From Cryptosporangium aurantiacum (GTDB taxonomy: Bacteria > Actinomycetota > Actinomycetes > Mycobacteriales > Cryptosporangiaceae): 64,000 bases of DNA. Within the stretch, counting starts at the first letter, position 1. Each line of letters opens with the position of its first letter. The translations under genes and the position numbers were made by a program. The notes beneath the pieces were generated by a model. The model was given only the letters and a program-made list of their open reading frames with translations, was not told where the DNA came from and ran no database searches. Positions 1-64,000 of this stretch are shown piece after piece. Location of the stretch: NCBI RefSeq assembly GCF_900143005.1, contig NZ_FRCS01000003.1, positions 310,001-374,000 of the forward strand. Reading direction: 5' to 3'.

Positions 1-1
1 C

Positions 2-1279
2 GACATGCTGCCGGACTTTTTCGACTGGCTGAACCCGCTTCTGTCCACACCCGCGGCACTCGACGGCCTGCGTCGCGTCCTGTACTTCGACGGCACCGGG
101 ATCGGCCGGAACGTCGTCACGCTGGCGATGTGGGCGCTCATCGGTTTCGGGCTGCTCGCGTTGAGCACGCTCAAGTCGCCGAAGCCTGAAGGGGCGCCCG
201 GCCCGTTCGCGGGCCTCACGGACGACAGCGAGACTCCGCTGGACCCGGCCGCGGCGAAGCTCAAGCAGCGTCGGGTGACTGCGGGCGTGCTCGTCATGCC
301 GCTGTTCTTCGTGATCGTCCTGCCGCTGTCGTTCATCGGCGCTCTGCACTCCCCCACGCCGTACCACCTGAAGGTCGCCGTCATCGGCTCCGGAGAACCG
401 GCCACGACGATGATCAAGGCGATCGAGGCGCGCGCGGGCGACGGCCTGGACGTCAGCCGCGTGGACACCGTCGCGGAAGCCCAGCGCAAGCTGAAGAATC
501 TCGATCTGCGTGGCGCCTACGACCCGGCGACCGGCGACCTCTACCTCGCCTCGGCCGGCGGCACTCAGGCTTCGGCCACCGTCACGTCCGTGTTCACCAC
601 CGTCGCCCAGGCCTCCAAGGCGACCGTTACCACCCACGACGTGGCGCCGTTGTCCGCTCACGACCCGCTGGGTACGAGCCTGCTCTATGTCGGCATCGGC
701 GCGATCCTGGCCGGCTTCACCACGGGGATCGTCGTCTCCATCGCGGTTCCCGGGTTGGGCACGGCCGGAAAGCTCGCGACCCTCGTGGTGATGAGCGCGG
801 TGGCGGCCGGCGTGGAGACGCTCTACGGCTGGGTGGCCTTCGACGCCTTCGACGGACAGGCGGGCCCGGCCGCGCTGATGCTGTTCGGGCTGGCGCTGGT
901 CAGCGGTCTTCTGACGATCGGCGGAATCCGGGTCATCGGGCCCGCGATGGTTCTCGTCTCGATCCTCGTCCTGATCCTGCTCGGGGTACCCGCCTCCGGT
1001 CTGGTCGTCCCGCTGGACCTGACTCCGCCGTTCTACGGAATCGTCCATAACGTGCTGCCCACCGCGAGTGGCCTGGACGGGCTCCGGCGCATCGTCTACT
1101 TCGACGGCCACGGCATCGGCGGAGACGTGCTCACGATGGCGCTCTGGGCCCTCGGCGGGCTCGGGCTGCTCGTGCTGGGCCACTGGCGGCACGACAAGGG
1201 CTCCGACGACGCGATGCACGACGCCGAACTCCTGGAAGACACCGCAGCGGCCGCCACGGCCGCGGCCGCAGCCGGCTGA
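2..1279 (+). CDS. Membrane protein, YhgE/ABC-2 permease-like, 5' end outside the window
   Basis: The frame is already open at the window edge, so the ATG at 5 is probably internal and the gene starts upstream. The visible part has a transmembrane segment near residues 35-55, a cytoplasmic linker, a second one near 95-115, an extracytoplasmic domain (about 120-215) and a run of hydrophobic helices to about 400. The layout resembles YhgE/Pip or DUF3533-type membrane proteins. The first 55 residues closely repeat residues 345-400: both carry LDGLRR followed by a YFDG.GIG motif and a final helix. This suggests a tandem duplication of one permease unit, with the first copy mostly outside the window. 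It ends in an Ala-rich tail. The substrate is unknown. Confidence 0.6.
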   Translation, partial: DMLPDFFDWLNPLLSTPAALDGLRRVLYFDGTGIGRNVVTLAMWALIGFGLLALSTLKSPKPEGAPGPFAGLTDDSETPLDPAAAKLKQRRVTAGVLVMPLFFVIVLPLSFIGALHSPTPYHLKVAVIGSGEPATTMIKAIEARAGDGLDVSRVDTVAEAQRKLKNLDLRGAYDPATGDLYLASAGGTQASATVTSVFTTVAQASKATVTTHDVAPLSAHDPLGTSLLYVGIGAILAGFTTGIVVSIAVPGLGTAGKLATLVVMSAVAAGVETLYGWVAFDAFDGQAGPAALMLFGLALVSGLLTIGGIRVIGPAMVLVSILVLILLGVPASGLVVPLDLTPPFYGIVHNVLPTASGLDGLRRIVYFDGHGIGGDVLTMALWALGGLGLLVLGHWRHDKGSDDAMHDAELLEDTAAAATAAAAAG

Positions 1280-1311
1280 TCCCACTGCTGGCCCCCGGCG
1301 AAAGCCGCTTC

Positions 1312-1342
1312 GCGCCGGCCCGCGGCTACCGCGGGCCGGCGC
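1312..1342. terminator. GC-rich hairpin terminator between convergent genes
   Basis: Perfect 14-bp inverted repeat (1312-1325 with 1329-1342) around a 3-nt CTA loop, placed 33 bp after the stop of the membrane-protein gene and before the 3' end of the minus-strand CrtC-like gene. There is no T-tract, which is usual in actinomycetes. Probably bidirectional. Confidence 0.6.
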
Positions 1343-1360
1343 ACGGCTGTCCGGACGATT

Positions 1361-2402
1361 TCACGGCCGGTCGGCGATCATCTCGCGCCGCCAGCGACGA
1401 GGACTCCAGACGTCCTGGTCCTCGCCCCAGCCCTGCTGTCCGTCGAAGTCCCACGTGGTCATGCCGCACCAGGTGAGCATGCTGGGATAGGGGGTGAAGG
1501 CCATCCGGCTGACGACGGTACCGCTGGCGTGCAGCGATCGGCCGAGCTCGTCCCGGGCCTCGATCACCACGGCGGCGGGACGGCCCGCAGCGTCGCGGTC
1601 GACGCGGCGTTCGCCGGACTCGAGCTTCGCCCAGACCCCGTCACGCATTAGGTAGCCGCTCCAGACCCGGTCGATACCCGTCGTATCGAGACCGAAGATC
1701 GCGAGGAACGCGCTGGTGGCCGACGCGGTGCCGTAGGCGTAACCGACCCGGCGTTGACGGTGATCGCGGCGCGGACCCCAGGCGCGGTCGCGGATCGCGT
1801 AGCAGTCCACGGGGCTGCTCTCGCCGTGCAGGACCATGGTGCCCGTGACGTGCCCGGGTTGGTCGAGGTGGCCGCCCTGCGCGAACAGCGCGGACTCACC
1901 GCCCGGAACGGAGCGGCCGCATGAGCGCCTCGTACCGCAGGTCGAGGACGAGTTCGTCGCTCCGGTAACCGATTTCGAACGTGCGGCCGGGACGGACGCT
2001 GCGCAGCCGGATGCCGTCCGACAGCGTGACATCGCGCAGGTCAGGCAGCGGATCCGGAAGGGGAAGGTGGTTCTGCCAGTGCCGGACCGTCAGCTCCCAG
2101 GGCAACTCGCCGCTGGCGTCGTAGACCGTCACTCCACCGAACTGGATACCGAGGTTGGGACGGAAGATCGGATAGACGTAGCCGAGCAGGCGGCGTTCGG
2201 GGACCAGCCAGCTGAACCACACCGTCTCGGTCCACAGTGGCTCATCGGCCGGGAACGGGTGGAACTGGTCGTCCGCTTCGAACACCTCCCACCCCGGTTC
2301 GTCGTGGGGAGCCGTCTCCAAGGTACCGATGGGGGCCTCCTCGATCCGTGCGGAGTGCTGCCGGACGATGGCGACGTTTCCATGGATCTGATACACCGTC
2401 AA
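1361..2402 (-). pseudogene. CrtC/lipocalin-like (DUF7064/DUF7065-type) protein, frameshifted
   Basis: Two reading frames together encode one protein of about 347 residues. The N-terminal part runs from a TTG at 2402 to a stop at 1896 (168 residues, with WTETVWFSWLVPERRL and LRYEALMRP). The C-terminal part continues in another frame from about 1920 to 1361 (ALFAQGGHLDQPGHVTGTMV, then RDRAWGPRRDHR and WSGYLMRDG). The summed length is one base over a multiple of three, which fits a single indel near 1900-1920. The architecture resembles hydroxyneurosporene-synthase-like two-domain proteins. The TTG start directly follows the TAA stop of the upstream TetR, so the two are co-transcribed. A sequencing error would look the same. 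Catalytic role unknown. Confidence 0.55.
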
Positions 2403-3026
2403 TTATTCTGTCGACGCGAGTGCGGCGTGGAGAATCTCCGCCTGGGACCGGATCTGAGCGTCCAGCGGGGCACCGTCGCGCTCGAATCCCTCGCGCCGGG
2501 CGGCCGACAACACCAGCATCATCACGAGCGAACCGGCGACCCCGACGGGGTGGCCGCCGGACACTGCGACCGACAGCACGTGCGTCAGCCGCTTCATCGC
2601 GTTCAGGAGCACCCGGAACACCCGCGGGTCCTCATCCCTGGACGCCACGACGATCGTTTCGAGCAGACCCCGTCGATCGGCCCAGAAGTCGTAGAACGCC
2701 CGCACGAACTCTTCGGTCTTCTCCTTATTTACCTGGTCACGCACCAGAGCGGCGGCCAATGCCGTGACGTCCTCGAACTGGACCATGTGGCGCTCGGCGA
2801 CTTCTGCGACCGCGGTCGGCACGTCCGGGAAGTAGTGGTAGAACGTGGCCGGCGACAGACCGGTCGCCTGGGCGACGTCGCTGACCGCGACGCTCGCGCA
2901 GGGCGCGCGGAGGCAGCGCCGCTCCACCTCCTCCAGCAGCCGTTGCCGGGTCCGGCGCCCTTTCGCCCCGGCCCGGCCGGTCGCGGTCCTCGCACTCGCG
3001 GCGGGCAATCTGGCAACCTCGCTCAT
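2403..3026 (-). CDS. TetR/AcrR family transcriptional regulator
   Basis: 207 residues. The N-terminal helix-turn-helix spans about residues 22-70, with the recognition region DVAQATGLSPATFYHYFPDV typical of TetR. The remaining all-helical part would be the ligand-binding and dimerisation domain. The ATG at 3026 has a GAAGGGG ribosome-binding site about 8 nt upstream. It is divergent from the phosphotransferase gene at 3116 with a 6-7-6 inverted repeat between them, so it probably represses that gene and itself. Downstream it is joined to the frameshifted CrtC-like gene. Ligand unknown. Confidence 0.85.
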   Translation of the reverse strand: MSEVARLPAASARTATGRAGAKGRRTRQRLLEEVERRCLRAPCASVAVSDVAQATGLSPATFYHYFPDVPTAVAEVAERHMVQFEDVTALAAALVRDQVNKEKTEEFVRAFYDFWADRRGLLETIVVASRDEDPRVFRVLLNAMKRLTHVLSVAVSGGHPVGVAGSLVMMLVLSAARREGFERDGAPLDAQIRSQAEILHAALASTE

Positions 3027-3055
3027 CGGTGCACCCCTTCCGTCTTCGGCTCAAA

Positions 3056-3074
3056 AACTGATTATGCGTCAGTT
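3056..3074. promoter_or_regulatory. Candidate operator of the divergent TetR/phosphotransferase pair
   Basis: AACTGA-TTATGCG-TCAGTT: perfect 6-bp arms with a 7-nt spacer, 30 bp upstream of the TetR start and 42 bp upstream of the phosphotransferase start. It differs from the TTGAC-N6-GTCAA family found elsewhere in the window, so a separate regulator is likely. Confidence 0.5.
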
Positions 3075-3115
3075 CTAGGTACCATCCAAGCCACGCCGAC
3101 TGCGGGAGGATCACC

Positions 3116-4411
3116 ATGGAGAGCTGGATCGGCCGTGCCGACGAGATCGCCCGGGCGCTGGCCGTGGACGAGGTCAGGTTGGTCCCGGTACGCGCCGGTG
3201 CGTCCCGGGAGGCGTACCGGGTCGAGTCACCGGCCGGGGAGGGCATCGCGTTCCTGCGTGCCGATCCGCCAACCGGTACCGGAGTGATGGCAGGCACCCA
3301 CCTGACGCTGGACCGGGAAGCGACGGTCCTGATCCGGCTGCACGAGCTGGGGTTCCCCGTGCCGGCGGTGCTGGCGACTTTCCGGGATCCGGCCGGCACC
3401 GTGCTCGATCTCGTGCCGGGAACCAGTAGTCCCGACGCCGAAACCGTGGAACGGGTGGCGCCCGACTACCTGGCGACGCTGGCCCGACTCCACGCCGCCG
3501 ACCCGCACGAGTTCGATCTGCCGCGATACGCGTCCACCACCGAGGCGATCGAGGCCGACCTGCGCTGGTGGACCGATCGGGCGGTCACCACCGGGGTGGA
3601 TCGGCAACCGGTGATCCGGCTCGCGCTGCGCGTGCTCGCCGAGCGGGTGCCCGACGATCCGTCACCACCGGCCCCGGTGCACGGCGACGCAGGTCCGGGC
3701 AACTTCATGGTCCACGAGAACCGGGTTTCCGGCCTGCTCGACTGGGAGCTCTTCCACGTCGGCGACCCCCACGAAGACCTGGCGTGGATCTGGATGCGAG
3801 GGGCCCACACCGAGTTCGGAGACTTCGCGACCCGGTTGAGCGAGTACGAACGCTTCGCCCCCCGGCCCGTGGACCGGTCGCGACTCGACTGGCACACCGC
3901 CTTCGTCATCGCCAAGTCCGTCATCAGCCTGTGGATCGGCGTCACCACCACCCCCTCCGGAGGCGACGCGTTACTCAGCGTGATTCCGCAGCTCGCCTAC
4001 GACGCGCTTCTCGGGTCGGCCCTGGTCCGGCTCCAGGGCGGCTCGCTCCGGCTGCTCGAGACACCGGCGACGCCGTCCGAGAGTGCGGTGACCCGTCTCG
4101 TCGACCAGCTCGCCACGACGCTGGGCGAAACCTCCCGGCGAACCTCGGTCGTCGTCGACCACCTACGCCGTCACGCCGAACTCGAGAACTGGCGGAGCAG
4201 CGCGCTCGCGGCCGGCCTCCGGGACCTGGCCGGCGCCGACAAGACCGGCAACGGCCCGATCGATCTGATCGAGCTCGTCGACACCGCCGGCTCGACCCAG
4301 CTCCCGGCTCTGACGCGTCTCGTCGCGGCTGCGGCGGACCGCGAGCTGCGCAGCCAGCCCTACTCCGAACGACTGGTGCAGCGAGCCCAGCGCAACGGAC
4401 TCGGTATCTGA
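3116..4411 (+). CDS. Phosphotransferase family protein (APH/ACAD10-11 kinase-like)
   Basis: 431 residues with an aminoglycoside-phosphotransferase/choline-kinase fold. The catalytic loop is VHGDAGPGNFM near residue 185, with the HGD aspartate and metal-binding Asn. The second metal aspartate lies in LLDWELFHVGDPHEDLAW near residue 205. In actinomycete lipid clusters such kinases resemble the kinase domain of human ACAD10/11 and are thought to phosphorylate hydroxyacyl-CoA or small alcohols; the substrate here is inference. The last 130 residues have no clear family match. Start ATG 3116 follows GGGAGGATCACC. The 3' end overlaps, antisense, the run-on part of the DoxX gene. Confidence 0.8.
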   Translation: MESWIGRADEIARALAVDEVRLVPVRAGASREAYRVESPAGEGIAFLRADPPTGTGVMAGTHLTLDREATVLIRLHELGFPVPAVLATFRDPAGTVLDLVPGTSSPDAETVERVAPDYLATLARLHAADPHEFDLPRYASTTEAIEADLRWWTDRAVTTGVDRQPVIRLALRVLAERVPDDPSPPAPVHGDAGPGNFMVHENRVSGLLDWELFHVGDPHEDLAWIWMRGAHTEFGDFATRLSEYERFAPRPVDRSRLDWHTAFVIAKSVISLWIGVTTTPSGGDALLSVIPQLAYDALLGSALVRLQGGSLRLLETPATPSESAVTRLVDQLATTLGETSRRTSVVVDHLRRHAELENWRSSALAAGLRDLAGADKTGNGPIDLIELVDTAGSTQLPALTRLVAAAADRELRSQPYSERLVQRAQRNGLGI

Positions 4412-4853
4412 CGGTCAGCGACAAGAATCGCCTGGCCGGGTCTGCGTCTGCTTCAATTTTCTGACGCTGCATACACGAAAACGCCTGTCCCGGACCGATC
4501 AACGAGACCGCCGCGGACACCACCGCGAGCACCAGGACGTACTCCCACCCGTCCTTGAAGACGAAGAACCCGTTCCGGCGATGCGCCGCGATGCCGGCGA
4601 CGACCATCGGACCGATTGCCGCCGCACACGCGAGCGGTGTCAGCAGACCCACTATCAGCCCCAGGCCCGCGGCAACCTCGGTGGCGACACTCGCCCAGGC
4701 ATGGACGCGGCCCGGACGGAGCCCGAGGCTCTCGAACCAGCCGGCGGTGCCGGCGATCTTCCCCCCGCCGAACAAATGGTTCCACGCGTGCATGAGCATG
4801 GTCGCCCCGACGACGACCCGGATCAGCAGCACGCCGACGTCCGTTGCGCTCAT
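3975..4853 (-). CDS. DoxX family membrane protein with run-on C-terminus
   Basis: The first 120 residues are a clear DoxX domain: an N-terminal helix, MLMHAWNHLFGGGKIAGTAGWFESLG, then three more helices ending in VSLIGPGQAF. DoxX proteins normally stop about here (130-150 residues). This frame instead continues for about 170 residues of Arg/Ser/Pro-rich sequence that is the antisense of the phosphotransferase gene, so it is unlikely to be true coding sequence. A one-base shift near 4490 would give a stop at 4453 and a normal protein of about 133 residues. Either the stop was lost or there is an indel. It is divergent from the crotonase gene at 5033. Confidence 0.6.
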   Translation of the reverse strand: MSATDVGVLLIRVVVGATMLMHAWNHLFGGGKIAGTAGWFESLGLRPGRVHAWASVATEVAAGLGLIVGLLTPLACAAAIGPMVVAGIAAHRRNGFFVFKDGWEYVLVLAVVSAAVSLIGPGQAFSCMQRQKIEADADPARRFLSLTVRYRVRCAGLAAPVVRSRAGCAARGPPQPRRDASEPGAGSSRRCRRARSDRSGRCRSCRRRPGPGGRPRARCSASSRVRRDGVGGRRRPRFAGRFRPASWRAGRRDGSPHSRTASPVSRAAGASRPGAGPGPTREARRRRAAESR

Positions 4854-4951
4854 GAGGGGCTCCTTCTGCGGCGGCGGTACCTGCGCGGAAGACTAGTGCA
4901 CGCGCTGTCAGATCAGCGTGGAGAGATTCGCTTGTCTGAGCCGCAGTTGGG

Positions 4952-4967
4952 TAGACGCGACCGTCAG
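4952..4967. promoter_or_regulatory. Weak copy of the 16-bp palindrome (site 1)
   Basis: TAGAC-GCGACC-GTCAG, two mismatches from TTGAC-N6-GTCAA. It lies between the divergent DoxX and crotonase genes, 65 bp before the crotonase ATG. It is the weakest member and is reported because its position fits. Confidence 0.3.
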
Positions 4968-5032
4968 ATTCGCATACCGTACCCTGCTGAGGCGTTCCCT
5001 TGCCGGGGTGCCGGGCACCGGCGAGAGGTGAA

Positions 5033-5800
5033 ATGGTGAGCGACGAAGTACAGGTGGAATACGCCGACGGGGTCGTGGTGGTTACGATCAACCGCCCGCA
5101 GGCCCGCAACGCGGTGAATCAGGCCGTCTCGCGGCAAGTGGCCGACGCTCTCGCGGGACTGGACGCCCGCGACGACCTCACGGTGGGCATCATCACCGGC
5201 GCTGGCGGTACTTTCTGCTCCGGTATGGACCTGAAGGCGTTTCTCGCCGGCGACGACGTCACCGTCCCCGGTAAGGGTCTGGCCGGGCTCACCGAGGCAC
5301 CGCCGCGCAAACCGTTGATCGCGGCCGTCGAGGGCTGGGCCCTGGCCGGTGGCTGTGAGGTCGCCCTGGCCTGCGATCTCATCGTGGCCAGCGAGGAGGC
5401 CAAGTTCGGCATCCCCGAGGTCAAGCGGGGCCTCGTGGCCGGAGCAGGAGGGTTGATCCGGCTCCCCCGTCGTATCCCGGAGGGGATCGCACTGGAACTG
5501 GCGCTGACCGGCGACCCCCTCCTGGCGACCGACGCCCACCGGCTCGGTCTGGTGAACACGCTCACCCCGGCCGGTGGCGCGCTCGCCGGGGCCAAGGCAC
5601 TCGCCGCCCGGATCGCGGCCAACGGTCCGCTGGCCGTGGCGGTCACGAAGCAGATCATCGTTCAGTCGCCGGACTGGACCGCCGAGGACCAGTGGCGGCG
5701 CCAGACCGTTCTGATGGAGCCGGTGTTCTCCTCGGCGGACGCGAAGGAAGGCGCCCTCGCCTTCACCGAGAAGCGCACGCCGGTCTGGACCGGGCGCTGA
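5033..5800 (+). CDS. Enoyl-CoA hydratase/isomerase (crotonase) family protein
   Basis: 255 residues, a normal crotonase length. The oxyanion-hole segment FCSGMDLKAF is near residue 64. GWALAGGCEVALACD near residue 105 and FGIPEVKRGLVAGAGG near 130 retain both glutamates that act as acid/base in classical enoyl-CoA hydratases. Predicted to hydrate trans-2-enoyl-CoA or isomerise the double bond. ATG 5033 is preferred over the upstream TTG at 5000 because GAGAGG lies 5 nt before it. It appears monocistronic, with a weak copy of the window's 16-bp palindrome upstream. Confidence 0.88.
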   Translation: MVSDEVQVEYADGVVVVTINRPQARNAVNQAVSRQVADALAGLDARDDLTVGIITGAGGTFCSGMDLKAFLAGDDVTVPGKGLAGLTEAPPRKPLIAAVEGWALAGGCEVALACDLIVASEEAKFGIPEVKRGLVAGAGGLIRLPRRIPEGIALELALTGDPLLATDAHRLGLVNTLTPAGGALAGAKALAARIAANGPLAVAVTKQIIVQSPDWTAEDQWRRQTVLMEPVFSSADAKEGALAFTEKRTPVWTGR

Positions 5801-5864
5801 AGCCGCACGGCCGTCCGCGGACCGGTGGCACCGCCTGCTCCCGCCGCCGGCGTACGGTCACGAG

Positions 5865-6601
5865 GTGAGTGTCGGAAGCCTGCGCTCGAGCGGGCCGGGC
5901 GCGGGGCCTCTCCCCGGTCCGGTACCGCACGAGCCAGACCTGACGCCGGGCACCATCCGGCGGACGAGCACGGTCGACATGCTGCGCCCCGGCGGCCTGG
6001 GCGACCCGTCGCTGGTGATCGTGGCCGAGGCACGCGACCTGCTTTCCAAACGCGAGCTGCACCGTGCCCGGCTCACGGCCGGCGTCCGGTACGACGCCAC
6101 CCGGGAGCTGACGGCGCTGTCGGCCGAGCCGCCGCGCGAGGGCACGGACGCGCTGCTCGGCCGATCGGGGCCGGCGAACCGGTGCCGCTCCGGTCGGGTC
6201 CGCCCGCGCCGACCGTCGATGGCGCTCCGCTGCCTCCGCTCGGGATGCGGCGCCGTCGCCGGATCGACGTCCGGCCCCGCGTCGGCCAGGTGGACGTCCG
6301 CGCGATGTTCCGAGACACCTACAGCGACCCGGACGGGCTCGAAACCGTACTCCACGAGTACGAACTCTCCGCGCTCCTGGACGTCGATTCCCTCGTAATT
6401 ACGCAGATCGAGGCCGTTCCCCGGGTCCTGCCGGCGCCGGAATGCCCGTGGGCCGCGGCCAGCGCCGGCCGGCTCGTCGGCATCCCGGTCTCCGAACTGC
6501 GCACGAAGGTCGGGCGGGAACTTCGCGGCACCACGACCTGCACCCATCTCAACGACCTGCTCCGGTCGATCACGGACGTCCCGGCTCTCCTCGGCTACTG
6601 A
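5865..6601 (+). pseudogene. DUF2889 family protein, frameshifted with internal deletion
   Basis: The N-terminal half is read from GTG 5865 (TPGTIRRTSTVDMLRPGG, VIVAEARDLL, RELTALSAEPPREG), the C-terminal half in another frame ending at 6601 (GMRRRRRIDVRP, VRAMFRDTYSDPDGLETVLHEYEL, RVLPAPECPWAAASA, CTHLNDLLRSITDVPALL). Both halves match DUF2889 proteins, but the expected central segment between about 6160 and 6200 is missing and the frame changes there. The combined length of about 245 residues is short for the family as I recall it. Most likely a dead gene. DUF2889 has no established biochemical role. Confidence 0.6.
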
Positions 6602-6632
6602 CCCCCCGGCTACTGGGCTCCTCCGGCTACTG
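6592..6632. repeat. Three short direct repeats of CGGCTACTG
   Basis: Copies at 6592-6600, 6607-6615 and 6624-6632. They span the 3' end of the DUF2889 remnant and the 3' end of the convergent dehydrogenase, consistent with small slippage duplications at the gene junction. Confidence 0.5.
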
Positions 6633-7475
6633 GGCCGATCCCACGGATCGCTCGGCCGGAGCGGACAACGTTAAGCGTCCGTTCCGGACGGTCGCGCCGA
6701 GGAGGCCGGTGTCGACCCCGGCCCGGGCCGCCGACACCTCCACGAAGGCGACGTCTTTACCCAGGTAGGGCGCGGCCATGGTCGCGAACCGTTCGACGCT
6801 GCCCAGCGCGCGCAGGTGACCCAGCGCGGTGCTGGCCGCGCTGGACACCGACAACGCGGCCAGCAGGTCTTCCGGCGCCACACCGAGCGCTTCACCGAGT
6901 TCGACCGCGCTGACGGCGATTTGTGCGTGGGCGGCGAAGGTGAGGTTGTTGACGAGCTTGACGGCGGTCGCGCTCCCGACGTCCCCGGTGCGCACGACCG
7001 TTGACGCGTACGCCGCGAGCGCCGGTGCCGCGCGGGAAGCCGCTTCGGCGTCGCCGCCCATCAGCACCGTCAACTCTCCGGCGAGTATCGAGGCCGAGGT
7101 GCCGCTGATCGGTGCGTCGAGCACGGTGATCCCGGCCGACGTGCCCCGGGCCGCGAGCCGCCGGATCCCGTCCCAGGACACCGTGGCGTGCTGCACGAGC
7201 ACCGTGCCCGCAGAACCGTGCGCGAGGAGGTGCTCGGTGATCTCCTCGAGCTGCGCCTCGGAGAACGGGCAGACGATCAGCAGGTCAGCGCTCGCCGCGA
7301 CCGCCGCCGGGGACGGCTCGATCACCGCGCCCAACGCGCGGAACCGCTCCTGGGTCTCCGGCCGGCGCGCGAAGAGGTGGACGGGAAAGCCCGCGGCCAG
7401 CAGCCGTTCCACCATGGGGCCGCCCATCGAACCCGCTCCGATGAACCCGACGGGTCCGCGTTGATCGACGCTCAT
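6627..7475 (-). CDS. NAD(P)-dependent oxidoreductase, 3-hydroxyisobutyrate dehydrogenase family
   Basis: 282 residues. The Rossmann motif VGFIGAGSMGGPM is at residues 8-20 and the substrate-binding DAPISGTSASILAGELTVLMGG near 120-145. The catalytic lysine lies in GSATAVKLVNNLTFAAHAQ near 175. This is the beta-hydroxyacid dehydrogenase pattern (3-hydroxyisobutyrate or tartronate semialdehyde type). It starts 7 nt after the ferredoxin stop, so it belongs to the P450-ferredoxin operon. It may oxidise an alcohol formed by the P450, which is inference from context. Confidence 0.82.
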   Translation of the reverse strand: MSVDQRGPVGFIGAGSMGGPMVERLLAAGFPVHLFARRPETQERFRALGAVIEPSPAAVAASADLLIVCPFSEAQLEEITEHLLAHGSAGTVLVQHATVSWDGIRRLAARGTSAGITVLDAPISGTSASILAGELTVLMGGDAEAASRAAPALAAYASTVVRTGDVGSATAVKLVNNLTFAAHAQIAVSAVELGEALGVAPEDLLAALSVSSAASTALGHLRALGSVERFATMAAPYLGKDVAFVEVSAARAGVDTGLLGATVRNGRLTLSAPAERSVGSAQ

Positions 7476-7482
7476 CGCGGGC

Positions 7483-7674
7483 TCAGCCGACCTGGAGCGC
7501 GCGCTCGGGGCAGGCACCGGCGCCGAGCCGCGCGGCCGCCTCCTGGCCCGGGAGCACCGGGGTGTCGGTGGGGACATCGATGAAACCGTCCGCATCGAGC
7601 GGGTAGATCTCCGGGGCCTGCGCATTGCACTGCGCGTGCCCCTGGCAGAGGTCGTTCCGCACGAGAATCCTCAT
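7483..7674 (-). CDS. [3Fe-4S] ferredoxin, P450 redox partner
   Basis: 63 residues. Cys10, His13 and Cys16 plus Cys55-Pro form the C-x2-H-x2-C...C-P pattern of single-cluster ferredoxins that serve bacterial P450s; the histidine replaces the fourth cluster cysteine. It lies directly downstream of a P450. ATG 7674 gives the standard N-terminus MRILVRNDLCQGHAQC. An in-frame ATG at 7731 overlaps the P450 stop as ATGA and would add 19 residues; translation may begin there by coupling. The electrons would come from a ferredoxin reductase encoded elsewhere. Confidence 0.85.
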   Translation of the reverse strand: MRILVRNDLCQGHAQCNAQAPEIYPLDADGFIDVPTDTPVLPGQEAAARLGAGACPERALQVG

Positions 7675-7727
7675 TTCCGGCCCTTCGTCGTTCCTCGCGA
7701 GTACATCCGATTCCTGTCCCGCCTCGG

Positions 7728-8984
7728 TCATCGGTCGTCGACCCGGTCTGCCCCGGCCGACACGTACGGCGGGACGATCGGGTTCTCGAGCGGCCCTGGG
7801 GTGAACCGAACCGGCAAATGCTTGACCGCGTAGACGTCCCCGGCGTCGGGTAACCGCTCGATCGGGCCGTCGACCCGGACGTCCGGCATGCGCCGGAGGG
7901 TTTCGCTGATCATCGTCTTGAACATCACCCGTGCGAAGTTCGAGCCGAGACACCGGTGGACGCCGAGCGCGAACCCCATGTGGCGGTTGCTGGGCCGGTC
8001 CAGGACGATCTCGTCGGGGCGGTCGAAGACGGCCGGATCGCGGTTGGCCGCGGCGTACATCAACATCACCCGATCGCCCTCGCGCAACTGCTTGCCGTGG
8101 AACTGGGCGTCCCTGGTGACGACCCGGGCGAGTCCTTGCGTGGGGGTGTCGTGCCGGAGGAATTCCTCGGCGGCGGCGTCGAGCACGGCCGGATCCTCGA
8201 TCAGCCGGCGGCGCAGCGCGGGATCGGCATCGATCCGGAGCAGCGCGTTTCCGGCCAGGCCGGCGGTGGTGTCCATGCCGCCGAGCAGGAGCAGCACCGC
8301 GATCCCGCTGAGTTCTTCGTCGTCGAGGGGGATGCCGTCGACCTCCGCGGCCATCAGGTCGCTGAGCAGTCCGGGGCGTCGTGCGTCGCGGCGCACGACG
8401 ATCTCCTGGGCGATCGTCCCGTAGATGTGTGCGGCCGCCGCGATGGTTTTCTCCATGTCGCTGGCGCGGTCGTGAACCAGCGCGTGAAGCCAGGAGATCC
8501 AGTCCGGCCACCGATCCTCGTCGAAGCCCAGCAACCGGAGGACCCAGCGTGCCGGCAGCGGTGTGAAGAGATCTTCGGCCAGGTCGGCGGTACCCCGTTC
8601 GATGAACGCGTCGATGAGGCTGTTGGTGATCGCGGTGAGCTCGGCCCGCTGATTTTCGGCCGCGGTCGGCGACATCGCGGGAAGCAGGAGCTTGCGGTAT
8701 TTCTGCAACCTCGGCGGGTCGAGGTCGATCGGAATGAAAGGCGGGGGGTTCGCGCTCGGAGGAATCGATTTGGCGGGATGGTTGCTGAATAATTCCGGAT
8801 CGCGAATGGCGTCGAAAACCGCGTCGTACGACGTGACGAACCAGAACCCGTCCCAGGCCGACGTCTTGGCAACCGGACTACGCTCGCGCAGCTCCGCCAG
8901 CCGCGCGTAGTTGTGTTCGCGAAATTCTTCGCCGTGGTGATCGAGGTTCGTGTCGAACGAATCGGTCTCACCGAGTGCAATCAC
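7728..8984 (-). CDS. Cytochrome P450
   Basis: 418 residues, a soluble bacterial class I P450. I-helix oxygen-binding motif GGMDTT at 235-240, ExxR at 274-277, heme loop FALGVHRCLG with the ligand Cys345. The phenylalanine-to-cysteine spacing is canonical. Coupled by a possible ATGA overlap to its own ferredoxin. Its closest relative in the window is the second P450 at 10132-11352, which shares the HDTPT.GLAR and ANRDPAVF segments. The family resembles actinomycete P450s acting on terpenoids or steroids; the substrate cannot be read from the sequence. Confidence 0.92.
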   Translation of the reverse strand: MIALGETDSFDTNLDHHGEEFREHNYARLAELRERSPVAKTSAWDGFWFVTSYDAVFDAIRDPELFSNHPAKSIPPSANPPPFIPIDLDPPRLQKYRKLLLPAMSPTAAENQRAELTAITNSLIDAFIERGTADLAEDLFTPLPARWVLRLLGFDEDRWPDWISWLHALVHDRASDMEKTIAAAAHIYGTIAQEIVVRRDARRPGLLSDLMAAEVDGIPLDDEELSGIAVLLLLGGMDTTAGLAGNALLRIDADPALRRRLIEDPAVLDAAAEEFLRHDTPTQGLARVVTRDAQFHGKQLREGDRVMLMYAAANRDPAVFDRPDEIVLDRPSNRHMGFALGVHRCLGSNFARVMFKTMISETLRRMPDVRVDGPIERLPDAGDVYAVKHLPVRFTPGPLENPIVPPYVSAGADRVDDR

Positions 8985-9333
8985 CGCTGACCCTCGCTCC
9001 CATAAGTGATCACGCCGTCATATATAGCGTTGTGACGTCAGTCACGTCAATAGTCATGCCAGATATCGACCGACGTTTTCACCGTTCCGTAGCGCGTCCC
9101 ATCGCTTTCGGGCCAACCGATCAGCCTCCCTCGTACACTAGTCGGACCTTCGTCGAGCAGGCTATTTACCGAAGAGCGGCGGGTGGCCCAGCAGGCCGGC
9201 CTTGGCCGTCAACCCGACGATCGAGCGGGGGCATGGTCGACACCATGTACGGTCCGATTAAGACGCCTAGTCAGAAATTAACCTTGCAGGGCTGGCAACG
9301 CCGCTCGACGAAGAGTGCCCCCGCGCAATTTTC
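8985..9333. other. Intergenic region upstream of the first P450 operon
   Basis: 349 bp, noticeably less GC-rich than its flanks, without a convincing gene. It carries the dyad at 9033-9049 near the P450 start and the downstream end of the AveC-like gene. A plus-strand frame at 8975-9346 lacks codon bias and family resemblance. Confidence 0.5.
9033..9049. promoter_or_regulatory. Candidate operator upstream of the P450 operon
   Basis: TGACGT-CAGTC-ACGTCA, 6-bp arms and 5-nt spacer, about 50 bp before the P450 start at 8984. It contains GTCA half-sites like those of the 16-bp palindrome but with a different spacing, so it is listed separately. Confidence 0.4.
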
Positions 9334-10125
9334 CTACGGCACGTAGACGTTGTCCGGCAAGAACAGGATCCTGATCAGGACGAGCGGAATGGTCAGGCAA
9401 ACGGCGTACATTACGTTGAGGCCGACGATCCAGGCGACGACCCGGTGAACCTGTCGGACAGCGACCGCAGTTCCCTGCGCCGGGACACGACAGACGCGTT
9501 CGAACCAGGTCCGGCCGTCAGCGCCACGCCGGTCGAGACTGAAGACCACCAACGGTGCGAACAACACGAACGGGAACGCGGGATAGAGCAGCGGCAAGCC
9601 ACCCTTGCTGGTGTGAATCGCCGGACCGATCGGATGCAGGTACTGGTACCAATTCGTCAGATAGGAAGCCAGGTCGGCGGTCAGAAGATTCCAGAGATAG
9701 AAGGGCACCAGCGCCGTGCACGCGAGTACCAAGAGATAGGGTGCGCCGGGCCAACGGCGTCGGGCCCAGGCGAATACGGCCAGAATCGCCGGAAACGCTC
9801 CGGCGTAGAACCAGCCGTAGCCGGCCAGGACATAGACCGGCTTGTTCGGTGTGTTGAACGAACCGGGACCCCACGGCAGTAGATGCAGCTGCGGGTTGTA
9901 GTAAAGGTAGGCGCCCCAGTCGGCGTAGAACTCCTGCCAGAACATCGTGAAGCACGCGATGAACAGCAGCGCCGCAGTGGAGGGCTCACCGCGTTTCCAC
10001 CACCGGTGGGCCAGCACACCGGCCACGACAGCGAATACGACCCATCCGCCGATCTCCATCAGCCACGGCAGACGGACGGACGACAGCGGATTACCCGGCT
10101 GGGAAACTATGGTGACAGTCGGCAT
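9334..10125 (-). CDS. AveC-like (spirocyclase family) integral membrane protein
   Basis: 263 residues with about six hydrophobic helices. Between them are polar, aromatic segments: FTMFWQEFYADWGAYLYYNP and TPNKPVYVLAGYGWFYAG. These resemble the AveC family, named after the avermectin spirocyclase, whose relatives occur beside P450 genes in mycobacteria and other actinomycetes. It lies between two P450s on the same strand, 6 nt after the second P450 ends, so it is co-transcribed with it. A role in cyclising or handling a hydrophobic P450 product at the membrane is inference. Confidence 0.6.
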   Translation of the reverse strand: MPTVTIVSQPGNPLSSVRLPWLMEIGGWVVFAVVAGVLAHRWWKRGEPSTAALLFIACFTMFWQEFYADWGAYLYYNPQLHLLPWGPGSFNTPNKPVYVLAGYGWFYAGAFPAILAVFAWARRRWPGAPYLLVLACTALVPFYLWNLLTADLASYLTNWYQYLHPIGPAIHTSKGGLPLLYPAFPFVLFAPLVVFSLDRRGADGRTWFERVCRVPAQGTAVAVRQVHRVVAWIVGLNVMYAVCLTIPLVLIRILFLPDNVYVP

Positions 10126-10131
10126 CGTTGC

Positions 10132-11352
10132 CTACTTCCGGCGCGGTCCTGGTGTGAAAATGACGGGGAGATGGCGCAGGGCGTGCACTTCACCGGCATC
10201 GGAGAATCGGACCGGCTCACCGGCCAACCGGAAGTCCGGCAACCGGGTCAGGATCTCGTCGATCATCACTTTGAACATCTCGCGTGCGAGATTGGAGCCC
10301 AAGCACCGGTGTTTGCCGACGCCGAAAGCGAGGTGCCGCTTGTTCTCGCGGTCGAAATCGATCTCGTCGGGGTTCTCGAACACCGCCGGATCCCGGTTGG
10401 CGCCCGCCCACATCAGCAGCGCCCGCTCACCGGCTTTCAGCGACTGACCGGCCATTGTCGCGTCTTCGGTGACGGTGCGGGCCAGGCCCAGCGTCGGCGT
10501 GTCGTGCCGGAGGAACTCTTCGGTGGCAGCGGGCAGCAGCGACCGGTCGTCGATCAGTCGCTGCCGCAAATTCGGCTGCACGCAGAGTTGCAGGAGTGAG
10601 TTGGACGTCAGACCGCTGGTGGTATCCATGCCACCGAGCATCATGAGGAATCCGTACATGGTGATCTGGACGTCATCGAGAGGTACGCCGTCCACGGAGC
10701 CGTGGACGATACGCGCGTAGAGGTCGGACGTGGGTGCTGCCTCGCGGCGGCGCTCCATTTCGGTGCCGAGCTCCGTGAGCAGACTCCCCGCAGCCGTCAT
10801 CGCCGCGTCCAGATCGTGGGCGCGGTCGTGGATGACCAGGTGCACCCGTTCGACCCAGGATCGCCAGGTGGATTCGTCGAAGCCGAGCATCCGCAGCATG
10901 AGGCGAGCGGGCAGTGGGGTGGTGAGTTCCTGGACCAGGTCGCACTCGCCGCGCTCGATGAACGCGTCGATCAGCTCCGTGGCGATCTCACGCATGTCCG
11001 GCTGCAAGGACTTCACGGTGCCCGGGGAGAAGGGCGTCATGGTGATCGCCCGTAGTTGCTGGGTCTGCGGCGGGTCGCTCTCGATCGGCAAAATCGGGAA
11101 GGGCATACCCGAGGCCGGTATTCCGACTGACTCGGCCGAACTGAATCGTGCGTCGTCCTTCGCGGCTTCGAAGACCGAGGCGTAGTCAGTGAGCACCCAG
11201 AAGCCATCATGCGCGGAGGAATGCAGTACCGGGCCGCGTGATCGCAGTTCGGCCAGCGCCTCATGCGGATGGTCGCGAAACGTCAGGGAGTGGTGATCGA
11301 AGTCGACGTCGCCGCTGCCGACTGCCTCGTCGCGGCTTTCTGATGTGGTCAT
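10132..11352 (-). CDS. Cytochrome P450
   Basis: 406 residues. I-helix GGMDTT at 240-245, E279xxR282, heme loop FGVGKHRCLG with the ligand Cys350: all canonical. ATG 11352 is chosen because GGAAGGAG lies 10 nt upstream; a longer frame to 11451 lacks such a site. It is followed by the AveC-like gene and is divergent from the fused TetR-TetR gene at 11615. It resembles the P450 at 7728-8984 throughout, so the pair probably arose by duplication. Substrate unknown. Confidence 0.92.
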   Translation of the reverse strand: MTTSESRDEAVGSGDVDFDHHSLTFRDHPHEALAELRSRGPVLHSSAHDGFWVLTDYASVFEAAKDDARFSSAESVGIPASGMPFPILPIESDPPQTQQLRAITMTPFSPGTVKSLQPDMREIATELIDAFIERGECDLVQELTTPLPARLMLRMLGFDESTWRSWVERVHLVIHDRAHDLDAAMTAAGSLLTELGTEMERRREAAPTSDLYARIVHGSVDGVPLDDVQITMYGFLMMLGGMDTTSGLTSNSLLQLCVQPNLRQRLIDDRSLLPAATEEFLRHDTPTLGLARTVTEDATMAGQSLKAGERALLMWAGANRDPAVFENPDEIDFDRENKRHLAFGVGKHRCLGSNLAREMFKVMIDEILTRLPDFRLAGEPVRFSDAGEVHALRHLPVIFTPGPRRK

Positions 11353-11483
11353 GATGCGGTCGCTCCTTCCGAACTGCCGTGCGCCAAGGAATTCAGTGAT
11401 CGGCGAAGAAACGAGTTTGCTGGCGGCCTGCACCGGCGTGGCGACGTCCATACGCGGGTGGGGCGCGGAGATTTGCGCGTCTC

Positions 11484-11497
11484 GTGTCGAGAGACAC
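11484..11497. promoter_or_regulatory. Inverted repeat between P450 and TetR-TetR genes
   Basis: GTGTC-GAGA-GACAC in the 262-bp divergent region. A second, asymmetric GAC-ACCT-GTCAA element follows at 11504-11515. Either could be the operator for the fused TetR-TetR protein encoded at 11615. Confidence 0.35.
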
Positions 11498-11614
11498 TAC
11501 TAAGACACCTGTCAACATGGAACCCTGCGGCTCTCTGTATCGATACTCCGCCGGTAAGCTGCGCTTGATGGAACTCGAACGCGGTGCGCTCCCACCGGAC
11601 CGGTCGCCCGAGCG

Positions 11615-12967
11615 ATGAGCACATCGGACGTCAGCGCGGCGACGGAGCCAACACGAACCGGCGACACCACCGCCCTGCCAGGACGACGCCGGGCTCCGTA
11701 TCCGGTGAGCCCGATCATCGGACCGGCAGGCAACCGTGCCTGCGCGGAGATGATCTCCGCCGCTCGGATGCTGTTCGCGGAGCGCGGCTACCATGCGACG
11801 AGCACCACCGCGATCGCCGAGGCCACGGGGCGCTCGGACACCGCCTTCTATCAGTATTTCTCCAGCAAGCGCGCTCTTTACCAAATGTTCTTCGAGGAGC
11901 TAGGTCAGGAGCTGCTCGAGCACTTCGACCGCATTCCCGACTTCGGCTCGGACGAATCGGGCCTGGCGACGCTGCGAGGCTGGCTCGCCCAACTAGGCCT
12001 GATCTTCCGCTCGCATTCGGCGGCGTTCCTCGAGTGGCCGTCCCCTGGGATCGACGAGCCGGCCTCCGACAATCCTCAGGAGCCTTACTTCGCGCGCTTC
12101 GTCGCCGCCATGCGGAGCGTCGTGGGAGGCGCGGATCTGGACGGGCTGGAGGTCAGAACGGTAACGCTCGCCACGGCCAGTCTGGTGGCCTACTCGAACG
12201 TGGTTCTCGACACCCGGCACCGAGTGACCGGTCATCTCTTTGATTCGTTCGACGAATTGGACGAGGTGCTGGCCCGCATGATGCACCGGGCGCTCTTCCC
12301 TTCCTCAGTCCCGCCATCAGACGTCGGCGGCGGATCGCAATCCGCAGAGCCGCCTCTCGAGACCGAGGAAACCCTTCTTGGGCTGCGCAAACCTGTCACG
12401 CGTCGCGCGCGGCCCACCATCGACCGAGTGCTGGCCGGCGCGGAGAGCGCCTTCCTCCGCAAGGGGCTCGCCGGTACCAGCGTGAACGAGATCATCGAGG
12501 CCGCCGGCGTCGGACACGGAACCTTCTACACGTACTGGAGCGACCGAACAGCGATCTTCGAGACGATGATGCATCGCGCTGCGACTGCAGTGCGTGCGCA
12601 CCTCGCCGCACTCGTCGAGACCAACAGCCCGGCGGGACTGGAGACGTGGTTGGCCGGTTGGCTCGACGTCGTGGAGCGCCATGGCGCGACACTGCACATC
12701 TGGACCTCGGAGATCGTCGACCTCCCACCGCTTCAACCGCTGGGAGCAGAGATGGACGAGTACCTGTGGGAGGTTGCCGGTCGGCTCCTGGGAGCCAACC
12801 CAGTCCTCCGGCAACTCGACCGTCGGGCTGCCACGGCGGCGCTCTGGGCACTCCTCATGGAGTTCCCCTATTCCGCGTGGCGGCGCAACCCGGTCCTGAC
12901 CCGCGCCGAAGTGCTTCACGCACAACGATGGCTCCTCGGGCGTGGCTATTTGGGGTGGGCCGGCTAG
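11615..12967 (+). CDS. Tandem TetR-TetR fusion regulator
   Basis: 450 residues, about twice the usual TetR length, with two complete units. HTH1 is at about residues 42-90 (TTAIAEATGRSDTAFYQYFSSK), HTH2 at about 266-312 (VNEIIEAAGVGHGTFYTYWSDR). Each is followed by its own helical ligand domain, and a Pro/Ser/Glu-rich linker near 230-250 joins them. Such a protein could act as a built-in dimer. It is divergent from the P450/AveC genes and convergent, with a 4-bp overlap, with the SRPBCC gene. A second fusion of the same architecture is encoded at 15109-16452. Confidence 0.85.
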   Translation: MSTSDVSAATEPTRTGDTTALPGRRRAPYPVSPIIGPAGNRACAEMISAARMLFAERGYHATSTTAIAEATGRSDTAFYQYFSSKRALYQMFFEELGQELLEHFDRIPDFGSDESGLATLRGWLAQLGLIFRSHSAAFLEWPSPGIDEPASDNPQEPYFARFVAAMRSVVGGADLDGLEVRTVTLATASLVAYSNVVLDTRHRVTGHLFDSFDELDEVLARMMHRALFPSSVPPSDVGGGSQSAEPPLETEETLLGLRKPVTRRARPTIDRVLAGAESAFLRKGLAGTSVNEIIEAAGVGHGTFYTYWSDRTAIFETMMHRAATAVRAHLAALVETNSPAGLETWLAGWLDVVERHGATLHIWTSEIVDLPPLQPLGAEMDEYLWEVAGRLLGANPVLRQLDRRAATAALWALLMEFPYSAWRRNPVLTRAEVLHAQRWLLGRGYLGWAG

Positions 12968-13401
12968 TGGGCCTGTTCCGCCCTCGCCGCAAGGCTCTTC
13001 AGCATGTCTTTGACGCCCTTGAGCGCGATCTGATCGATCATGAAACCCGGTAGCGGCCACTTGATGTCGAGGTCCTGCGTGACCGTCACCTGACAGGCCG
13101 CCCCGGTCGCAGCTGTGACCGTGCAGATGAAGTCGTTCTTGGTCATCACGTCGCCCTCGACCAGGTGATACTCGAACTGGCCGTCCCGCGGGTAGTTGTA
13201 GCCCACGACGTACGTTGCCTTCTGTCCCATGGCCGAGACGTACGTCCTGGTCCGGACCGGTCGGCCCTGCGGGTCCGCTTGCAGTATCTCGATTTTTTCG
13301 ACCTCCTTCTGCCAGCTGGGATGGTCCTCGACCTTCAACAGAAGGTCGAGGATGACCTCGGGGGACGCCTCGATCGAGACTGACCTGGTCACACTGGACA
13401 T
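12964..13401 (-). CDS. SRPBCC (START-like) family protein, cyclase/dehydrase type
   Basis: 145 residues. SVTRSVSIEASPEVILDLLLKVEDHPSWQKEVEKIEIL is the classic N-terminus of the polyketide-cyclase/START-like fold, a hydrophobic cavity that binds lipids or polyketides. DIKWPLPGFMIDQIALKGVKDMLKSLA forms the long C-terminal helix. ATG 13401 follows AGGAGGAGCGC. It is divergent from the aldehyde dehydrogenase at 13565, with a perfect 16-bp palindrome between them. Related proteins are common in actinomycete steroid clusters; enzymatic versus carrier function is open. Confidence 0.8.
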   Translation of the reverse strand: MSSVTRSVSIEASPEVILDLLLKVEDHPSWQKEVEKIEILQADPQGRPVRTRTYVSAMGQKATYVVGYNYPRDGQFEYHLVEGDVMTKNDFICTVTAATGAACQVTVTQDLDIKWPLPGFMIDQIALKGVKDMLKSLAARAEQAH

Positions 13402-13447
13402 GCGCTCCTCCTGACACCGATCGACTGAACTGTGACACTGCACTTAG

Positions 13448-13463
13448 TTGACGCTTTCGTCAA
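13448..13463. promoter_or_regulatory. 16-bp palindrome, perfect core (site 2)
   Basis: TTGAC-GCTTTC-GTCAA in the divergent SRPBCC/aldehyde dehydrogenase promoter region, 47 bp from the SRPBCC start and 102 bp from the dehydrogenase start. It could control both. Confidence 0.7.
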
Positions 13464-13564
13464 TGGGTTCTACGTTGTCCAAATCATGGAGGGGCCAACG
13501 CTTCCGGCCCTCTGCGGCTCGACCCGTAACCGCTCGCGGACAGGCAGAATGGGGCAGCGTTGCC

Positions 13565-15061
13565 ATGGGAACGCCTACAGAGACCACCAGCCAGCTCGGC
13601 GAACTTCGCATGCTCATCGATGGCGCGCTGACCACCGCTTCGTCCGGGCGGACTTTCATGAACGTCAACCCGGCGACGGAGCAGGCGCTCGGCGTAACCG
13701 CCGACGGCGGACCACTCGATATGGACCGCGCCGTGGAAGCGGCACGTCGCGCGTTCGACACGACGTCCTGGGCAACCGACCACGCGTTCCGGCAACGGTG
13801 CCTGCGACAACTGCAGCAGGCACTGGACGACGACCGCGAAGCGTTCCGCAGCGAAGTGATCGCCGAGGCCGGAGCCCCGATCGCCATGACCTATGGCCCC
13901 CAGCTCGACTGGCCGATCGACGACGCTGTCCGCTGGCCCACCGACCTGATCAGCGACTATCCGTGGGAGCGGCACTTACCTGACAGCGAGCTGTTCGGCA
14001 TGCTCAGCCATCGCCTGGTCTGGAAGGAAGCCGTCGGAGTCGTCGCGGCGATCTGCCCGTGGAACTTCCCCGTGGAAGTCTTGCTCAACAAGATCGGGCC
14101 GATCCTGGCGACCGGGAACACCGTCGTGGTCAAGCCGGCGCCCGATACGCCATGGAGCGCCACGCGACTCGGCCGCCTGGTGGCGGAGCGGACGGACATC
14201 CCCGCCGGCGTCCTCAACATCGTGCCCACGAGCAGCAATCAGGTCGCCGAGCAACTGGTTCTCGACCCACGCGTCGACATGGTCTCGTTCACCGGCTCGA
14301 CAGCGGTCGGGCGGCATATCGCCGCTACGGCGGGTCCGCAAATGAAACGGCTCTTCCTGGAACTGGGCGGAAAGTCGGCCATGCTGGTGCTGGACGATGC
14401 CGACTTCGCGTCGACCGTGCCGGGTGCGTCGCTGATGTGCATGCACGCCGGACAGGGGTGCGCACTTCAGACGCGCCTCCTGGTTCCGCGGGCACGCTAC
14501 GAGGAAGCCGTCGACCTGGTCACGGGGGCCTTCGCGGGACTGGGGTGTGGCGACCCCACCGATCCGAGCACGATGTCAGGCCCGCTGATCAGCGCGAAGC
14601 AGCGCGACCGAGTTCTCGGCTACATCAAGACCGGCGTTCAGGAGGGTGCCCGCATCACCACCGGTGGTGGGGTCCCCAAGCGTTTTGAACGCGGTTTTTA
14701 CGTCGAACCTACGGTATTCGCCGACGTCGACAACACGATGACGATCGCGCGTGAGGAGATCTTCGGCCCAGTCCTCGTCGTGATCCCGTTCGAGGACGAT
14801 GACGATGCCGTCCGGCTGGCGAACGACAACGACTACGGTCTTTCAGGCGCCGTCTTCGGCGGCGACCGGGATCGCGCCCTTGCCGTCACCCGCCGATTGC
14901 GGACCGGCAGTGCGATGGTCAACGGCGGGTTGTTCTACGGCGCCGATGCCCCCTTCGGCGGCTACAAGGCCTCGGGAATCGGGCGGCAGAACGGAGTCGA
15001 AGGCTTCGAGCAGTATCTCCAGACCAAGAGCGTCGGCTATACCGATGCGATCGACGACTAG
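13565..15061 (+). CDS. NAD(P)-dependent aldehyde dehydrogenase
   Basis: 498 residues, full-length ALDH superfamily. Seen are CPWNFP with Asn167 for oxyanion stabilisation, SFTGSTAVGR at 241-250 for cofactor binding, the general base Glu266 in LELGGKS, and the nucleophile Cys299 in GQGC. EIFGPVL and a C-terminal APFGGYK.SGIGR motif complete the family pattern. It would oxidise an aldehyde to a carboxylic acid, a plausible step between P450/alcohol oxidation and CoA activation. ATG 13565 fits the usual family N-terminus; an upstream in-frame start at 13448 falls inside the palindrome and is rejected. Confidence 0.9.
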   Translation: MGTPTETTSQLGELRMLIDGALTTASSGRTFMNVNPATEQALGVTADGGPLDMDRAVEAARRAFDTTSWATDHAFRQRCLRQLQQALDDDREAFRSEVIAEAGAPIAMTYGPQLDWPIDDAVRWPTDLISDYPWERHLPDSELFGMLSHRLVWKEAVGVVAAICPWNFPVEVLLNKIGPILATGNTVVVKPAPDTPWSATRLGRLVAERTDIPAGVLNIVPTSSNQVAEQLVLDPRVDMVSFTGSTAVGRHIAATAGPQMKRLFLELGGKSAMLVLDDADFASTVPGASLMCMHAGQGCALQTRLLVPRARYEEAVDLVTGAFAGLGCGDPTDPSTMSGPLISAKQRDRVLGYIKTGVQEGARITTGGGVPKRFERGFYVEPTVFADVDNTMTIAREEIFGPVLVVIPFEDDDDAVRLANDNDYGLSGAVFGGDRDRALAVTRRLRTGSAMVNGGLFYGADAPFGGYKASGIGRQNGVEGFEQYLQTKSVGYTDAIDD

Positions 15062-15108
15062 CGCTGCTCAGAAGCACCGCTTCCGCACGATGGAGAGCGA
15101 TGCTCTTG

Positions 15109-16452
15109 TCAGCCGGTCGCCACGGTGCCGTTGAGCAGGCCGCGCCGGAGTACCGCGAGCATCATCTCGACGACCTCGTCGTCGGAGGCGGGACCTCCCT
15201 GCTCCTCCGCCGCTACCGGTAGTCGGTCTAGTACACCCAGGAACACGGCGGCGGCGACGTCGAGGTCGAGCGCGTACGAGCGCTCGACCTGCCGGAGCAA
15301 CCGCAGGCACGCGTCCCGCATGGCCGCATTGGACCGGACCGCCGCATCCAGCAGGTCAGGGTCGGTGAACTTCCCCTCCGACCAGATCTGGATCACTCCG
15401 CGGTAGCGCCGGTGGAACGGCACGAACTCGTGGAGCCAGGCGCGCAGCGCATCGTCGGACCCTGCTTCCAGGTCGACCGCGGCGAGCTTCTCGACCAGTA
15501 CACCGGCCGCAGACGCCGTATCCGCCGAGAGCCGGCGCAGTAGGTCCAGCTTGTCGTCGAAGTACTTGTAGAACGTCGCGCGAGCGAAGCCGGCGGCGGC
15601 AACGAGGTCGTCGACGCCGGTAGCGTGGTAGCCCTTCTCGGCGAGCAAGCGCGTCCCGGCGGCCAGAATCTCGTCGACGGTGGCGGTTGCGCGCCGACTG
15701 AGTGCGGTGGTCGGAGTGCCCGGGCGCGCGGTGGCCGGCGTCGGTACGACCGAGACCGAGGCTCGCCGCCGTCGAGCGGTCCCGTCCGACGGCGGTAGCG
15801 CGGCGAATGCTTCCGGCGGCGTGTCCGGGAACAGCATCAGCTGCATCAGCACCGCGAAGCCGTCGATCGCCTCCTCGACGTCCGGCAGGGGGTCGTAGTG
15901 GCGGTGGCGGAAGAAGTTGAATCGCTGGGTCAGGCTGATCAACGCGAGCGCAGCGTCGTCAACCGCCATGCCCTTCACGTCGCTGGCCGCCAACCGCTCG
16001 GCGATCCGGGCGTTGTACTTGCTGATGTAGCCGACGATCAGGGGGCGCGTACTCGTACCGGGAGCGTCGATGTTCGTCCACTGCACGAAGATCGTGGCGT
16101 ACTTGTCGTACACCCACGCCCACTCGCCGAGCCACCAGTGCAAGTTGTCGAAGCCCTCGGCGGTCGGGCCCAGCGGCCCCAGCCGCCGGACCACTCGTGA
16201 CAACGCCGCTCCGCACTCCTCGAGCAGCTCTACGAAGATCTGTTCCTTGCTCTCGAAGTACTGATAGACCGTCGCCCGGGACGTGGCGGCGCTCTTGGCG
16301 ATACTGTCCACCGAGGTTCCGTGAAACCCTTCGGTCTCGAACAGCCGCAGCGCCGCCTCGACGATCCGGGCCCGAGTCTGGGCACCACGCTGACCGACGA
16401 CCGGGCTCGAAGGCCAGTAGCCGTCTCGGCGCAGAAACTCTCCCTCTGACAT
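15109..16452 (-). CDS. Tandem TetR-TetR fusion regulator
   Basis: 447 residues with two TetR units. HTH1 at about 23-75 (VDSIAKSAATSRATVYQYFESK), HTH2 at about 256-305 (VDDLVAAAGFARATFYKYFDDK), each with its own C-terminal helical domain, joined by a Thr/Ala/Pro-rich linker. It is convergent with the aldehyde dehydrogenase, and with the fusion at 11615 it brackets the SRPBCC/dehydrogenase pair. The start is uncertain: ATG 16452 gives MSEGEFLRRDG with a weak site, while upstream ATGs at 16539 and 16527 are in frame. The pairing suggests a multi-input switch for this segment. Confidence 0.82.
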   Translation of the reverse strand: MSEGEFLRRDGYWPSSPVVGQRGAQTRARIVEAALRLFETEGFHGTSVDSIAKSAATSRATVYQYFESKEQIFVELLEECGAALSRVVRRLGPLGPTAEGFDNLHWWLGEWAWVYDKYATIFVQWTNIDAPGTSTRPLIVGYISKYNARIAERLAASDVKGMAVDDAALALISLTQRFNFFRHRHYDPLPDVEEAIDGFAVLMQLMLFPDTPPEAFAALPPSDGTARRRRASVSVVPTPATARPGTPTTALSRRATATVDEILAAGTRLLAEKGYHATGVDDLVAAAGFARATFYKYFDDKLDLLRRLSADTASAAGVLVEKLAAVDLEAGSDDALRAWLHEFVPFHRRYRGVIQIWSEGKFTDPDLLDAAVRSNAAMRDACLRLLRQVERSYALDLDVAAAVFLGVLDRLPVAAEEQGGPASDDEVVEMMLAVLRRGLLNGTVATG

Positions 16453-16545
16453 CCTGTTCAGGATAACCCGGATCAATCTCCCGGCCGCTGCGGGCACCGG
16501 TGCGCCAGGGGGTGCACTGACACGCATGGCCGAGCGCATCAGTTT

Positions 16546-16560
16546 CTGACTAGTTGTCTA
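16546..16560. promoter_or_regulatory. Palindrome variant with 5-nt spacer
   Basis: CTGAC-TAGTT-GTCTA, upstream of the TetR-TetR gene at 15109-16452. It looks like the 16-bp motif with one spacer base lost and two arm mismatches (compare TTGAC-CTAGTT-GTCAA at 23760). Functional only if the regulator tolerates the shorter spacing. Confidence 0.25.
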
Positions 16561-16625
16561 TCGCGCTTCGGCAAGCGGTGCGGGCTGAGCGGGGCGGGAC
16601 CGGCGCTCCGGCACGATGCGCTCCG

Positions 16626-16931
16626 TTACTCGGTGTTGCGACGAGCCTTACCGGCGTAGCCGAAGAAGCGTTCGAAGTTCTCGTCGTTGATCGCCTGGGC
16701 CCGGTTGCGCTGCTGCCCTTCCTGTAGGGCCGCCAGCCGGGCCTCGGCGGCAGCGAGCGCCTCTTCGTCGACGGTCTCGGCGCCTGCGAGCTCAGCGATC
16801 GTCCGACGCATGGCCCTGATCTCGATCTCCAACCGGGCGCCGGCTTCGCCGAACGTCAGCAGGTCGTGATCGTCGTCCTCGGGACGCTCGACAGCGTCGT
16901 CGGCGACCGCGCCATTGCCGGTCTCCGTCAT
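16626..16931 (-). CDS. Small acidic coiled-coil protein of unknown function
   Basis: 101 residues. After an acidic N-terminus (AVERPEDDDHDLLTF) comes a heptad-like helix: GARLEIEIRAMRRTIAELAG and EEALAAAEARLAALQEGQQRN. The tail is basic and aromatic (ENFERFFGYAGKARRN). ATG 16931 has GGAGG 7 nt upstream. It stands alone between the TetR-TetR gene and the permease. I do not recognise a family with known function; the helix suggests a self-associating or partner-binding protein. Confidence 0.65.
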   Translation of the reverse strand: MTETGNGAVADDAVERPEDDDHDLLTFGEAGARLEIEIRAMRRTIAELAGAETVDEEALAAAEARLAALQEGQQRNRAQAINDENFERFFGYAGKARRNTE

Positions 16932-17372
16932 GGCGGATCCTCCGAAACCTCTGGGATGCAACGCACGCAGCATACCGTTCTTGGCGTACGCGTCGTCAGA
17001 AAGCTGTCGTCACTCCACCTGTCACGACCCCCGGGCCGTCGTGGAGACGGATCGTCAGAGCTCGGGAGCAAACCCGTGCGCCCCGCCCGCGCCCCGGCCG
17101 AGCACTCCCTCGGACACGGAATTCACGCCTGCGCCCGGCGAGACTGTAGACATGCAGTCAGATTGGACGAAGGGCGAGAGGGAAATTCGCCTGCCGCGGG
17201 CCCTTGCCAACATGTACACCTGCTGTCAGAGTACGCCCCACACAGCGGCGACCCCAGCGGGGCGACGTTCGATTGGTCGTGTTTCCGCCCGGTGATCCCG
17301 TGGCGTCGAGACCGCGTCGGCGTCAGGTCGTCAGTCGCCGCGACCGCCTTTCCGACTCTGGGAGTACCTCTC
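16932..17372. other. Intergenic region upstream of the permease
   Basis: 441 bp with no convincing gene. It holds one palindrome-like element with a 5-nt spacer at 17147-17161 (TAGAC-ATGCA-GTCAG) and GGGAG before the permease start. A frame open through this region (from 16866) lacks coding bias. Confidence 0.45.
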
Positions 17373-19034
17373 ATGCATGACGATCCGCCCGACCGCGTCA
17401 CGGCCTCCGGATCACCCGGCCGGGACCGAGCTCCGCACGCCGCGGTCTGGCCTTCGTGGGCTCCCCCGCCCACCGGAGCACCGCCCATCGGAGCACCGAC
17501 CACGAGAGCCCGGGCCGGGATCTACGGGCCACCGGCCTACCGCGCGTCCGGCGGTTCGGGTCCGGCCGGCCAGCCGGCCCGGCGCTCCCGGCTCCAGCCC
17601 GTCGGCGTGTCCGGATTGGTGCTCATCACGACGATGACCCATGCCCCGCTGGTGATGCTGTGGAGCATCATGCCCACCACGTATCAGTTCAGCGGCGTCG
17701 TGGCGACCCCGCTCGTCTTCGGGATCGGCGGCGCGGCACTGCTGGTGTTCGCGGTCGCGTACGGCGGCCTGGCCCGGCGGATCCGGCACAGCGGCGGCCT
17801 CTACGCCTTCGTGACCCATGGGCTCGGGCCGACGGTCGGCCTCGGTGTCGCGACGCTGGCCGTCCTGTCGTACAGCGTCCTGCTCAGCGGCGCCCTGGTG
17901 CTACTCGCCGGCGTTCTGACCTCATCGGTCGGCAGCCTGCTCGGCATCGACCTTCCCGTTCCGATCAGTGTAGTGGTGGCGGTCGTCGCGGTTCTGGTCC
18001 TCGGCCGGCTGCAACTGCGGACGCTGAGCCGGATCTACCTCGCACTGGCCGCGAGCCAGGTGCTCGCCGTGCTCTGGCTCGACTTCGGCTCAGCCACCAC
18101 ACCGGACGGTGGGCAGGTCAGTTACGACGCGATCGACCCGGCCTGGTTGCTGGGCGGATCGTTCAGCTTGGCGCTGTGCTTGGCGCTGACCTCGTTCATG
18201 GGCTCGGAGACCGGGGCGAACTACGCCGACGAGCTCGCCGAACCACGGCGTACCGTGCCCAGGGCCACCCTGATCTCGTATGCATTCTCGGCCGTCGTGC
18301 TGCTGATCAGCGGATGGGCCATCAGCGTCGCGACCGGCCCGGAAAAGGCGGTGTCCATCGCCCAGGGCAGCTACGAGTCGGCGATCGGCGGCAACGGTCA
18401 GCCGTTGCTCCTGGCGGTGGTCGGACGACTGGTCGGGCCTGAGCACGTGACCACCGTGGTGCACCTACTCACCGCCGCGCTCGCCCTGGGCGCGCTCGGC
18501 ACGTCGGCGTCGATCCACCACAGTGTCGCGCGACAGATCGCCGCGCTCGCCCGTGACGGAATTCTCCCGCCCGCCCTGGCAGCCCGCCGGGACGGTGGTA
18601 CGCCGATCCGCGCCGGATGGTTCGCCCCGCTGATCGCGGGCCCGCTGGCGTTCCTGGCCGTGTCCGTCGACAACACCGCGGTCGCCCTGGTCGTCGGGAT
18701 CCTCGGCGGCCTGGGCATCGTCGCCGCGCTCGCGCTGACGTCCCTGGCCGCCATCGTGTACTTCCTGCGCGGCGCGGAAGAGGACGAGACCGGCTTCCTG
18801 GGGTGGGAGGGCCACATGGTGGCGGCGGCCTTCGCGTTGGTGGTGACCGGGTTCGTGTTCGTCTACGCGCTGATCCGGTTGCCGAGCGTCCTGGTGGTCG
18901 TCGCCCCGGCCGCGGGCTGGCTGTTCCCGGTCTGCCTCGGTGGAGCCTTCGGCGCCGGCGTCGTCTGGGCTCTGGTACTGCGGACCACCCGTCCGGAGGT
19001 GCTGGGCCGCCTGGGCCGCTCGGATCCCGCCTGA
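17373..19034 (+). CDS. APC superfamily amino-acid/polyamine-type permease
   Basis: 553 residues. A hydrophilic Pro/Gly/Ala-rich N-terminus of about 80 residues precedes roughly 12-14 membrane helices. The first helix holds GVSGLVLITTMTHAPLVMLW, and helix 6 follows SFMGSETGANYADELAEPRRTVPRA, a segment typical of APC transporters (the F.G.E..A.EL..P.R.VPRA pattern). It would exchange or import a small organic solute. The long N-terminal tail is unusual for the family. It stands alone, and its stop codon lies inside a 32-bp perfect palindrome. Confidence 0.82.
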   Translation: MHDDPPDRVTASGSPGRDRAPHAAVWPSWAPPPTGAPPIGAPTTRARAGIYGPPAYRASGGSGPAGQPARRSRLQPVGVSGLVLITTMTHAPLVMLWSIMPTTYQFSGVVATPLVFGIGGAALLVFAVAYGGLARRIRHSGGLYAFVTHGLGPTVGLGVATLAVLSYSVLLSGALVLLAGVLTSSVGSLLGIDLPVPISVVVAVVAVLVLGRLQLRTLSRIYLALAASQVLAVLWLDFGSATTPDGGQVSYDAIDPAWLLGGSFSLALCLALTSFMGSETGANYADELAEPRRTVPRATLISYAFSAVVLLISGWAISVATGPEKAVSIAQGSYESAIGGNGQPLLLAVVGRLVGPEHVTTVVHLLTAALALGALGTSASIHHSVARQIAALARDGILPPALAARRDGGTPIRAGWFAPLIAGPLAFLAVSVDNTAVALVVGILGGLGIVAALALTSLAAIVYFLRGAEEDETGFLGWEGHMVAAAFALVVTGFVFVYALIRLPSVLVVVAPAAGWLFPVCLGGAFGAGVVWALVLRTTRPEVLGRLGRSDPA

Positions 19035-19057
19035 ACCACCGCGGTGGTTCAGGCGGG
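19026..19057. terminator. 32-bp perfect palindrome, bidirectional terminator
   Basis: Fifteen-bp arms either side of a central GC, with no mismatch. It includes the last codons and TGA (19032-19034) of the permease and ends 9 bp before the 3' end of the convergent Gfo/Idh gene. Most simply a shared hairpin terminator. Confidence 0.7.
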
Positions 19058-19065
19058 CCGGCGGG

Positions 19066-20148
19066 TCATCGACGCGGGAGTGGAACCCAGCCGGCGCCCT
19101 CGGCGGAGTGCCGCGCGGCCTCGACGACCGCGATCGCCCGTGCCCCGTCAGCGAACGTCGGGACGTCGGTCGGCCGACCGTCGAACGCCGGCAGCCAGTC
19201 GGCGATCATCAGCGCTGTCGCCCGGATCGCCGACCCGGCCAGGCCGCTCGGTAGCTCCGCATCACCGGGCGGAACCCGATCGGACAGCGCCAGCGGCGCG
19301 AGCCCCGGATCGTCGGTGCGGGCGGCCCGCAGATCCGCGCCACGGATCGTGCCAGAGCCGACGATCGTCCCGTCGCTGCCGAACAGCTCCAGCCCGACGT
19401 GGTCGGCATGCGCACCCATCACCGAGATGCTCAGGGCGGCGAGCGCTCCCGAGGCCAGCCTCAGCAGCAGCGCCGCGGTGTCGTCGGCGGTCACCGCGAG
19501 CGTCTCGCCGTCCGGGAGCTTGCGGTGCGGCAGCGTGGTCCGGACGTCGGCGCAGACAGCGACCGGCTCCCCCAGCAGCGTGCAGATCAGATCGAGATCG
19601 TGGACGAGCATCCCGGCCAGGTAACCGCCGCCCTGATCCCGGTCGTACATCCAGGCCGCTTGGGCCGGGTGACTCGGGTGCCAGTACGAAGCGCTCCGGT
19701 TGACCTGGGCGTAGTACGGCGTGCCGAGGTAACCGCTGCGGACGGCGTCCCACACGGCCAGCCGGTCCGGCAGCCAGCGGCTCTCGAAGCAGCACGCGGC
19801 GGGCCGGCCGCTCGCGGCGGCGGCCAGGACGAGCTCATCCGCGCCGGCCACGTCGAGCGCGAGCGGCTTCTCGCACAACACGGCCTTGCCTGCGGCCAGC
19901 GCGGCGAGCGTGATCGCCCGATGCGATCCGGTCGGCGTCGCGACCGAGATCAGGTCCAGGTCGTCGCGCTCGACGAACGACCGCCAGTCGGTCGAGACAT
20001 CGTCCACGCCGAGCTTTCTTGCTGTCTTCGCCAGCCGCTCGGGCCTCCGCGCGCAGAGCCCCACCAGCTGGTAACCCGGCACGGCTTGGAACGCCGGTGC
20101 CTGCACGCGAGCGCCCCAGCCGATGCCGACGATCCCGACCCGGATCAT
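19066..20148 (-). CDS. Gfo/Idh/MocA family oxidoreductase
   Basis: 360 residues. N-terminal Rossmann motif VGIVGIGWGARVQAPAF (residues 4-20), ISVATPTGSHRAITLAALAAGKAVLCEKPLALDV with the family EKP signature near 95, and a C-terminal alpha/beta domain with the DLICTLLGEP segment of the substrate site. Family members oxidise or reduce sugars, inositols and other polyols with NAD(P). It is the last gene of the operon starting at 22377, 4 nt after the acyl-CoA dehydrogenase stop, so a non-sugar alcohol or imine substrate in the CoA pathway is possible. Confidence 0.85.
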   Translation of the reverse strand: MIRVGIVGIGWGARVQAPAFQAVPGYQLVGLCARRPERLAKTARKLGVDDVSTDWRSFVERDDLDLISVATPTGSHRAITLAALAAGKAVLCEKPLALDVAGADELVLAAAASGRPAACCFESRWLPDRLAVWDAVRSGYLGTPYYAQVNRSASYWHPSHPAQAAWMYDRDQGGGYLAGMLVHDLDLICTLLGEPVAVCADVRTTLPHRKLPDGETLAVTADDTAALLLRLASGALAALSISVMGAHADHVGLELFGSDGTIVGSGTIRGADLRAARTDDPGLAPLALSDRVPPGDAELPSGLAGSAIRATALMIADWLPAFDGRPTDVPTFADGARAIAVVEAARHSAEGAGWVPLPRR

Positions 20149-20152
20149 CGGT

Positions 20153-21217
20153 TCACGCGCCCACTGTGGTCAGGGCCCAGAGCGCGACATCGTCCTCGCC
20201 GGGCAAGGTGGCGCTCCCGACGCGACGCTCCCAGTGACGCTGGCTTCCGGCCTCGTCCCGCCACGCCCACAACCGGCGAGTGACCAGGTGGAGCGGGTGT
20301 TCCTGGGTGATGCCGATCGCGCCGTGCAGCTGATGGGCGATCTCCGCGACGACACCCGCGGCCCGGGCCGTCACGGCGCGCGCGGCAGCGGCGGTCGCCG
20401 AACGGGCCGCGACGCTCGGACCGTCCGCAGTGGTGATCGCCGCAGCAATTGTGGCCAGCGCCAAGTCACATTCCAGAGAGGCGTCGGCGGCCCGGTGGGC
20501 CACGGACTGGAAAGCGCGCAGCGGCCGGCCGAATTGCTGCCTGACGGTCACGTGCTCGACGAGCAGCGCGCATGCCCGCTCGAGCGCGCCACCGAGCGCC
20601 GCGGCCCGGAGGACTGCGGCGCGGTCGGCCACCTCACGAGCCAGCGAGGCGGGACCGAGTACCAAATCGACGATCGGCACCCGATCGAGGAGGAGGCGGC
20701 CGGACGGCGCCCCGGTCAGATCCTGTCCGTCGGTGACCGAGGTTCGCACGAGGTCGGCGTCCAACACCGTCACCGCGGTCCACTGGGCGGTGTCCACCTC
20801 GACGATCGCGAGCAGCAGCAGTGGAGACCCCGGAACCCAGGAGACCGCGGGCACCGAGCCGGTGAGCTCCCACCCCTGCCCGGCCGCGCGGACATTGAGC
20901 CGATCGGGAGCGGCCACTACCACCGCTGCGCCGTCCTGGACAACGGCGGCCGGACGGCCGAGATGAGCGAGTGTCCAGCCCGCGACGCCCGTACTGATCA
21001 GCGGCAGCGCACAGGCGTGGCGTCCGATTCCTGCGGCGATCTCCGCAGCATCGGCCAGTTCGCCCCCGGAGCCACCGGCGGACTCCGGAACCCCGACGAG
21101 AGGCCAGCCGAGCTCGCTGACGGTCGCCCACAAGGTGTCCGGCGGCGCGCTCGTCCCGAAGTGTGGTGCGAGGACGTCGTCCACCACCTGCCGCAACTCA
21201 GGACGGTAAGGCGTCAT
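20153..21217 (-). CDS. Acyl-CoA dehydrogenase, FadE-type subunit
   Basis: 354 residues with acyl-CoA dehydrogenase fold. RQQFGRPLRAFQSVAHRAADA near 230 is the FAD-binding helix arginine/glutamine motif, and HQLHGAIGITQEHPLHLVTRRLW near 305 is the second FAD contact. The N-terminal and middle domains are divergent. It overlaps the upstream dehydrogenase by ATGA, the arrangement of the alpha-beta heteromeric dehydrogenases of steroid side-chain degradation (for example ChsE1-ChsE2). This partner is of the type that supplies FAD contacts; it probably pairs with the protein at 21214-22377. Confidence 0.85.
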   Translation of the reverse strand: MTPYRPELRQVVDDVLAPHFGTSAPPDTLWATVSELGWPLVGVPESAGGSGGELADAAEIAAGIGRHACALPLISTGVAGWTLAHLGRPAAVVQDGAAVVVAAPDRLNVRAAGQGWELTGSVPAVSWVPGSPLLLLAIVEVDTAQWTAVTVLDADLVRTSVTDGQDLTGAPSGRLLLDRVPIVDLVLGPASLAREVADRAAVLRAAALGGALERACALLVEHVTVRQQFGRPLRAFQSVAHRAADASLECDLALATIAAAITTADGPSVAARSATAAAARAVTARAAGVVAEIAHQLHGAIGITQEHPLHLVTRRLWAWRDEAGSQRHWERRVGSATLPGEDDVALWALTTVGA

Positions 21218-22377
21218 CGTCGGGTACCTCCGGTACGTTCGGCGCGGCCGAGGACGGTGCGGAGCACGTCGGTGGCTCCGCCGCGGATAGAGCCGGCCGG
21301 AACAGCGGTGACGGCGTCGGACAGCAGCGCGGCGATCGCCGGATCCTCGAGTGCCCCGGTCACGTCGAGCACGTACCGGCCCACCTCGACGACGTCCTTC
21401 TCGAACTGCGTGCCGAGGACCTTGAGCGCCGCGGCTTCCCGCGTCGGGGCGCGGCCGGCGTCGATCGCCGCGGCCAGCGTGGTCGAGAGCGCACGCAGCC
21501 CGGCGAGCCGCCCGGTCAGAGCGCCGAGTTGCTCGGTCGCGGCCCGGTCCGGCCGCCGGCGGACGGCTCCGACCAACGCGGCGAGCAGCGGGTACGTGCT
21601 CAGGTAGCGCTCCGGACCGCCGCGCTCGAACGCGAGCTGTTCGGTGACCTGCTTCCAGCCCTCGCCGACGGTTCCCAGCACCCGCCCCTCAGGCACGAAC
21701 ACGTCGGCGAGGAACACCTCATTGAAGTGGTGCTCGCCGACGAGGTCGAGGATCGGCCGAATCGTGATGCCGGGGGTGTCGATGTCGACCAGGAACTCGG
21801 TCAGCCCTTCGTGCCGCGCGTCGGCCGGTCCGGTGCGTGCCAAGACGTAGGCGTGGGTGGCGAGGTGGGCGGTGGTGGTCCAGATCTTGGCGCCGGTGAT
21901 CGACCAGCCGCCCGGCACGGGCACCGCTCGGGTGCGGACGGCCGCGAGGTCGGACCCGGCCTCTGTTTCACTGAGCCCGAGACAGACGACGACCTCGCCG
22001 CGGCAGATCGCCGGAAGGAACTCCTGCCGTAAGCGCTCGGTGCCGTGGCGGAGGATCACCGGGCCGATCTGGCGATCCGCCGTCCAGTGCGCAGCGACCG
22101 GCGCACCGGCGCGCAGCAGTTCCTCGGTGACCGCGAGGCGGGCCAGATTCGACCGTCCGCCGCCGCCGTACTGCCGCGGCCAGGTCATCCCGATCCAGCC
22201 CTGGGCCGCCACCGATGCCGTGAAGGTCCGATCCAGGCCACGCATCCAGCTGTCGCAGCGCGGGGTGAATACGGCGGAGCTCAAGAACGCGCGTACGTCT
22301 CTGCGCAGGGCCGCCAGATCGTCGTCGCGGACGTCCGATCGCATGTGATCGGACGGAGGAGACACCACGGTGCGCAT
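21214..22377 (-). CDS. Acyl-CoA dehydrogenase, FadE-type subunit
   Basis: 387 residues. IGMTWPRQYGGGGRS near residue 62, the flavin-contact CLGLSETEAGSDLAAVRTRA near 130, ITGAKIWTT, FNEVFLADVFVPEGRVLG near 215 and a C-terminal AGSIRGGATDVLRTVLGR. ATG 22377 follows GGAGAGG. It is first in a three-gene operon (two dehydrogenases, Gfo/Idh) with a palindrome site 15 bp before the start. The terminal motif GGATDVLRTVL replaces the usual GGTxEIxxNIL, so substrate specificity may differ. Confidence 0.88.
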   Translation of the reverse strand: MRTVVSPPSDHMRSDVRDDDLAALRRDVRAFLSSAVFTPRCDSWMRGLDRTFTASVAAQGWIGMTWPRQYGGGGRSNLARLAVTEELLRAGAPVAAHWTADRQIGPVILRHGTERLRQEFLPAICRGEVVVCLGLSETEAGSDLAAVRTRAVPVPGGWSITGAKIWTTTAHLATHAYVLARTGPADARHEGLTEFLVDIDTPGITIRPILDLVGEHHFNEVFLADVFVPEGRVLGTVGEGWKQVTEQLAFERGGPERYLSTYPLLAALVGAVRRRPDRAATEQLGALTGRLAGLRALSTTLAAAIDAGRAPTREAAALKVLGTQFEKDVVEVGRYVLDVTGALEDPAIAALLSDAVTAVPAGSIRGGATDVLRTVLGRAERTGGTRR

Positions 22378-22391
22378 ACCTCTCCGATAAT

Positions 22392-22407
22392 TTGACGAAA
22401 CTGTCAG
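22392..22407. promoter_or_regulatory. 16-bp palindrome, one mismatch (site 3)
   Basis: TTGAC-GAAACT-GTCAG, 15 bp upstream of the acyl-CoA dehydrogenase start at 22377. A bound repressor would cover the promoter or leader of this operon. Confidence 0.6.
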
Positions 22408-22457
22408 TACGGTAGCCAGAGCGCTGCGACCGAGTCAACGTACACGAGCAACTTGTG

Positions 22458-22473
22458 TCGACACTATTGTCAA
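22458..22473. promoter_or_regulatory. 16-bp palindrome, one mismatch (site 4)
   Basis: TCGAC-ACTATT-GTCAA, 62 bp upstream of the CaiB-type CoA-transferase. With site 3 it gives each arm of this divergent region its own copy. Confidence 0.55.
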
Positions 22474-22534
22474 GTATGGGGGATCTCCCTAGGCTGAACT
22501 GCCAATCGACCGGTCGCAGAGAGGCGGAGACGGC

Positions 22535-23749
22535 ATGAAGCAGACGATCCTGGAGGGCGTACGGGTAGTCGAGCTCGCCGCCTGGACATTCGTTCCTTCC
22601 GCAGGCGCGGTGCTCGCCGACTGGGGCGCCGACGTGATCAAGATCGAGCACCCGGTGACGGGCGACCCCCAGCGCGGTCTGATCAGTTCCGGAGTCGTCA
22701 CCGGCACCGACGGGGTCAACCACTTCATCGAGCAGCCCAACCGGGGTAAGCGGAGCCTCGGACTCGACATCGGTACCGAGGCGGGGCGCGAGGTGCTCTA
22801 CAAACTCGTCGCACAGGCCGACGTCTTCGTGACCAACCTCTTACCGGGCTCGCGCCAGCGATCCGGCGTGGATCTCGACGACATTCGGGCTCACAACCCG
22901 GACGTCATCTACGCCCGGGGACACGGATACGGCACCCGCGGCCCGCAGGCCGATCGCGGTGGGTTCGACCTGGCCGCATACTGGGCGCGCGGGGGCATCG
23001 GTGATTCGCTGAGCGCGCGCGAGGGTGGTTATCCGCCGATCCAGCGGCCTGCGTTCGGCGACGTCTACGCCGGCTTCGCGATCGCCGGCGGGATCGCGGC
23101 AGCGCTCTTCCGACGGCAGCGAACCGGCGAGACCTCGACCGTGGACGTTTCCCTGCTCGGGGCGGCGGTCTGGCAGCTCGCTCCCGACGTCGTCGGGGCC
23201 GGTATCACCGGTGCGCCGATCCCGAAGTACGACCTGGCCGAAATGCCCAACCCGCTGGCCAGCCTCTACCGAACGAGCGACGACCGGTACCTCGCGCTGG
23301 TGGTACTGCAGGCCGACCGGTTCTGGGCCGACCTGTGCCAGCGGCTCGGCCGCGCCGACCTCATCGACGATGAGCGTTTCGCCGACGTCCGGGTCCGGTT
23401 CGCGAACCGCGCGGCCTGCGTCGCGGAGTTGCGTGCGACGTTCGGCGCGCAGCCGCTCGGCCATTGGGAGAAGGCATTGGCCGATTTCGACGGTGTCTGG
23501 GACGTGTTCCGCACGGCGCCGGAACTCCATGAGGACCCGCAGGTCGTGGCAAACGGCTACCTCCCGCAGCTGACGAACGACAACGGTGCGACGTTCGCGC
23601 TGGCCGCGAACCCGGTGCAGTTCGACGAGCAAGCGCCCACTCTGACCCCCGCGCCGGAGCACGGCCAGCACACCGAGGAGATCCTGCTGGAGCTGGGCTA
23701 CGACTGGGAGCAGATCGCCGCGCTGAAGTCCACCAACGCCACTACCTGA
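22535..23749 (+). CDS. CaiB/BaiF family (class III) CoA-transferase
   Basis: 404 residues, full length. LEGVRVVELAAWTFVPSAGAVLADWGADVIKIEHPVTGDP is the diagnostic N-terminus, NRGKRSLGLDI and DVFVTNLLPGSRQRSGVDLDDIRAHNPDVIYARGHGYGTRGP follow. The nucleophilic aspartate of the class falls within ADRGGFDLAAYWARGG near residue 147. It moves CoA between organic acids, activating a substrate without ATP. ATG 22535 has GGCGGAGA upstream. It is followed after 79 bp, including site 5, by a TetR gene. Confidence 0.9.
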   Translation: MKQTILEGVRVVELAAWTFVPSAGAVLADWGADVIKIEHPVTGDPQRGLISSGVVTGTDGVNHFIEQPNRGKRSLGLDIGTEAGREVLYKLVAQADVFVTNLLPGSRQRSGVDLDDIRAHNPDVIYARGHGYGTRGPQADRGGFDLAAYWARGGIGDSLSAREGGYPPIQRPAFGDVYAGFAIAGGIAAALFRRQRTGETSTVDVSLLGAAVWQLAPDVVGAGITGAPIPKYDLAEMPNPLASLYRTSDDRYLALVVLQADRFWADLCQRLGRADLIDDERFADVRVRFANRAACVAELRATFGAQPLGHWEKALADFDGVWDVFRTAPELHEDPQVVANGYLPQLTNDNGATFALAANPVQFDEQAPTLTPAPEHGQHTEEILLELGYDWEQIAALKSTNATT

Positions 23750-23759
23750 CCATCCCGAC

Positions 23760-23775
23760 TTGACCTAGTTGTCAA
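23760..23775. promoter_or_regulatory. 16-bp palindrome, perfect core (site 5)
   Basis: TTGAC-CTAGTT-GTCAA, 53 bp upstream of the TetR gene at 23829. This is the position expected for autoregulation and links this regulator to the motif family. Confidence 0.7.
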
Positions 23776-23828
23776 CAGGGCGTGAAATAGAGGCATTTCC
23801 GCCCGACCGGCGGTGAGAGTGATCCGCT

Positions 23829-24512
23829 GTGGAGGGCACCATCGACGCGCCACTGTCCGACGACATCCCGGGAACCGCCGACGGGGCACGCGGCCCCGTC
23901 GGCGGGGTCCTCACCGCCGAGGAGACCGCGCTCGGCGAGCGCGCGGCCCGCACCCGCACCGCGATCCTCGAGGCGACCCGCAAGCTGTTCCTGGAAAAGG
24001 GCTACGGCGGAACCCGGATCAACAACATCACCGACGCGTGCGGCATCTCCCGGGCCGGCTTCTACACCTACTTCCGCGACAAGCGGGAGGTGTTCACCGT
24101 CCTCGGCGAGCAGACGTTCCGCGACATCCTGCAGGTGGTCGGCGAGCTGGAGAAGCTCCCCCAGCCCTGCGGTGTCGACGACGTCGCCGGCTGGGTCCGG
24201 CAGTACTTCGACTACATGGACGTGCACGGCGCGTTCGTCCTCTCCTCGGCGCAGTCGGCGCCCGAGGACGAGGAGTTCCGCACCAGTACGGCTCGCCTGC
24301 AGATGCGGGTGGCGTGGATGATCGGCATGAGCCTGCGGGGCAGGCAGCGGGTGCCCACGGACGCCCCGGAGGCGCTCGGGCTGACGATCAACGCGATGCT
24401 CGACCGCGCCTGGTACTTCGTGCGGGGGCAGCAGCTGCCGGTGGACGAAAACGACATGGTCCGGACGCTGGCGACCACGATCCTCGGCACGCTGGTCAGC
24501 TCCGAAGCCTGA
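23829..24512 (+). CDS. TetR family regulator, twin A (candidate palindrome-binding regulator)
   Basis: 227 residues. HTH at about 44-90 with ATRKLFLEKGYGGTRINNI and TDACGISRAGFYTYFRDKRE; the C-terminal ligand domain includes YMDVHGAFVLSSAQSAPEDE. A second protein at 51706-52347 is nearly identical across the HTH and very similar elsewhere. Both genes sit directly behind a TTGAC-N6-GTCAA palindrome, so this protein probably binds that motif across the island. Its ligand is plausibly an acyl-CoA intermediate, by analogy with KstR-type regulators (inference). The GTG start at 23829 lacks a strong binding site. It is convergent with the ligase at 24544. Confidence 0.87.
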   Translation: MEGTIDAPLSDDIPGTADGARGPVGGVLTAEETALGERAARTRTAILEATRKLFLEKGYGGTRINNITDACGISRAGFYTYFRDKREVFTVLGEQTFRDILQVVGELEKLPQPCGVDDVAGWVRQYFDYMDVHGAFVLSSAQSAPEDEEFRTSTARLQMRVAWMIGMSLRGRQRVPTDAPEALGLTINAMLDRAWYFVRGQQLPVDENDMVRTLATTILGTLVSSEA

Positions 24513-24530
24513 CCGGCTCCGGAGCTGACC
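24494..24530. terminator. Hairpin terminator between TetR and ligase genes
   Basis: Perfect 11-bp arms GGTCAGCTCCG and CGGAGCTGACC, separated by 15 nt, over the TetR stop (24510-24512). The ligase ends at 24544 on the other strand, so it could serve both. Confidence 0.5.
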
Positions 24531-24543
24531 GGTTCACTGCCGC

Positions 24544-26169
24544 TCAGGCCATGGTGAACCGGCGCCGCAGCTCAGCCTTGGCGACCTTGGCCAGGCCCGT
24601 GCGCGGCAGCGCGTCGACCGTCTCGAGCTGTTCGGGCAGTTTCTGCTTCATCAGCCCCGCGTCGAGCAGCCACGCGTTGAGCGTGGGAAGATCCGGGGCC
24701 GGGTGACCGGCGACCGGTGCGACGACCGCGCAGACGCGCTCGCCGCAGACCGGATCGGGTAAGCCGATCACCGCGACCTCGGCCACGGCGGGGTGGCCGG
24801 CGAGCACCTGTTCGATCTCCTGCGGGGCGATGTTCTCGGCGTTCCGGATGATCAGATCCTTGACCCGGCCCACGACCTCGATCGGGCCGGCCGGGTGGAA
24901 CCGTCCGAGGTCGCCGGTCCGGAACCACCCGTCCGCGGTGAACGCGGCGGCGGTCTCGGCCGGGTCGGTGTAGCCGTGGCAGACACCCGCGCCCGTGACC
25001 TGTACCTCGCCGATCTCGCCCGCCGGTACCGGCACCCCGTCCGCGTCGACCAGCCGGACTCGGTTGCTGGGCAGCACCGTCCCGTCGGTCGCGGCCAGCA
25101 CGTCCGCCGGATCGCTCGGCCGGCCCACCGCGATCATCGGCACTTCGGTCATCCCGTAGTCGTGTGCGAGCACAGCGTCCAGCACGTCCCGGACCTCGTC
25201 GAACAGCGCGGGAGGGCAGGGAGCGCCACCGCCCTTCAACGTTCGCAGGCCCGGCAGCACCGGCTCTCCCGGCTGCGCGCGGCCCATCGCGACCAGGGCA
25301 CTGTAGAACGGTGGTGCGCCGCCGGTGGTCGTCACGCCGTACCGGCGGAACAGCTGCACCGCCTCGGCCGGGACGAAAGCCTCCAGGACCAGCGCGGGGT
25401 ACCCGCCGGCCAACATCGCGATCAGGTATTCGACGCCGCCCACGTGCGCGACCGGGAAGCCGATCGCCGCTACCTCACCCGCCGTCCGGCCGAGTTCCCC
25501 GTTGCCCGCGAAGCCGAGTCCGGTCGAGAGCAGCGTCGTGTCGGTGTGCTGAGCGCCCTTGGGCGCACCGGTCGACCCGGAGGTGAAGTAGATCCAGGCA
25601 ACCTCGTCCAGGTCGTCCACCGCCTCCGCCGGTGAACCGACCGGATCGGCCTCCGGCGCCTCGGCGCCGATCACCAGCGTCCGTGGGGCCGGACCGCCGG
25701 CTGCGGCCACCTGGGCCGCGAGCGCGACGAAGTCCGTACCGCGCCAGACGCCCGGAACGAGAAACACCTCTGCCGCGCTACCGGCCAGCGCCGCCGTCAC
25801 CTCACGCTCGCGGTACTGCGGGATGATCGGCGCCTGCACCGCACCGAGGCGGCGGAGCGCGGCCATCACCAGGAGCGTGCTGATCCGGGTCGGCAGCTGC
25901 CACGCGACCCGGGTGCCCCGCCCGAGGCCCTCGGCAGCCAGGGCTGCCGCGACGCGCCGCGACCGTTCCGCGAACTCCGCACAGGTGACGGTGGTTCCGT
26001 CGGCCTCGAACAGCATGGGCGCTTCCGGGGTCGCGGCAGCCCGGGCGTCCACCAGGTCGACGAACCTGGAAGCGGTCAGCAACCAGGGCCACGCCCGCGC
26101 GGCGTCGGAGGAGTTCCAGTCGGTGGGTCTCGAGTCGGCGGCGGGGTCGAGAGTGCGTTCGGCAGCCAT
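24544..26169 (-). CDS. AMP-dependent acyl-CoA synthetase/ligase
   Basis: 541 residues of the ANL superfamily. P-loop-like IYFTSGSTGAPKGAQ near 195, HDYGMTEVPM near 345, DGWFRTGDLGRF near 430, GRVKDLIIRNAENIAPQEIE near 450, and the C-terminal catalytic lysine in GLAKVAKAELRRR. It makes an acyl-AMP and then an acyl-CoA. ATG 26169 follows CGGAGGAGG; a longer frame to 26736 is only the antisense of the thiolase. Third gene of the operon DUF35-thiolase-ligase under site 6, so it may activate the substrate that the thiolase/DUF35 pair later cleaves. Confidence 0.9.
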   Translation of the reverse strand: MAAERTLDPAADSRPTDWNSSDAARAWPWLLTASRFVDLVDARAAATPEAPMLFEADGTTVTCAEFAERSRRVAAALAAEGLGRGTRVAWQLPTRISTLLVMAALRRLGAVQAPIIPQYREREVTAALAGSAAEVFLVPGVWRGTDFVALAAQVAAAGGPAPRTLVIGAEAPEADPVGSPAEAVDDLDEVAWIYFTSGSTGAPKGAQHTDTTLLSTGLGFAGNGELGRTAGEVAAIGFPVAHVGGVEYLIAMLAGGYPALVLEAFVPAEAVQLFRRYGVTTTGGAPPFYSALVAMGRAQPGEPVLPGLRTLKGGGAPCPPALFDEVRDVLDAVLAHDYGMTEVPMIAVGRPSDPADVLAATDGTVLPSNRVRLVDADGVPVPAGEIGEVQVTGAGVCHGYTDPAETAAAFTADGWFRTGDLGRFHPAGPIEVVGRVKDLIIRNAENIAPQEIEQVLAGHPAVAEVAVIGLPDPVCGERVCAVVAPVAGHPAPDLPTLNAWLLDAGLMKQKLPEQLETVDALPRTGLAKVAKAELRRRFTMA

Positions 26170-26195
26170 CGTTGGCCTCCTCCGGGGTTGACTAC

Positions 26196-27383
26196 TTAGT
26201 CGCGGCTGAGCACCATCGCGCCGGCCACCGGTCCCCCACCGGCGGCGACCGCCGCCACGCGCGGACGGCCCGCCTGGCGGTCCCCGCCCTCCTGCCAGAG
26301 CTGCACGCACGCCTCGTGCAGGAACCCCATGCCGTGCAGGCGCCCACCGGAGAGCTGTCCTCCGCTGGTGTTCAGCGGAAGCGAGCCGTCCAGCGCGATC
26401 CGCTCGCCGCCCTCCACGAACGGGCCGACCTTGCCGTGGTCGCAGAAGCCCAGTGCCTCCAGCCACATCACCGTGAGGAAACTGAAGCCGTCGTAGAGCT
26501 GTGCCACGTCGACGTCGGCCGGACGCAGGCTCGTCCGCTCCCACAGGGTGGCTGCGGCATCGTGGGCGGCCATCGTGGTGAGGTCGGTCCGCTGGTCCCA
26601 CGTGGCTCGCTCGAACATGCCGGTACCGACCGATTCCACCGTGAGCGGCTCGCGCGGTAGCCCGGCCGCCGCGTCCCGCCGGGACACGATGACCGCGGTC
26701 GCGCCGTCGCACGGCACGTCGCAGTCGTAGAGGCACAGCGGCTCGGAGATCATCCGGGCGTTCAGGTACTCGTCCATCGCCAGGGGCGTGCGGTAGACGG
26801 CATCCGGGTTCAGGCCTGCGTTGCGCCGGGCGTTGATCGCGATCCAGCCGAGCTGCTCACGGGTCAGACCGTGGTCGTGCATGTACCGCTGGGCAGGCAT
26901 CGCCAGCCAGTTCGCCGCCGACACCGCGCCGAACGGGCCGGTCCACTGCAGGTGCGGCGGGAGCTCTCCGTCCCCGAACAGCACCGAGGCACGGCCGGCC
27001 GTCGCCTGCGCGGTGGACTCCCAGACCGAACGGAACACCAGCACGTGGTCGGCGAGTCCGAGCGTCACCGCCATGCACGCCTCGATCGCCGGGCCGATCT
27101 GCCCAGCGGTCTCCATGCTGCTCAGGTACCAGCGGCTACGAAGTCCGAGCGCGTCCCGCAGCTCGTGCACCGAGGCGCCGGAGAAGCCTCGGTCCGGCAC
27201 GCCCGGTCCCGGGTAGCTGGCCACCCCGTCGATGTCGTCCGGAGTCAGCCCGGCGTCCGCGATCGCCCGGAGCGCTGCCTCGATCGTCAGCTCCAGACCG
27301 GAGCGCCCGAGCCGGCGCCCGACCTGTGACTTACCGGCACCGGTGAGCACCGCCTGTCCCCGAAACGGGCCGCCGCGGGTCAT
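26196..27383 (-). CDS. Thiolase-fold lipid-transfer protein, Ltp2-like, no nucleophilic Cys
   Basis: 395 residues of the SCP2-thiolase type. DAGLTPDDIDGVASYPG near 45 is the family N-terminus. Where a thiolase has its nucleophilic cysteine, the sequence reads YLSSMETAGQIGPAIEA, without cysteine; the usual GHPxGATG near the C-terminus is GRLHGMGFLHEA. Loss of the thiolase residues together with a DUF35 partner is the pattern of Ltp2-ChsH2 type retro-aldolases in cholesterol side-chain degradation. It overlaps the DUF35 gene by ATGA (27380-27383), which supports a stable complex. Predicted to cleave a beta-hydroxyacyl-CoA; not proven by sequence. Confidence 0.83.
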   Translation of the reverse strand: MTRGGPFRGQAVLTGAGKSQVGRRLGRSGLELTIEAALRAIADAGLTPDDIDGVASYPGPGVPDRGFSGASVHELRDALGLRSRWYLSSMETAGQIGPAIEACMAVTLGLADHVLVFRSVWESTAQATAGRASVLFGDGELPPHLQWTGPFGAVSAANWLAMPAQRYMHDHGLTREQLGWIAINARRNAGLNPDAVYRTPLAMDEYLNARMISEPLCLYDCDVPCDGATAVIVSRRDAAAGLPREPLTVESVGTGMFERATWDQRTDLTTMAAHDAAATLWERTSLRPADVDVAQLYDGFSFLTVMWLEALGFCDHGKVGPFVEGGERIALDGSLPLNTSGGQLSGGRLHGMGFLHEACVQLWQEGGDRQAGRPRVAAVAAGGGPVAGAMVLSRD

Positions 27384-27823
27384 CGGCTTCCCCTCGCTGA
27401 GCCGCTTCCGGCCGGGCGGAAGAGCGGGAGCCAGAGATCGTCCCATTGCTCGAAGAACACCGCGACCTCCAGCCCGACCTTCGCGTCGTCCAGCGGCAGG
27501 TCGACCACGTTGCTCACGACCCGCACGTCCGGCTCCTCAGCGATCTCGACCATCGCGACCAGATAGGGCGGCGGAAACGTCGGAATCCAGGGCTGCCGAT
27601 TGACGGTGAACGCGGCGATCCGTCCCCGGCCGGATACCGGCTCGGGGCCTACGTCGAGGCTCCGGCAGCGAAAGCACGCCGGTGCCGGTGGATGAAACCA
27701 GTGTCGACAGGATCGACAGCGGTAGATCAGCAGGTGGCCCTGCTCGCCGCCGGTCCAGAAAGCGCGGGATTCCGTGGTGGGGACGGGCAGCAGGCGCTGC
27801 TCCGGACGGGCATAGGGAAGCAC
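27380..27823 (-). CDS. Zn-ribbon OB-fold (DUF35) protein, aldolase/thiolase partner
   Basis: 147 residues. The zinc ribbon is intact: C-x2-C-x10-C-x2-C in CRSCRHWFHPPAPACFRC near residue 35. An OB-fold follows (GRGRIAAFTVNRQ, PPYLVAMVEIAEEP, GLEVAVFFEQ). GTG 27823 is chosen for the GGAGG 6 nt upstream; the longer frame to 27979 crosses the palindrome. It is first in the operon with the Ltp2-like thiolase and the ligase. DUF35 proteins bind acyl-CoA and complete the active site of partner aldolases. Confidence 0.85.
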   Translation of the reverse strand: MLPYARPEQRLLPVPTTESRAFWTGGEQGHLLIYRCRSCRHWFHPPAPACFRCRSLDVGPEPVSGRGRIAAFTVNRQPWIPTFPPPYLVAMVEIAEEPDVRVVSNVVDLPLDDAKVGLEVAVFFEQWDDLWLPLFRPAGSGSARGSR

Positions 27824-27881
27824 GCGACCTCCGTGGTCACCTCGACGTGAAACCAGCCGGCTAGCCGACCCTAGAACCGAG

Positions 27882-27897
27882 TTGACGTAATCGTCAA
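27882..27897. promoter_or_regulatory. 16-bp palindrome, perfect core (site 6)
   Basis: TTGAC-GTAATC-GTCAA, 58 bp upstream of the DUF35-thiolase-ligase operon and just beyond the 3' end of the amidohydrolase gene at 27900. Confidence 0.7.
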
Positions 27898-27899
27898 CG

Positions 27900-29111
27900 C
27901 TAGGCGGGAACCGGCGCCTCGGCCGGGTTCCGAACCGGAAGCCCCAGCAGACGTCGCGCGTTGTCGCCCATGAAGTCACGGGTGCGCTTCTCGCTCATGC
28001 CCTCGGCATAGCGGTAGTAGCCGCGGGGCTCGGTGAGGCCCTCCGGGTGCGGATAGTCCGATCCGAACAGGACGCGGTCCCACCCGACCGTCTGCACGAC
28101 GTCTTCCACCGAGCCCTCCCAGAACGGGCTGACCCAGATATTGCGGCGGAACACTTCGAGCGGGTGCTCCAGGAAGGCCTGCGGCATCTTCCCGTAGGTG
28201 GCCTCGAAGTCGTCGAAGAGCGGCCTGATCCAGGAACTGCCGTTCTCGACGCTGGCGATCCGGAGCCGGGGGAACCGCGTCAGCGTGCCGTGGCAGATCA
28301 GGCTGGTGAGCATGTCCGCGATCTCGCGGTGACCGAGAGCCACCCAGCGGAACGCGCTCATCTCGGTGAAATTGTTGGTCTCCGGCGGCTCCCACTGGTT
28401 GATGTACCCGTCCAGTGGAGGCTGGCTGGCGTGCAGCACCACCGGGATACCGGCCGCCTCGACGTCGGCCCAGAAGGGGTCGAACTCCGGCAGCGCCGGC
28501 GAACGCCAGCCCTTGTGGCCCTTCACCGGCGCCGGCTTGATCAGCACCGCCTTCGCACCGTTCTCCAACACGTACTGCAGTTCACGACGTGCGTCGTCGA
28601 CCAGGGCGCAGGTGATGACCGGTGTCATGTAGAGCCGGTTCTCGTACGTGTAGCCCCATGTCTCGAGCATCCAACGGTTGAGCGCGTGGATCATCGCGAC
28701 GACCAGTTCCGGGTCCTCGGCCGCGGAGTGCTCGACGAGGTTCGCCAGGGTGGGGTAACACAGGGCCTCGTCGACACCTTGCTCGTCCATCACCGCGATC
28801 CGCGGCTCCGGGCCGCGGAACGCCGGGAGCGCGTCGATACCCTTGCCGCCCATCTCGCGCAGCGACTTTCCCTCGGTGTTCTGGCCGGAGAAGAACTTCT
28901 CGTACGCGCCCGGCGCAGCAACCCGCTCGAACGTCGGGTTCGGGATGTACTCGGTGATCCGGCTCAGGATCGCGATCTTGGTCCGTCCGCCGACCTGGAC
29001 GAATTGCACCGCCCGCCGGTACTTCTCCGGGAGGTACCGGGTCAGTGCCTCCGGAGTCTCGTACATGTGCTGATCCGCGTCGAAGATCGGCGCGTCAGTG
29101 AACTGAGTCAC
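27900..29111 (-). CDS. Amidohydrolase family protein (amidohydrolase_2, ACMSD-like)
   Basis: 403 residues. FDADQHMYETPEALTRYLP supplies the N-terminal D-x-D-x-H metal motif, VVLHASQPP near 245 a further histidine, and DRVLFGSDYPHPEG near 355 the C-terminal aspartate. This is the TIM-barrel amidohydrolase_2 family (decarboxylases and C-C hydrolases such as ACMSD). GTG 29111 follows GGAGGGC. It is monocistronic with site 7 at its promoter. A second member is encoded at 54238-55404, also behind a palindrome. Reaction unknown; hydrolysis or decarboxylation of a ring-cleavage product is plausible. Confidence 0.85.
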   Translation of the reverse strand: MTQFTDAPIFDADQHMYETPEALTRYLPEKYRRAVQFVQVGGRTKIAILSRITEYIPNPTFERVAAPGAYEKFFSGQNTEGKSLREMGGKGIDALPAFRGPEPRIAVMDEQGVDEALCYPTLANLVEHSAAEDPELVVAMIHALNRWMLETWGYTYENRLYMTPVITCALVDDARRELQYVLENGAKAVLIKPAPVKGHKGWRSPALPEFDPFWADVEAAGIPVVLHASQPPLDGYINQWEPPETNNFTEMSAFRWVALGHREIADMLTSLICHGTLTRFPRLRIASVENGSSWIRPLFDDFEATYGKMPQAFLEHPLEVFRRNIWVSPFWEGSVEDVVQTVGWDRVLFGSDYPHPEGLTEPRGYYRYAEGMSEKRTRDFMGDNARRLLGLPVRNPAEAPVPA

Positions 29112-29151
29112 GGGTACTGCCCTCCGCTGCCTAGCATCAGTTCGGAACGAC

Positions 29152-29174
29152 CTGTCAGTTGACAGTACCGTCAG
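29152..29174. promoter_or_regulatory. 16-bp palindrome with extra half-site (site 7)
   Basis: The main site is TTGAC-AGTACC-GTCAG at 29159-29174, 48 bp upstream of the amidohydrolase start. It overlaps a second dyad, CTGTCA-GT-TGACAG (29152-29165), so three half-sites are stacked. Two regulators or two dimers may compete here. Confidence 0.55.
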
Positions 29175-29224
29175 ATAAGGGCGCGCGGAAGCTGCTTCAC
29201 CTAGGTTGATCACTGGTTGGGGCT

Positions 29225-29240
29225 CTGACAAGATCGTCAT
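29225..29240. promoter_or_regulatory. 16-bp palindrome, two mismatches (site 8)
   Basis: CTGAC-AAGATC-GTCAT, 37 bp upstream of the TTG start at 29277. It is the plus-strand partner of site 7 in this divergent region. Confidence 0.4.
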
Positions 29241-29276
29241 CGGACGCCGACGACGACTGACACACGGAGGACGACC

Positions 29277-29591
29277 TTGAGCGAACCGCGCGTTGGACAG
29301 TCGCTGGCGAGCCTGGTCGACGGAACCGCAGTGGTCGTTGTGCGAGCTACCGCCGCGGACCTGACGATCACCTGCGGTGGCGTCGAGATGGCCGACCCGA
29401 AGACGGTGCGGCCGACCGATCGCCTACCGCTCGCTCCCGACCAGCACGAGCCCACGCTGATCGGCAAGCGTTACGTCGACGAGAACGACAATCTCGAGCT
29501 GCTCTGCACCAAACCCGGCCAAGGAAGGCTGGCGGTGAACGGGGCCCCGCTGACGATCAAGTCCGCCAAGCCACTCCCCGCCTCGGACTGA
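29277..29591 (+). CDS. Small conserved-looking protein of unknown function
   Basis: 104 residues from a TTG start, supported by GGAGG 7 nt upstream. ATAADLTITCGGVEMADP and a C-terminal NDNLELLCTKPGQGRLAVNGAPL hold two cysteines; the composition is that of a small beta-rich soluble protein. It ends 5 nt before an acyl-CoA ligase gene, so it is co-transcribed with it. I do not know a function; an accessory to CoA-ester chemistry is suggested only by position. Confidence 0.6.
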   Translation: MSEPRVGQSLASLVDGTAVVVVRATAADLTITCGGVEMADPKTVRPTDRLPLAPDQHEPTLIGKRYVDENDNLELLCTKPGQGRLAVNGAPLTIKSAKPLPASD

Positions 29592-29596
29592 CGGCG

Positions 29597-31080
29597 ATGA
29601 ACCTCACGCTGCTCCTGGACATGCCCGCCGACGGGTTCGGTGATCGGATCCTCGTGGGTCGTTCGGCCACGGGTTACACCGCGCAGCGGCTCCGGGAACT
29701 GAGCCGAGGCGGAGCCGCGCTACTGGCGGAGGCCGGCGCAGACTCGGTCGTCTACCTGGGAGTCAACCGCCCGGCGCCGGCGTGCCGATGGTGCCGCTGA
29801 ACTACCGTTCGTCGGCCGAGCAGTTGCAGGGGTTGCTGGCCAACCACCCGAACGCCTTCGGTGTCGGCGGACCGGCCGAGGTCCACCTGCTCCGCCGTGC
29901 CGGCCTCCCTGCGCTGACCACCGACGAGTGGATCGCCGCCTCGGGTGAGCGGGCTGACCGGGCGGCCGAGGACGAGCTGATCGAGTCCGGCGCACCCGCC
30001 GTGCTGATCTACACCAGCGGGACGACGTCGGCCCCCAAGGGTGTCGTGTTGCGCCATGCCAACCTGGTCTCCTACGTCCTCGGTACGGTGGAGTTCGGCG
30101 GGGCCGAGGCGGACGAAGCCAGCCTGGTCAGCGTTCCGCCGTACCACATCGCTGCGGTCGCGAACGCGATCAGCAACCTCTACGCCGGTCGGCGCACGAT
30201 CGTGCTCGAGCAGTTCGCCCCCGCCGAGTGGCTCGACGTAGCCCGCGAGGAGAACGTCACGCACGCGATGATCGTGCCGACGATGCTCTCCCGGATCATG
30301 GATGCCACCGACGAGCAGCTCGTCGTCCCGTCCTTGCGCTCGGTGGCCTACGGAGGCGCCAGCATGCCGGTGACCGTGATCGAACGGGCGCTGACCCGGT
30401 GGCCGGACGTCGCGTTCGTCAACGCCTATGGGCTCACCGAGACCAGCTCCACGATCGCCGTACTCGGCCCCGACGACCACCGCACCGCGATCAGCAGCGA
30501 CGACCCGTCGATCCGCGCCCGGCTGTCCTCGGCCGGACAGGTCGTACCCACCGTCGAACTGCAGATCCGCGACGACGCCGGGCAACCGCTACCGGCCGGC
30601 GTCCCCGGGCGGATTTGGGTGCGTGGTGACCAGGTGTCGGGCGAATACGCCGGCACCGGTCCGGTACTCGACGCCGACGGCTGGTTCGACACCCGCGACC
30701 AGGGCTACCTCGACGCCGACTGCTACCTCTTCATCGGGGGACGTGCCGACGACACGATCATCCGCGGCGCGGAGAACATCGCACCCGCCGAGATCGAGGA
30801 GGTGCTGCTCCGCCACGAGCAGGTGGACGACGCCGTCGTCGTCGGCGTCCCGGACGACGAGTGGGGCCAGCGCATCGAAGCGGCGGTCGTCCTACGGCCC
30901 GGTGCGGAAGTGGGGGCCGCCGAACTCCGTGCCTACGTGCGGTCGCACCTGCGAGGTTCCAAGACACCGGACCGGATCGTCTTCTGGTCGGAGCTCCCCC
31001 GCACCGAGACCGGCAAGCTGGTCCGCCGCCGGGCCGTCGATCGCCTCGTTGCCGAACACAGCGAGCCCGTCGGGCAGTAG
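29597..31080 (+). pseudogene. AMP-dependent acyl-CoA synthetase, frame broken near its start
   Basis: The N-terminus runs from ATG 29597 to YLGVNRPAPA near 29790, then leaves frame. The remaining 432 residues are intact in another frame from about 29785: GVPMVPLNYRSSAEQL, YTSGTTSAPKGVVLRHANL, NAYGLTETSS, DGWFDTRDQGYL, DTIIRGAENIAPAEIEE and TGKLVRRR. In relatives about ten residues stand between VN.PA and AGVPMVPLNYR; they are missing here. A deletion that also shifts the frame explains both. Translation of the second part could restart at ATG 29782, but that product would lack part of the N-terminal domain. Probably inactive. Confidence 0.7.
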
Positions 31081-31130
31081 GGCTCACGCACGGGTGCGCG
31101 TCTACCGCGCGGCCTGATGACGACTCCTCA

Positions 31131-32153
31131 CTAGCCGGCCACGGTGGCTTTCCGGCCGCGCAGGTGGGCGAGCGGTTCGGCACCGGCGTCCGGGTAGTAC
31201 TTCTGCGTCCACTCGCGAATCCGTCGGAAGCCGCCCGCCTCCGAGGTCGTCAGAGCGGGCCGCTCGAGGAATTTCTGGTGGTTCCAGATCGCGATGTCGT
31301 CGGGCAGCGCCAGCTTGGCGTCGTCGATGTACGACTGGTGCCGGCCGGTGGCCTGATCGTCCGGGAGCATCTCGGGCCAGTAGGTACCGAAGACGTCGCT
31401 ACGGGTGTCGTCGATCGGCGTCGTGGCGATGAGGATGATCATCACGCGCTCCCGGTCGGTCTGGGCGTTGAAGCCCACCGCGGTTCCCCAGAACTTCAGC
31501 TGCAGCGTGCCCACCTGGTCGTCGGGGCGGTCGACTCCGTCCTCCCAGCGGCGTCCGAACCCCACTTTGGCGAACCAGGTGTGGTCGGTGTTCTCCTGGC
31601 GGAGCACAGTCGGCGCCTGCGGAGTGTGGTGCACGAACCGGAAGTGGGCCGGGTCGACGGCGTTCTCGATCACCATCTCGGGATGAATCGTGGTGCCGGG
31701 GAACAGGGACTGCGTCGCCGGGCCGGTCTCGTGGAACGTCCGTCCCGCCAGGTGCGGCGCGATGTCCGCCCACTCGGTGGGCAAGTCGAAGAGCGGCGCG
31801 CGTCCAGCCGGGTCGTGCCAGGCGAACAGAACTCCGAAAAGCTCGACGACCGGCCAGACGCGTAGGCGCACGCGGCTGGTGCGCTTCTCGTAGGGGATCG
31901 AGGCGTTGGTGCCGTCCGGCCGCCACACCCATCCGTGGAACGGGCACTGGATGCCGTCGTCGACCACGCACCCACCCACGGCGAGGTTGGCTCCCAGGTG
32001 CCGGCAGTAGGCCTCGGCCAGCCGGACCGTTCCGGTGGTGTCTCGGTACGCAACCAGGTCCTCGCCGAAATAGCGCAGTTGCCGTACGTCCCCGACCTGC
32101 AGATCCGTCGACCATCCGATCTGGAACCAACCGGCTATCGCGTTGCTGGGCAT
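31131..32153 (-). CDS. Rieske 2Fe-2S non-heme iron oxygenase, KshA-like alpha subunit
   Basis: 340 residues. Rieske cluster ligands Cys50, His52, Cys70 and His73 in CRH...CPFH. The mononuclear iron site is near 170 in ENAVDPAHFRFVHH (Asp/His/His pattern with bridging residue). Overall it resembles 3-ketosteroid 9-alpha-hydroxylase oxygenase (KshA) and related monooxygenases. ATG 32153 follows a GAGG-type site; the next gene upstream ends 8 nt earlier, so it is last in the operon SDR, thiolase-DUF35 fusion, thiolase, Rieske. It needs a reductase, none of which is in the window. Confidence 0.85.
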   Translation of the reverse strand: MPSNAIAGWFQIGWSTDLQVGDVRQLRYFGEDLVAYRDTTGTVRLAEAYCRHLGANLAVGGCVVDDGIQCPFHGWVWRPDGTNASIPYEKRTSRVRLRVWPVVELFGVLFAWHDPAGRAPLFDLPTEWADIAPHLAGRTFHETGPATQSLFPGTTIHPEMVIENAVDPAHFRFVHHTPQAPTVLRQENTDHTWFAKVGFGRRWEDGVDRPDDQVGTLQLKFWGTAVGFNAQTDRERVMIILIATTPIDDTRSDVFGTYWPEMLPDDQATGRHQSYIDDAKLALPDDIAIWNHQKFLERPALTTSEAGGFRRIREWTQKYYPDAGAEPLAHLRGRKATVAG

Positions 32154-32160
32154 ATCCGCC

Positions 32161-33321
32161 TCATCCTCGGTCCGACGACAGAACGGTGATCGCGGAGACG
32201 GCGGTCGGACCGCCGATGTTGTGGGCCAGCGCGTTCCGCGCGCCGTCCACCTGATTGTGCGACTCACCCCGGAGTTGCTCGAACAGCTCCACGCACTGCG
32301 CCACGCCGGTCGCGCCGGGCGGGTGACCCTTCGCCTTCAGACCACCGCTGGGGTTGACCGGCTTCGCGCCACCGACGCTGGTGACGCCGTTCTCGATCAG
32401 CTTGTAGGCGCCGAGCCGCTCGGCGAAGCCCAGGTCCTCGTACGAGATCAGTTCGACGCCGGTGAAGCAGTCGTGCACCTCGGCCACGTCGATCTCGTCG
32501 GGTCCCAGTCCGGCCATCGCGTAGGCGGCCCGCGCGGCTTTCACCGTCGGCGGGAACGTCGTCATGTCGGTCTTGTGCTGGTGCATCACCCGGTCGAGGC
32601 CAAGCCCGACGCCACGAACCCAGACCGGCCGGTCGGTGTACCGGTCGACGACGTCCTCGGCGACGAGGAGCAACGCAGCGGCGCCGTCGCTCTGCGGTGT
32701 GCAGTCGTAGAGACCGAACGGCGCGACCACCATCGGCGCGGCCATCGCCTGCTCGACGGTGATCTCGAACCGCAGCTGCGCCTTCGGATTGCTCACCGCG
32801 TGCCGGTGGTTCTTCACCGCCACCATCGCCATGTGCTCCCTGGTGGCCGGCGACTCGTGCAGGTACCGGGCGACGTGTAACGCGAAGTTCGCCGGTGCGA
32901 CCAGGCCCAGCGGGTAGTCCCAGGCCATGTCCCGGGTCAGCGCCGCCCACTCCCAGAACGTGCCGCGCGAGGACGACTCCCGGACCTTGTCCGCGCCGAT
33001 CACCAGGGCCACGTCCACCGCGCCCGAGCCGACCGCGTAGGTCGCGTTCCGAACCGCGTCGTTCCCGGTCGCGCACGCGTTCTCCACCCGGGTGACCGGG
33101 ATGTCTAGCAGCCCGCACGAGTCGACCAGGATCCCGGACGGGAACCCGTCGCTCGTCGTCAGCTCACCGAACCAGGCCGCCTGGATGTCCGCCCGGTCCA
33201 GACCCTTGTCGACCGTGGCCGCCATCTCCGACAGCGCCATCGGTAGCAGATCCTTGATGCCGAGCCCGAAGTGCTCGCCGAAGGCCGTCATACCGGCACC
33301 CACTACGGCCACTCGCCTCAT
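32161..33321 (-). CDS. SCP2-type thiolase (lipid-transfer protein) with intact catalytic motifs
   Basis: 386 residues. The nucleophile lies in RVENACATGNDAVRNA near residue 80, and the C-terminal NPSGGLKAKGHPPGATGVAQCVEL keeps the canonical GHPxGATG histidine. AEVHDCFTGVELISYEDLG near 290 is also typical. It overlaps the upstream thiolase-DUF35 fusion by ATGA (33318-33321). Predicted 3-ketoacyl-CoA thiolase, releasing acetyl- or propionyl-CoA, in complex with the fusion protein. It is the only one of the three thiolases in the window with fully standard active-site motifs. Confidence 0.87.
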   Translation of the reverse strand: MRRVAVVGAGMTAFGEHFGLGIKDLLPMALSEMAATVDKGLDRADIQAAWFGELTTSDGFPSGILVDSCGLLDIPVTRVENACATGNDAVRNATYAVGSGAVDVALVIGADKVRESSSRGTFWEWAALTRDMAWDYPLGLVAPANFALHVARYLHESPATREHMAMVAVKNHRHAVSNPKAQLRFEITVEQAMAAPMVVAPFGLYDCTPQSDGAAALLLVAEDVVDRYTDRPVWVRGVGLGLDRVMHQHKTDMTTFPPTVKAARAAYAMAGLGPDEIDVAEVHDCFTGVELISYEDLGFAERLGAYKLIENGVTSVGGAKPVNPSGGLKAKGHPPGATGVAQCVELFEQLRGESHNQVDGARNALAHNIGGPTAVSAITVLSSDRG

Positions 33322-34499
33322 CGAGATCCCTCCGCCCGCTCGTCATCCGGCAACAGCGCGTAGCCGTAATCGGGGATACCGGTCCGGATCGCCATCCGGC
33401 GGAACACCAGCCGCCCCCGGTCACCGATCCCGACGGCACCGGCGGGCGCCCCGGTCACCGGTACCAGCGCACGCACGCCGACCTGATCGAGTTCCACGAT
33501 CGCCAGCGAGTAGGGCGTGGCCAGCCCCGGCACGGGGACGTGCACCGTCACGGCGGTGTAGACCTCCCCGGTCCTCGGCAACGACGCCGTCGTCCAACGG
33601 CCCTCCGCTCCGCATCCCAGGCAGCGGTACCGGGGTGGGAACGCAAGCGTGCCGCACTCGGTGCAAGCGGCCGCTTCCCACCGCAACTTCGGCTCGAAGG
33701 CCCGTTCGTAGGCCGCCAGCGAGATCCCGATTTCCGGTCCGGGCGTGACCGTCCGCGTTTCCCCGGCTCGCGGACTCCGCTCGTCGCGGCGCACGGTCGG
33801 AGCGACCCCGTCGACCGATGCCGCGCTCGCGGTGGCCTGCTCGACCGCCAGCACCAACCCCGGTCCGGTCAGCGACGCGAGCGCGAAGAGACTCGAGCTG
33901 GCGCCCGACGTCGGGAGCGCTGGTGGACGCCCCTCGGTCAGCGCCGAGGCCTGCCGCGCCGGAAGCCCGGCCACGGCGACGGGTTTGGCCGGCAGCTCCA
34001 GCTGGTCGATCGCTACGCCGGCGCCGCGCTCCCGTTCCAAGCGCGGATCGGCGTAGTCCCGCACCAGCCCGTCCCGGCCGCGGGCACGCACCGGCAGGCT
34101 GCGCGTCACCTGGCGTACCGCGGTGATTGCCGGTCCGGTCTCGCCGACGAGTACGGCGGCGGCGCCGGCCGGTGTCTCGTCCACCGCCACCACCAGAGTG
34201 CCGCGCTCCGCGGTGACCACCGCGTCCAGGGCAGCCGGAGCACCCCCGATCTGCTCGACCACCGATACGCCCGTACCGAGGCCCAGCCCGGCCAGCAGCG
34301 CGGCGCTGTTGCCTCCCTCGATCAGCGGCAGATCACGGCTGACCAGGACCACCCGTCGCACCGGGACGCCTTGTCCGCCGAGAGCGGCGCGCCCTGCGGC
34401 AACGCCCATCGTCACCACGTCCTCGTCCCGGCCGGCCGACCGGGCCCGCTCGGTCCCCCAGGGCGGAAGGTAGGTTCCCACCGCATTCAACTGCCTCAT
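33318..34499 (-). CDS. Thiolase-fold (HMG-CoA-synthase-like) protein fused to DUF35
   Basis: 393 residues. The N-terminal 230 residues resemble an HMG-CoA-synthase/ketoacyl-synthase fold (AVGTYLPPWGTERARSAGRDEDVVTMGVAAGRAAL) but show no cysteine at the expected nucleophile position (VSVVEQIGGAPAALD). The C-terminal part is a DUF35 unit with an intact zinc ribbon, C-x2-C-x10-C-x2-C in CTECGTLAFPPRYRCLGC, and OB-fold. Direct overlap with the thiolase gene makes it the likely DUF35 partner of that enzyme. ATG 34499 is within the window's usual start context; a longer frame to 34592 is less likely. Confidence 0.8.
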   Translation of the reverse strand: MRQLNAVGTYLPPWGTERARSAGRDEDVVTMGVAAGRAALGGQGVPVRRVVLVSRDLPLIEGGNSAALLAGLGLGTGVSVVEQIGGAPAALDAVVTAERGTLVVAVDETPAGAAAVLVGETGPAITAVRQVTRSLPVRARGRDGLVRDYADPRLERERGAGVAIDQLELPAKPVAVAGLPARQASALTEGRPPALPTSGASSSLFALASLTGPGLVLAVEQATASAASVDGVAPTVRRDERSPRAGETRTVTPGPEIGISLAAYERAFEPKLRWEAAACTECGTLAFPPRYRCLGCGAEGRWTTASLPRTGEVYTAVTVHVPVPGLATPYSLAIVELDQVGVRALVPVTGAPAGAVGIGDRGRLVFRRMAIRTGIPDYGYALLPDDERAEGSR

Positions 34500-34527
34500 C
34501 GGCGCTCCCTGTGTACGAGACGGACCC

Positions 34528-35442
34528 TCATCGGAGCCGCAGACCGGCGAGACCCGCGGGCGCGGTGCCCAGCACGACGCGCATCGCGGCATCCAGTTCG
34601 GCGGCGTCCACCCGCTGTCCCGGCCGACCCGCGTGACCGGGCCGGACGCTCCACGGCTCGACGGGCAGCACCGAGTTGCCGTCCACTCGGAGGATGCGGC
34701 CGGTCAACCAGCCGGACGCCGCCGAAAGCAGCCAGGCGACGACCGGCGACGAGTTGCCCGGGTCAAACGGGTCGAACCCGCCGTCGGCCGCGGCGGCCAG
34801 GCCGGTGCCTGCCGTCATCCGGGTCGACGCCACCGGCGAGATCGCATTCGCGGTGACCCCGTAGCGGGTTCCCTCCATCGCGGTCGTCAACGTCAGGTTC
34901 GCGATCGCAGCCTTGGCGGCCCCGTACGCGGCCTGGCCGACGTTGCCGGCCAGCCCGGTGCCGGAGGTGGTGTTCACGATCCGACCGGCAACCGGCCGAC
35001 CGGCCTTCGACTCCGACCGCCAGTAGTCACAGGCGTGCTTGGTCAGTGCGAACGTCCCTTTCAGGTGGACGTCGATCACCGCGTCCCAGTCGGCTTCGGT
35101 GAGCGAGGTGATCGTCGCGTCGCGCAGGATGCCGGCGTTGTTCACCACGCCGTCCAGCCGGCCGAACTGATCGACGGCGCGGGCCACCAGCCCGGACACG
35201 GCGTTCCAGTCGGTGACCGAAGATCCGTCGGCGATCGCCGTTCCGCCTTTCTCGACGATCTCGGCGACCACCTCGTCGGCCGGGGAGTCCGCACCGGCCT
35301 CGCCGCGGACTCCGACTCCGAGGTCGTTGACCATCACGATCGCACCGTGTGCCGCCAGCTCGAGGCAGTGCGCCCGCCCGATTCCCCGGCCACCGCCGGT
35401 CACGATCACGACCCGACCGTCGAGCAACCGCTCGTCACGCAT
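34528..35442 (-). CDS. SDR family dehydrogenase, MFE-2/3-hydroxyacyl-CoA type
   Basis: 304 residues. VVIVTGGGRGIGRAHCLELAAHG is the NAD-binding motif (8-30), NNAGI lies near 115, and the catalytic Ser and Tyr-x3-Lys lie in TTSGTG and AAYGAAKAA near 170-185. The insertion VMVNDLGVGVRGEAGADSPADEVV is characteristic of the hydroxyacyl-CoA dehydrogenase half of multifunctional enzyme type 2. Predicted to oxidise 3-hydroxyacyl-CoA. ATG 35442 follows GGAGG. It is first of the four-gene operon that ends with the Rieske gene, and divergent from the large beta-oxidation operon. Confidence 0.88.
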   Translation of the reverse strand: MRDERLLDGRVVIVTGGGRGIGRAHCLELAAHGAIVMVNDLGVGVRGEAGADSPADEVVAEIVEKGGTAIADGSSVTDWNAVSGLVARAVDQFGRLDGVVNNAGILRDATITSLTEADWDAVIDVHLKGTFALTKHACDYWRSESKAGRPVAGRIVNTTSGTGLAGNVGQAAYGAAKAAIANLTLTTAMEGTRYGVTANAISPVASTRMTAGTGLAAAADGGFDPFDPGNSSPVVAWLLSAASGWLTGRILRVDGNSVLPVEPWSVRPGHAGRPGQRVDAAELDAAMRVVLGTAPAGLAGLRLR

Positions 35443-35520
35443 CGTTCGCCTCCATAACCCGGGTATCCGACCGTCGGCGACCGGGACGACCACCCGGCAT
35501 CGGACCGACCCTAGAAGAAC

Positions 35521-35536
35521 TTGACAGTTTCGTCAA
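35521..35536. promoter_or_regulatory. 16-bp palindrome, perfect core (site 9)
   Basis: TTGAC-AGTTTC-GTCAA in the divergent region between the SDR/Rieske operon (79 bp away) and the seven-gene operon (117 bp away). One bound dimer could control eleven genes. Confidence 0.72.
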
Positions 35537-35652
35537 AGACTTGTGGGATGGCGATGAAGTGCGGAACCAGCGCGTGGCAGCGCAATCGGCGTCACTCTCG
35601 TGACGCTTTCATCGAGAGAACCTGCGCGTCCGACCATGACAAGGAGACGTTC

Positions 35653-36453
35653 ATGAGCGATCCGTTTGGACCGGAGCTGCTGGTCGAGTCGCGAGGCCCC
35701 GTCCGGATCGTCACGCTCAACCGGCCGGAAGCGCTGAACGCGACCAACGAGGCACTCCACTCAGCACTCATCGGGGTATGGCGCCACATCGCGGCCGACC
35801 GGGACGCGCGTGCGGTGGTTCTCACCGGCGCCGGCCGGGCCTTCAGCGCCGGCGGCGACCTGCAGCACTTCGTCGACCTCTGGGACGACAGGTCCGCGCG
35901 CCGGGAGGAGATCGACGGCGCCGGCCGGCTGGTCGCCGAGATGCTCGACTTCCCGTTACCGATCGTCGCCGCGATCAACGGCCCTGCGGTGGGTCTGGGC
36001 TGCAGCCTCGCCTGCTGCAGCGACATCGTGCTGATCGCCGAGAGCGCCTACATCGCCGACCCGCACGTGGGGGTTGGCCTCACCGCCGCCGACGGTGGCG
36101 CGCCGGCCTGGCCGCTGCTGATGGGCATGCTCCGGGCCAAGGAGTACCTGCTCACCGGCGAGCGCATCCCGGCCGACCAGGCCGTCGCGCTCGGGCTGGC
36201 CAACCGCGTCGTGCCGGACGGGGAATCGGTCGAGGCCGCCCTCGCGGTGGCGACGAAGCTCGCGAAGCTCCCCCCGCAGGCCGTCCAGAGCACCAAGCGC
36301 GCATTGAACATGCACCTCAAGCGGGCCGTCGCCGGCGTCATCGAGTACGCGCTGTCCGAGGAGTACCAGTCCTTCGACACACCGGAACACCGGGCGATCG
36401 TGACGACGTTCCTGGAGAAGTCGCGGGCACGGGCGACAGGCGCGGGGGCATGA
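35653..36453 (+). CDS. Crotonase family protein lacking both classical glutamates
   Basis: 266 residues with a crotonase fold: FSAGGDLQHFVDLW near 63 is the oxyanion-hole segment. The catalytic positions differ from enoyl-CoA hydratase: GLGCSLACCSD has Ser instead of the first Glu, and ADPHVGVGLTAADGG has His instead of the second. This subgroup is common in actinomycetes; its reaction may be isomerisation or C-C chemistry and not hydration. ATG 35653 follows AAGGAGACGTTC. It is first of seven genes that overlap end to end, and overlaps the next by ATGA. Confidence 0.85.
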   Translation: MSDPFGPELLVESRGPVRIVTLNRPEALNATNEALHSALIGVWRHIAADRDARAVVLTGAGRAFSAGGDLQHFVDLWDDRSARREEIDGAGRLVAEMLDFPLPIVAAINGPAVGLGCSLACCSDIVLIAESAYIADPHVGVGLTAADGGAPAWPLLMGMLRAKEYLLTGERIPADQAVALGLANRVVPDGESVEAALAVATKLAKLPPQAVQSTKRALNMHLKRAVAGVIEYALSEEYQSFDTPEHRAIVTTFLEKSRARATGAGA

Positions 36454-37616
36454 CCGCACCCGCCAGCGAGGCGACGCTCGATCTCGCGAACTACCGCGAC
36501 GGCCTACGGGCCTACCTCGGCACGTCGTCGGTCCTCGGCCGCTGGCGCGGTGCGGAGTACCACACGACCGAGGAGCAGATCGCCGACCATGCCGAACTGA
36601 TCGGCGAGCTCTCCCGAGCGGGGTGGAGCCGGTACGGCTGGCCGGTCGAGGCCGGTGGCCTGGGCGGCGACGAGCTGCACCGCGCCGTGTTCTACGACGC
36701 GTTGTCCGCGGCCGACCTACCGGTCCCCGAGCCCTATTTACTGCTGGAGACGCTCGGACCGCCCCTGCTGCGGTTCGCCCCGGACCTGGCGGCGGCCTAC
36801 CTCCCGGCGTACCTGCGCGGTGAGGAGTGGTGGGGGCAGGGCTTCTCCGAGCCCGAGGCCGGGAGCGACCTGGCGAGCCTCCGTACCCGGGCCACTCGCG
36901 ACGGCGACGTCTACCGCGTCAACGGGCAGAAGATCTGGACCTCGCACGGAGCGACCGCCACCCGGCTGGTGTGCCTGGTGCGTACCGGCACCGCCGCCGA
37001 GCGGCACCGGGGGCTGACCATACTGATGATCGACGCCGACTCCCCCGGTGTGTCCGTCCGGCCGATCGCGCTGGCCAGCGACCGGAACGAACTGGCGGAG
37101 GTCTTCTTCGACGACGTCGTGGTGCCGACCGATCGGCTGGTCGGTGCCGAGGGCCAGGGCTGGGCCGTGGCGATGTACCTCCTGCAGTTCGAGCGGGCGA
37201 TGTTCGCATGGTTGTCCACGGCGACCGCGCTCCGCCGGCTCCGCGAGCTGCGCGGACAGCTCACCGGCCGGTTGCCCGATGGGGCGGCCAGCCGGTTCGG
37301 TGCCTGCTACGCCGACTTGGTGGCGCTCCGGGCCCGCAGCGCCGCCACCGTGCGACGCCTCGCCGCCGGCGAGCCGGTCGGCCCGGAGGCCAGCGTGGAC
37401 AAGGTCCTCCTGGCCCAGGTCGAGACCGGGCTGCACGACCTGGCCCGGGACCTGCCTGGAACCGGGTTCCTCCTCGAGCACGACCCGGCCGCCGACGGCT
37501 GGCGGGCGGACTGGTGGTACAGCCGCGCGGCCACGATCATGGGCGGCTCCGCCGAGGTGCAGCGAACTATCCTCGCCGATCACGTCCTGGGGCTGCCGCG
37601 GGAGCGTGGCGCATGA
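36450..37616 (+). CDS. Acyl-CoA dehydrogenase, FadE-type subunit
   Basis: 388 residues. RYGWPVEAGGLGGDE near 62, QGFSEPEAGSDLASLRTRATRDGD near 130, VNGQKIWTSHG, LAEVFFDDVVVPTDRLVG near 215 and a C-terminal TIMGGSAEVQRTILADHVLGLP. The full dehydrogenase core is present, including flavin and acyl-chain segments. Both neighbours overlap by ATGA. It is followed by a shorter, divergent dehydrogenase, so the two likely form one alpha-beta heterotetramer, as for FadE26-FadE27 or FadE28-FadE29 of mycobacteria. Confidence 0.89.
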   Translation: MTAPASEATLDLANYRDGLRAYLGTSSVLGRWRGAEYHTTEEQIADHAELIGELSRAGWSRYGWPVEAGGLGGDELHRAVFYDALSAADLPVPEPYLLLETLGPPLLRFAPDLAAAYLPAYLRGEEWWGQGFSEPEAGSDLASLRTRATRDGDVYRVNGQKIWTSHGATATRLVCLVRTGTAAERHRGLTILMIDADSPGVSVRPIALASDRNELAEVFFDDVVVPTDRLVGAEGQGWAVAMYLLQFERAMFAWLSTATALRRLRELRGQLTGRLPDGAASRFGACYADLVALRARSAATVRRLAAGEPVGPEASVDKVLLAQVETGLHDLARDLPGTGFLLEHDPAADGWRADWWYSRAATIMGGSAEVQRTILADHVLGLPRERGA

Positions 37617-38596
37617 GCAGCGTCACCGAACGACTCGACCGGGACACCGCCGACCAGCTCACCGCGTCGCTGCACGCCGTCTTTACGGCCGCGCCGGACG
37701 AGCCGGAATCCGCCCTGGCCGAACTCGGCTGGGCCGAAGTGAGTGCCGCCGACCCCGTCACCGCGACGAGACTGCTCTTCACCGAGCACGGCCGGGTGCT
37801 GGCCCGGTCCCGCCTGCTCGACGACGTCGTGCTCGCTGAGCTCGCCTCGGTTCTCCCGCCGGCGCCGGGCAAACTCGCCGTGCTCTACCCGCATCCGGAC
37901 GACGGGTCCTCCCTCCAGCGGGTCGGGATTCTGCTAGCACCCCTGCAGGGGATCGACGAGGTGGTCCTGCCGGTGACGACCGGCAGCGGATTCACCCCGC
38001 TGGTCGTCGCCGCGGACGAGGTGGCGCGAGCCGCCGTACCGGTCACCGGGTTCGACCGCGGCTCCCGATGGCTCCTCGTGCGGAACCTGCCCGTGCCTCC
38101 CGGCGCGAGTACCGCCGGGCCGGACACCGCGTGGGCGGACGCCGTCGCGGCCGGACGGCGCGCGCTGGCCGCCGAGCTGATCGGGATCAGCGACGCGGCG
38201 CTGGCTCTGGCCGTGGCCCACACCACCGGCCGCGAACAGTACGGACGACCGATCGGGTCGTTCCAGGCCGTCCGCCACCGGCTCGCCGAGTCCTACGTCG
38301 CGATCGAGGCCGCCCGATCCACGCTCGGCGCCGCGGAATCCGACGGCGCGAGCTGGTCCGCGGCCCTCGCGAAACGGGCCGCCGGCCAGGCGCAGGCCGT
38401 CACGCTGCGCGCCGTGGTGCAGGTCTTCGGGGCCATGGGGCTGACCGCCGAAGGACCTGTGCACCGCTACGTCACCCGGGGAGCCGCGCTCGACGCGCTG
38501 CTCGGCGGACACCAGTCGTTGACCGAGGAGCTCGGGACCGCACTGCTCGGCGGTGCCGACCTCGACCCCGTGGTGGCAGTGGAGGCCGACGAATGA
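37613..38596 (+). CDS. Acyl-CoA dehydrogenase-like partner subunit, short
   Basis: 327 residues, shorter than a standard dehydrogenase. The N-terminal and beta domains are weakly conserved, while the C-terminal half has REQYGRPIGSFQAVRHRLAESYVAIEAARS near 225, the FAD-binding motif. VVQVFGAMGLTAEGPVHRYVTRGAAL near 285 replaces the usual GGIGFTWEHPAHLYYRR. This is the pattern of partner subunits that contribute FAD contacts but not the catalytic base. Predicted partner of the protein at 36450-37616, which it overlaps by ATGA. Confidence 0.83.
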   Translation: MSSVTERLDRDTADQLTASLHAVFTAAPDEPESALAELGWAEVSAADPVTATRLLFTEHGRVLARSRLLDDVVLAELASVLPPAPGKLAVLYPHPDDGSSLQRVGILLAPLQGIDEVVLPVTTGSGFTPLVVAADEVARAAVPVTGFDRGSRWLLVRNLPVPPGASTAGPDTAWADAVAAGRRALAAELIGISDAALALAVAHTTGREQYGRPIGSFQAVRHRLAESYVAIEAARSTLGAAESDGASWSAALAKRAAGQAQAVTLRAVVQVFGAMGLTAEGPVHRYVTRGAALDALLGGHQSLTEELGTALLGGADLDPVVAVEADE

Positions 38597-39861
38597 CCGA
38601 CGACCTGGACGCGTTCAGCACCGAAGTACGGGCGTTCCTCGACGCCGCCGCCGCGCGCCGGCCGGCGACCAACACGATCGAATGGGGCGCGGGCGAGGAC
38701 CGGATCGCGTACTTCAGCACCGACCCGCCGGACGTCGACAAGGCCAAAGTCACCGCCGCCCGGGCTTGGCAGCGCCGGCGCTACGACGCCGGCTTCGGCT
38801 GGATCAGCGGGCCGGTCGAGTACGGCGGCCGCGGCCTCTCGACGCTGCACGACCTGGTCTACGACGGAATCGAGGCCGAGTACGACGTGCCCGACACCGG
38901 TGTGCTGGCGGTGATCGGCCTGGGCATGATCGGGCCGACGATCCTCGCGCACGCGGAGCCGCACATCAAGGCCCGCTACCTGCCGGCGATGTACTCCGGC
39001 GACGTCATCGCCTGCCAGTTGTTCAGCGAGCCGGGCGCCGGATCCGACCTGGCCAGCCTCACCACCCGCGCGGTGCGTGACGGCGACGAGTGGGTGCTGA
39101 CCGGGCAGAAGGTCTGGACGTCGATCGCCCAGCACGCCCAGATCGGGATGGCACTCTGCCGCACCAACCCGGACGCGCCGAAACACCGGGGCATCACGGC
39201 GTTTCTGGTCGACATGGCCGCGCCCGGCGTCGAGGTACGCCCGCTCCGCCAGATGACCGGTGGCGCCGACTTCAACGAGGTGTTCCTCACCGACGTCCGG
39301 GTGCCCGACGACCACCGGCTCGGCCCGGTGGACGCGGGCTGGCGGACGGCGCTGACCACGCTGATGAACGAGCGCGCCACCGTCGGCGGTGAGGGCGTCG
39401 GCCCGGCGGGCCGCGCGGTGTCGCTGCCGTTCCTGACCGGGTTGCTGGATCAGAACGGCCGCCGGAACGACCCGGCGACCCGGCGGGAGCTGGCGCGGCT
39501 CTACGCCGACCAGGCCGCCACCGACGCACTCAACCGGCAGGCGATCCGGAAGGTGCGGTCCGGCGAACAGCCCGGCCCGGAAGCCTCGGTCTCGAAGCTG
39601 ATGTACGCGCAGAACCTGACCCGCGGCGCGCACTTCGCCGCCGAGGTGCTCGGACCGAAGCTGATCGCCGATACCGGAGCCTGGGGCGCCTACTCCTGGA
39701 CCGAGCTGCTGCTCTCCACCCCGGCGCTCCGGATTCTGGGCGGCACCGAGGAGATCATGAAGAACATCCTGGCGGAGCGGGTGCTCGGGCTTCCCAAGGA
39801 ACCGGGCATCGACTCGACCTCGCCGTTCCGTGAGCTGCGCCGTTCGGGCGGTGCCCAGTGA
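38593..39861 (+). CDS. Acyl-CoA dehydrogenase, FadE-type catalytic subunit
   Basis: 422 residues. FGWISGPVEYGGRGLSTLHD near 80, QLFSEPGAGSDLASLTTRAVRDGDEW near 145, LTGQKVWTSIAQHA, FNEVFLTDVRVPDDHRLG near 230, and the canonical C-terminal RILGGTEEIMKNILAERVLGLP near 380. An extra N-terminal segment (about 60 residues) precedes the core. Pairs with the next gene, which overlaps as GTGA. Predicted to introduce a 2,3-double bond into a bulky acyl-CoA. Confidence 0.89.
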   Translation: MTDDLDAFSTEVRAFLDAAAARRPATNTIEWGAGEDRIAYFSTDPPDVDKAKVTAARAWQRRRYDAGFGWISGPVEYGGRGLSTLHDLVYDGIEAEYDVPDTGVLAVIGLGMIGPTILAHAEPHIKARYLPAMYSGDVIACQLFSEPGAGSDLASLTTRAVRDGDEWVLTGQKVWTSIAQHAQIGMALCRTNPDAPKHRGITAFLVDMAAPGVEVRPLRQMTGGADFNEVFLTDVRVPDDHRLGPVDAGWRTALTTLMNERATVGGEGVGPAGRAVSLPFLTGLLDQNGRRNDPATRRELARLYADQAATDALNRQAIRKVRSGEQPGPEASVSKLMYAQNLTRGAHFAAEVLGPKLIADTGAWGAYSWTELLLSTPALRILGGTEEIMKNILAERVLGLPKEPGIDSTSPFRELRRSGGAQ

Positions 39862-40961
39862 CCGCGCTCTCGGCGGACCGGGTCACCACCACCGCGGCCG
39901 AACGCGACGATCTGCGCGCCACGCTGCGCCAGTTCCTCGCGGAGCGCAGTGACGAGCAGGCCGTACGGCGGGTGATCGACGCGCGCGCCTACGACCCGGG
40001 GGTCTGGGCCGGGCTCTCCGCCGACTTGGGTCTGGTCTCGCTGGCGCTGCCCGCCGCCTACGGCGGAGACGGCTACGGATTCGCCGAGCTCCATGTCGTC
40101 CTCTCCGAACTCGGACGGGCACTGACTCCCAGCCCGTTCTTCGCGACCGTCGTGCTCGCGGCGTCCGCGCTGGTGGCCGCCGGTGACGCGGACGCCTGCG
40201 AGACGTACCTGCCGGGCATCGCCGCCGGCACCCGCACCGCGACGTTCGCGGTCAGCGAGAACTGGGACCTCCCTACCGTGACCGGTGACCGCGAGGCTCT
40301 CTCCGGGGAGGTCGGCCTGGTACTCGACGGGGCCACGGCCGACCTGTTGCTCGTGGTGGCGACGACGCCGGACGGGCCCTCGCTGTTCGCGGTCCCCGGC
40401 GACGCCCCCGGCCTCACCAGGATCCCGTTGCGGACGCTGGACGGCACCCGGCCGTTGGCCAGGGTGCGGTTCGACGACACGCCCGCGCGGCTGGTGGGCA
40501 CGGCCGGGGGCGCGGAGCCGGTGCTGGCACGGGTGCTGGATCTGGGCACCGCGGCTCTCGCGGCCGAACAGGTCGGAGGCGCGCAAGCCTGCCTGGACGC
40601 CAGCGCGGATTACGCCCGGGAGCGGGTGCAGTTCGGCCGGGCGATCGGATCGTTCCAAGCGGTCAAGCACAAGTGCGCGGACATGTTCACCCGGGTCCGG
40701 CTCGCCGACGCCGCCGCGATCGACGCCGCCGAAGCCGCCGACGAGGGGGCTCGCCTGCCGGCGGCCGCCGCGACTGCGCACCTCGTCTGTTCCGAGGCGT
40801 ACGTGTTCGTCGCCGCGGAGAACATCCAGGTGCACGGCGGCATCGGCTTCACCTGGGAACACCCGGCGCACCTCTACTACCGGCGGGCCAAGGCCTCCCA
40901 GCTGCTGTTCGGCGGCCCGGCGGTCTACCACGAGCGGCTGCTTCGGGCGGTGGGCGTATGA
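39858..40961 (+). CDS. Acyl-CoA dehydrogenase, FadE-type partner subunit
   Basis: 367 residues from GTG 39858. SLALPAAYGGDGYGFAELHVVLSELGRAL near 58, RVQFGRAIGSFQAVKHKCADMFTRVRLADAA near 255 (FAD-binding), and IQVHGGIGFTWEHPAHLYYRRAKASQLLFGGPA near 325, a very well conserved partner-subunit signature. Overlaps the catalytic subunit gene upstream and the ligase gene downstream (ATGA at 40958). Predicted to form a heterotetramer with the product of 38593-39861. Confidence 0.89.
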   Translation: MTALSADRVTTTAAERDDLRATLRQFLAERSDEQAVRRVIDARAYDPGVWAGLSADLGLVSLALPAAYGGDGYGFAELHVVLSELGRALTPSPFFATVVLAASALVAAGDADACETYLPGIAAGTRTATFAVSENWDLPTVTGDREALSGEVGLVLDGATADLLLVVATTPDGPSLFAVPGDAPGLTRIPLRTLDGTRPLARVRFDDTPARLVGTAGGAEPVLARVLDLGTAALAAEQVGGAQACLDASADYARERVQFGRAIGSFQAVKHKCADMFTRVRLADAAAIDAAEAADEGARLPAAAATAHLVCSEAYVFVAAENIQVHGGIGFTWEHPAHLYYRRAKASQLLFGGPAVYHERLLRAVGV

Positions 40962-42463
40962 GCACCGAGCTGGTCGTCCCCGGTCATCGGGGCGCACGAT
41001 TCACCCACCTGGCACCGAGTCTCGGCATCCTGCTGGGAGCCACTGTCGACCGGGTGCCCCACGCCGAGGCGATCGCCGATCTGCGCACGGGCCGGCGGCT
41101 GACCTACACGCAGCTCTGGCAGGCCGCGGCGCGGGTGGCCGGGGGGTTGGCCGAGGCGGGCGTCGCGCCCGGCGACCGGGTCGCGATCCGCCTCCCCAAC
41201 GGCGCCGACTGGTGCCTCGCGTTCCTCGGTGCCACGCTCGCCGGCGCGGTCCCGGTTCCGGTCAACACCCGGCTGGCACCGCCCGAGGTCGCCTACATCG
41301 TGGCCGACTCCGGGGCGTTCGCGGTGATCGACGACGCGGTGCCGCAGGGGCGTCCGATCGATCGATCCGGTTCGGACGCCGAAGCGCTCGGCGCGCTGTT
41401 CTACACCAGCGGCACCACGGGTCGCCCGAAGGGCGCGATGCTCTCCCACCGGGCCCTGCTGTCGGCCGCTGAGCAATGCCGGCTGGCGCTGCGACTGGAG
41501 CCGGACGAGCCGACCCGCAACCTGGTGGCAGCACCGCTGTTCCACATCCTGGCCTGCGGCATGCAGTGGATCCCGGCGCTGGCTGCGGGCGGCGCCGCGG
41601 TGATCCTGCCGGCCTTCGAGGTCGGAGCCTGGCTGGGTGCGATCCGGGACGAGCGGATCGACGTCCTCAACGGCGTGCCGGCGATGTACTGGCAGGCACT
41701 CCACCACCCGGATTTCGCCCGGCTCGACACCTCGGGCGTCCGCCGGGTCAGCTACGGCGCGGCGCCCACGCCGCCCTCCCAGGTCGCCGCGATCCTCGAC
41801 GCGTTCCCGGCCGCGCGGCTCGGGCCCGGGTACGGGCTGACCGAGGCGGCCTGCGTCACCGGCCTCGACCACGACGACGTACTCACCCACGCGGACTCGG
41901 TCGGCACCGCCGTCGCGGCCACCGAGCTGGCGCTGTCCGGGCCGGACGCAGACGCGGGGGTCGGACAGCTGCTGGTGCGCGGCCCCCAGGTGATGAGCGG
42001 TTACTGGCGGCAGCCGGAGGCGACGGCCGCGGCGCTCGACGAGAACGGCTGGCTGCACACCGGAGACCTGGTCCGCCTCGACGACGCGGGCCGCGTCCAC
42101 ATCCTCGACCGCCGCACCGATCTGATCAACCGCGGCGGCGAGAACGTCTACAGCGTCGAGGTGGAGAACGCGCTCGCGGCGTTCCCGGGCGTCGCCGAGG
42201 TCGCCGTGGTCGGCGTCCCCGACGCCATGATGGGGCACAAGGTCGGTGCGGTCGTCGTACCCCGGCCGGGCAGCACGATCGATCCGGCCGGGCTGGTCGC
42301 GTACGCGCGGGGCGTGCTCGCCGATTTCAAGGTTCCGCAGTACGTCGCGATCCGCGGCGACGCGCTGCCCCGCAATCCCGGCGGCAAGGTCGACAAGGCA
42401 ACGCTGCGTGCCAGTACGCCCTGGGGACCGCCGCAGCTGAGTCATCCGAGGGGTACCGAGTGA
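40958..42463 (+). CDS. AMP-dependent acyl-CoA synthetase/ligase
   Basis: 501 residues of the ANL superfamily. YTSGTTGRPKGAMLSHRALL near 150, PGYGLTEAACVTG near 290, NGWLHTGDLVRLDDAGRVHILDRRTDLINRGGENVYSVEVE near 365-405, and the C-terminal NPGGKVDK lysine near 485. All catalytic motifs are intact. It lies inside the seven-gene operon, overlapping neighbours on both sides, so it probably activates the acid that enters, or re-enters, this beta-oxidation cycle. Confidence 0.92.
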   Translation: MSTELVVPGHRGARFTHLAPSLGILLGATVDRVPHAEAIADLRTGRRLTYTQLWQAAARVAGGLAEAGVAPGDRVAIRLPNGADWCLAFLGATLAGAVPVPVNTRLAPPEVAYIVADSGAFAVIDDAVPQGRPIDRSGSDAEALGALFYTSGTTGRPKGAMLSHRALLSAAEQCRLALRLEPDEPTRNLVAAPLFHILACGMQWIPALAAGGAAVILPAFEVGAWLGAIRDERIDVLNGVPAMYWQALHHPDFARLDTSGVRRVSYGAAPTPPSQVAAILDAFPAARLGPGYGLTEAACVTGLDHDDVLTHADSVGTAVAATELALSGPDADAGVGQLLVRGPQVMSGYWRQPEATAAALDENGWLHTGDLVRLDDAGRVHILDRRTDLINRGGENVYSVEVENALAAFPGVAEVAVVGVPDAMMGHKVGAVVVPRPGSTIDPAGLVAYARGVLADFKVPQYVAIRGDALPRNPGGKVDKATLRASTPWGPPQLSHPRGTE

Positions 42464-44715
42464 CCGATCACGTCGCCATCGCCGACACGGCGGAGCACAA
42501 TGCCCTGGCCGAGGCGGTAACGGGTCTGCTGGCCCGGCATTGGCCGGCCGAACAGCGACACAAGCAGATCAGCGACCCCGCGCAGGTGTCCGAGCTGCCA
42601 CTCTGGACCGCGCTCGACGAGATCGGGCTGGCCGGTCTACCGGTGCCCGAGGATCTCGGTGGGGGCGGCGGGCGCTGGGCCGACCTGGTCGTCGCGCTGG
42701 AGGCGGTGGGGGCCGCGCTGGCACCGGCACCGACCGTCGGGGTCGCCGGGGCGCTCGCGGCGCTGGCCGGCCTTCCCGGCGACGCCCCGGACGCGCTCAC
42801 CCGGCTGATCGCCGGGAGCACGGTGGTGACGGTCGGCTGGATCGCGGGCAGCGCTGCCCGGACGAGCGGCGTGTCGGCATCGATGGACGGCGAGCTCGGT
42901 GCGGCGGTCTCCCTCACCGGCGAGGTGGCGACCCTGCTCTCGCCCGAGGCTTCGCACGTCCTGCTGCTGGCCGATGGACCGTCCCGGCCGGCCTTGGTTC
43001 TCGTGCGCACGGACACCGCCGGGCTCTCCGTCGACCGGCTTCCGGCGGTCGACCCCACCCGCCCGCTCGGCGCTCTGACGCTCCGGGACGCGGAAGGTAC
43101 CGTGCTCGCCTCCGGCGAGGACGCGCTGCGGGCCGCCCGGAGGGGACGGGCTGCGGCGGCGGCCGCGGCCGCCGCCGAACTGACCGGAATTGCCGGCCAT
43201 TGCCTCGCCGGCGCGGTGATCTATGCCGCCGACCGTCAGCAGTTCGGGCAGGTCATCGGGTCCTTCCAGGCGATCAAGCACCGCTGCGCGGAGATGCTCG
43301 CCCTGGTCGAACAGGCCCGCGCCGCCACTCGCGAACTCGCGAACCGTCTCGACGCCGGGGACGATTCCGCGGAGCTCGCGGACGCCGTCGCCATGGCTCT
43401 GCTGGCGGCCACCCGCGCTGCCGACCGGAACTCGAACACGTACCTGCAGATCCTCGGCGGCATCGGGTTCACTTGGGAGCACGAGGTCCACCTCTACCTG
43501 CGGCGCGCAGCGGTGATGACGCCGCTGTTCGGCGGCGCGGCGGCGCGGCGTCGCCAGCTGGACCCCGCCCACCGGACCGACGAGCGGCGGCCGACGTTCG
43601 CGCCGCCGACCTCCGGTCCTGCCGCCGAGCTGGCCGGTCACGTCGCCCGGCTGTTGCCGATCCATCGTGCGCAGTGGGGGGATGACCCGTCGTTCGCCGC
43701 CCGGATGGCCTGGCAGAAGCTGCTGCACACGGTCGGCTGGGTCGCCCCGCAGTGGCCGGCCGAGTACGGCGGCCAGGGGCTCGACATCGTCGACCGGGTG
43801 GCCTGCGACCGGGTGCTGGCGACCCACCGGGCGCCGTCGCCGATGGGCGGCGTCCTCGGGCTGAACAACGTCGCCCCTACCCTGATGCGGTACGGCACGC
43901 CGGAGCAGAAGCAGCACCTGGCGGCGATCCAGGCCGGTATCGAGGTGTGGTGCCAGGGCTTCTCCGAGCCCGGTTCGGGCAGCGACCTCGCTTCTCTGCG
44001 CACCCGCGCGGTGCTCGACGGCGACGCGTTCGTGATCAACGGGCAGAAGATCTGGACGTCCGAGGGCATGGAAGCGACCCACTGCCTGCTGCTGGCGCGC
44101 ACGGACCCCGACGCGCCGCCGCACAAGGGCATCTCGGCGCTGCTGGTACCGCTGGACTCCCCCGGCATCACCCGGCGGCCCATCACGATGATCACCGGGG
44201 AGAGCGGCTTCGCCGAGGTCTTCTACGACGACGTGCGGGTCCCCCGGTCGGCGTTGCTCGGACCCTTGCACGCGGGATGGACGGTCACGATGACCACGCT
44301 CGGGTTCGAGCGCGCCGGGGTCATCGAGCTGGCCGCCGGCCTGGAACAGTCCGTCGAGGACGTCGTGACCGCGCTCGCCGGGCGCGATCTGGACGCGGAC
44401 ACGCGGTCGGCCCTGACCGAGTGTCTCCTGGAGGCCAGGTTGGTCGGGCTGCTCGGCAAGCGCGCACTCGGCCTGATCGCCGAGGGCGGCGCACCCGGTG
44501 CCGCCCACTCGGTCATCAAGCTGCTGTGGGCGCGGGCCATGCAGCACCAGGCCGAGGTGCAGCTCGCCGCTCTCGGAATCGACGGGATCCTGAACTCGAG
44601 CGGGCAGCGGGCCCAGCGTGACTACTTCATGTCCCGCTCGGCCACGATCGCCGGCGGCACGACCGAGATCATGCTGAACATCCTGGCCGACCGCGTCCTG
44701 GGTATGCCGCGGTGA
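42460..44715 (+). CDS. Two-module fused acyl-CoA dehydrogenase, FadE34-like
   Basis: 751 residues, two dehydrogenase modules in one chain. Module 1 (1-370) is of partner type: RQQFGQVIGSFQAIKHRCAEM near 262 and GGIGFTWEHEVHLYLRRA near 338. Module 2 (about 385-751) is of catalytic type: GWVAPQWPAEYGGQGLD, QGFSEPGSGSDLASLRTRA, INGQKIWTSEGMEATHC, FAEVFYDDVRVPRSALLG and ATIAGGTTEIMLNILADRVLGMP. So the heteromeric pair seen elsewhere in this operon is fused here, as in FadE34 of mycobacterial sterol and bile-acid side-chain degradation. An Ala-rich stretch lies near residue 230. GTG 42460 overlaps the ligase stop. Confidence 0.87.
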   Translation: MTDHVAIADTAEHNALAEAVTGLLARHWPAEQRHKQISDPAQVSELPLWTALDEIGLAGLPVPEDLGGGGGRWADLVVALEAVGAALAPAPTVGVAGALAALAGLPGDAPDALTRLIAGSTVVTVGWIAGSAARTSGVSASMDGELGAAVSLTGEVATLLSPEASHVLLLADGPSRPALVLVRTDTAGLSVDRLPAVDPTRPLGALTLRDAEGTVLASGEDALRAARRGRAAAAAAAAAELTGIAGHCLAGAVIYAADRQQFGQVIGSFQAIKHRCAEMLALVEQARAATRELANRLDAGDDSAELADAVAMALLAATRAADRNSNTYLQILGGIGFTWEHEVHLYLRRAAVMTPLFGGAAARRRQLDPAHRTDERRPTFAPPTSGPAAELAGHVARLLPIHRAQWGDDPSFAARMAWQKLLHTVGWVAPQWPAEYGGQGLDIVDRVACDRVLATHRAPSPMGGVLGLNNVAPTLMRYGTPEQKQHLAAIQAGIEVWCQGFSEPGSGSDLASLRTRAVLDGDAFVINGQKIWTSEGMEATHCLLLARTDPDAPPHKGISALLVPLDSPGITRRPITMITGESGFAEVFYDDVRVPRSALLGPLHAGWTVTMTTLGFERAGVIELAAGLEQSVEDVVTALAGRDLDADTRSALTECLLEARLVGLLGKRALGLIAEGGAPGAAHSVIKLLWARAMQHQAEVQLAALGIDGILNSSGQRAQRDYFMSRSATIAGGTTEIMLNILADRVLGMPR

Positions 44716-44718
44716 GCT

Positions 44719-44760
44719 CCGGCCGCGCCGGTCCGCGCTCGCGCGGACCGGCGCGGCCGG
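44719..44760. terminator. Long GC-rich hairpin terminator between two large operons
   Basis: Perfect 20-bp arms (44719-44738 with 44741-44760) and a 2-nt TC centre, filling nearly the whole 46-bp gap between the convergent operons that end at 44715 and 44762. Bidirectional. Confidence 0.75.
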
Positions 44761-44761
44761 T

Positions 44762-45910
44762 CTAGAAATTCCAGAGAGCCTGGATAGCGGCGGCTCGCTC
44801 GCTGCGGTCCAGGCCGCGGAGGTCCGCAGCTCCGTCCTCGGTGATCAGGACGTCCACGTCGTGCCCCGGTGTGCTCACCGGACCGGACAGGGCCGATACG
44901 AGCGTAGAGCTGCCCCGATGCGCGCGCGGCAGCGCGACGATGCTGAGCCCTCCGACCGAGCGGGTCGCTGCGACCGCGTAGTCGGGGTGGCCCCCGATGC
45001 CGCCCACCGCGGCGCCGGGGAGCGCCTCGACGTTGACCTGTCCCTGGGCGTCCACCTCCAGGGCCGTGTTGACTGCGACGAACGGCTCGCCGGACGAGAG
45101 CCGGCCGAGGTCATGGGTGTACTCGATCCGGTGCAGGAGCGGCCGCCCATCCGCCCAGTCGAGGAGTTCCGACCCACCGGCGAGATAGGTCGCAACCGGC
45201 TGTCCCACCAACAGGCCCCGCTTGTCCAGGTCGACGACGGCGTCCGGGAGCAGCCCGGAGTCGATCCGCATGGGAGTACGCAGCGCGTCGAGCACGGCGA
45301 CGCCGAGCGCACCCGGTCCGATCTGGAGCCGCGCGCCGGGCGGCAAGTAGCCCGCGACCCGCTCGGCGATCGCGCGGTGTTCAGGGCCGGGCGGAGTGGG
45401 CCGCAATGTCCGCGGCGGAAGCGTGGACTCCCCCACCAGCACGAGACGGTCGGACGGTAGCGGCGGGCCGGCGTCGGCGGACGGCAAACCGTCGGCGACC
45501 ACACCGGCGACGATCGCCCCCGCGTCGACGGCGGCCCACTGCCAGGACACCTCGGTGCCGAAGCCGTAGCCGCCGCCCGACCGCGGCACCACGGTGGCGA
45601 CCAGGACGTCGGGGCTCAGCGGTCCGGCCAGCAGCGCCGGCACCGCGGATAGCCGTACCGGCAGCGACCGGACCAGCCCGGCCTCGATCGGACGCCGCAG
45701 GCCCCATCCCGACATGACCGCGCGCACGTCGGCGAACGCGGCGAGATCCAGTTCGGGCTCGGCGACCGGCACCCAGCCCAGCACCAGCCGGACGCCCCCC
45801 GCTGACCGCGCTGCGGCACCGAGCGCCGCGTAGGCCGACCGGGGGGCACCCAGCCCGTCCCCCACCGCGACCCGGGCACCGGGCCGGATCAGATCGGCCA
45901 ATCCCTTCAC
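44762..45910 (-). CDS. Acetyl-CoA hydrolase/transferase family (class I-like) CoA-transferase
   Basis: 382 residues. RPGARVAVGDGLGAPRSAY at the N-terminus, GYGFGTEVSWQWAAVDAG near 145, LQIGPGALGVAVLDAL near 215, SGLLPDAVVDLDKRGLLVG near 240, and GIGGHPDYAVAATRSVGGLSIVALP near 325 follow the acetyl-CoA hydrolase / 4-hydroxybutyrate CoA-transferase pattern. The usual catalytic Glu should be in HRIEYTHDLGRL or nearby; I could not fix it by eye. GTG 45910 overlaps the preceding stop as GTGA. Last gene of the seven-gene minus-strand operon. It would move CoA between acids or hydrolyse a CoA ester. Confidence 0.78.
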   Translation of the reverse strand: MKGLADLIRPGARVAVGDGLGAPRSAYAALGAAARSAGGVRLVLGWVPVAEPELDLAAFADVRAVMSGWGLRRPIEAGLVRSLPVRLSAVPALLAGPLSPDVLVATVVPRSGGGYGFGTEVSWQWAAVDAGAIVAGVVADGLPSADAGPPLPSDRLVLVGESTLPPRTLRPTPPGPEHRAIAERVAGYLPPGARLQIGPGALGVAVLDALRTPMRIDSGLLPDAVVDLDKRGLLVGQPVATYLAGGSELLDWADGRPLLHRIEYTHDLGRLSSGEPFVAVNTALEVDAQGQVNVEALPGAAVGGIGGHPDYAVAATRSVGGLSIVALPRAHRGSSTLVSALSGPVSTPGHDVDVLITEDGAADLRGLDRSERAAAIQALWNF

Positions 45911-47049
45911 GCGGGCGCCCGGTACGGGTCCCGGGGCAGCCCGAGGATGCGCTCGGCCAGGATGTTGCGCTGGATCTCGCTGGTGCCGCCGAGAATTGTC
46001 TGGGCGTGGCCGACGAGCATGCGGTGGACGAGCGGCTCGTTGTTCTCCGACCAGAGGGCGTCCAGGCCTAGCGCCTCGATCCCGGTGTTGCCGATGTCCC
46101 GCTGGGTCTCCGAGCTGAGCAGCTTCAGCACCGAGAACGCGGGCGCACCGGGCTCTTCCCCGGACGCGATCGCCCGTTCCCAGGTGGCGCGCAGCAACCA
46201 GACCCGGATCCAGAGATCGGTGACCTCGTCCCGCAGGTGCTCGTCGAACCGGCCGCGGACGGTAGCCGACTCCACCAGATCGTCCAGCGACCGGAACATG
46301 CTCACCGCGTTCGCTCCGAGGGAGAGCCGCTCCCGGCCGAGCGTGGCGGTGGCCACGGCCCAGCCCTCGCCCTCCGCGCCGACCAGCGCGTCGGCAGGCA
46401 GGGCGACGCCGGTGAGGAACACCTCGTTGAACTTGCTCTCGTTGTCCATCTGCAGCAACGGCCGGACGACCACACCGGGTGCGTCCATCGGCACCACGAA
46501 CACCGAGAGCCCGCGGTGACCGGGGCCACCGGTCCGGGCCAGCAGCAGTCCGTACTCGGCGTCCCCCCCACCGCTGGTCCACACCTTCTGCCCGTCGACC
46601 ACCCACCCGGCGTCCGTGCGCACCGCACGGGTCCGGACCGAAGCCAGGTCGGAACCGGCCTCCGGCTCGCTGAACAGCTGGCACCACATGTCGTGGCCGG
46701 TGCGGATCCGCGGAAGGTACGCGGCCTGCTGCGCGGGAGTGCCGTAGGTCATCAGGACCGGCCCGACCAGGTCGGGTCCGACGATGTTCAGCTGTCGCGG
46801 GACGCCCGCCCGGGCGGCTTCCTCGGCGAATGCCGCCTGGTCGGGGACGCCGGCGTCCCGCCCGCCCCAGCGCTCCGGCCAGTGCAGGCAGGCGTAGCCG
46901 GCCTCGGCGAGGATCGCCTGCCAGGCCCGGCCGGCCGGCACATCGGCAGCGGTGGGCGTCGGTCCGTAGTCGTGGAGGCCGGCCGGGCGTGGGGCGGTGG
47001 CCAGCCACGCCCGGACCTCTTCCCGGAAACTCACCGCGCGGGAACTCAT
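45907..47049 (-). CDS. Acyl-CoA dehydrogenase
   Basis: 380 residues. LHWPERWGGRDAGVPDQ near 55, QLFSEPEAGSDLASVRTRAVRTDAGW near 125, VDGQKVWTSGGG, FNEVFLTGVALPADALVG near 210 and the canonical C-terminal TILGGTSEIQRNILAERILGLP near 350. All core segments are present. It overlaps the thiolase gene upstream and the CoA-transferase gene downstream. Its partner-type subunit is probably the dehydrogenase at 48633-49766 in the same operon, though they are not adjacent. Confidence 0.89.
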   Translation of the reverse strand: MSSRAVSFREEVRAWLATAPRPAGLHDYGPTPTAADVPAGRAWQAILAEAGYACLHWPERWGGRDAGVPDQAAFAEEAARAGVPRQLNIVGPDLVGPVLMTYGTPAQQAAYLPRIRTGHDMWCQLFSEPEAGSDLASVRTRAVRTDAGWVVDGQKVWTSGGGDAEYGLLLARTGGPGHRGLSVFVVPMDAPGVVVRPLLQMDNESKFNEVFLTGVALPADALVGAEGEGWAVATATLGRERLSLGANAVSMFRSLDDLVESATVRGRFDEHLRDEVTDLWIRVWLLRATWERAIASGEEPGAPAFSVLKLLSSETQRDIGNTGIEALGLDALWSENNEPLVHRMLVGHAQTILGGTSEIQRNILAERILGLPRDPYRAPA

Positions 47050-48194
47050 ACCGACAGGATCGTCACGGCGGCCGTGCCCGGCGCACCGTACAGCTGCGCG
47101 TAACCGACCTGGGCTCCCTCGACCTGCCGGTCGCCCGCCCGGCCACGCAACTGGTTGACCAGCTCGTACACCTGCCGCAGCCCGGATGCCCCGACCGGCT
47201 CGCCGTTGGCGAGCAGCCCGCCGTCGGTGTTGATCGGGAGACGACCGCCGATCCGGGTCTCGCCGCCCGCCAGCAGCGCCACCTGCTCACCGTCGGCGCA
47301 GAAGCCGTTCTCCGCCATGTGGATGACCTCGGAGCCGGCGTCGGTGTCCTGCAACTGGATGACGTCGACGTCCTCCGGGCCGATGCCGGCCTGCTCGTAG
47401 GCCTCGCGGGAGGCGTCGACCGTCACGCTGTCCGCCGTCGCCAGCGGGAACGAAGGGCTGAGCAGCTCGAACGCGCCTTCCCGGCGGCTACGCAGCGTGC
47501 TGGCCCGCAGGTAGACCGGCTGCGTCGTGTATCGGTGCGCGATGTCGGCCCGGCAGAGGATCGCCGCCGCCGCGCCTTCGTCCGGTCCGCAGTACATGTA
47601 CTGGGTCAGTGGGTAGTTCAGCACCGGAGACGCGAGCACCTCGTCGACCGAGAGCGGCTTGCGCCGCCAGGCGTTCGGGTTCTTCGCTCCGTTGGCGAAC
47701 GCCTTCTCCGAGACCTGCGCCAACGTCTCGGCCGGGATGCCGTGGTCGTGCATGTAGCGGTTGATCTTCATCCCGAAGAAATGGGTGGTGAGGAACAGCC
47801 CCGCCTCCCCGTACCAGTCCGGCAGGCCGGAGACCGACGGATGGTCGGAGAACGCACCTCGCTGGTGCTTGTCCAGTCCGATCGCGATCGCGATGTCGGC
47901 GTCACCGAGCCGGATGGCGTTCGCTGCCATCGCCAGCGAGGTGGCGCCGGTCGCGCAGCCGGTGAAGACCGCACGGCCGGGGACGCCGGTCAACCCGAGC
48001 AGCGCGACGATCGCCTCCGGGTTCTTGACCTCCATGCTGCCGGCATAGAGCGCCTGCACCGCCGGCCACTCCACCCCCGCGTCACCGAGCGCCTCGATGA
48101 CCGCGTCTTCGCCCATCTGGAGCGCGGACTTGCCCGGATAGCGGCCGAACGGGTGCAGACCGACGCCGATGATGGCGACGTCACTCGGTGCCAT
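47046..48194 (-). CDS. SCP2-type thiolase/lipid-transfer protein with altered His motif
   Basis: 382 residues. The nucleophile cysteine is kept in VFTGCATGATSLAMAANAIRLG near 85. The C-terminal motif GGLLANGEPVGASGLRQVYEL has Glu where thiolases have the GHP histidine. IQLQDTDAGSEVIHMAENGFC near 285 differs from the usual EVHDCFT. It overlaps the DUF35 gene upstream by 14 bp (48181-48194). The mixed active site could mean either thiolytic or retro-aldol cleavage; the partner lacks its zinc ribbon, so this pair is the most divergent of the three in the window. Confidence 0.82.
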   Translation of the reverse strand: MAPSDVAIIGVGLHPFGRYPGKSALQMGEDAVIEALGDAGVEWPAVQALYAGSMEVKNPEAIVALLGLTGVPGRAVFTGCATGATSLAMAANAIRLGDADIAIAIGLDKHQRGAFSDHPSVSGLPDWYGEAGLFLTTHFFGMKINRYMHDHGIPAETLAQVSEKAFANGAKNPNAWRRKPLSVDEVLASPVLNYPLTQYMYCGPDEGAAAAILCRADIAHRYTTQPVYLRASTLRSRREGAFELLSPSFPLATADSVTVDASREAYEQAGIGPEDVDVIQLQDTDAGSEVIHMAENGFCADGEQVALLAGGETRIGGRLPINTDGGLLANGEPVGASGLRQVYELVNQLRGRAGDRQVEGAQVGYAQLYGAPGTAAVTILSV

Positions 48195-48633
48195 GGGGAG
48201 CCTCCTCCGAGACCGGGGCGAACGCGTACAGGACCGTCTCGTTGCCGGCGGAATCGGTGCCGAACGGCACGATCCGCAGTTCCATCTCCTGGCCGATCCG
48301 CAGCTTGGCGGGGTCGGACTCGGTCAGCCGCGCCTCGACCCGCAGGGCACCGGGCAGCTCGACGTACCCGACCGCGAACGGCTCGAAGGAGTTGATGTCA
48401 TCGGCGCCGGCGTACGGGGGCGCCGGCGGCCGGAAACGCTGGGTGGTGAACGTCCAGAGCGTTCCGCGCCGGGGCAGCTCGACGCGCTCCAGTTCTTCCC
48501 GCACGCCGCCGACCAGCTTGTACTGCCGGTAGGGAAAGACGAAGGACCCGTCGGAGGCCAGGCCGCCGATCAGCGCGGGGTCCTCCGCGGGCCAGGTGAA
48601 CAGCCCTTCCGCGAGGGGCACCTGTGAGGTCAT
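48181..48633 (-). CDS. OB-fold (DUF35) protein without zinc-ribbon cysteines
   Basis: 150 residues. The region that normally holds C-x2-C-x10-C-x2-C reads IGGLASDGSFVFPYRQYKLVGG and has no cysteine at all; the OB-fold part is kept (RGTLWTFTTQRFRPPAPPY, FAVGYVELPGALRVEARL, IGQEMELRIVPF). ATG 48633 overlaps the preceding dehydrogenase stop as ATGA. Its place directly before a thiolase gene is the same as for the zinc-containing DUF35 gene at 27380. It probably still binds the thiolase, but the structural zinc must be replaced or dispensable. Confidence 0.8.
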   Translation of the reverse strand: MTSQVPLAEGLFTWPAEDPALIGGLASDGSFVFPYRQYKLVGGVREELERVELPRRGTLWTFTTQRFRPPAPPYAGADDINSFEPFAVGYVELPGALRVEARLTESDPAKLRIGQEMELRIVPFGTDSAGNETVLYAFAPVSEEAPHGTE

Positions 48634-49766
48634 CAGTGACTTCCTTCCCGAACATGGGCGGCGGGGATCGATGCCAGCTCGGCGACGAGCCGACGGTGCT
48701 GATGGGGAGCGCCGAGCAGCACGGCCGAGCCCCGGGAGCGCTTGACGTGCAGATGAGCCGGGTGTTCCCAGGTGTAGCCGATGCCGCCGGACACCTGGAC
48801 GAGGACAGACGCGCAGTGCTCGTACGCCTCGGCGCAGACCGCGGCCGCCACGGCTGCGGCCAGCGGCAGATCTTCCGATCCGGCCGCGCGGATCGCCACC
48901 CAGGACGCCGACCGGGCCGACTCGACGGCCACGAGCATGTCCGCGCATTTGTGCTTGACCGCCTGGAACGATCCGATCGGCCGGCCGAACTGCACCCGGG
49001 TCTTGGCGTAGTCCACGGCGAGCTCGAGACAACGGGCCGCCCCGCCCACCTGTTCGCAGGCGAGAGCTACCTGGCCGTACCGCAGTGCCGCCGCGACGAT
49101 GTCCGCGCCACCACCGATCGCACCGATCGGCCGGGCCGCCGCGTCCAGCAGCCGCACGTGGGCGATCCGCCGCGTGCGGTCCGACGTGGTCACCGGCGTG
49201 CGCCGGACGTCCTGGCCGGCCGCCTCGACGGCGAACAGCGTCGGCCCCGGATCGGCCACGGCGAGGACGAGGAGCAGGTCGGCGGTCGCACCGTCGAGGA
49301 CGTGTTCGGCGACACCGGTCACCTGCCAGCCACCGTCGGTCGCGGTCGCCGTGAGGGCCTCGCCCGTCGTGGACCAGTGGCCGGACCGCTCCCCAAGGAC
49401 CAGCGCCGCGGTGCGGTCACCTGCCGCCAGGCTCGGTAACCAGCGTTCGATCGCCCGATCGTCACCGCTCTCCAGGAGAGCGGTGATCGCCAGCCCGACG
49501 GTGGACAGATACGGCGCGCAGGCCAGCGACCGGCCCAGTTCCTCGAACACCAGGCCCTGCTCGGTCCAGCCGGCACCGCCGCCGCCGAAGGTCTCGGGTA
49601 CCGCGAGGCTGAGCAGGCCCAGCTCCGCGAAGGAAGTCCAGAGGGCGGGGTCGTAGCCTCGATCGGTGTCCATCGTGGCGCGGACGGCGGATTCGGGCGA
49701 CTGCTTCTCGAGCAGCGCACGGATCATGCTCCGGAGTTCCTGCTGCTCCGCGGTGAGCCCGCTCAT
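48633..49766 (-). CDS. Acyl-CoA dehydrogenase, partner-type subunit
   Basis: 377 residues. LSLAVPETFGGGGAGWTEQGLVFEELGRSL near 52, RVQFGRPIGSFQAVKHKCADMLVAVESARS near 255 and VQVSGGIGYTWEHPAHLHVKRSRGSAVLLG near 325 match the partner-subunit signature also seen at 39858-40961. Overlaps both neighbours by 4 nt or less. Likely partner: the catalytic-type dehydrogenase at 45907-47049. Confidence 0.89.
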   Translation of the reverse strand: MSGLTAEQQELRSMIRALLEKQSPESAVRATMDTDRGYDPALWTSFAELGLLSLAVPETFGGGGAGWTEQGLVFEELGRSLACAPYLSTVGLAITALLESGDDRAIERWLPSLAAGDRTAALVLGERSGHWSTTGEALTATATDGGWQVTGVAEHVLDGATADLLLVLAVADPGPTLFAVEAAGQDVRRTPVTTSDRTRRIAHVRLLDAAARPIGAIGGGADIVAAALRYGQVALACEQVGGAARCLELAVDYAKTRVQFGRPIGSFQAVKHKCADMLVAVESARSASWVAIRAAGSEDLPLAAAVAAAVCAEAYEHCASVLVQVSGGIGYTWEHPAHLHVKRSRGSAVLLGAPHQHRRLVAELASIPAAHVREGSH

Positions 49767-50659
49767 ACCGGCAGTACCGGCCGCCGCACCGCCGACCGCG
49801 GACGCTCCACCAGCTCCACGACGGCGCCGTCCGGATCGGCGAGGAACAGCACGGTGAATCCCCCGGTCGGTATGTCGGGCATCGGGATGAACACCGGCTC
49901 GGGAACGCCGTCGGTCCGCTCGGCCAGGACCGCGTGCGCCGCCCGGACGTCGTCGACGGCGAGCGCGATCCGGTAGAGGCCCTGGGTGTTCGCGGCCCGG
50001 TCGGTCTGCGGCGCGGCCGGGTGCTCGGTGAGTTCCAGGGAGAACGTCGGATCCTCAGGCAGCGCCACCGACGCCGTACCCGCGCCGGTGGCGCCGACCA
50101 CGAACCCGATCCCCTCGTACCAGCCGGTTGCCCGGGCCAGGTCCGTGCAGTACACCCGCAGGTGGGAGAGGGCCGCCGTGGAGTCGTCGGCGTCGGCGAC
50201 CTCGACGATCTCGACCGTCACGCCGTCCGGGTCGACCGTCCGCAGCGCGGACCGGAGCGAGCCACGCACGGGTACCGGGGGCACCTCGTCGACCGCGGCC
50301 CCCGCTGAGCGCAGCCGGTCCCCTGCCGCCGGCAGCGAGTTCACCCGAAAGCCCACGGCGACGAAGCCTCGCGGCGCGGTCTCGGCCGGCACCGTGGCCG
50401 GACGTTCCCAGCCGACCAGCTCCAGGGCCGGGGCCGCGCGCGGCCCCCGGTGGTCCCAGAGAAACGCAGTGGTGCTGGCCGTGTCGGGGCCGAGCCCCAT
50501 CGGGGTGCCGTCCGTGCTCACGCTGATCGACCGCATCCGCGCCCGCAAACCCAGCGCCTCGGTGTAGAACGCCTCGGCCGCGGCGAGGTCGACCGTGTTG
50601 AGGTTGCAGTGCAGTGCCGCGTGGGCCAGCACGACCTCGGTGGTCGTCGGAGTGCTCAT
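49763..50659 (-). CDS. VOC family protein, two glyoxalase-like domains
   Basis: 298 residues with two vicinal-oxygen-chelate units. Unit 1 starts at HAALHCNLNTVDLAAAEAFYTEALGL, unit 2 at ALSHLRVYCTDLARATGWYEGIGF near 165. Each ends with a typical metal/beta-strand segment: DPDGVTVEIVEV and LADPDGAVVELVE, whose Glu residues would bind metal. Family members are glyoxalases, extradiol dioxygenases or epimerases such as methylmalonyl-CoA epimerase. Overlaps the SDR gene upstream by 4 nt. Role in the pathway not determined. Confidence 0.8.
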   Translation of the reverse strand: MSTPTTTEVVLAHAALHCNLNTVDLAAAEAFYTEALGLRARMRSISVSTDGTPMGLGPDTASTTAFLWDHRGPRAAPALELVGWERPATVPAETAPRGFVAVGFRVNSLPAAGDRLRSAGAAVDEVPPVPVRGSLRSALRTVDPDGVTVEIVEVADADDSTAALSHLRVYCTDLARATGWYEGIGFVVGATGAGTASVALPEDPTFSLELTEHPAAPQTDRAANTQGLYRIALAVDDVRAAHAVLAERTDGVPEPVFIPMPDIPTGGFTVLFLADPDGAVVELVERPRSAVRRPVLPV

Positions 50660-51501
50660 CGTCCTGCCTCCTCAGGGAGAAAGAAGCTCGGCTGCAGCTG
50701 GCTCTCGTCGTCGCTCAGGCTGTACCGCGCGAGGTCGACGCCCTCCGCGCCGAGCACCTCGGCGTCCGTCACCAGGCGGCCGGTGTATTCGCGCGGGTCG
50801 CGGCGGACGATGGCCAGCGCCGCGTCGGACATCACCTCGACCCGACGGGCCTGCCGTCCGGCGACCTCCTCGCCGAGCATCACCCGGATGCCTTCGGTGG
50901 CCACGGCGGTGCTCGGCCAGAGCGAGTTCGCGGCGATCCCGGCGTCTCGCAGCTCGGCGGCCAGACCGAGGGTCATCAGGCTGACCGCGTATTTCGACGC
51001 GGTGTAGGCCAGGTGAGCGCCCGTCCAGCGCGGATCGAGCGTGAGCGGTGGGGAGATCGAGAGGACGTGCGCGGCCGGTGACTTCTCCAAGTGCGGCAAC
51101 GCGGTGCGGCTGACCAGGAAACTGCCCCGCGCGTTGACCGCCTGCAGCAGGTCGTAGCGCTTCATCGTGATCCGGCTGGTGGGGGTGGTGTCGAACGCGG
51201 CCGCGTTGTTCACCACCAGATCGAGACCGCCGAACGTCGCCACCGTCTCGGCGACCGCTCGCTCCACGTCCTCGTCGCGGCGCAAATCACCGACGACCGG
51301 CAACACGTGCCCGCCGGCCTGCTCGATCTGCCCGGCGACGCTGAACACCGTGCCCGGGATTCGTGCCTTCGGCTGCGCCGTCGTGGCCAGCAGCGCCACG
51401 TTCGCGCCCTCGGCGGCGAACCGGAGAGCGATCGCGGCTCCGATTCCCCGGCTCGCGCCGGTGACCAGAGCAGTTCGCCCGGCCAGTGTGCCCTCAACCA
51501 T
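50656..51501 (-). CDS. SDR family oxidoreductase, HSDL2-like
   Basis: 281 residues. GRTALVTGASRGIGAAIALRFAAEGANVALLAT is the cofactor site. NNAAAF near 103 stands for NNAG, and SISPPLTLDPRWTGAHLAYTASKYAVSLM near 145-175 contains Ser and Tyr-x3-Lys. The PPL...W..HLAYT.SKY segment is typical of HSDL2-like dehydrogenases. ATG 51501 has GGGAG upstream; a TTG at 51531 is also in frame but overlaps the site-10 region. First gene of the seven-gene minus-strand operon, with a palindrome 35 bp before the start. Confidence 0.86.
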   Translation of the reverse strand: MVEGTLAGRTALVTGASRGIGAAIALRFAAEGANVALLATTAQPKARIPGTVFSVAGQIEQAGGHVLPVVGDLRRDEDVERAVAETVATFGGLDLVVNNAAAFDTTPTSRITMKRYDLLQAVNARGSFLVSRTALPHLEKSPAAHVLSISPPLTLDPRWTGAHLAYTASKYAVSLMTLGLAAELRDAGIAANSLWPSTAVATEGIRVMLGEEVAGRQARRVEVMSDAALAIVRRDPREYTGRLVTDAEVLGAEGVDLARYSLSDDESQLQPSFFLPEEAGR

Positions 51502-51535
51502 CTCTCGACTCCCGCCGGTGGTCAGCGCCAAGAAT

Positions 51536-51551
51536 TTGACGAAAGTGTCAG
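51536..51551. promoter_or_regulatory. 16-bp palindrome, one mismatch (site 10)
   Basis: TTGAC-GAAAGT-GTCAG, 35 bp upstream of the SDR that begins the seven-gene minus-strand operon (51501 to 44762). Confidence 0.65.
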
Positions 51552-51603
51552 AAGCCTAACGAGCAGCTTTCCTGGTCGTCAATAGGGCAGGAGCGGGGTT
51601 CGC

Positions 51604-51619
51604 TTGACAGTGCAGTCAG
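51604..51619. promoter_or_regulatory. 16-bp palindrome, one mismatch (site 11)
   Basis: TTGAC-AGTGCA-GTCAG, about 87 bp upstream of the predicted start of TetR twin B. The arrangement mirrors site 5 and twin A. Confidence 0.6.
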
Positions 51620-51705
51620 GCGGAAGATCGAATGAGCGTCTGCCTCATCGACGTGGCCGGGATCCCGAAGACACCGCCCGCTGCGGGCGGCCAGCCTCGT
51701 CCGCC

Positions 51706-52347
51706 TTGGAGGGCACGATCAACGAGTCAGTCACCACCGTCGACGCGACGCCGGACACCCCGGAACCCCTCGGGGAACGAGCAGTCCGAACGCGCACCGC
51801 GATCCTGGAGGCAACCCGGACGCTCTTCCTCGAGCGGGGCTACGGCGGAACCCGGATCAACAACATCACCGACGCCTGCGGCATCTCCCGAGCCGGCTTC
51901 TACACCTACTTCCGCGGCAAGCGTGAAGTCTTCACGGTCCTGGGCGAGCAGTCGTTCCGGGACATCATCCACGTGGTCACCGAGCTTGATCAGCTGCCGC
52001 AGCCGATCGAGTCCATCGACCTCGCCGGCTGGGTCCGGCGCTACTTCGCCTTCATGGACGTCCACGGTGCGTTCATCCTGTCCTCGGCCCAATCAGCGCC
52101 GGAGGACGAGGAGTTCCGCGCCGGCTCGGCCCGGCTCCAGATGCGTACCGCGTGGATCGTCGGCATGAGCCTGCGCAACCGGCAACGCGTACCGACCGAC
52201 ACGCCGGAGACGCTGGGACTCGCTGTCCTCGCGATGCTCGACCGCTCCTGGTACTACTGCCGCGGGCAGAAACTGCCCGTCGACGAACGCGACCTGATCC
52301 GCACCGTGGCGATGACGATCCGCAGCGTGCTGGACCATGCCGCCTAG
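51706..52347 (+). CDS. TetR family regulator, twin B (candidate palindrome-binding regulator)
   Basis: 213 residues from TTG 51706. This start is chosen because the protein then begins LEGTIN, matching VEGTID of twin A at 23829; the upstream TTG at 51604 lies inside a palindrome. HTH: ATRTLFLERGYGGTRINNI and TDACGISRAGFYTYFRGKRE, differing from twin A at only a few positions and not in the recognition helix. The C-terminal domain is also very similar (FMDVHGAFILSSAQSAPEDEEFR). Both twins should therefore bind the same operators, while small ligand-domain changes may give them different inducers. Convergent with MaoC; the stops overlap. Confidence 0.84.
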   Translation: MEGTINESVTTVDATPDTPEPLGERAVRTRTAILEATRTLFLERGYGGTRINNITDACGISRAGFYTYFRGKREVFTVLGEQSFRDIIHVVTELDQLPQPIESIDLAGWVRRYFAFMDVHGAFILSSAQSAPEDEEFRAGSARLQMRTAWIVGMSLRNRQRVPTDTPETLGLAVLAMLDRSWYYCRGQKLPVDERDLIRTVAMTIRSVLDHAA

Positions 52348-52808
52348 GCCGGATCGTAGTAGTACCGGCTCACCAGGTCGGCCACGCAGGCCGGCTTGCT
52401 CCCACCCTCGACCTCGATGACCGTGCGCAACACCATCTGGACCGTCGTATCGTCGACCTGCTCCAGCTCGGCCATCGTCGTGCGCGCGCGGATCCGGCTG
52501 CCGACGCGCACCGGCGACGGGAACCGCACCCGGTTGAGCCCGTAGTTGACGCCCATCCGGACGCCTTCCACCCGGCGGAGCTGGTTGACGAAGAACGGCA
52601 CCAGCGAGACCGTCAGGAACCCGTGCGCCACGGTGGCGCCGAACGGCCCGGCCGCGCCCCGCTCCGGATCCACGTGGATCCACTGATGGTCCTCGGTGAC
52701 GTCAGCGAAACCGTCCACGCGCGACTGGCCGACCAGGAACCAGTCGGTGGGACCCAACTCGCGACCGACCGCCTTCTCCAGCTCCGCGACGCTCCGAAAG
52801 ATCTCCAT
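52344..52808 (-). CDS. MaoC family (R)-specific hydratase
   Basis: 154 residues, a single hot-dog domain. FADVTEDHQWIHVDPERGAAGPFGATVAHGFLTVSLVP near 35-70 holds the catalytic Asp-His pair of R-hydratases and the AGPFG...HG signature. NYGLNRVRFPSPVRVGSRIRAR near 90 is the second conserved block. Predicted to hydrate enoyl-CoA. It is monocistronic behind site 12, divergent from the ligase remnant at 52962. Confidence 0.87.
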   Translation of the reverse strand: MEIFRSVAELEKAVGRELGPTDWFLVGQSRVDGFADVTEDHQWIHVDPERGAAGPFGATVAHGFLTVSLVPFFVNQLRRVEGVRMGVNYGLNRVRFPSPVRVGSRIRARTTMAELEQVDDTTVQMVLRTVIEVEGGSKPACVADLVSRYYYDPA

Positions 52809-52844
52809 ACGTTCTCCCCTCGTCGCGGCCGACTCTAGGAAGAA

Positions 52845-52860
52845 GTGACATGAGCGTCAA
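52845..52860. promoter_or_regulatory. 16-bp palindrome, one mismatch (site 12)
   Basis: GTGAC-ATGAGC-GTCAA, 36 bp upstream of the MaoC gene. Confidence 0.55.
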
Positions 52861-52922
52861 TGCTCAGATCTCCCTATCTCGCTGGACTTTGACCACTCCA
52901 CCGCCGCAATTACCCGAGTAAG

Positions 52923-52938
52923 TTGACACCGATGTCAT
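52923..52938. promoter_or_regulatory. 16-bp palindrome, one mismatch (site 13)
   Basis: TTGAC-ACCGAT-GTCAT, 23 bp upstream of where the ligase remnant begins. It seems to be a surviving operator in front of a dead gene. Confidence 0.5.
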
Positions 52939-52961
52939 TGTTCTCGTTGCAGCTTCTGTGA

Positions 52962-53495
52962 GGTAACCGCGGTCTGCGTGACCGCGCCGCGTCCGTGGCG
53001 ACCGCGCTGGCCGATCTCGGCCTACGCCGCCAGGACCGGATCGCGGTGCTGGGCACGAACAGCCTGGAGTTCGCCGAGGTCCCCGCGGCGGGACAGATGC
53101 GCACCGGCAGCACCGACCGGGTGCTGCTGTGCGTGCCCCTCTTCTATCTCGTCGACCGGAAGAAAGACGTGATCGTCTCCGGAGGAGAGAACGTCTACTC
53201 CCAGCAGGTCGAGGACGCCGTCATCACGCATCCCGCCGTCGGCGCGTGCGCGGTGATCGGAGTTCCGGACGAGCGCTGGGGCGAGGCCGTGTGTGTCGTC
53301 GTGGTCCCCACCGGAGCCGGCGAGGTGACCCTCGCGGGGCTGCAGGAACACGTCCGCGTCCAACTCGCTCGGCACAAGGCGCCCCGGGCGCTGCACGTGG
53401 TCGACGCGTTGCCGACGCTGCCCACCGGCAAGGTCGACAAGAAGCGGCTCCGGACGCTGTTCGCGTCCGGAGCCGCTTCGAGCCCCGCTCCGTAG
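52962..53495 (+). pseudogene. Acyl-CoA synthetase remnant with large internal deletions
   Basis: One frame of about 170 residues joins pieces of an AMP-dependent ligase that are normally far apart. The N-terminal piece is LRDRAASVATALADLGLRRQ and DRIAVLGTNSLEFAEV; then a short middle fragment STDRVLLCVPLFYL; then directly the C-terminal domain VDRKKDVIVSGGENVYSQQVEDAV to LPTGKVDKKRL. The ATP-binding TSGTTG and TGE segments are gone. The frame is kept, and a GTG at 52995 could start a short protein, but it could not be a working ligase. Probably a decaying paralogue of 40958-42463. Confidence 0.7.
53442..53478. terminator. Strong hairpin at the 3' end of the ligase remnant
   Basis: Perfect 16-bp arms (53442-53457 with 53463-53478) and 5-nt loop TGTTC, lying inside the last codons before the TAG at 53493. 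A good terminator candidate between the remnant and the convergent minus-strand genes. Confidence 0.6.
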
Positions 53496-53504
53496 GCTCC
53501 GCGC

Positions 53505-53594
53505 TCAGAAAGCCGTGCGGTGCTGGCCGCCGTCGACGGCGATGTAGTGGCCGGTGAGGTACCCGGCCTGCTCCACCATCCACGTCCAGCGGGC
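53505..53594 (-). pseudogene. SDR C-terminal remnant
   Basis: Reading the minus strand, this stretch encodes WMVEQAGYLTGHYIAVDGG followed by QHRTAF and a stop at 53505. YLTGHYIAVDGG is the standard C-terminus of SDR enzymes. Nothing upstream continues it; instead the isochorismatase-like gene ends at 53603. So only the last 30 codons of an SDR gene survive. Confidence 0.6.
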
Positions 53595-53602
53595 CTCCCC
53601 TT

Positions 53603-54238
53603 TCACTCGCTGCCCGCGCGTCCGGGCGTAGCAGGTCCTAGCGGCCGGATCTCCGGCGTGGCGCGCCACGACTGGAGTAACTCGTCGGTGGTAGTGATCC
53701 GAGCGAGCATCCGCATCGTGTTGGCCAGGACCGCTTCCCCGTACTCGGCCGGCGTCCCGGCGACCGCGTCACGCGGGACGACCACGGTGAACCCCTCGTG
53801 CCCCGCCTCCGCCGCAGCCATCGGCAGTGCCAGGTTGAGCGATACTCCGGCCAGCACGATCGTGCCGATGCCGAGGTCACGCAGGATCGGCAGCAACTCG
53901 GTCCGCCAGGTCGGGGAAAGCCCGTGCCGGCGGGGCAGCACGAGATCGTCGGGGTGGCTCAACTGGGGCAGCACCGCCGTTGCAGGGTGATCGGGTGTCC
54001 AGCCGGCGGTCCGCTCCGCCAACCGGCGCCAGATCGGGGCCGTGCTCACCGGTGTGCCGAGCAGGCCGCCGAACGTGGCGTGGACGACCTGGATCCCCGC
54101 CGTACGGGCACCGTCGACCAAGCGCGCGATGTTCTTGATCAGCGGTGCCGCGTCCGCGCCGAGCGCGGGCAGGACGGAGCGCTCGCCGAGCACTCCGTCC
54201 TGGCACTCCACGCAAACGACTGCGGTGTTGACCGCCAC
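53603..54238 (-). CDS. Isochorismatase-like cysteine-hydrolase family protein without the cysteine
   Basis: 211 residues. VVCVECQDGVLGERS near residue 8 gives the catalytic Asp; VLPRRHGLSP near 100 has Arg-Arg at the usual catalytic Lys position; and GTIVLAGVSLNLALPMAAAEA near 130 reads Ala where the family nucleophile Cys stands (GVxTNxCV). Two of three catalytic residues are therefore changed, so this is probably not a standard amidohydrolase of the family. GTG 54238 overlaps the TAG of the amidohydrolase upstream by one base, so the two are co-translated. Confidence 0.75.
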   Translation of the reverse strand: MAVNTAVVCVECQDGVLGERSVLPALGADAAPLIKNIARLVDGARTAGIQVVHATFGGLLGTPVSTAPIWRRLAERTAGWTPDHPATAVLPQLSHPDDLVLPRRHGLSPTWRTELLPILRDLGIGTIVLAGVSLNLALPMAAAEAGHEGFTVVVPRDAVAGTPAEYGEAVLANTMRMLARITTTDELLQSWRATPEIRPLGPATPGRAGSE

Positions 54239-55404
54239 TACCGGGGGAACCGGAGCATCGTCCGCGCGTTGGTCTCCGTGATCTTGGTGACCTCGTCGTC
54301 GGGAACGTCGGCCAGCACCTCGGCCGCCCGCTTCCGGCTGTTGGGCCAGTTGGAGTCCGAGTGCGGGTAGTCGATCTCCAGCATGATCCGGTCGATGCCG
54401 ACCTTGTGCCGATTCTCCACACCGAACTCGTCGTCGATGAAGCAGCCCCAGAAGTGCTTACGGAACAGGTCCGAGGGGCGTGTATCGAAGTCGATGGGCT
54501 GGTAGTAACGGTGCCGCTCCCAGACGAAGTCGGCCCGCTCGATGATGTAGGGAATCCAGCCGATGCCGCCCTCCGCCAGCGAGAACTGCAGCTTGGGGTG
54601 GCGCTGCAGGACACCGGAGAACAGCAAGTCCGCGGCGCTCCACATCAGGTTGGTAGAGAAGATCGTGATCGCGACCGCGAACGGCGCGTCCGGCAGCACG
54701 ACCTCGCCGGGGATCGCACGGGTCGCCGCGAACGAGAACCCGGGCACGTAGGAGCCCGAACCGAAGTGCAGCGAGAGAACCGTCCCGGTCTCCTCGCAGG
54801 CATTCCAGAGCGGCTCCCAGTGCTCATTGTGGAAGCTCGGCAGGCCGAGCGGCACGGGGCTGTCGGGGAAGGAGATCGTCCGCGCGCCCATCGCGGCCGT
54901 ACGGCGGATCTCCGCGGCGGCCAGCTCCGGGTCCCAGGTCGGCACGATCGCCAGCGGGATGAAGCGGTCCGGCGCGGTCCCACACCATTCCTCGATGTGG
55001 AAGTCGTTCCACGCCTGGAGGCAGAGCAGTGCCAGGTCCTTGTCCTGCGCGCGCTGGAAGACGCCTCCGCCGAACCCGGGGAAGGAGGGGAAGCACAACG
55101 CGGCCTGGATGCCGTCCAGATCCATGTCCTTGACCCGGGCCGCCGGGTCGTAACAGCCGGGAATCATGTCCTCGTAGCGGACCGGGTCCAGCGCCCACTC
55201 CTCCGGTGGCTTCCCTGCGACGGCGTTCAGGCCGACGGTCGGGTAGACCACGCCGTCGTAGTGCCACACGTGCTTGCCGCTGGCCTCCACGATGCGCGGG
55301 CCACGCTCGCGAAGCGCGGCGGGTAACCGGTCCTGCCAGACCCGAGGGTGCTCGATCAAGTGGTCGTCGACCGAAACGATCTGATGGTGGTCCTGCAGTG
55401 GCAT
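54238..55404 (-). CDS. Amidohydrolase family protein (amidohydrolase_2)
   Basis: 388 residues. IVSVDDHLIEHPRVWQDRLP at the N-terminus supplies metal ligands, AALCFPSFPGFGGGVF near 105 and LSLHFGSGSYVPGF near 205 the barrel core, and DRIMLEIDYPHSDSNWPNSR near 340 the C-terminal aspartate (D-Y-P-H-S-D). Close in type to the amidohydrolase at 27900-29111; both may act on related carbonyl or enol intermediates. Two palindromes (55453 and 55576) lie upstream. Operon with the isochorismatase-like gene. Confidence 0.86.
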   Translation of the reverse strand: MPLQDHHQIVSVDDHLIEHPRVWQDRLPAALRERGPRIVEASGKHVWHYDGVVYPTVGLNAVAGKPPEEWALDPVRYEDMIPGCYDPAARVKDMDLDGIQAALCFPSFPGFGGGVFQRAQDKDLALLCLQAWNDFHIEEWCGTAPDRFIPLAIVPTWDPELAAAEIRRTAAMGARTISFPDSPVPLGLPSFHNEHWEPLWNACEETGTVLSLHFGSGSYVPGFSFAATRAIPGEVVLPDAPFAVAITIFSTNLMWSAADLLFSGVLQRHPKLQFSLAEGGIGWIPYIIERADFVWERHRYYQPIDFDTRPSDLFRKHFWGCFIDDEFGVENRHKVGIDRIMLEIDYPHSDSNWPNSRKRAAEVLADVPDDEVTKITETNARTMLRFPR

Positions 55405-55452
55405 CGCGACTCCTCGTCGGTTGTGACGCGCTTCACCGCACGGTACCCCTAC

Positions 55453-55468
55453 TTGACGGTTTCGTTAA
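55453..55468. promoter_or_regulatory. 16-bp palindrome, one mismatch (site 14)
   Basis: TTGAC-GGTTTC-GTTAA, 48 bp upstream of the amidohydrolase start at 55404. Confidence 0.55.
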
Positions 55469-55575
55469 CAGATTCTGCTCTCACTAAACCGGTCAAGCTA
55501 ACGCGGGAATTTGCTACTCGGACCCCACCGCGCGGGCTGAACACCTCGCGGTAGGCCGCCGAAGGCGTCAATAAT

Positions 55576-55591
55576 CTGACGAGGAAGTCAA
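55576..55591. promoter_or_regulatory. 16-bp palindrome, one mismatch (site 15)
   Basis: CTGAC-GAGGAA-GTCAA, overlapping the stop codon of the upstream TetR gene and 123 bp from site 14. It may be a second binding position for the amidohydrolase promoter. Confidence 0.45.
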
Positions 55592-56202
55592 CCGGGAGTC
55601 GTCGGCCGCCACGCCAAGGCGTGCAGAGTCACGGCGATCAATCCGCTCTTCATCTCCGGCACACCGCCGGGCTGCGTGTGCGGGGCGTACGTGCTGCGCC
55701 CGAAAATGGCACTGACGAACACCTCCGCGACGAGAGCCGGCGAATCGCCGGACCGCACCTCGCCACGCGCGCGGGCGTCGACCAGAGCGCCCTCGATCAC
55801 CGCCATGCTCTGATCGATAACGTCCCGCTTGAACGCCGCGTAGAGCACCGGATAGGACGCGAGCTCGGCCGCGCAGCGCGCCAACACGGACCGGCGCGGC
55901 TCGGCGAGCATGTCGGCGATCTGGTCGAACAACATCTCGAGGTCGCCGGAGAGCGTGCCGGTGCGGGGCGGCTCCAGGCCGACCGAGAGCGACGCTAGAC
56001 CGGCTGCGACGAGGCCCTCGCGGTCGGGCCAGCGGCTGTAGATGCTGCGCTTCGCGACCCGGGCCCGCGCCGCGACCGAGTTCAGACTGAAAGCCGCGAC
56101 ACCCACCTCGGCCAGCTCGTCGACCGCGGCTCGGACGATGCGGTCCTCCACGTCCGGGTCGCGCGGCCGCCCACGCGCACCACTGCCCGAGGACGCCGCC
56201 AT
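55588..56202 (-). CDS. TetR family transcriptional regulator
   Basis: 204 residues. HTH at about 12-60: DRIVRAAVDELAEVGVAAFSLNSVAARARVAKRSIYSRWPDRE. The recognition segment VAKRSIYSRW belongs to a TetR subgroup different from twins A and B. The C-terminal domain has FDQIADMLAEPRRSVLARCAAEL. ATG 56202 is preferred for the family-typical MAASSGSGARGRPRDPDVE; an ATG-type start at 56235 is possible. Divergent from the SDR at 56312 with a 13-bp-arm dyad between them. Confidence 0.83.
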   Translation of the reverse strand: MAASSGSGARGRPRDPDVEDRIVRAAVDELAEVGVAAFSLNSVAARARVAKRSIYSRWPDREGLVAAGLASLSVGLEPPRTGTLSGDLEMLFDQIADMLAEPRRSVLARCAAELASYPVLYAAFKRDVIDQSMAVIEGALVDARARGEVRSGDSPALVAEVFVSAIFGRSTYAPHTQPGGVPEMKSGLIAVTLHALAWRPTTPG

Positions 56203-56261
56203 GCGCCCAGGATATCGCCACCGGTCCGGTTGCATAAATGCGTGACACGGAGTTATCGTCT

Positions 56262-56290
56262 ATTTACGTCACCGATACGGTGTCATAAAT
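56262..56290. promoter_or_regulatory. 29-bp dyad operator between TetR and SDR
   Basis: ATTTACGTCACCG-ATA-CGGTGTCATAAAT: 13-bp arms matching at 11 of 13 positions, 3-nt spacer. It ends 21 bp before the SDR ATG at 56312 and lies 59 bp upstream of the TetR start. Likely operator of this TetR. Confidence 0.6.
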
Positions 56291-56311
56291 GACTCGAGGA
56301 AGAGAACCGCC

Positions 56312-57058
56312 ATGGCATTCGATGGTGCGGGTGTAGTCGTGACCGGTGCGGGCGCCGGCATCGGGCAGGCGACCGCGGTTCACCTCGCGTCGCTCGGCGC
56401 GAACGTCGTCGTCTCGGACGTCTCCGAGGACGGCGGGAAGCAGACGGTCGAGACGATTCTCGCCGCCGGCGGCGCGGCCACCTTCGTCCCGGCGGACGTG
56501 TCGAACGCCGACAGCGTCGACGAGTTGATCGCCCGCTCGGTAGAGCACCTCGGCGGCCTTGACCTCGCGGTGAACAACGCCGGCATCGGGCATCAGCCCG
56601 GCGACCTGCACGAGATGCCGATCGAGACCTGGGACCAGGTCATGGGCATCGACCTGCGAGGCACGTTCCTCTGTCTGCGCGCCGAACTCAAGGTCATGGT
56701 CGACGCCGGCCACGGCAGCATCGTCAACATGGCCTCGAACGCCGGGGTCAAAAACGCACCGTTCATGGCCGCCTACACCGCCGCCAAACACGGCGTCATC
56801 GGCCTGACCAAGAACGCCGCTCTGCAGTACGCCCGCCGCAACATTCGCGTCAACGCCGTCTGCCCCGGCACCATCCTCACCCCCGGTCTCGCCGGCTTCC
56901 CGGAGGAGAACCAGCGGGAATGGGCCGATCTCATCCCGATCGGCCGCCTCGGCACCCCCGAAGAGGTCGCCCAGGCCGTGGCCTACCTGCTGTCCGACCA
57001 GGCCGCGTTCATCACCGGTGTCGGCCTGCTCATCGACGGCGGCCTGATGTTCGACTGA
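56312..57058 (+). CDS. SDR family oxidoreductase
   Basis: 248 residues, classical SDR. GVVVTGAGAGIGQATAVHLASLGANVVVSD (cofactor), NNAGIGHQ near 88, catalytic Ser in VNMASNAG near 140 and Tyr-x3-Lys in AAYTAAKHGVIGLT near 153-157, and C-terminal FITGVGLLIDGGLMFD. The aspartate after the second strand (VVVSD) suggests NAD preference. ATG 56312 follows GGAAGAG. Single gene, predicted target of the divergent TetR. Substrate, probably a secondary alcohol or ketone, unknown. Confidence 0.87.
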   Translation: MAFDGAGVVVTGAGAGIGQATAVHLASLGANVVVSDVSEDGGKQTVETILAAGGAATFVPADVSNADSVDELIARSVEHLGGLDLAVNNAGIGHQPGDLHEMPIETWDQVMGIDLRGTFLCLRAELKVMVDAGHGSIVNMASNAGVKNAPFMAAYTAAKHGVIGLTKNAALQYARRNIRVNAVCPGTILTPGLAGFPEENQREWADLIPIGRLGTPEEVAQAVAYLLSDQAAFITGVGLLIDGGLMFD

Positions 57059-57125
57059 GCTGGTGCTCCGCAACGAGTTTTAGGACAGCTGGCCAAAAAG
57101 TCGTCACTAGGCGTAGCCTGCGTTC

Positions 57126-57737
57126 GTGTCGACCGACCCACGCCCTGCCCGGACCAAGAGCCGCCTCGCCGAGGCGGCTCTTGCGCTCTGCGCGGAGACC
57201 GGCCGCACGCCGTCGGTGAGCGCGATCGTCAGCCGCGCCGGCACCAGCCGCTCGATCTTCTACGTGCACTTCGAGAGTGCGGATGAACTGCTCCTCAGCA
57301 CGCTGGATGACGCTTTGGCAGGGATCGTCAGCTTCGATCTCCTCGCCCGGGACAGCGGGCTCGAATCGCACGGAGCGGCCGCGGAATTGAGCCTCGATGC
57401 GCTGCTCAGCCACCTGGAGAGCCAGCCCGTGCTGTACCGGATGGTGTTCGGACCGGACTCGACCTCTCTGCGGATCCGATTCGGCGACATCCTGGCCCGG
57501 CATCTGCGACCCGGCTTCTCCAGCCGCGGAAGGGTCGCCCTGGAAGCCCCCGCTGTCCGCGACGCCATCGCCCACGCGGTCGCCCACGGGATGGCCGCAC
57601 TGATCGGCAAATGGGTGTGTGGCGACACGCCCTTCGACCGTCCCGAACTCGTCCGGGCGCTCCTGACGCTCTTCCCCAACTGGACCCGGTCGTTCGGTAC
57701 CGAAGTCCTGCTCTCCGAGGAAAGAAGAATGCCGTGA
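57126..57737 (+). CDS. TetR family transcriptional regulator
   Basis: 203 residues from GTG 57126. HTH at about 10-55: SRLAEAALALCAETGRTPSVSAIVSRAGTSRSIFYVHFESAD. The C-terminal domain includes LESQPVLYRMVFGPDSTSLRIRFGDILARHL. It overlaps the SDR gene downstream by GTGA, so regulator and enzyme form one operon and probably sense the SDR substrate. A 13-bp-arm hairpin lies inside its codons 11-19. Confidence 0.83.
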   Translation: MSTDPRPARTKSRLAEAALALCAETGRTPSVSAIVSRAGTSRSIFYVHFESADELLLSTLDDALAGIVSFDLLARDSGLESHGAAAELSLDALLSHLESQPVLYRMVFGPDSTSLRIRFGDILARHLRPGFSSRGRVALEAPAVRDAIAHAVAHGMAALIGKWVCGDTPFDRPELVRALLTLFPNWTRSFGTEVLLSEERRMP

Positions 57738-58492
57738 CCGATCTCAGCGGCCGGCGCATCATCGTCACCGGTGGCGCCAGCGGCATGGGCGAAGGACTCG
57801 TCCGTGCTCTACCGAAGGCGGGCGCGAACGTCGTTTCGATGGACCTCAGCGGGCCCGTCGGCGCCGACATCGCCAAGCAGGCCGGCGCGCACTTCGTCCA
57901 GGTCGATGTGTCGAGCAAGGAGTCGGTGCAGCCGGCGTTCGCCGCCGCCACCGAGCACCTGGGCGGCCTCGACGTGCTCATCCACGCCGCCGGCATCGCG
58001 CCCGGCGGCCCGGCCGAGTCCCTCGACATGCACACCTGGGGCCGCGTCATGTCGGTCAACGCCACCGGCACGTTCCTCACCAACCAGGCCGCGTTCGAGC
58101 ACCTGAAGGACAACGGCGGGCAGATCCTGAACTTCGCGTCCGCGGCCGGAGTCCAGGGCTATCCGAACAAAGCCGCCTACGCTGCCAGCAAGGGTGCCGT
58201 CATCGCCTGGATGCGCTCGATCGCCGTCGAGTGGGGCACGTACGGCATCACCGTCAACGCCATCGCACCGGCCATCTGGACCCCGATGTACGACAAGACC
58301 CGTGCCTCCATGTCGCCCGAGCAACTGGCAGCGCACGACGCGATGCTGAAGCAGAGCGTTCCGCTGGGCGGCAAGCTCGGCGACATCGAACGCGACTTCG
58401 TGCCGGTCGTGACCTTCCTCGCCTCCCCCGGCGCCCGCTTCATGACCGGTCAGATCTTCGCGGTCGACGGCGGCACGCTCATGCTGCGCTAG
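57734..58492 (+). CDS. SDR family oxidoreductase
   Basis: 252 residues from GTG 57734. IIVTGGASGMGEGLVRALPKAGANVVSMDLSG is the cofactor site; HAAGIAPGGP near 82 replaces NNAG; Ser in NFASAAG near 137 and Tyr-x3-Lys in AAYAASKGAVIAWM near 150; C-terminal FMTGQIFAVDGGTLML. About the length and layout of FabG-type dehydrogenases. Translationally coupled to the TetR gene upstream. Confidence 0.87.
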   Translation: MTDLSGRRIIVTGGASGMGEGLVRALPKAGANVVSMDLSGPVGADIAKQAGAHFVQVDVSSKESVQPAFAAATEHLGGLDVLIHAAGIAPGGPAESLDMHTWGRVMSVNATGTFLTNQAAFEHLKDNGGQILNFASAAGVQGYPNKAAYAASKGAVIAWMRSIAVEWGTYGITVNAIAPAIWTPMYDKTRASMSPEQLAAHDAMLKQSVPLGGKLGDIERDFVPVVTFLASPGARFMTGQIFAVDGGTLMLR

Positions 58493-58504
58493 CGGCGGAG
58501 ACCG

Positions 58505-59320
58505 CTACTGCTCGACCCGGAACAGCGCCTCCTGGGCCAGACTCGCGACCAAAGCTCCCCCGGCGTCCCAGAATTGCCCGCTGTACCACCCGCGGCCGCG
58601 CCCGACGGTGCGCGGCCGGAGATCCACGAGCAGCCAATCGTCGGCCCGAGCCCGCCGGTGGAACCACACCGCGTGGTCGATGCTCGCGCCGACCTGGGCG
58701 AGTCCCAGGACGACGGCGCCCAGACCGCTGGACGCGTCGGAGACATAGGTGATCGCGGCCGCATGCCACAGCGGGTCAACGGGGAGCGGACTCGACACGC
58801 GAACCCAGATCCGGGTGGGCCAGAGCGCGTCGGGATACGGCTGCGGCGGTAGACGGGCGTGGACCAGGTGCAACGCGGGAAGCAGCGGCACCGGCAAACC
58901 GTCCGGGGGCGGCACGGTCGGCGCCTCCTCGCGCTGCTCGTCGATCGCGTCGTCAGCCGGACGCCCGAACGACACCGCGGTGCTGAAGATGACGCGGTCT
59001 CCCTGCCGGGCGACGACCCGCCGGGCGGAGAACATGCGTCCGTCATGGTCGCGGGCGACCTCGAACACCACCGGCACCGCCGCGTCCCCTTCGCGGAGAA
59101 AGTATCCGTGCAACGAGTGGGCTACCCGCCCATCCGGCACGGTGCCGCCGGCGGCCAGCAGCGCCTGGGCCGCGACCTGCCCGCCGTACAACCGGTAGTC
59201 CTGGTCGAAGAGCACGACACTGCGGTAGACGTCGTCGTCGAGCCGCTCCAGCCGGAGCAGCTCGGCGAGGCTGGACGCGGGTGCGTCGGCGAGTCCGGAC
59301 TCCAGCGGCCGGCCGCTCAC
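58505..59320 (-). CDS. Acyl-CoA thioesterase II (TesB) family protein
   Basis: 271 residues, a double hot-dog. RLYGGQVAAQALLAAGGTVPDGRVAHSLHGYFLREGD near 40-80 is the N-terminal TesB block (GGQ...H..H..F...G). IDHAVWFHRRARADDWLLVDLRPRTVGRGRGWYSGQFWDAGGALVASLAQEALFR at the C-terminus is the second. Hydrolyses acyl-CoA to free acid and CoA. It starts 4 nt inside the LLM oxidoreductase gene, forming an operon with it behind site 16. Confidence 0.88.
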   Translation of the reverse strand: MSGRPLESGLADAPASSLAELLRLERLDDDVYRSVVLFDQDYRLYGGQVAAQALLAAGGTVPDGRVAHSLHGYFLREGDAAVPVVFEVARDHDGRMFSARRVVARQGDRVIFSTAVSFGRPADDAIDEQREEAPTVPPPDGLPVPLLPALHLVHARLPPQPYPDALWPTRIWVRVSSPLPVDPLWHAAAITYVSDASSGLGAVVLGLAQVGASIDHAVWFHRRARADDWLLVDLRPRTVGRGRGWYSGQFWDAGGALVASLAQEALFRVEQ

Positions 59321-60291
59321 GGCGCGTTCCCGGGCTCGCCCGGAGTGGCGTCACGGCCGGGCGGGGCCCCGGCTCCAGCGACGGCCGGGGTGCGGCTCCC
59401 GAGCGCCTCGCCGTAGCGGACCACCTCACGCAGGCACTCCGCCGCCGACCGGGCGTGCGACTCGATCGACACCCAGGTGGCGCCGGCCGCCCGATACGCC
59501 GGGAGCGCCGAGGACAGCTGGTCGATGGTGCGCTCCACGTCCCGGCGGGTCGCCGGCGAGTAGCACACGTCCACGTCCGGCGAACGGCCCGCCGCCACAC
59601 GCGCGGCCTTCAGCGTCCGCACCCGCTCCGCGAATTCGTCGACGGCCAGCGTGGGGGTGCCGGTGACCGCCGCAGCCGCCGCCGACTGCTCGAACGGCAG
59701 CCATCCGTCACCGAGCGCCGCCACCCGACGGAGGGCGGCCTTGCTGTTCCCACCGATCCAGATCGGTGGGCCGGGGCGCTGCGCCGGCCTCGGCAGCATC
59801 ACATGGTCGTCGGCCGGGTAGTGCGGGCCTTCGCGGTGTACGGGCTCACCGCTCCAGGCCGCGCGCATCGCGGCGATCGCCGCGTCGAACCGGGGGCCGC
59901 GGTCCGAGAACGAGGCGTCGAGCACGCCGAACTCCGCCTCCTGGTACCCCGCTCCCATCCCGACGACCAGGCGGCCGCCGGAGAGCAGGTCGAGGCTGGC
60001 CGTCGCTTTGGCGGTCAGGTAGGGGCTCCGGTAGCCGGCGACAAGCACGAACGTCATCAAGCGGATCCGCCGGGTGGCCGCGGCCATGAACGACAGCGCG
60101 ACGAACGGGTCGAACGCGTGGTGGCCACCGTTCGCGAGCCAATCCCGCGCCGGGAACGGATGGTCGGTCGTGGAGATCATGTCGATCCCGGCTTCCTCGG
60201 CCGCGACCGCGATTTCGGCCAGGCTGTGCGGCCCGGCCCAGCTCTCCCAGTGCTTCACGGCCCGGGTCGGGAACTGAAAACTCAGCCTCAT
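59317..60291 (-). CDS. LLM class (F420-dependent) oxidoreductase
   Basis: 324 residues of the luciferase-like TIM-barrel family. AEIAVAAEEAGIDMISTTDHPFPARDW near 25-50, AAATRRIRLMTFVLVAGYRSPYLTAKATASLDLLSGGRLVVGMGAGYQEAEF near 70-120 and PIWIGGNSKAALRRVAALGDGWLP near 175 are the standard cofactor-binding blocks. TASLDLLSGGRL is typical of F420-dependent members in actinomycetes. Overlaps the thioesterase gene downstream. Substrate unknown. Confidence 0.86.
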   Translation of the reverse strand: MRLSFQFPTRAVKHWESWAGPHSLAEIAVAAEEAGIDMISTTDHPFPARDWLANGGHHAFDPFVALSFMAAATRRIRLMTFVLVAGYRSPYLTAKATASLDLLSGGRLVVGMGAGYQEAEFGVLDASFSDRGPRFDAAIAAMRAAWSGEPVHREGPHYPADDHVMLPRPAQRPGPPIWIGGNSKAALRRVAALGDGWLPFEQSAAAAAVTGTPTLAVDEFAERVRTLKAARVAAGRSPDVDVCYSPATRRDVERTIDQLSSALPAYRAAGATWVSIESHARSAAECLREVVRYGEALGSRTPAVAGAGAPPGRDATPGEPGNAP

Positions 60292-60407
60292 GCTGCTCCT
60301 GTGCTCCGGTCATGTCTCCGACGGGAGCGTCAGCTATGACGAAGACCGACCGCATCCTCTTACCGCCAGATCGCCAACGCCAGCGACGACAGTCATCCGA
60401 TAAGGAT

Positions 60408-60423
60408 TTGACGCAACTGTCAA
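60408..60423. promoter_or_regulatory. 16-bp palindrome, perfect core (site 16)
   Basis: TTGAC-GCAACT-GTCAA, 117 bp upstream of the LLM oxidoreductase/thioesterase operon and 332 bp before the PKD hydrolase. It also overlaps the stop codon of the remnant at 60420-60575. Confidence 0.65.
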
Positions 60424-60575
60424 GTCGACGGCTGGGATGGATTCGATGCGGTCACTGCGGGCTCTGCGGCGACTCCTCGGTCGCGCGCTCGCCGCAGGGG
60501 CGAGGTCCACCACATCAGGTCGTCGGCGAGCAACGTCAGCTTCGCCTCGACAGGCGCGAAGTCGGAGTTCCGCAT
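60420..60575 (-). pseudogene. Possible C-terminal remnant of a flavin-reductase-like gene
   Basis: A 51-codon frame reads FAPVEAKLTLLADDLMWW and SPLRRARDRG, reminiscent of the C-terminus of NADPH-dependent FMN reductase-type proteins (the VEAKL..L..ELVWW pattern). It starts at an ATG at 60575 with no upstream continuation. I cannot confirm the family by eye; it may be chance. Confidence 0.3.
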
Positions 60576-60754
60576 TCCATATACATAACGTCAGAACGGT
60601 CGTAGAGTGGCTCCACCTTGTCGGCGCTCTCGCTGACCTGAGCGCCGAAATCACCGCGGACACAGCGTCAGTAAGAGAGCCGAAGGCTCAATTTCCCGAC
60701 CCGCCGGAACGCTCGTCAGCGCCCGCGGTCTCCGGGCTCGAGGGAAGGACGCTC

Positions 60755-62830
60755 ATGAACTCCAGGGACGCGCTCGACGTCGAGACGTACCAGGGCCGGG
60801 ACGCGTACTTCGGACGCCCGTACATCGATCAGGACGAGTGGCTGGACAAGCCGATACCGCACCGATTCGTGCACGGCGGCTTCGCCGACACCGACACCCG
60901 CTTCTCGTTCTACTTCCCCGGCGAGGACGTCTACCGCGGCCGGTTGCTCCAGCCGATGGAGGGGGCCCACGCCGGCCACGAAGACGCGTTCGGCGGCCCG
61001 ATGGGACAGCTGATGGGCGGGCTGGAGCTGGTCGCCCGGCAAGGCGGCTACATGGTCGAGTCGAACTCGGGTCACATCGGCGACGACGTCGACCACCGGG
61101 CGGGCGACGACTCAACGCTCTACGGGTACCGGTCGCATGCCGAGGTCGCTCACCTCTCCAAACACCTGGCCGAGCAGATCTACGGGCAGCGGCCGCACCA
61201 CGCCTACGTCTGGGGCGGCAGCGGCGGCGCCCGGCGGTCGCCGCTGTGCCTGGAGAACGCCCCGGACGTCTACGACGCGGCATTGCCGTTCATGGGCGGC
61301 GGCGAGATCGCCGAACACGGCACCACCGCGCCGATGAAGGGCGCACAGGTGATGGCCTTCGCCTCGATGTTCAACGTCCAGCGCCTGCTGCGCCGGGAGG
61401 CCGACAGGGTCGTCGACGCGACGCGGCCGGGCGGCAGCGGCGACCCGTACGCCGGGTTGACCACCCACCAGCGCGAAGAACTCGCCAACCTCTACCGGCT
61501 GGGCTATCCGCGTGGTGACGAGTTCATGATCTTCTCGCCGATGGGCCAGATCTGGCTGTGGTCGGCGATCGCCGACCGGCTGGCCGAGCAGGACGCCGAC
61601 TACTTCACCGCCTTCTGGACCCGGCCCGGTTACGTCGGGCACGACCTGCCGGACGCGGTGGCCGACGACCTCATCGACACCACGGCCACCGTGACCCGCG
61701 TCGTGACTCCCCGGATACTGCAGGAAGACAGCGCGTACGCGGGTCCGGACTACGCCGGGCTCCAGCTGATGGCCGGGATGAATGCCGGACCGGATTTCCC
61801 GGTCGCGATCGAGGTCGACTACGCGGGCGACGGCTACCGGCTCGGCGCCGGCATCAAGATCCTCACCGGCGAAGCCGCCGGCCGGCAGCTCTACTGCATA
61901 GGCCACGTCGGCGACCTGATGCACGGCGACGGCGTGACCGAAGCCAACCTGCAGCGGTTCACCGGCGTCCAGGTGGGCGACCAGGTCGCGCTGGACAACC
62001 GCAGGTTCCTGGCGTTCTGCTACTACTACCGCCATCACCTCATGGAGGACGCCTACTTCGATTTCCTCCGGCTCGACGGCGCCCCGATCTACGCGCAGCA
62101 CCCCGTGCCGACCATGTCGCCATTGATGGGCGTCGCCTACTCCGGCCAGTACGAGGGCAAACTGCTCTGGGTGCACCACACGCACGACGCGTCGCTGTGG
62201 CCGCCGCAGGGCACCATGTACGAGACCGCCGTCCATCGCGCCCAGGGCCCGGACTCGGCCGCCGAGAAGTTCCGGCTGCGCTGGACCGAGAACGCCGAAC
62301 ACATCCCGTCGCAGTACTTGCCCTCGGCGCCGGATCGCGCGACGACCACGTGGCTGATCGACTACCTGCCGGTCATCGAACAGAGCCTCGCCGACCTGAT
62401 CGACTGGGTGGAGAACGGCGTCGAGCCGGCCGACACCCGATACGACTACCGCGACGGCAAGGTGATCCTCGCCGCCGACGCTGTCGAACGCGGCGGTATC
62501 CAGCCGGTGGTCTCCGTGACGGCGAACGGCGGGGCCCGCGCCGAGATCGCCGCCGGAGACGCGGTGAGCCTCACCGCCACCGTCCGAGTTCCGCCGGGCG
62601 CCGGAACGCTGGTCGCCCTCGACTGGGACTTCGCCGGGACCGGCGAGTTTCCGCACCACCACGACCTGGAGCCCGGCCGGACCACGGCCGAGGTCACGAC
62701 CGTGCACACCTACGGTCGCCCCGGTACTTACTACGCCACCGCGCGAGTCGCGTCGCACCGGGACGGTGACGTGAGCGACCCACACCGGCGGATTCCCAAC
62801 CTCGCCTCGGCCCGGATAGTCGTCCACTGA
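60755..62830 (+). CDS. Large tannase/esterase-like hydrolase with C-terminal PKD domain
   Basis: 691 residues. HAYVWGGSGGARRSPLCLENAPDVYDAALPFMGG near 149-182 gives a G-x-S-x-G nucleophile elbow (Ser156) of the alpha/beta-hydrolase or tannase type. HHTHDASLWPPQGTMYETAVHRAQG near 475 and LRWTENAEHIPSQ near 510 offer candidate acid and histidine residues. The last 100 residues look like a PKD beta-sandwich (VSVTANGGARAEIAAGDAVSLTATV, ALDWDFAGTGEF, TVHTYGRPGTYYATARV). ATG 60755 follows GAGGGAAGGAC. No signal peptide is visible, so cytoplasmic action is likely although PKD domains are usually extracellular. Substrate unknown. Confidence 0.7.
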   Translation: MNSRDALDVETYQGRDAYFGRPYIDQDEWLDKPIPHRFVHGGFADTDTRFSFYFPGEDVYRGRLLQPMEGAHAGHEDAFGGPMGQLMGGLELVARQGGYMVESNSGHIGDDVDHRAGDDSTLYGYRSHAEVAHLSKHLAEQIYGQRPHHAYVWGGSGGARRSPLCLENAPDVYDAALPFMGGGEIAEHGTTAPMKGAQVMAFASMFNVQRLLRREADRVVDATRPGGSGDPYAGLTTHQREELANLYRLGYPRGDEFMIFSPMGQIWLWSAIADRLAEQDADYFTAFWTRPGYVGHDLPDAVADDLIDTTATVTRVVTPRILQEDSAYAGPDYAGLQLMAGMNAGPDFPVAIEVDYAGDGYRLGAGIKILTGEAAGRQLYCIGHVGDLMHGDGVTEANLQRFTGVQVGDQVALDNRRFLAFCYYYRHHLMEDAYFDFLRLDGAPIYAQHPVPTMSPLMGVAYSGQYEGKLLWVHHTHDASLWPPQGTMYETAVHRAQGPDSAAEKFRLRWTENAEHIPSQYLPSAPDRATTTWLIDYLPVIEQSLADLIDWVENGVEPADTRYDYRDGKVILAADAVERGGIQPVVSVTANGGARAEIAAGDAVSLTATVRVPPGAGTLVALDWDFAGTGEFPHHHDLEPGRTTAEVTTVHTYGRPGTYYATARVASHRDGDVSDPHRRIPNLASARIVVH

Positions 62831-62872
62831 CTCGCGCGGCCCTTCGCGCGATGCCGGCCGGAATGCACCTGA

Positions 62873-63070
62873 TCACCGCTGGCGGGCGAGGAGGGCACGC
62901 AGTCCGTCCACGACGTCCCGGGTGAACTCGTGCAGGTCCGACCGGTGCAGGTCGGCCCGCTCGCCCTCGACCGCCCGGAGGGCGGGCCACTCGATGCGCT
63001 GCTCGGCGCGCTTGCCTCCGCGATCGGCGTCGGCGAGTCCCGACGAGCGTGCGTCCGTACGGGCCGTCAA
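62873..63070 (-). CDS. Short hypothetical protein or gene remnant
   Basis: 65 codons from a TTG. The C-terminus HEFTRDVVDGLRALLARQR resembles the end of a helical protein, for example a TetR ligand domain, but there is no HTH upstream. No good ribosome-binding site. It fills part of the 404-bp gap between the PKD hydrolase and the TetR gene. Probably a remnant; low certainty. Confidence 0.25.
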   Translation of the reverse strand: MTARTDARSSGLADADRGGKRAEQRIEWPALRAVEGERADLHRSDLHEFTRDVVDGLRALLARQR

Positions 63071-63234
63071 AGGACCGGGGCCCGCTACGTCACCGAGCGA
63101 GCCGGCGTTCGACCTCCTGCTACGGCTACTCGGACCAAGGCCGACAGCGTGATAGACCCCGCTTAACTGGCTCCGGGTCAGTCACCGCGGCTGTTCCGTC
63201 GCGGCCGAACCGGTGGCAGCACCCGTCGGCACGA

Positions 63235-63828
63235 TCAGAGGACGGTGTGGCTCGGCGCAAGTTCGGCGAGCGCAGCGAGCCCTCGGCGGATCGCGTCCGG
63301 GGCGGATTCCGAGGGCGGTCCCGAGGCCCAGGTGAGGAGCGAGAAGAACACCGCCGCGGTCACCGCCGCGGCCTGGGCACGGACCTCCAACTGCGCCCGA
63401 TCGGCCCCGGCACGGCCGGACAGGAACGTGACCAGTTCCTCGTACACAGCGAGCAGCCCCGGACGCTCACCGTGCGCCAGCGCCGGGTGCTCGGCGATGA
63501 TCCGCAGCCGGATCCGCGTCATCGCCAGGTCCGGACCGAGGTCCACGATCGCACTGCTGATCGCGGCGACCAACGCGGTTCCGACCTGTTCGGCCTCTCG
63601 GCCCGCGAGGTGGCGGCGCAAGGACGAGAGGAAGGGTTCGACGCCGGTCCACAGCAGGTCGGACTTGCTAGGAAAGTGGTTGAACAGTGCACGTCGGCTG
63701 ATTCCCGCCGCCGCTGCCACCTCGTTCATCGTGATCGCGTCGTAGCCTCTGGCGTCGAACAGTTCCGTCGCGACCCGGCAGACACGCATCGGTTCAACCG
63801 TCTGGGGTCTGCCCCGTGCGCCGCTCAC
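63235..63828 (-). CDS. TetR family transcriptional regulator
   Basis: 197 residues from GTG 63828. HTH at about 14-60: RVATELFDARGYDAITMNEVAAAAGISRRALFNHFPSKSDLLW. MNEVAAAAGISRRALFNHF is a typical recognition region. The ligand domain has IRLRIIAEHPALAHGERPGLLAVYEELVTFL. Divergent from the gene that starts at 63902, with a TGCAC dyad between them. Likely regulator of that gene. Confidence 0.84.
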   Translation of the reverse strand: MSGARGRPQTVEPMRVCRVATELFDARGYDAITMNEVAAAAGISRRALFNHFPSKSDLLWTGVEPFLSSLRRHLAGREAEQVGTALVAAISSAIVDLGPDLAMTRIRLRIIAEHPALAHGERPGLLAVYEELVTFLSGRAGADRAQLEVRAQAAAVTAAVFFSLLTWASGPPSESAPDAIRRGLAALAELAPSHTVL

Positions 63829-63843
63829 CCTTGCACGATTTAC

Positions 63844-63856
63844 TGCACTGGGTGCA
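63844..63856. promoter_or_regulatory. Candidate operator TGCAC-N3-GTGCA
   Basis: TGCAC-TGG-GTGCA, 16 bp upstream of the TetR start and 46 bp before the ATG at 63902. A third half-site, TGCAC, lies at 63832-63836. Confidence 0.5.
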
Positions 63857-63901
63857 CTATGTCAAGGAGGGCTTCGGCGAGAACAACGAGGTGACGAGGA
63901 C

Positions 63902-64000
63902 ATGGGCACACTCAACGACGAGCTCGTCGTGCCCGCCGGCAACTCGATCGGCACTGCGGGGTCCGACGGAGGCGATCCGCCCGCGCACGCCGAGCCGCTG
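63902..64000 (+). CDS. N-terminus of a gene cut by the window end
   Basis: ATG 63902 after GAGGAC opens a frame of 33 codons to the window edge: MGTLNDELVVPAGNSIGTAG, then Asp/Gly/Pro-rich residues. Too short to assign. Divergent from the TetR gene at 63235-63828. Confidence 0.45.
   Translation, partial: MGTLNDELVVPAGNSIGTAGSDGGDPPAHAEPL

Follow-up and report, generated by a model that had tools for sequence, protein, structure and literature searches.

A TTGAC-N6-GTCAA palindrome as the predicted operator of a self-regulating TetR repressor in two duplicated catabolic islands of Cryptosporangium aurantiacum

In Mycobacterium, the cholesterol regulon is repressed by KstR, a TetR protein that also controls its own gene and whose operator, TnnAACnnGTTnnA, partly overlaps the -10 box (PMC1995591). 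EdcR of Caenibius, likewise a TetR repressor, acts on a cluster for steroid catabolism in an estrogen-dependent manner, and its operator, TnnCnnTACnAnTnGTAnnGnnA, lies over the -10 box (PMC8700777). In a 64,000-nucleotide stretch of C. aurantiacum DNA (the window), a sequence-only reading had noted a palindrome, TTGAC-R-N4-Y-GTCAA, at the promoters of a whole catabolic island. As with the KstR operator, this is a short palindrome in many, often divergent, lipid-catabolic promoters that overlaps the core promoter; unlike it, TTGAC-N6-GTCAA lies over the -35 box or the spacer. Base frequencies over 90 distinct sites returned TTGAC-R-N4-Y-GTCAA (the sites were chosen by a matrix of the same form), which upheld the earlier claim that the motif differs from the KstR operator TnnAACnnGTTnnA (PMC1995591). 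With EdcR, the proposed system would share a TetR repressor that acts on a catabolic cluster and an operator that is palindromic and lies within the core promoter. Caenibius itself is not an actinobacterium.

RutR of E. coli, whose operator is TTGACCA-NN-TGGTCAA (our literature search gave no confirmation of it), has the same half-sites at the same six-base gap, but the centre of the island motif was A/T-rich while that of RutR is CA-NN-TG. RutR is also a regulator of pyrimidine utilisation. FasR, EthR and DesT share the TetR fold with T1, the TetR that we propose as the binding repressor, and the structures of FasR and DesT include acyl-CoA according to their titles, yet T1 is 13-18% identical to these proteins, and their regulons and operators differ from those described here. 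T1 scored 23.1 bits with the RutR model TIGR03613 (curated cut-off 368) and 26.7 bits with the FasR model NF053731 (cut-off 330), below both cut-offs, and the KstR model NF033703 was not among the NCBIfam families listed for T1 or its paralog T2 at an E-value of 0.001. We recognised no description of the motif or the regulator in the titles and abstract openings of the open-licence papers that our searches listed.

All 16 sequences listed by the sequence-only reading were present in the window, and the ten-base core was perfect in 5, had one mismatch in 9 and two in 2 (4952 and 29225), as it had counted. The R/Y positions followed the pattern in 13 of the 16 sites; the rule was broken by a C at position 6 of 23760 and an A at position 11 of 51604 and 55576. 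Placement ahead of genes held for 15 sites, about 13-120 bp before a start (with likely starts chosen by us), while 55576 had no adjoining gene start. A second, paralogous island (island 2) was found about 150 kb from the window island, and by our count it has counterparts for 9 of the 16 sites and none for 7. The sites and the TetR genes are as follows.

4952..4967: weakest listed, two core mismatches; upstream of an enoyl-CoA hydratase gene
13448..13463: perfect; between an SRPBCC/polyketide-cyclase gene (likely start 13401, minus strand) and an aldehyde dehydrogenase gene (plus); TACGTT 7 bp past the site, rightwards
22392..22407: 14 bp before the acyl-CoA dehydrogenase gene 21214-22377 (minus)
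22458..22473: before the CaiB-type CoA-transferase gene 22535-23749 (plus); paired with 22392, the pair matched in island 2 by C3:550381/550449
23760..23775: 53 bp before the TetR gene 23829-24512; island-2 counterpart before T3, C3:551776
27882..27897: perfect; before the leftward OB-fold (ChsH2_C-like) gene 27380-27823, the thiolase gene 26196-27383 and a CoA ligase gene; TAGGGT 8 bp past the site; island-2 counterpart C3:556357
29159..29174: before an amidohydrolase gene (likely start 29111, minus)
29225..29240: weaker, paired with 29159; before the rightward reading frame 29277-29591; the pair matched in island 2 by C3:557640/557707
35521..35536: perfect; between an SDR gene (likely start 35442, minus), with OB-fold/thiolase/Rieske genes behind it, and an enoyl-CoA hydratase gene (plus); TAGGGT 7 bp past the site, leftwards; island-2 counterpart C3:535992
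51536..51551: before the SDR gene 50656-51501 (minus) and the VOC/acyl-CoA dehydrogenase/thiolase genes behind it
51604..51619: asymmetric; 86 bp before the TetR gene T2; paired with 51536
52845..52860: before the MaoC dehydratase gene 52344-52808 (minus); TAGAGT 7 bp past the site; no counterpart at the island-2 MaoC gene
52923..52938: before a shortened CoA-ligase reading frame (52995-53495, plus)
55453..55468: before the amidohydrolase gene 54238-55404 and an isochorismatase-type hydrolase gene (minus); TACCGT 7 bp past the site; island-2 counterpart C3:560606
55576..55591: weak partner, 123 bp from 55453; the 123-bp pair repeated in island 2 (C3:560606/560729), there before a patatin-like gene that was not found at the corresponding place in the window
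60408..60423: perfect; before the tannase/PKD protein gene 60437-62830 (plus), whose island-2 homolog has no preceding site scoring 9 or more
T1, 23829..24512, plus: single-domain TetR, proposed repressor binding the motif
T2, 51706..52347, plus: single-domain TetR, 73% identical to T1 (start set by alignment with T1)
T3, C3:551873-552559: island-2 paralog of T1 and T2
11615-12967 and 15109-16539: tandem double TetRs
55588-56235: single TetR, 3' end touching site 55576
57126-57737: TetR

Site 4952 had the lowest matrix score of those listed (9.2), and a similar sequence precedes the 91% paralog of its hydratase at C3:456265, outside island 2; it may not belong to the set, and its membership is doubtful. 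Site 55576 is probably a leftover operator.

The claimed enrichment over chance was confirmed, since the full pattern, when one mismatch was tolerated, occurred 12 times in the window against 0.15 expected, and none of 100 shuffles reached 12. Cores with up to two mismatches were found at 29 places in the window, the 16 listed and 13 others, among which only 56559 had a single mismatch. GTCAA followed TTGAC at a gap of exactly six bases and at almost no other gap. Perfect cores with this gap numbered 8 in the islands and 57 in relatives, and there were none in the 768 kb of background from the same genome, although TTGAC alone occurred there 660 times. With a matrix trained on 12 window sites, the two islands contained 17 sites scoring at least 18, of which one fell within a called frame; no site reached this score in 368 kb of the same contig or in 400 kb from three other contigs. 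At a score of at least 14, the islands, the same contig and the other contigs had 21, 6 and 3 sites, respectively. Strong sites were confined to the two islands over the part scanned with the matrix, about 9% of the genome (796 kb plus the window). In the whole 9.58-Mb genome, the exact full pattern occurred 9 times, 7 of them in the two islands; from the translations, we read the other two as lying one inside a beta-lactamase-like frame and one before a MerR-like frame. Allowing up to one mismatch gave 71 places as compared to 31 for the reversed pattern. The shuffles, the matrix background counts and the gap test ruled out chance or coding bias as the origin of the motif. An island-wide regulatory palindrome was thus supported by the background, spacing, paralogous-island and cross-genome tests, with the amendment that the predicted regulon spans two duplicated islands instead of one.

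The sequence-only reading had counted two TetRs, while the window holds at least six TetR-family genes; its 'twin TetRs' are most simply T1 and T2. The three closely related single TetR genes, T1, T2 and T3, begin 53-86 bp downstream of sites. T1 and T2 carry an N-terminal TetR_N helix-turn-helix (PF00440; 1.7e-13 and 5.7e-13), and the model (mean pLDDT 82) had an all-helical TetR fold. Its best Foldseek matches were TetR-type regulators, including EthR and acyl-CoA-bound FasR and DesT, at moderate TM values (about 0.45-0.65) compatible with TetRs of many ligands. We fetched 38 orthologous actinobacterial loci through conserved helix-turn-helix peptides of the TetR, and the recognition-helix identity of these orthologs is therefore by construction. 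A site scoring at least 14 lay within 500 bp upstream of the TetR match start in 30 of the 38; six of the other eight had only degenerate sites (10.8-12.6) and two had none. The loci contained 138, 106 and 78 sites at scores of at least 14, 17 and 20, whereas 20 column-permuted matrices gave means of 9.35, 0.85 and 0.05 (maxima 55, 3 and 1). In the relatives, where gene calls are rough, 17 of 130 sites lay solely within called frames and 4 of 130 near no start.

Across 296 Actinomycetes genomes, exact sites were found in 8 of 9 with the TetR (one lacked them) and 28 of 287 without it (Fisher p 1.9e-7), and three or more in 7 of 9 versus 2 of 287 (Fisher p 3.5e-11); the nine include the window's own genome and are not independent, seven being of one family. 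Within that family (26 genomes), we counted sites in 6 of the 7 genomes that have the TetR and in none of the 19 that lack it. The TetR was absent at E 1e-20 from the other genomes tested of the window's own family (three of the same genus, one of another). A plasmid search found one ortholog, on a Mycobacterium branderi plasmid that also carries the amidohydrolase at 77%; the amidohydrolase was below 60% on 22 other plasmids, and the hydratase, also below 60%, on 5.

Exact sites thus track T1 across the 296 genomes, and track two other window TetRs less well. These rivals sit in the same island as the sites, and the double TetR 11615-12967 follows the sites nearly as well, with sites in 7 of its 9 genomes versus 8 of 9 for T1. 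However, one genome had three sites without this double TetR and two had the double TetR without sites. It was also unmatched (E 1e-30) in 14 of 25 genomes, all 14 with exact sites, although these 25 were chosen for T1, having been traced from 27 of its 38 loci. TetR 55588-56235 was present in 20 genomes, of which 14 had no site. Both are disfavoured, the double one by only a few genomes in the unselected set; the comparison covered these two rivals. No shared separate motif was evident by eye upstream of the double TetRs. We regard binding of the motif by 11615-12967, 15109-16539 or 55588-56235 as unlikely; the comparative evidence points to the T1/T2 pair and T3 as its predicted regulators.

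TTGAC is the core of the -35 consensus, and -10-like hexamers come after a spacing of 17-18 bp, so the sites could be read as ordinary sigma-70 -35 boxes (TTGACA) with accidental palindromy. A promoter needs no GTCAA exactly six bases on, and the counts at that gap refuted plain -35 boxes as the sole cause, making this reading hardly credible; the overlap of operator and -35 box is still true. At 41 of the 90 distinct sites, a -10-like hexamer was spaced such that a half-palindrome forms the -35 box. Of 180 orientations, 39 had TANNNT at +7/+8 and 20 had it at +1, and no other offset from 0 to 49 had more than three; 10 of the 16 window sites had none at +7/+8. With T at position 17 in 54%, the +1 hexamer may belong to an extended operator instead of being a -10 box. 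A half-palindrome at the -35 position means that the predicted binding should block RNA polymerase. This geometry also bears on whether the TetR is an activator or a mixed regulator. FasR is an activator by its NCBIfam name, though T1 matched that model weakly, and paired sites 66-123 bp apart could hold two dimers. Where a -10-like box was visible, however, the operator lay across the -35 box or the spacer, so that a dimer sitting there should obstruct the polymerase, and we find activation or mixed regulation improbable.

We therefore favour repression, and assign a probability of about 0.85 to the palindrome being the operator of an autoregulated TetR repressor (T1, with paralogs T2 and T3) of a CoA-thioester catabolic pathway, with a pathway intermediate as ligand. 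Our computations show where the sites lie, how enriched they are, how they are placed in promoters and that they accompany T1-type TetRs across actinobacteria; binding, repression, cross-talk among the three paralogs, the ligand and the substrate are inferred. A TetR dimer would contact the two half-sites, of which one would often double as the -35 box; elsewhere the operator would fill the spacer ahead of the -10 box. In either position, a repressor on the DNA would keep RNA polymerase out. Its release by a pathway intermediate, most likely an acyl-CoA, would turn on the TetR gene itself and, in both islands, the divergent catabolic operons.

The predicted pathway parts comprise two thiolase/OB-fold pairs, several acyl-CoA dehydrogenases and an amidohydrolase, and Pfam indicated steroid-like parts, namely a KshA_C Rieske protein and a ChsH2-type OB-fold. 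Among the NCBIfam families listed for 20 scanned proteins, none was above its cut-off, and solved-structure searches with the TetR profile, the VOC protein and the amidohydrolase named no pathway.

The TetR was found in Frankia, Pseudonocardia, Nocardia, Williamsia, Gordonia, Janibacter, Nocardioides and other actinobacteria. Since this very probably self-regulating repressor and its sites recur in various actinobacteria, one protein likely switches a whole degradation pathway. On balance, we think it probable that this is an undescribed actinobacterial catabolic regulator of a CoA-dependent pathway, and that in this genome three closely related repressors share one operator; with that operator common to both islands, the two pathway copies are predicted to be switched together. 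The predicted regulon is a new one of KstR-like kind. Operator and regulator would mark the genes of one pathway and delimit a degradation pathway in various actinobacteria, the regulator would offer a handle toward substrate and inducer through a de-repressed mutant or a reporter, and T1 with its operator could be put to use as a repressor-operator pair when genes are expressed in actinobacteria.

All sixteen copies of the palindrome TTGAC-R-N4-Y-GTCAA that the sequence-only reading had listed in the window were located, and their mismatch counts held on recheck. Three of the 16 break the R/Y positions. With up to one mismatch it occurred 12 times in the window versus 0.15 in shuffles. In the whole genome (9.58 Mb, 44 contigs) the exact full pattern was found nine times: four in the window (310001-374000 of contig NZ_FRCS01000003.1, C3), three at C3:536-556 kb and two elsewhere, by our own reading of the translations one inside a beta-lactamase-like frame and the other before a MerR-like frame. 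Allowing one mismatch gave 71 places genome-wide as compared to 31 for the reversed pattern. We scanned 460 kb of C3 and 400 kb from three other contigs with a position matrix trained on 12 window sites; the lowest score among the 16 sites was that of 4952. Sites scoring at least 18 were confined to the catabolic island of the window and a paralogous island 2 (17 in the islands, none outside), with one of the 17 inside a called reading frame. We identify it as probably 27882, which lies in an over-extended frame with a likely start at 27823. At a score of at least 14, there were 21 sites in the islands, six in the 368 kb of C3 outside them and three in the 400 kb elsewhere. Outside the islands lie scattered palindromes of the form CTGAC-R-N4-Y-GTCA[CT] (C3:457394, 460470 and 518943; scores 13.8-16.4), which may be sites of a related regulator.

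Island 2 (C3:524-567 kb, L031-L033) is a second copy of much of the window island, ~150 kb away. Many of its proteins are 66-95% identical to their window counterparts, but identity drops to 50-53% for the Rieske gene and one hypothetical protein. By our count, nine of the 16 window sites have island-2 counterparts (22392, 22458, 23760, 27882, 29159, 29225, 35521, 55453 and 55576) and seven have none there (4952, 13448, 51536, 51604, 52845, 52923 and 60408); the counterpart of 4952 stands at C3:456265 instead. In the matrix scan, paired sites recurred between the islands with their spacing.

Spacing of paired sites in the two islands
Acyl-CoA dehydrogenase/CoA-transferase pair: 66 bp and 68 bp
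Amidohydrolase pair: 66 bp and 67 bp
Second amidohydrolase pair: 123 bp and 123 bp

Three closely related single TetR genes each start shortly after a site.

Single TetR genes
23829-24512: T1, the proposed repressor; start 53 bp after a site
51706-52347: T2, 73% identical to T1; start 86 bp after a site
C3:551873-552559: T3, 86% identical to T1; start 81 bp after a site

A search of a species-genome collection with their alignment returned 56 loci, from which 18 distant matches (L074-L091, Bacillota by record names) were left out and 38 actinobacterial loci kept. In 30 of the 38, at least one site scoring 14 or more lay in the 500 bp upstream of the match start. Six of the eight misses had degenerate upstream sites scoring 10.8-12.6 (L042, L044, L050, L051, L052 and L064), and two, L040 and L041, had no upstream site within 500 bp (best scores 2.4 and 7.7). 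In the TetR tree, on which site labels were set by hand (L042 is marked 'none' despite its score of 12.6), one Frankia branch unites L044, L050, L051 and L052, a Protofrankia/Frankia branch contains L040 and L042, and L064 adjoins a site-bearing row. The first of these branches carries only CTGACGYGTCCGTCA[CG]-like upstream sites with an unchanged recognition helix, possibly a natural case of operator drift. Across the 38 loci (693 kb), 138, 106 and 78 sites scored at least 14, 17 and 20, whereas 20 column-permuted matrices gave means of 9.35, 0.85 and 0.05 and maxima of 55, 3 and 1.

The palindromy is genuine. TTGAC-N6-GTCAA occurred at eight places in the islands (16 both-strand counts), at 57 in the relatives (114 counts) and at none in 768 kb of background, though TTGAC itself occurred 660 times there. 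At other gaps (0-14 tested) the both-strand counts were 0 in the islands, 2 in the relatives (gap 3) and, in the background, 2 each at gaps 7 and 10. A mere -35 box was excluded, because GTCAA follows TTGAC at exactly six bases in islands and relatives and never in the background.

Among 296 genomes of the class Actinomycetes, chosen independently of the TetR, nine carried the TetR and 36 the A/T-centred exact pattern; the reversed pattern occurred in 13, none of them TetR bearers by our count. Exact sites were present in 8 of 9 genomes with the TetR versus 28 of 287 without (p 1.9e-7), and at least three in 7 of 9 versus 2 of 287 (p 3.5e-11), both p-values being optimistic, given the relatedness among the genomes and the inclusion of the window's own genome in the nine. 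Within one family (f20), six of seven TetR bearers had 3-4 sites and none of the 19 others had any, by our count. In the sole bearer without an exact site, G264, the TetR belongs to the L040/L042 branch.

A close rival to T1 is the first of two tandem double TetRs in the window, an architecture shared with Mycobacterium Mce3R, whose chain in the solved-structure search has 406 aa.

Double TetR genes
11615-12967, + strand: 450 aa, two TetR_N matches
15109-16539, - strand: 476 aa, two TetR_N matches

Further homologs lie at C3:457526 and C3:485675. The gene at 11615-12967 was found in nine of the 296 genomes, seven of these with sites; the two that lack sites are G104 and G246, and G156 has sites in its absence. 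For a further test we took 27 of the 38 loci (the 11 left out include seven of the eight misses), which led to 25 genomes, L067 yielding none. Exact sites were present in 24 of the 25 (54 sites versus five for a control pattern), and all 14 genomes without a match to this double TetR at E 1e-30 had them, a choice of genomes that favours site finding and bears on the double TetR but not on T1. Binding by the neighbouring TetR at 55588-56235 is disfavoured, as 14 of the 20 genomes (of 296) that carry it lack a site.

We examined 90 distinct sites scoring at least 17 (124 before near-copies were removed) in 180 orientations for a TANNNT hexamer. It started at +7 in 21, +8 in 18 and +1 in 20, and at most three times at any other offset from 0 to 49; at +6 to +9 it was found on one side of 41 of the 90 sites and never on both. 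With the hexamer at +7/+8, the far half of the palindrome is the -35 box and the spacer is 17-18 bp. With it at +1, the spacer would be occupied by the palindrome, or else the hexamer belongs to a longer operator. Six of the 16 window sites have TANNNT at +7/+8, each facing a gene (4952, 13448, 27882, 35521, 52845 and 55453). A repressor on the predicted operator, over the -35 box or spacer, should keep RNA polymerase out. The AlphaFold2 model of T1 has a TetR fold with EthR, FasR and DesT among its best Foldseek matches, and from these structural relatives and the gene set we infer acyl-CoA as the probable ligand.

Of 130 sites in the relatives, 109 had a start within -200 to +350 bp, 17 lay only inside called frames and four were neither. 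Their neighbours were assigned to families by homology to the window.

Site-gene pairs at 130 sites (one plasmid locus and three island-2 loci included; adjacency taken loosely as -200 to +350 bp; identity behind some labels 26-40%)
TetR: 34
Amidohydrolase (27900-29240): 30
Enoyl-CoA hydratase (35521-36453): 19
Isochorismatase-type hydrolase: 11
OB-fold gene (at 27380): 9
Acyl-CoA dehydrogenase (21214-22377): 8
KshA-like Rieske oxygenase: 7
Without window homolog: 29

In Marmoricola the order was amidohydrolase, TetR, ligase, MaoC, thiolase, OB-fold protein, thiolase, OB-fold protein, SDR, site and hydratase; Janibacter had the same order plus one SDR (amidohydrolase only 37%), and fragments recurred elsewhere (17 loci viewed). 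Two window CoA ligases have unusual frames. The 166-aa frame at 52995-53495, preceded by an operator pair, matches the AMP-binding C-terminal domain only and looks internally shortened. The ligase at 29597-31080 is possibly frame-shifted: it is split between two overlapping frames, 29597-29800 and 29782-31080, with the N-terminal part on its own, whereas the paralog at C3:392243 (79%) reads as a single frame. None of 20 proteins scanned passed the cut-off among the NCBIfam families listed.

The TetR was absent at E 1e-20 from four other genomes of the window's own family (three of the same genus), so it may have been gained here or lost by these relatives. We found no description of this motif or regulator in a search of open-licence papers. 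That the motif marks a TetR operator regulon, an ordinary kind of system and the same kind as that of KstR, is strongly supported by the sequence comparisons. Since the islands encode thiolase and ChsH2-type OB-fold pairs and a KshA-like oxygenase, our guess is that the pathway would degrade a ring or branched compound, e.g. a steroid or terpenoid.
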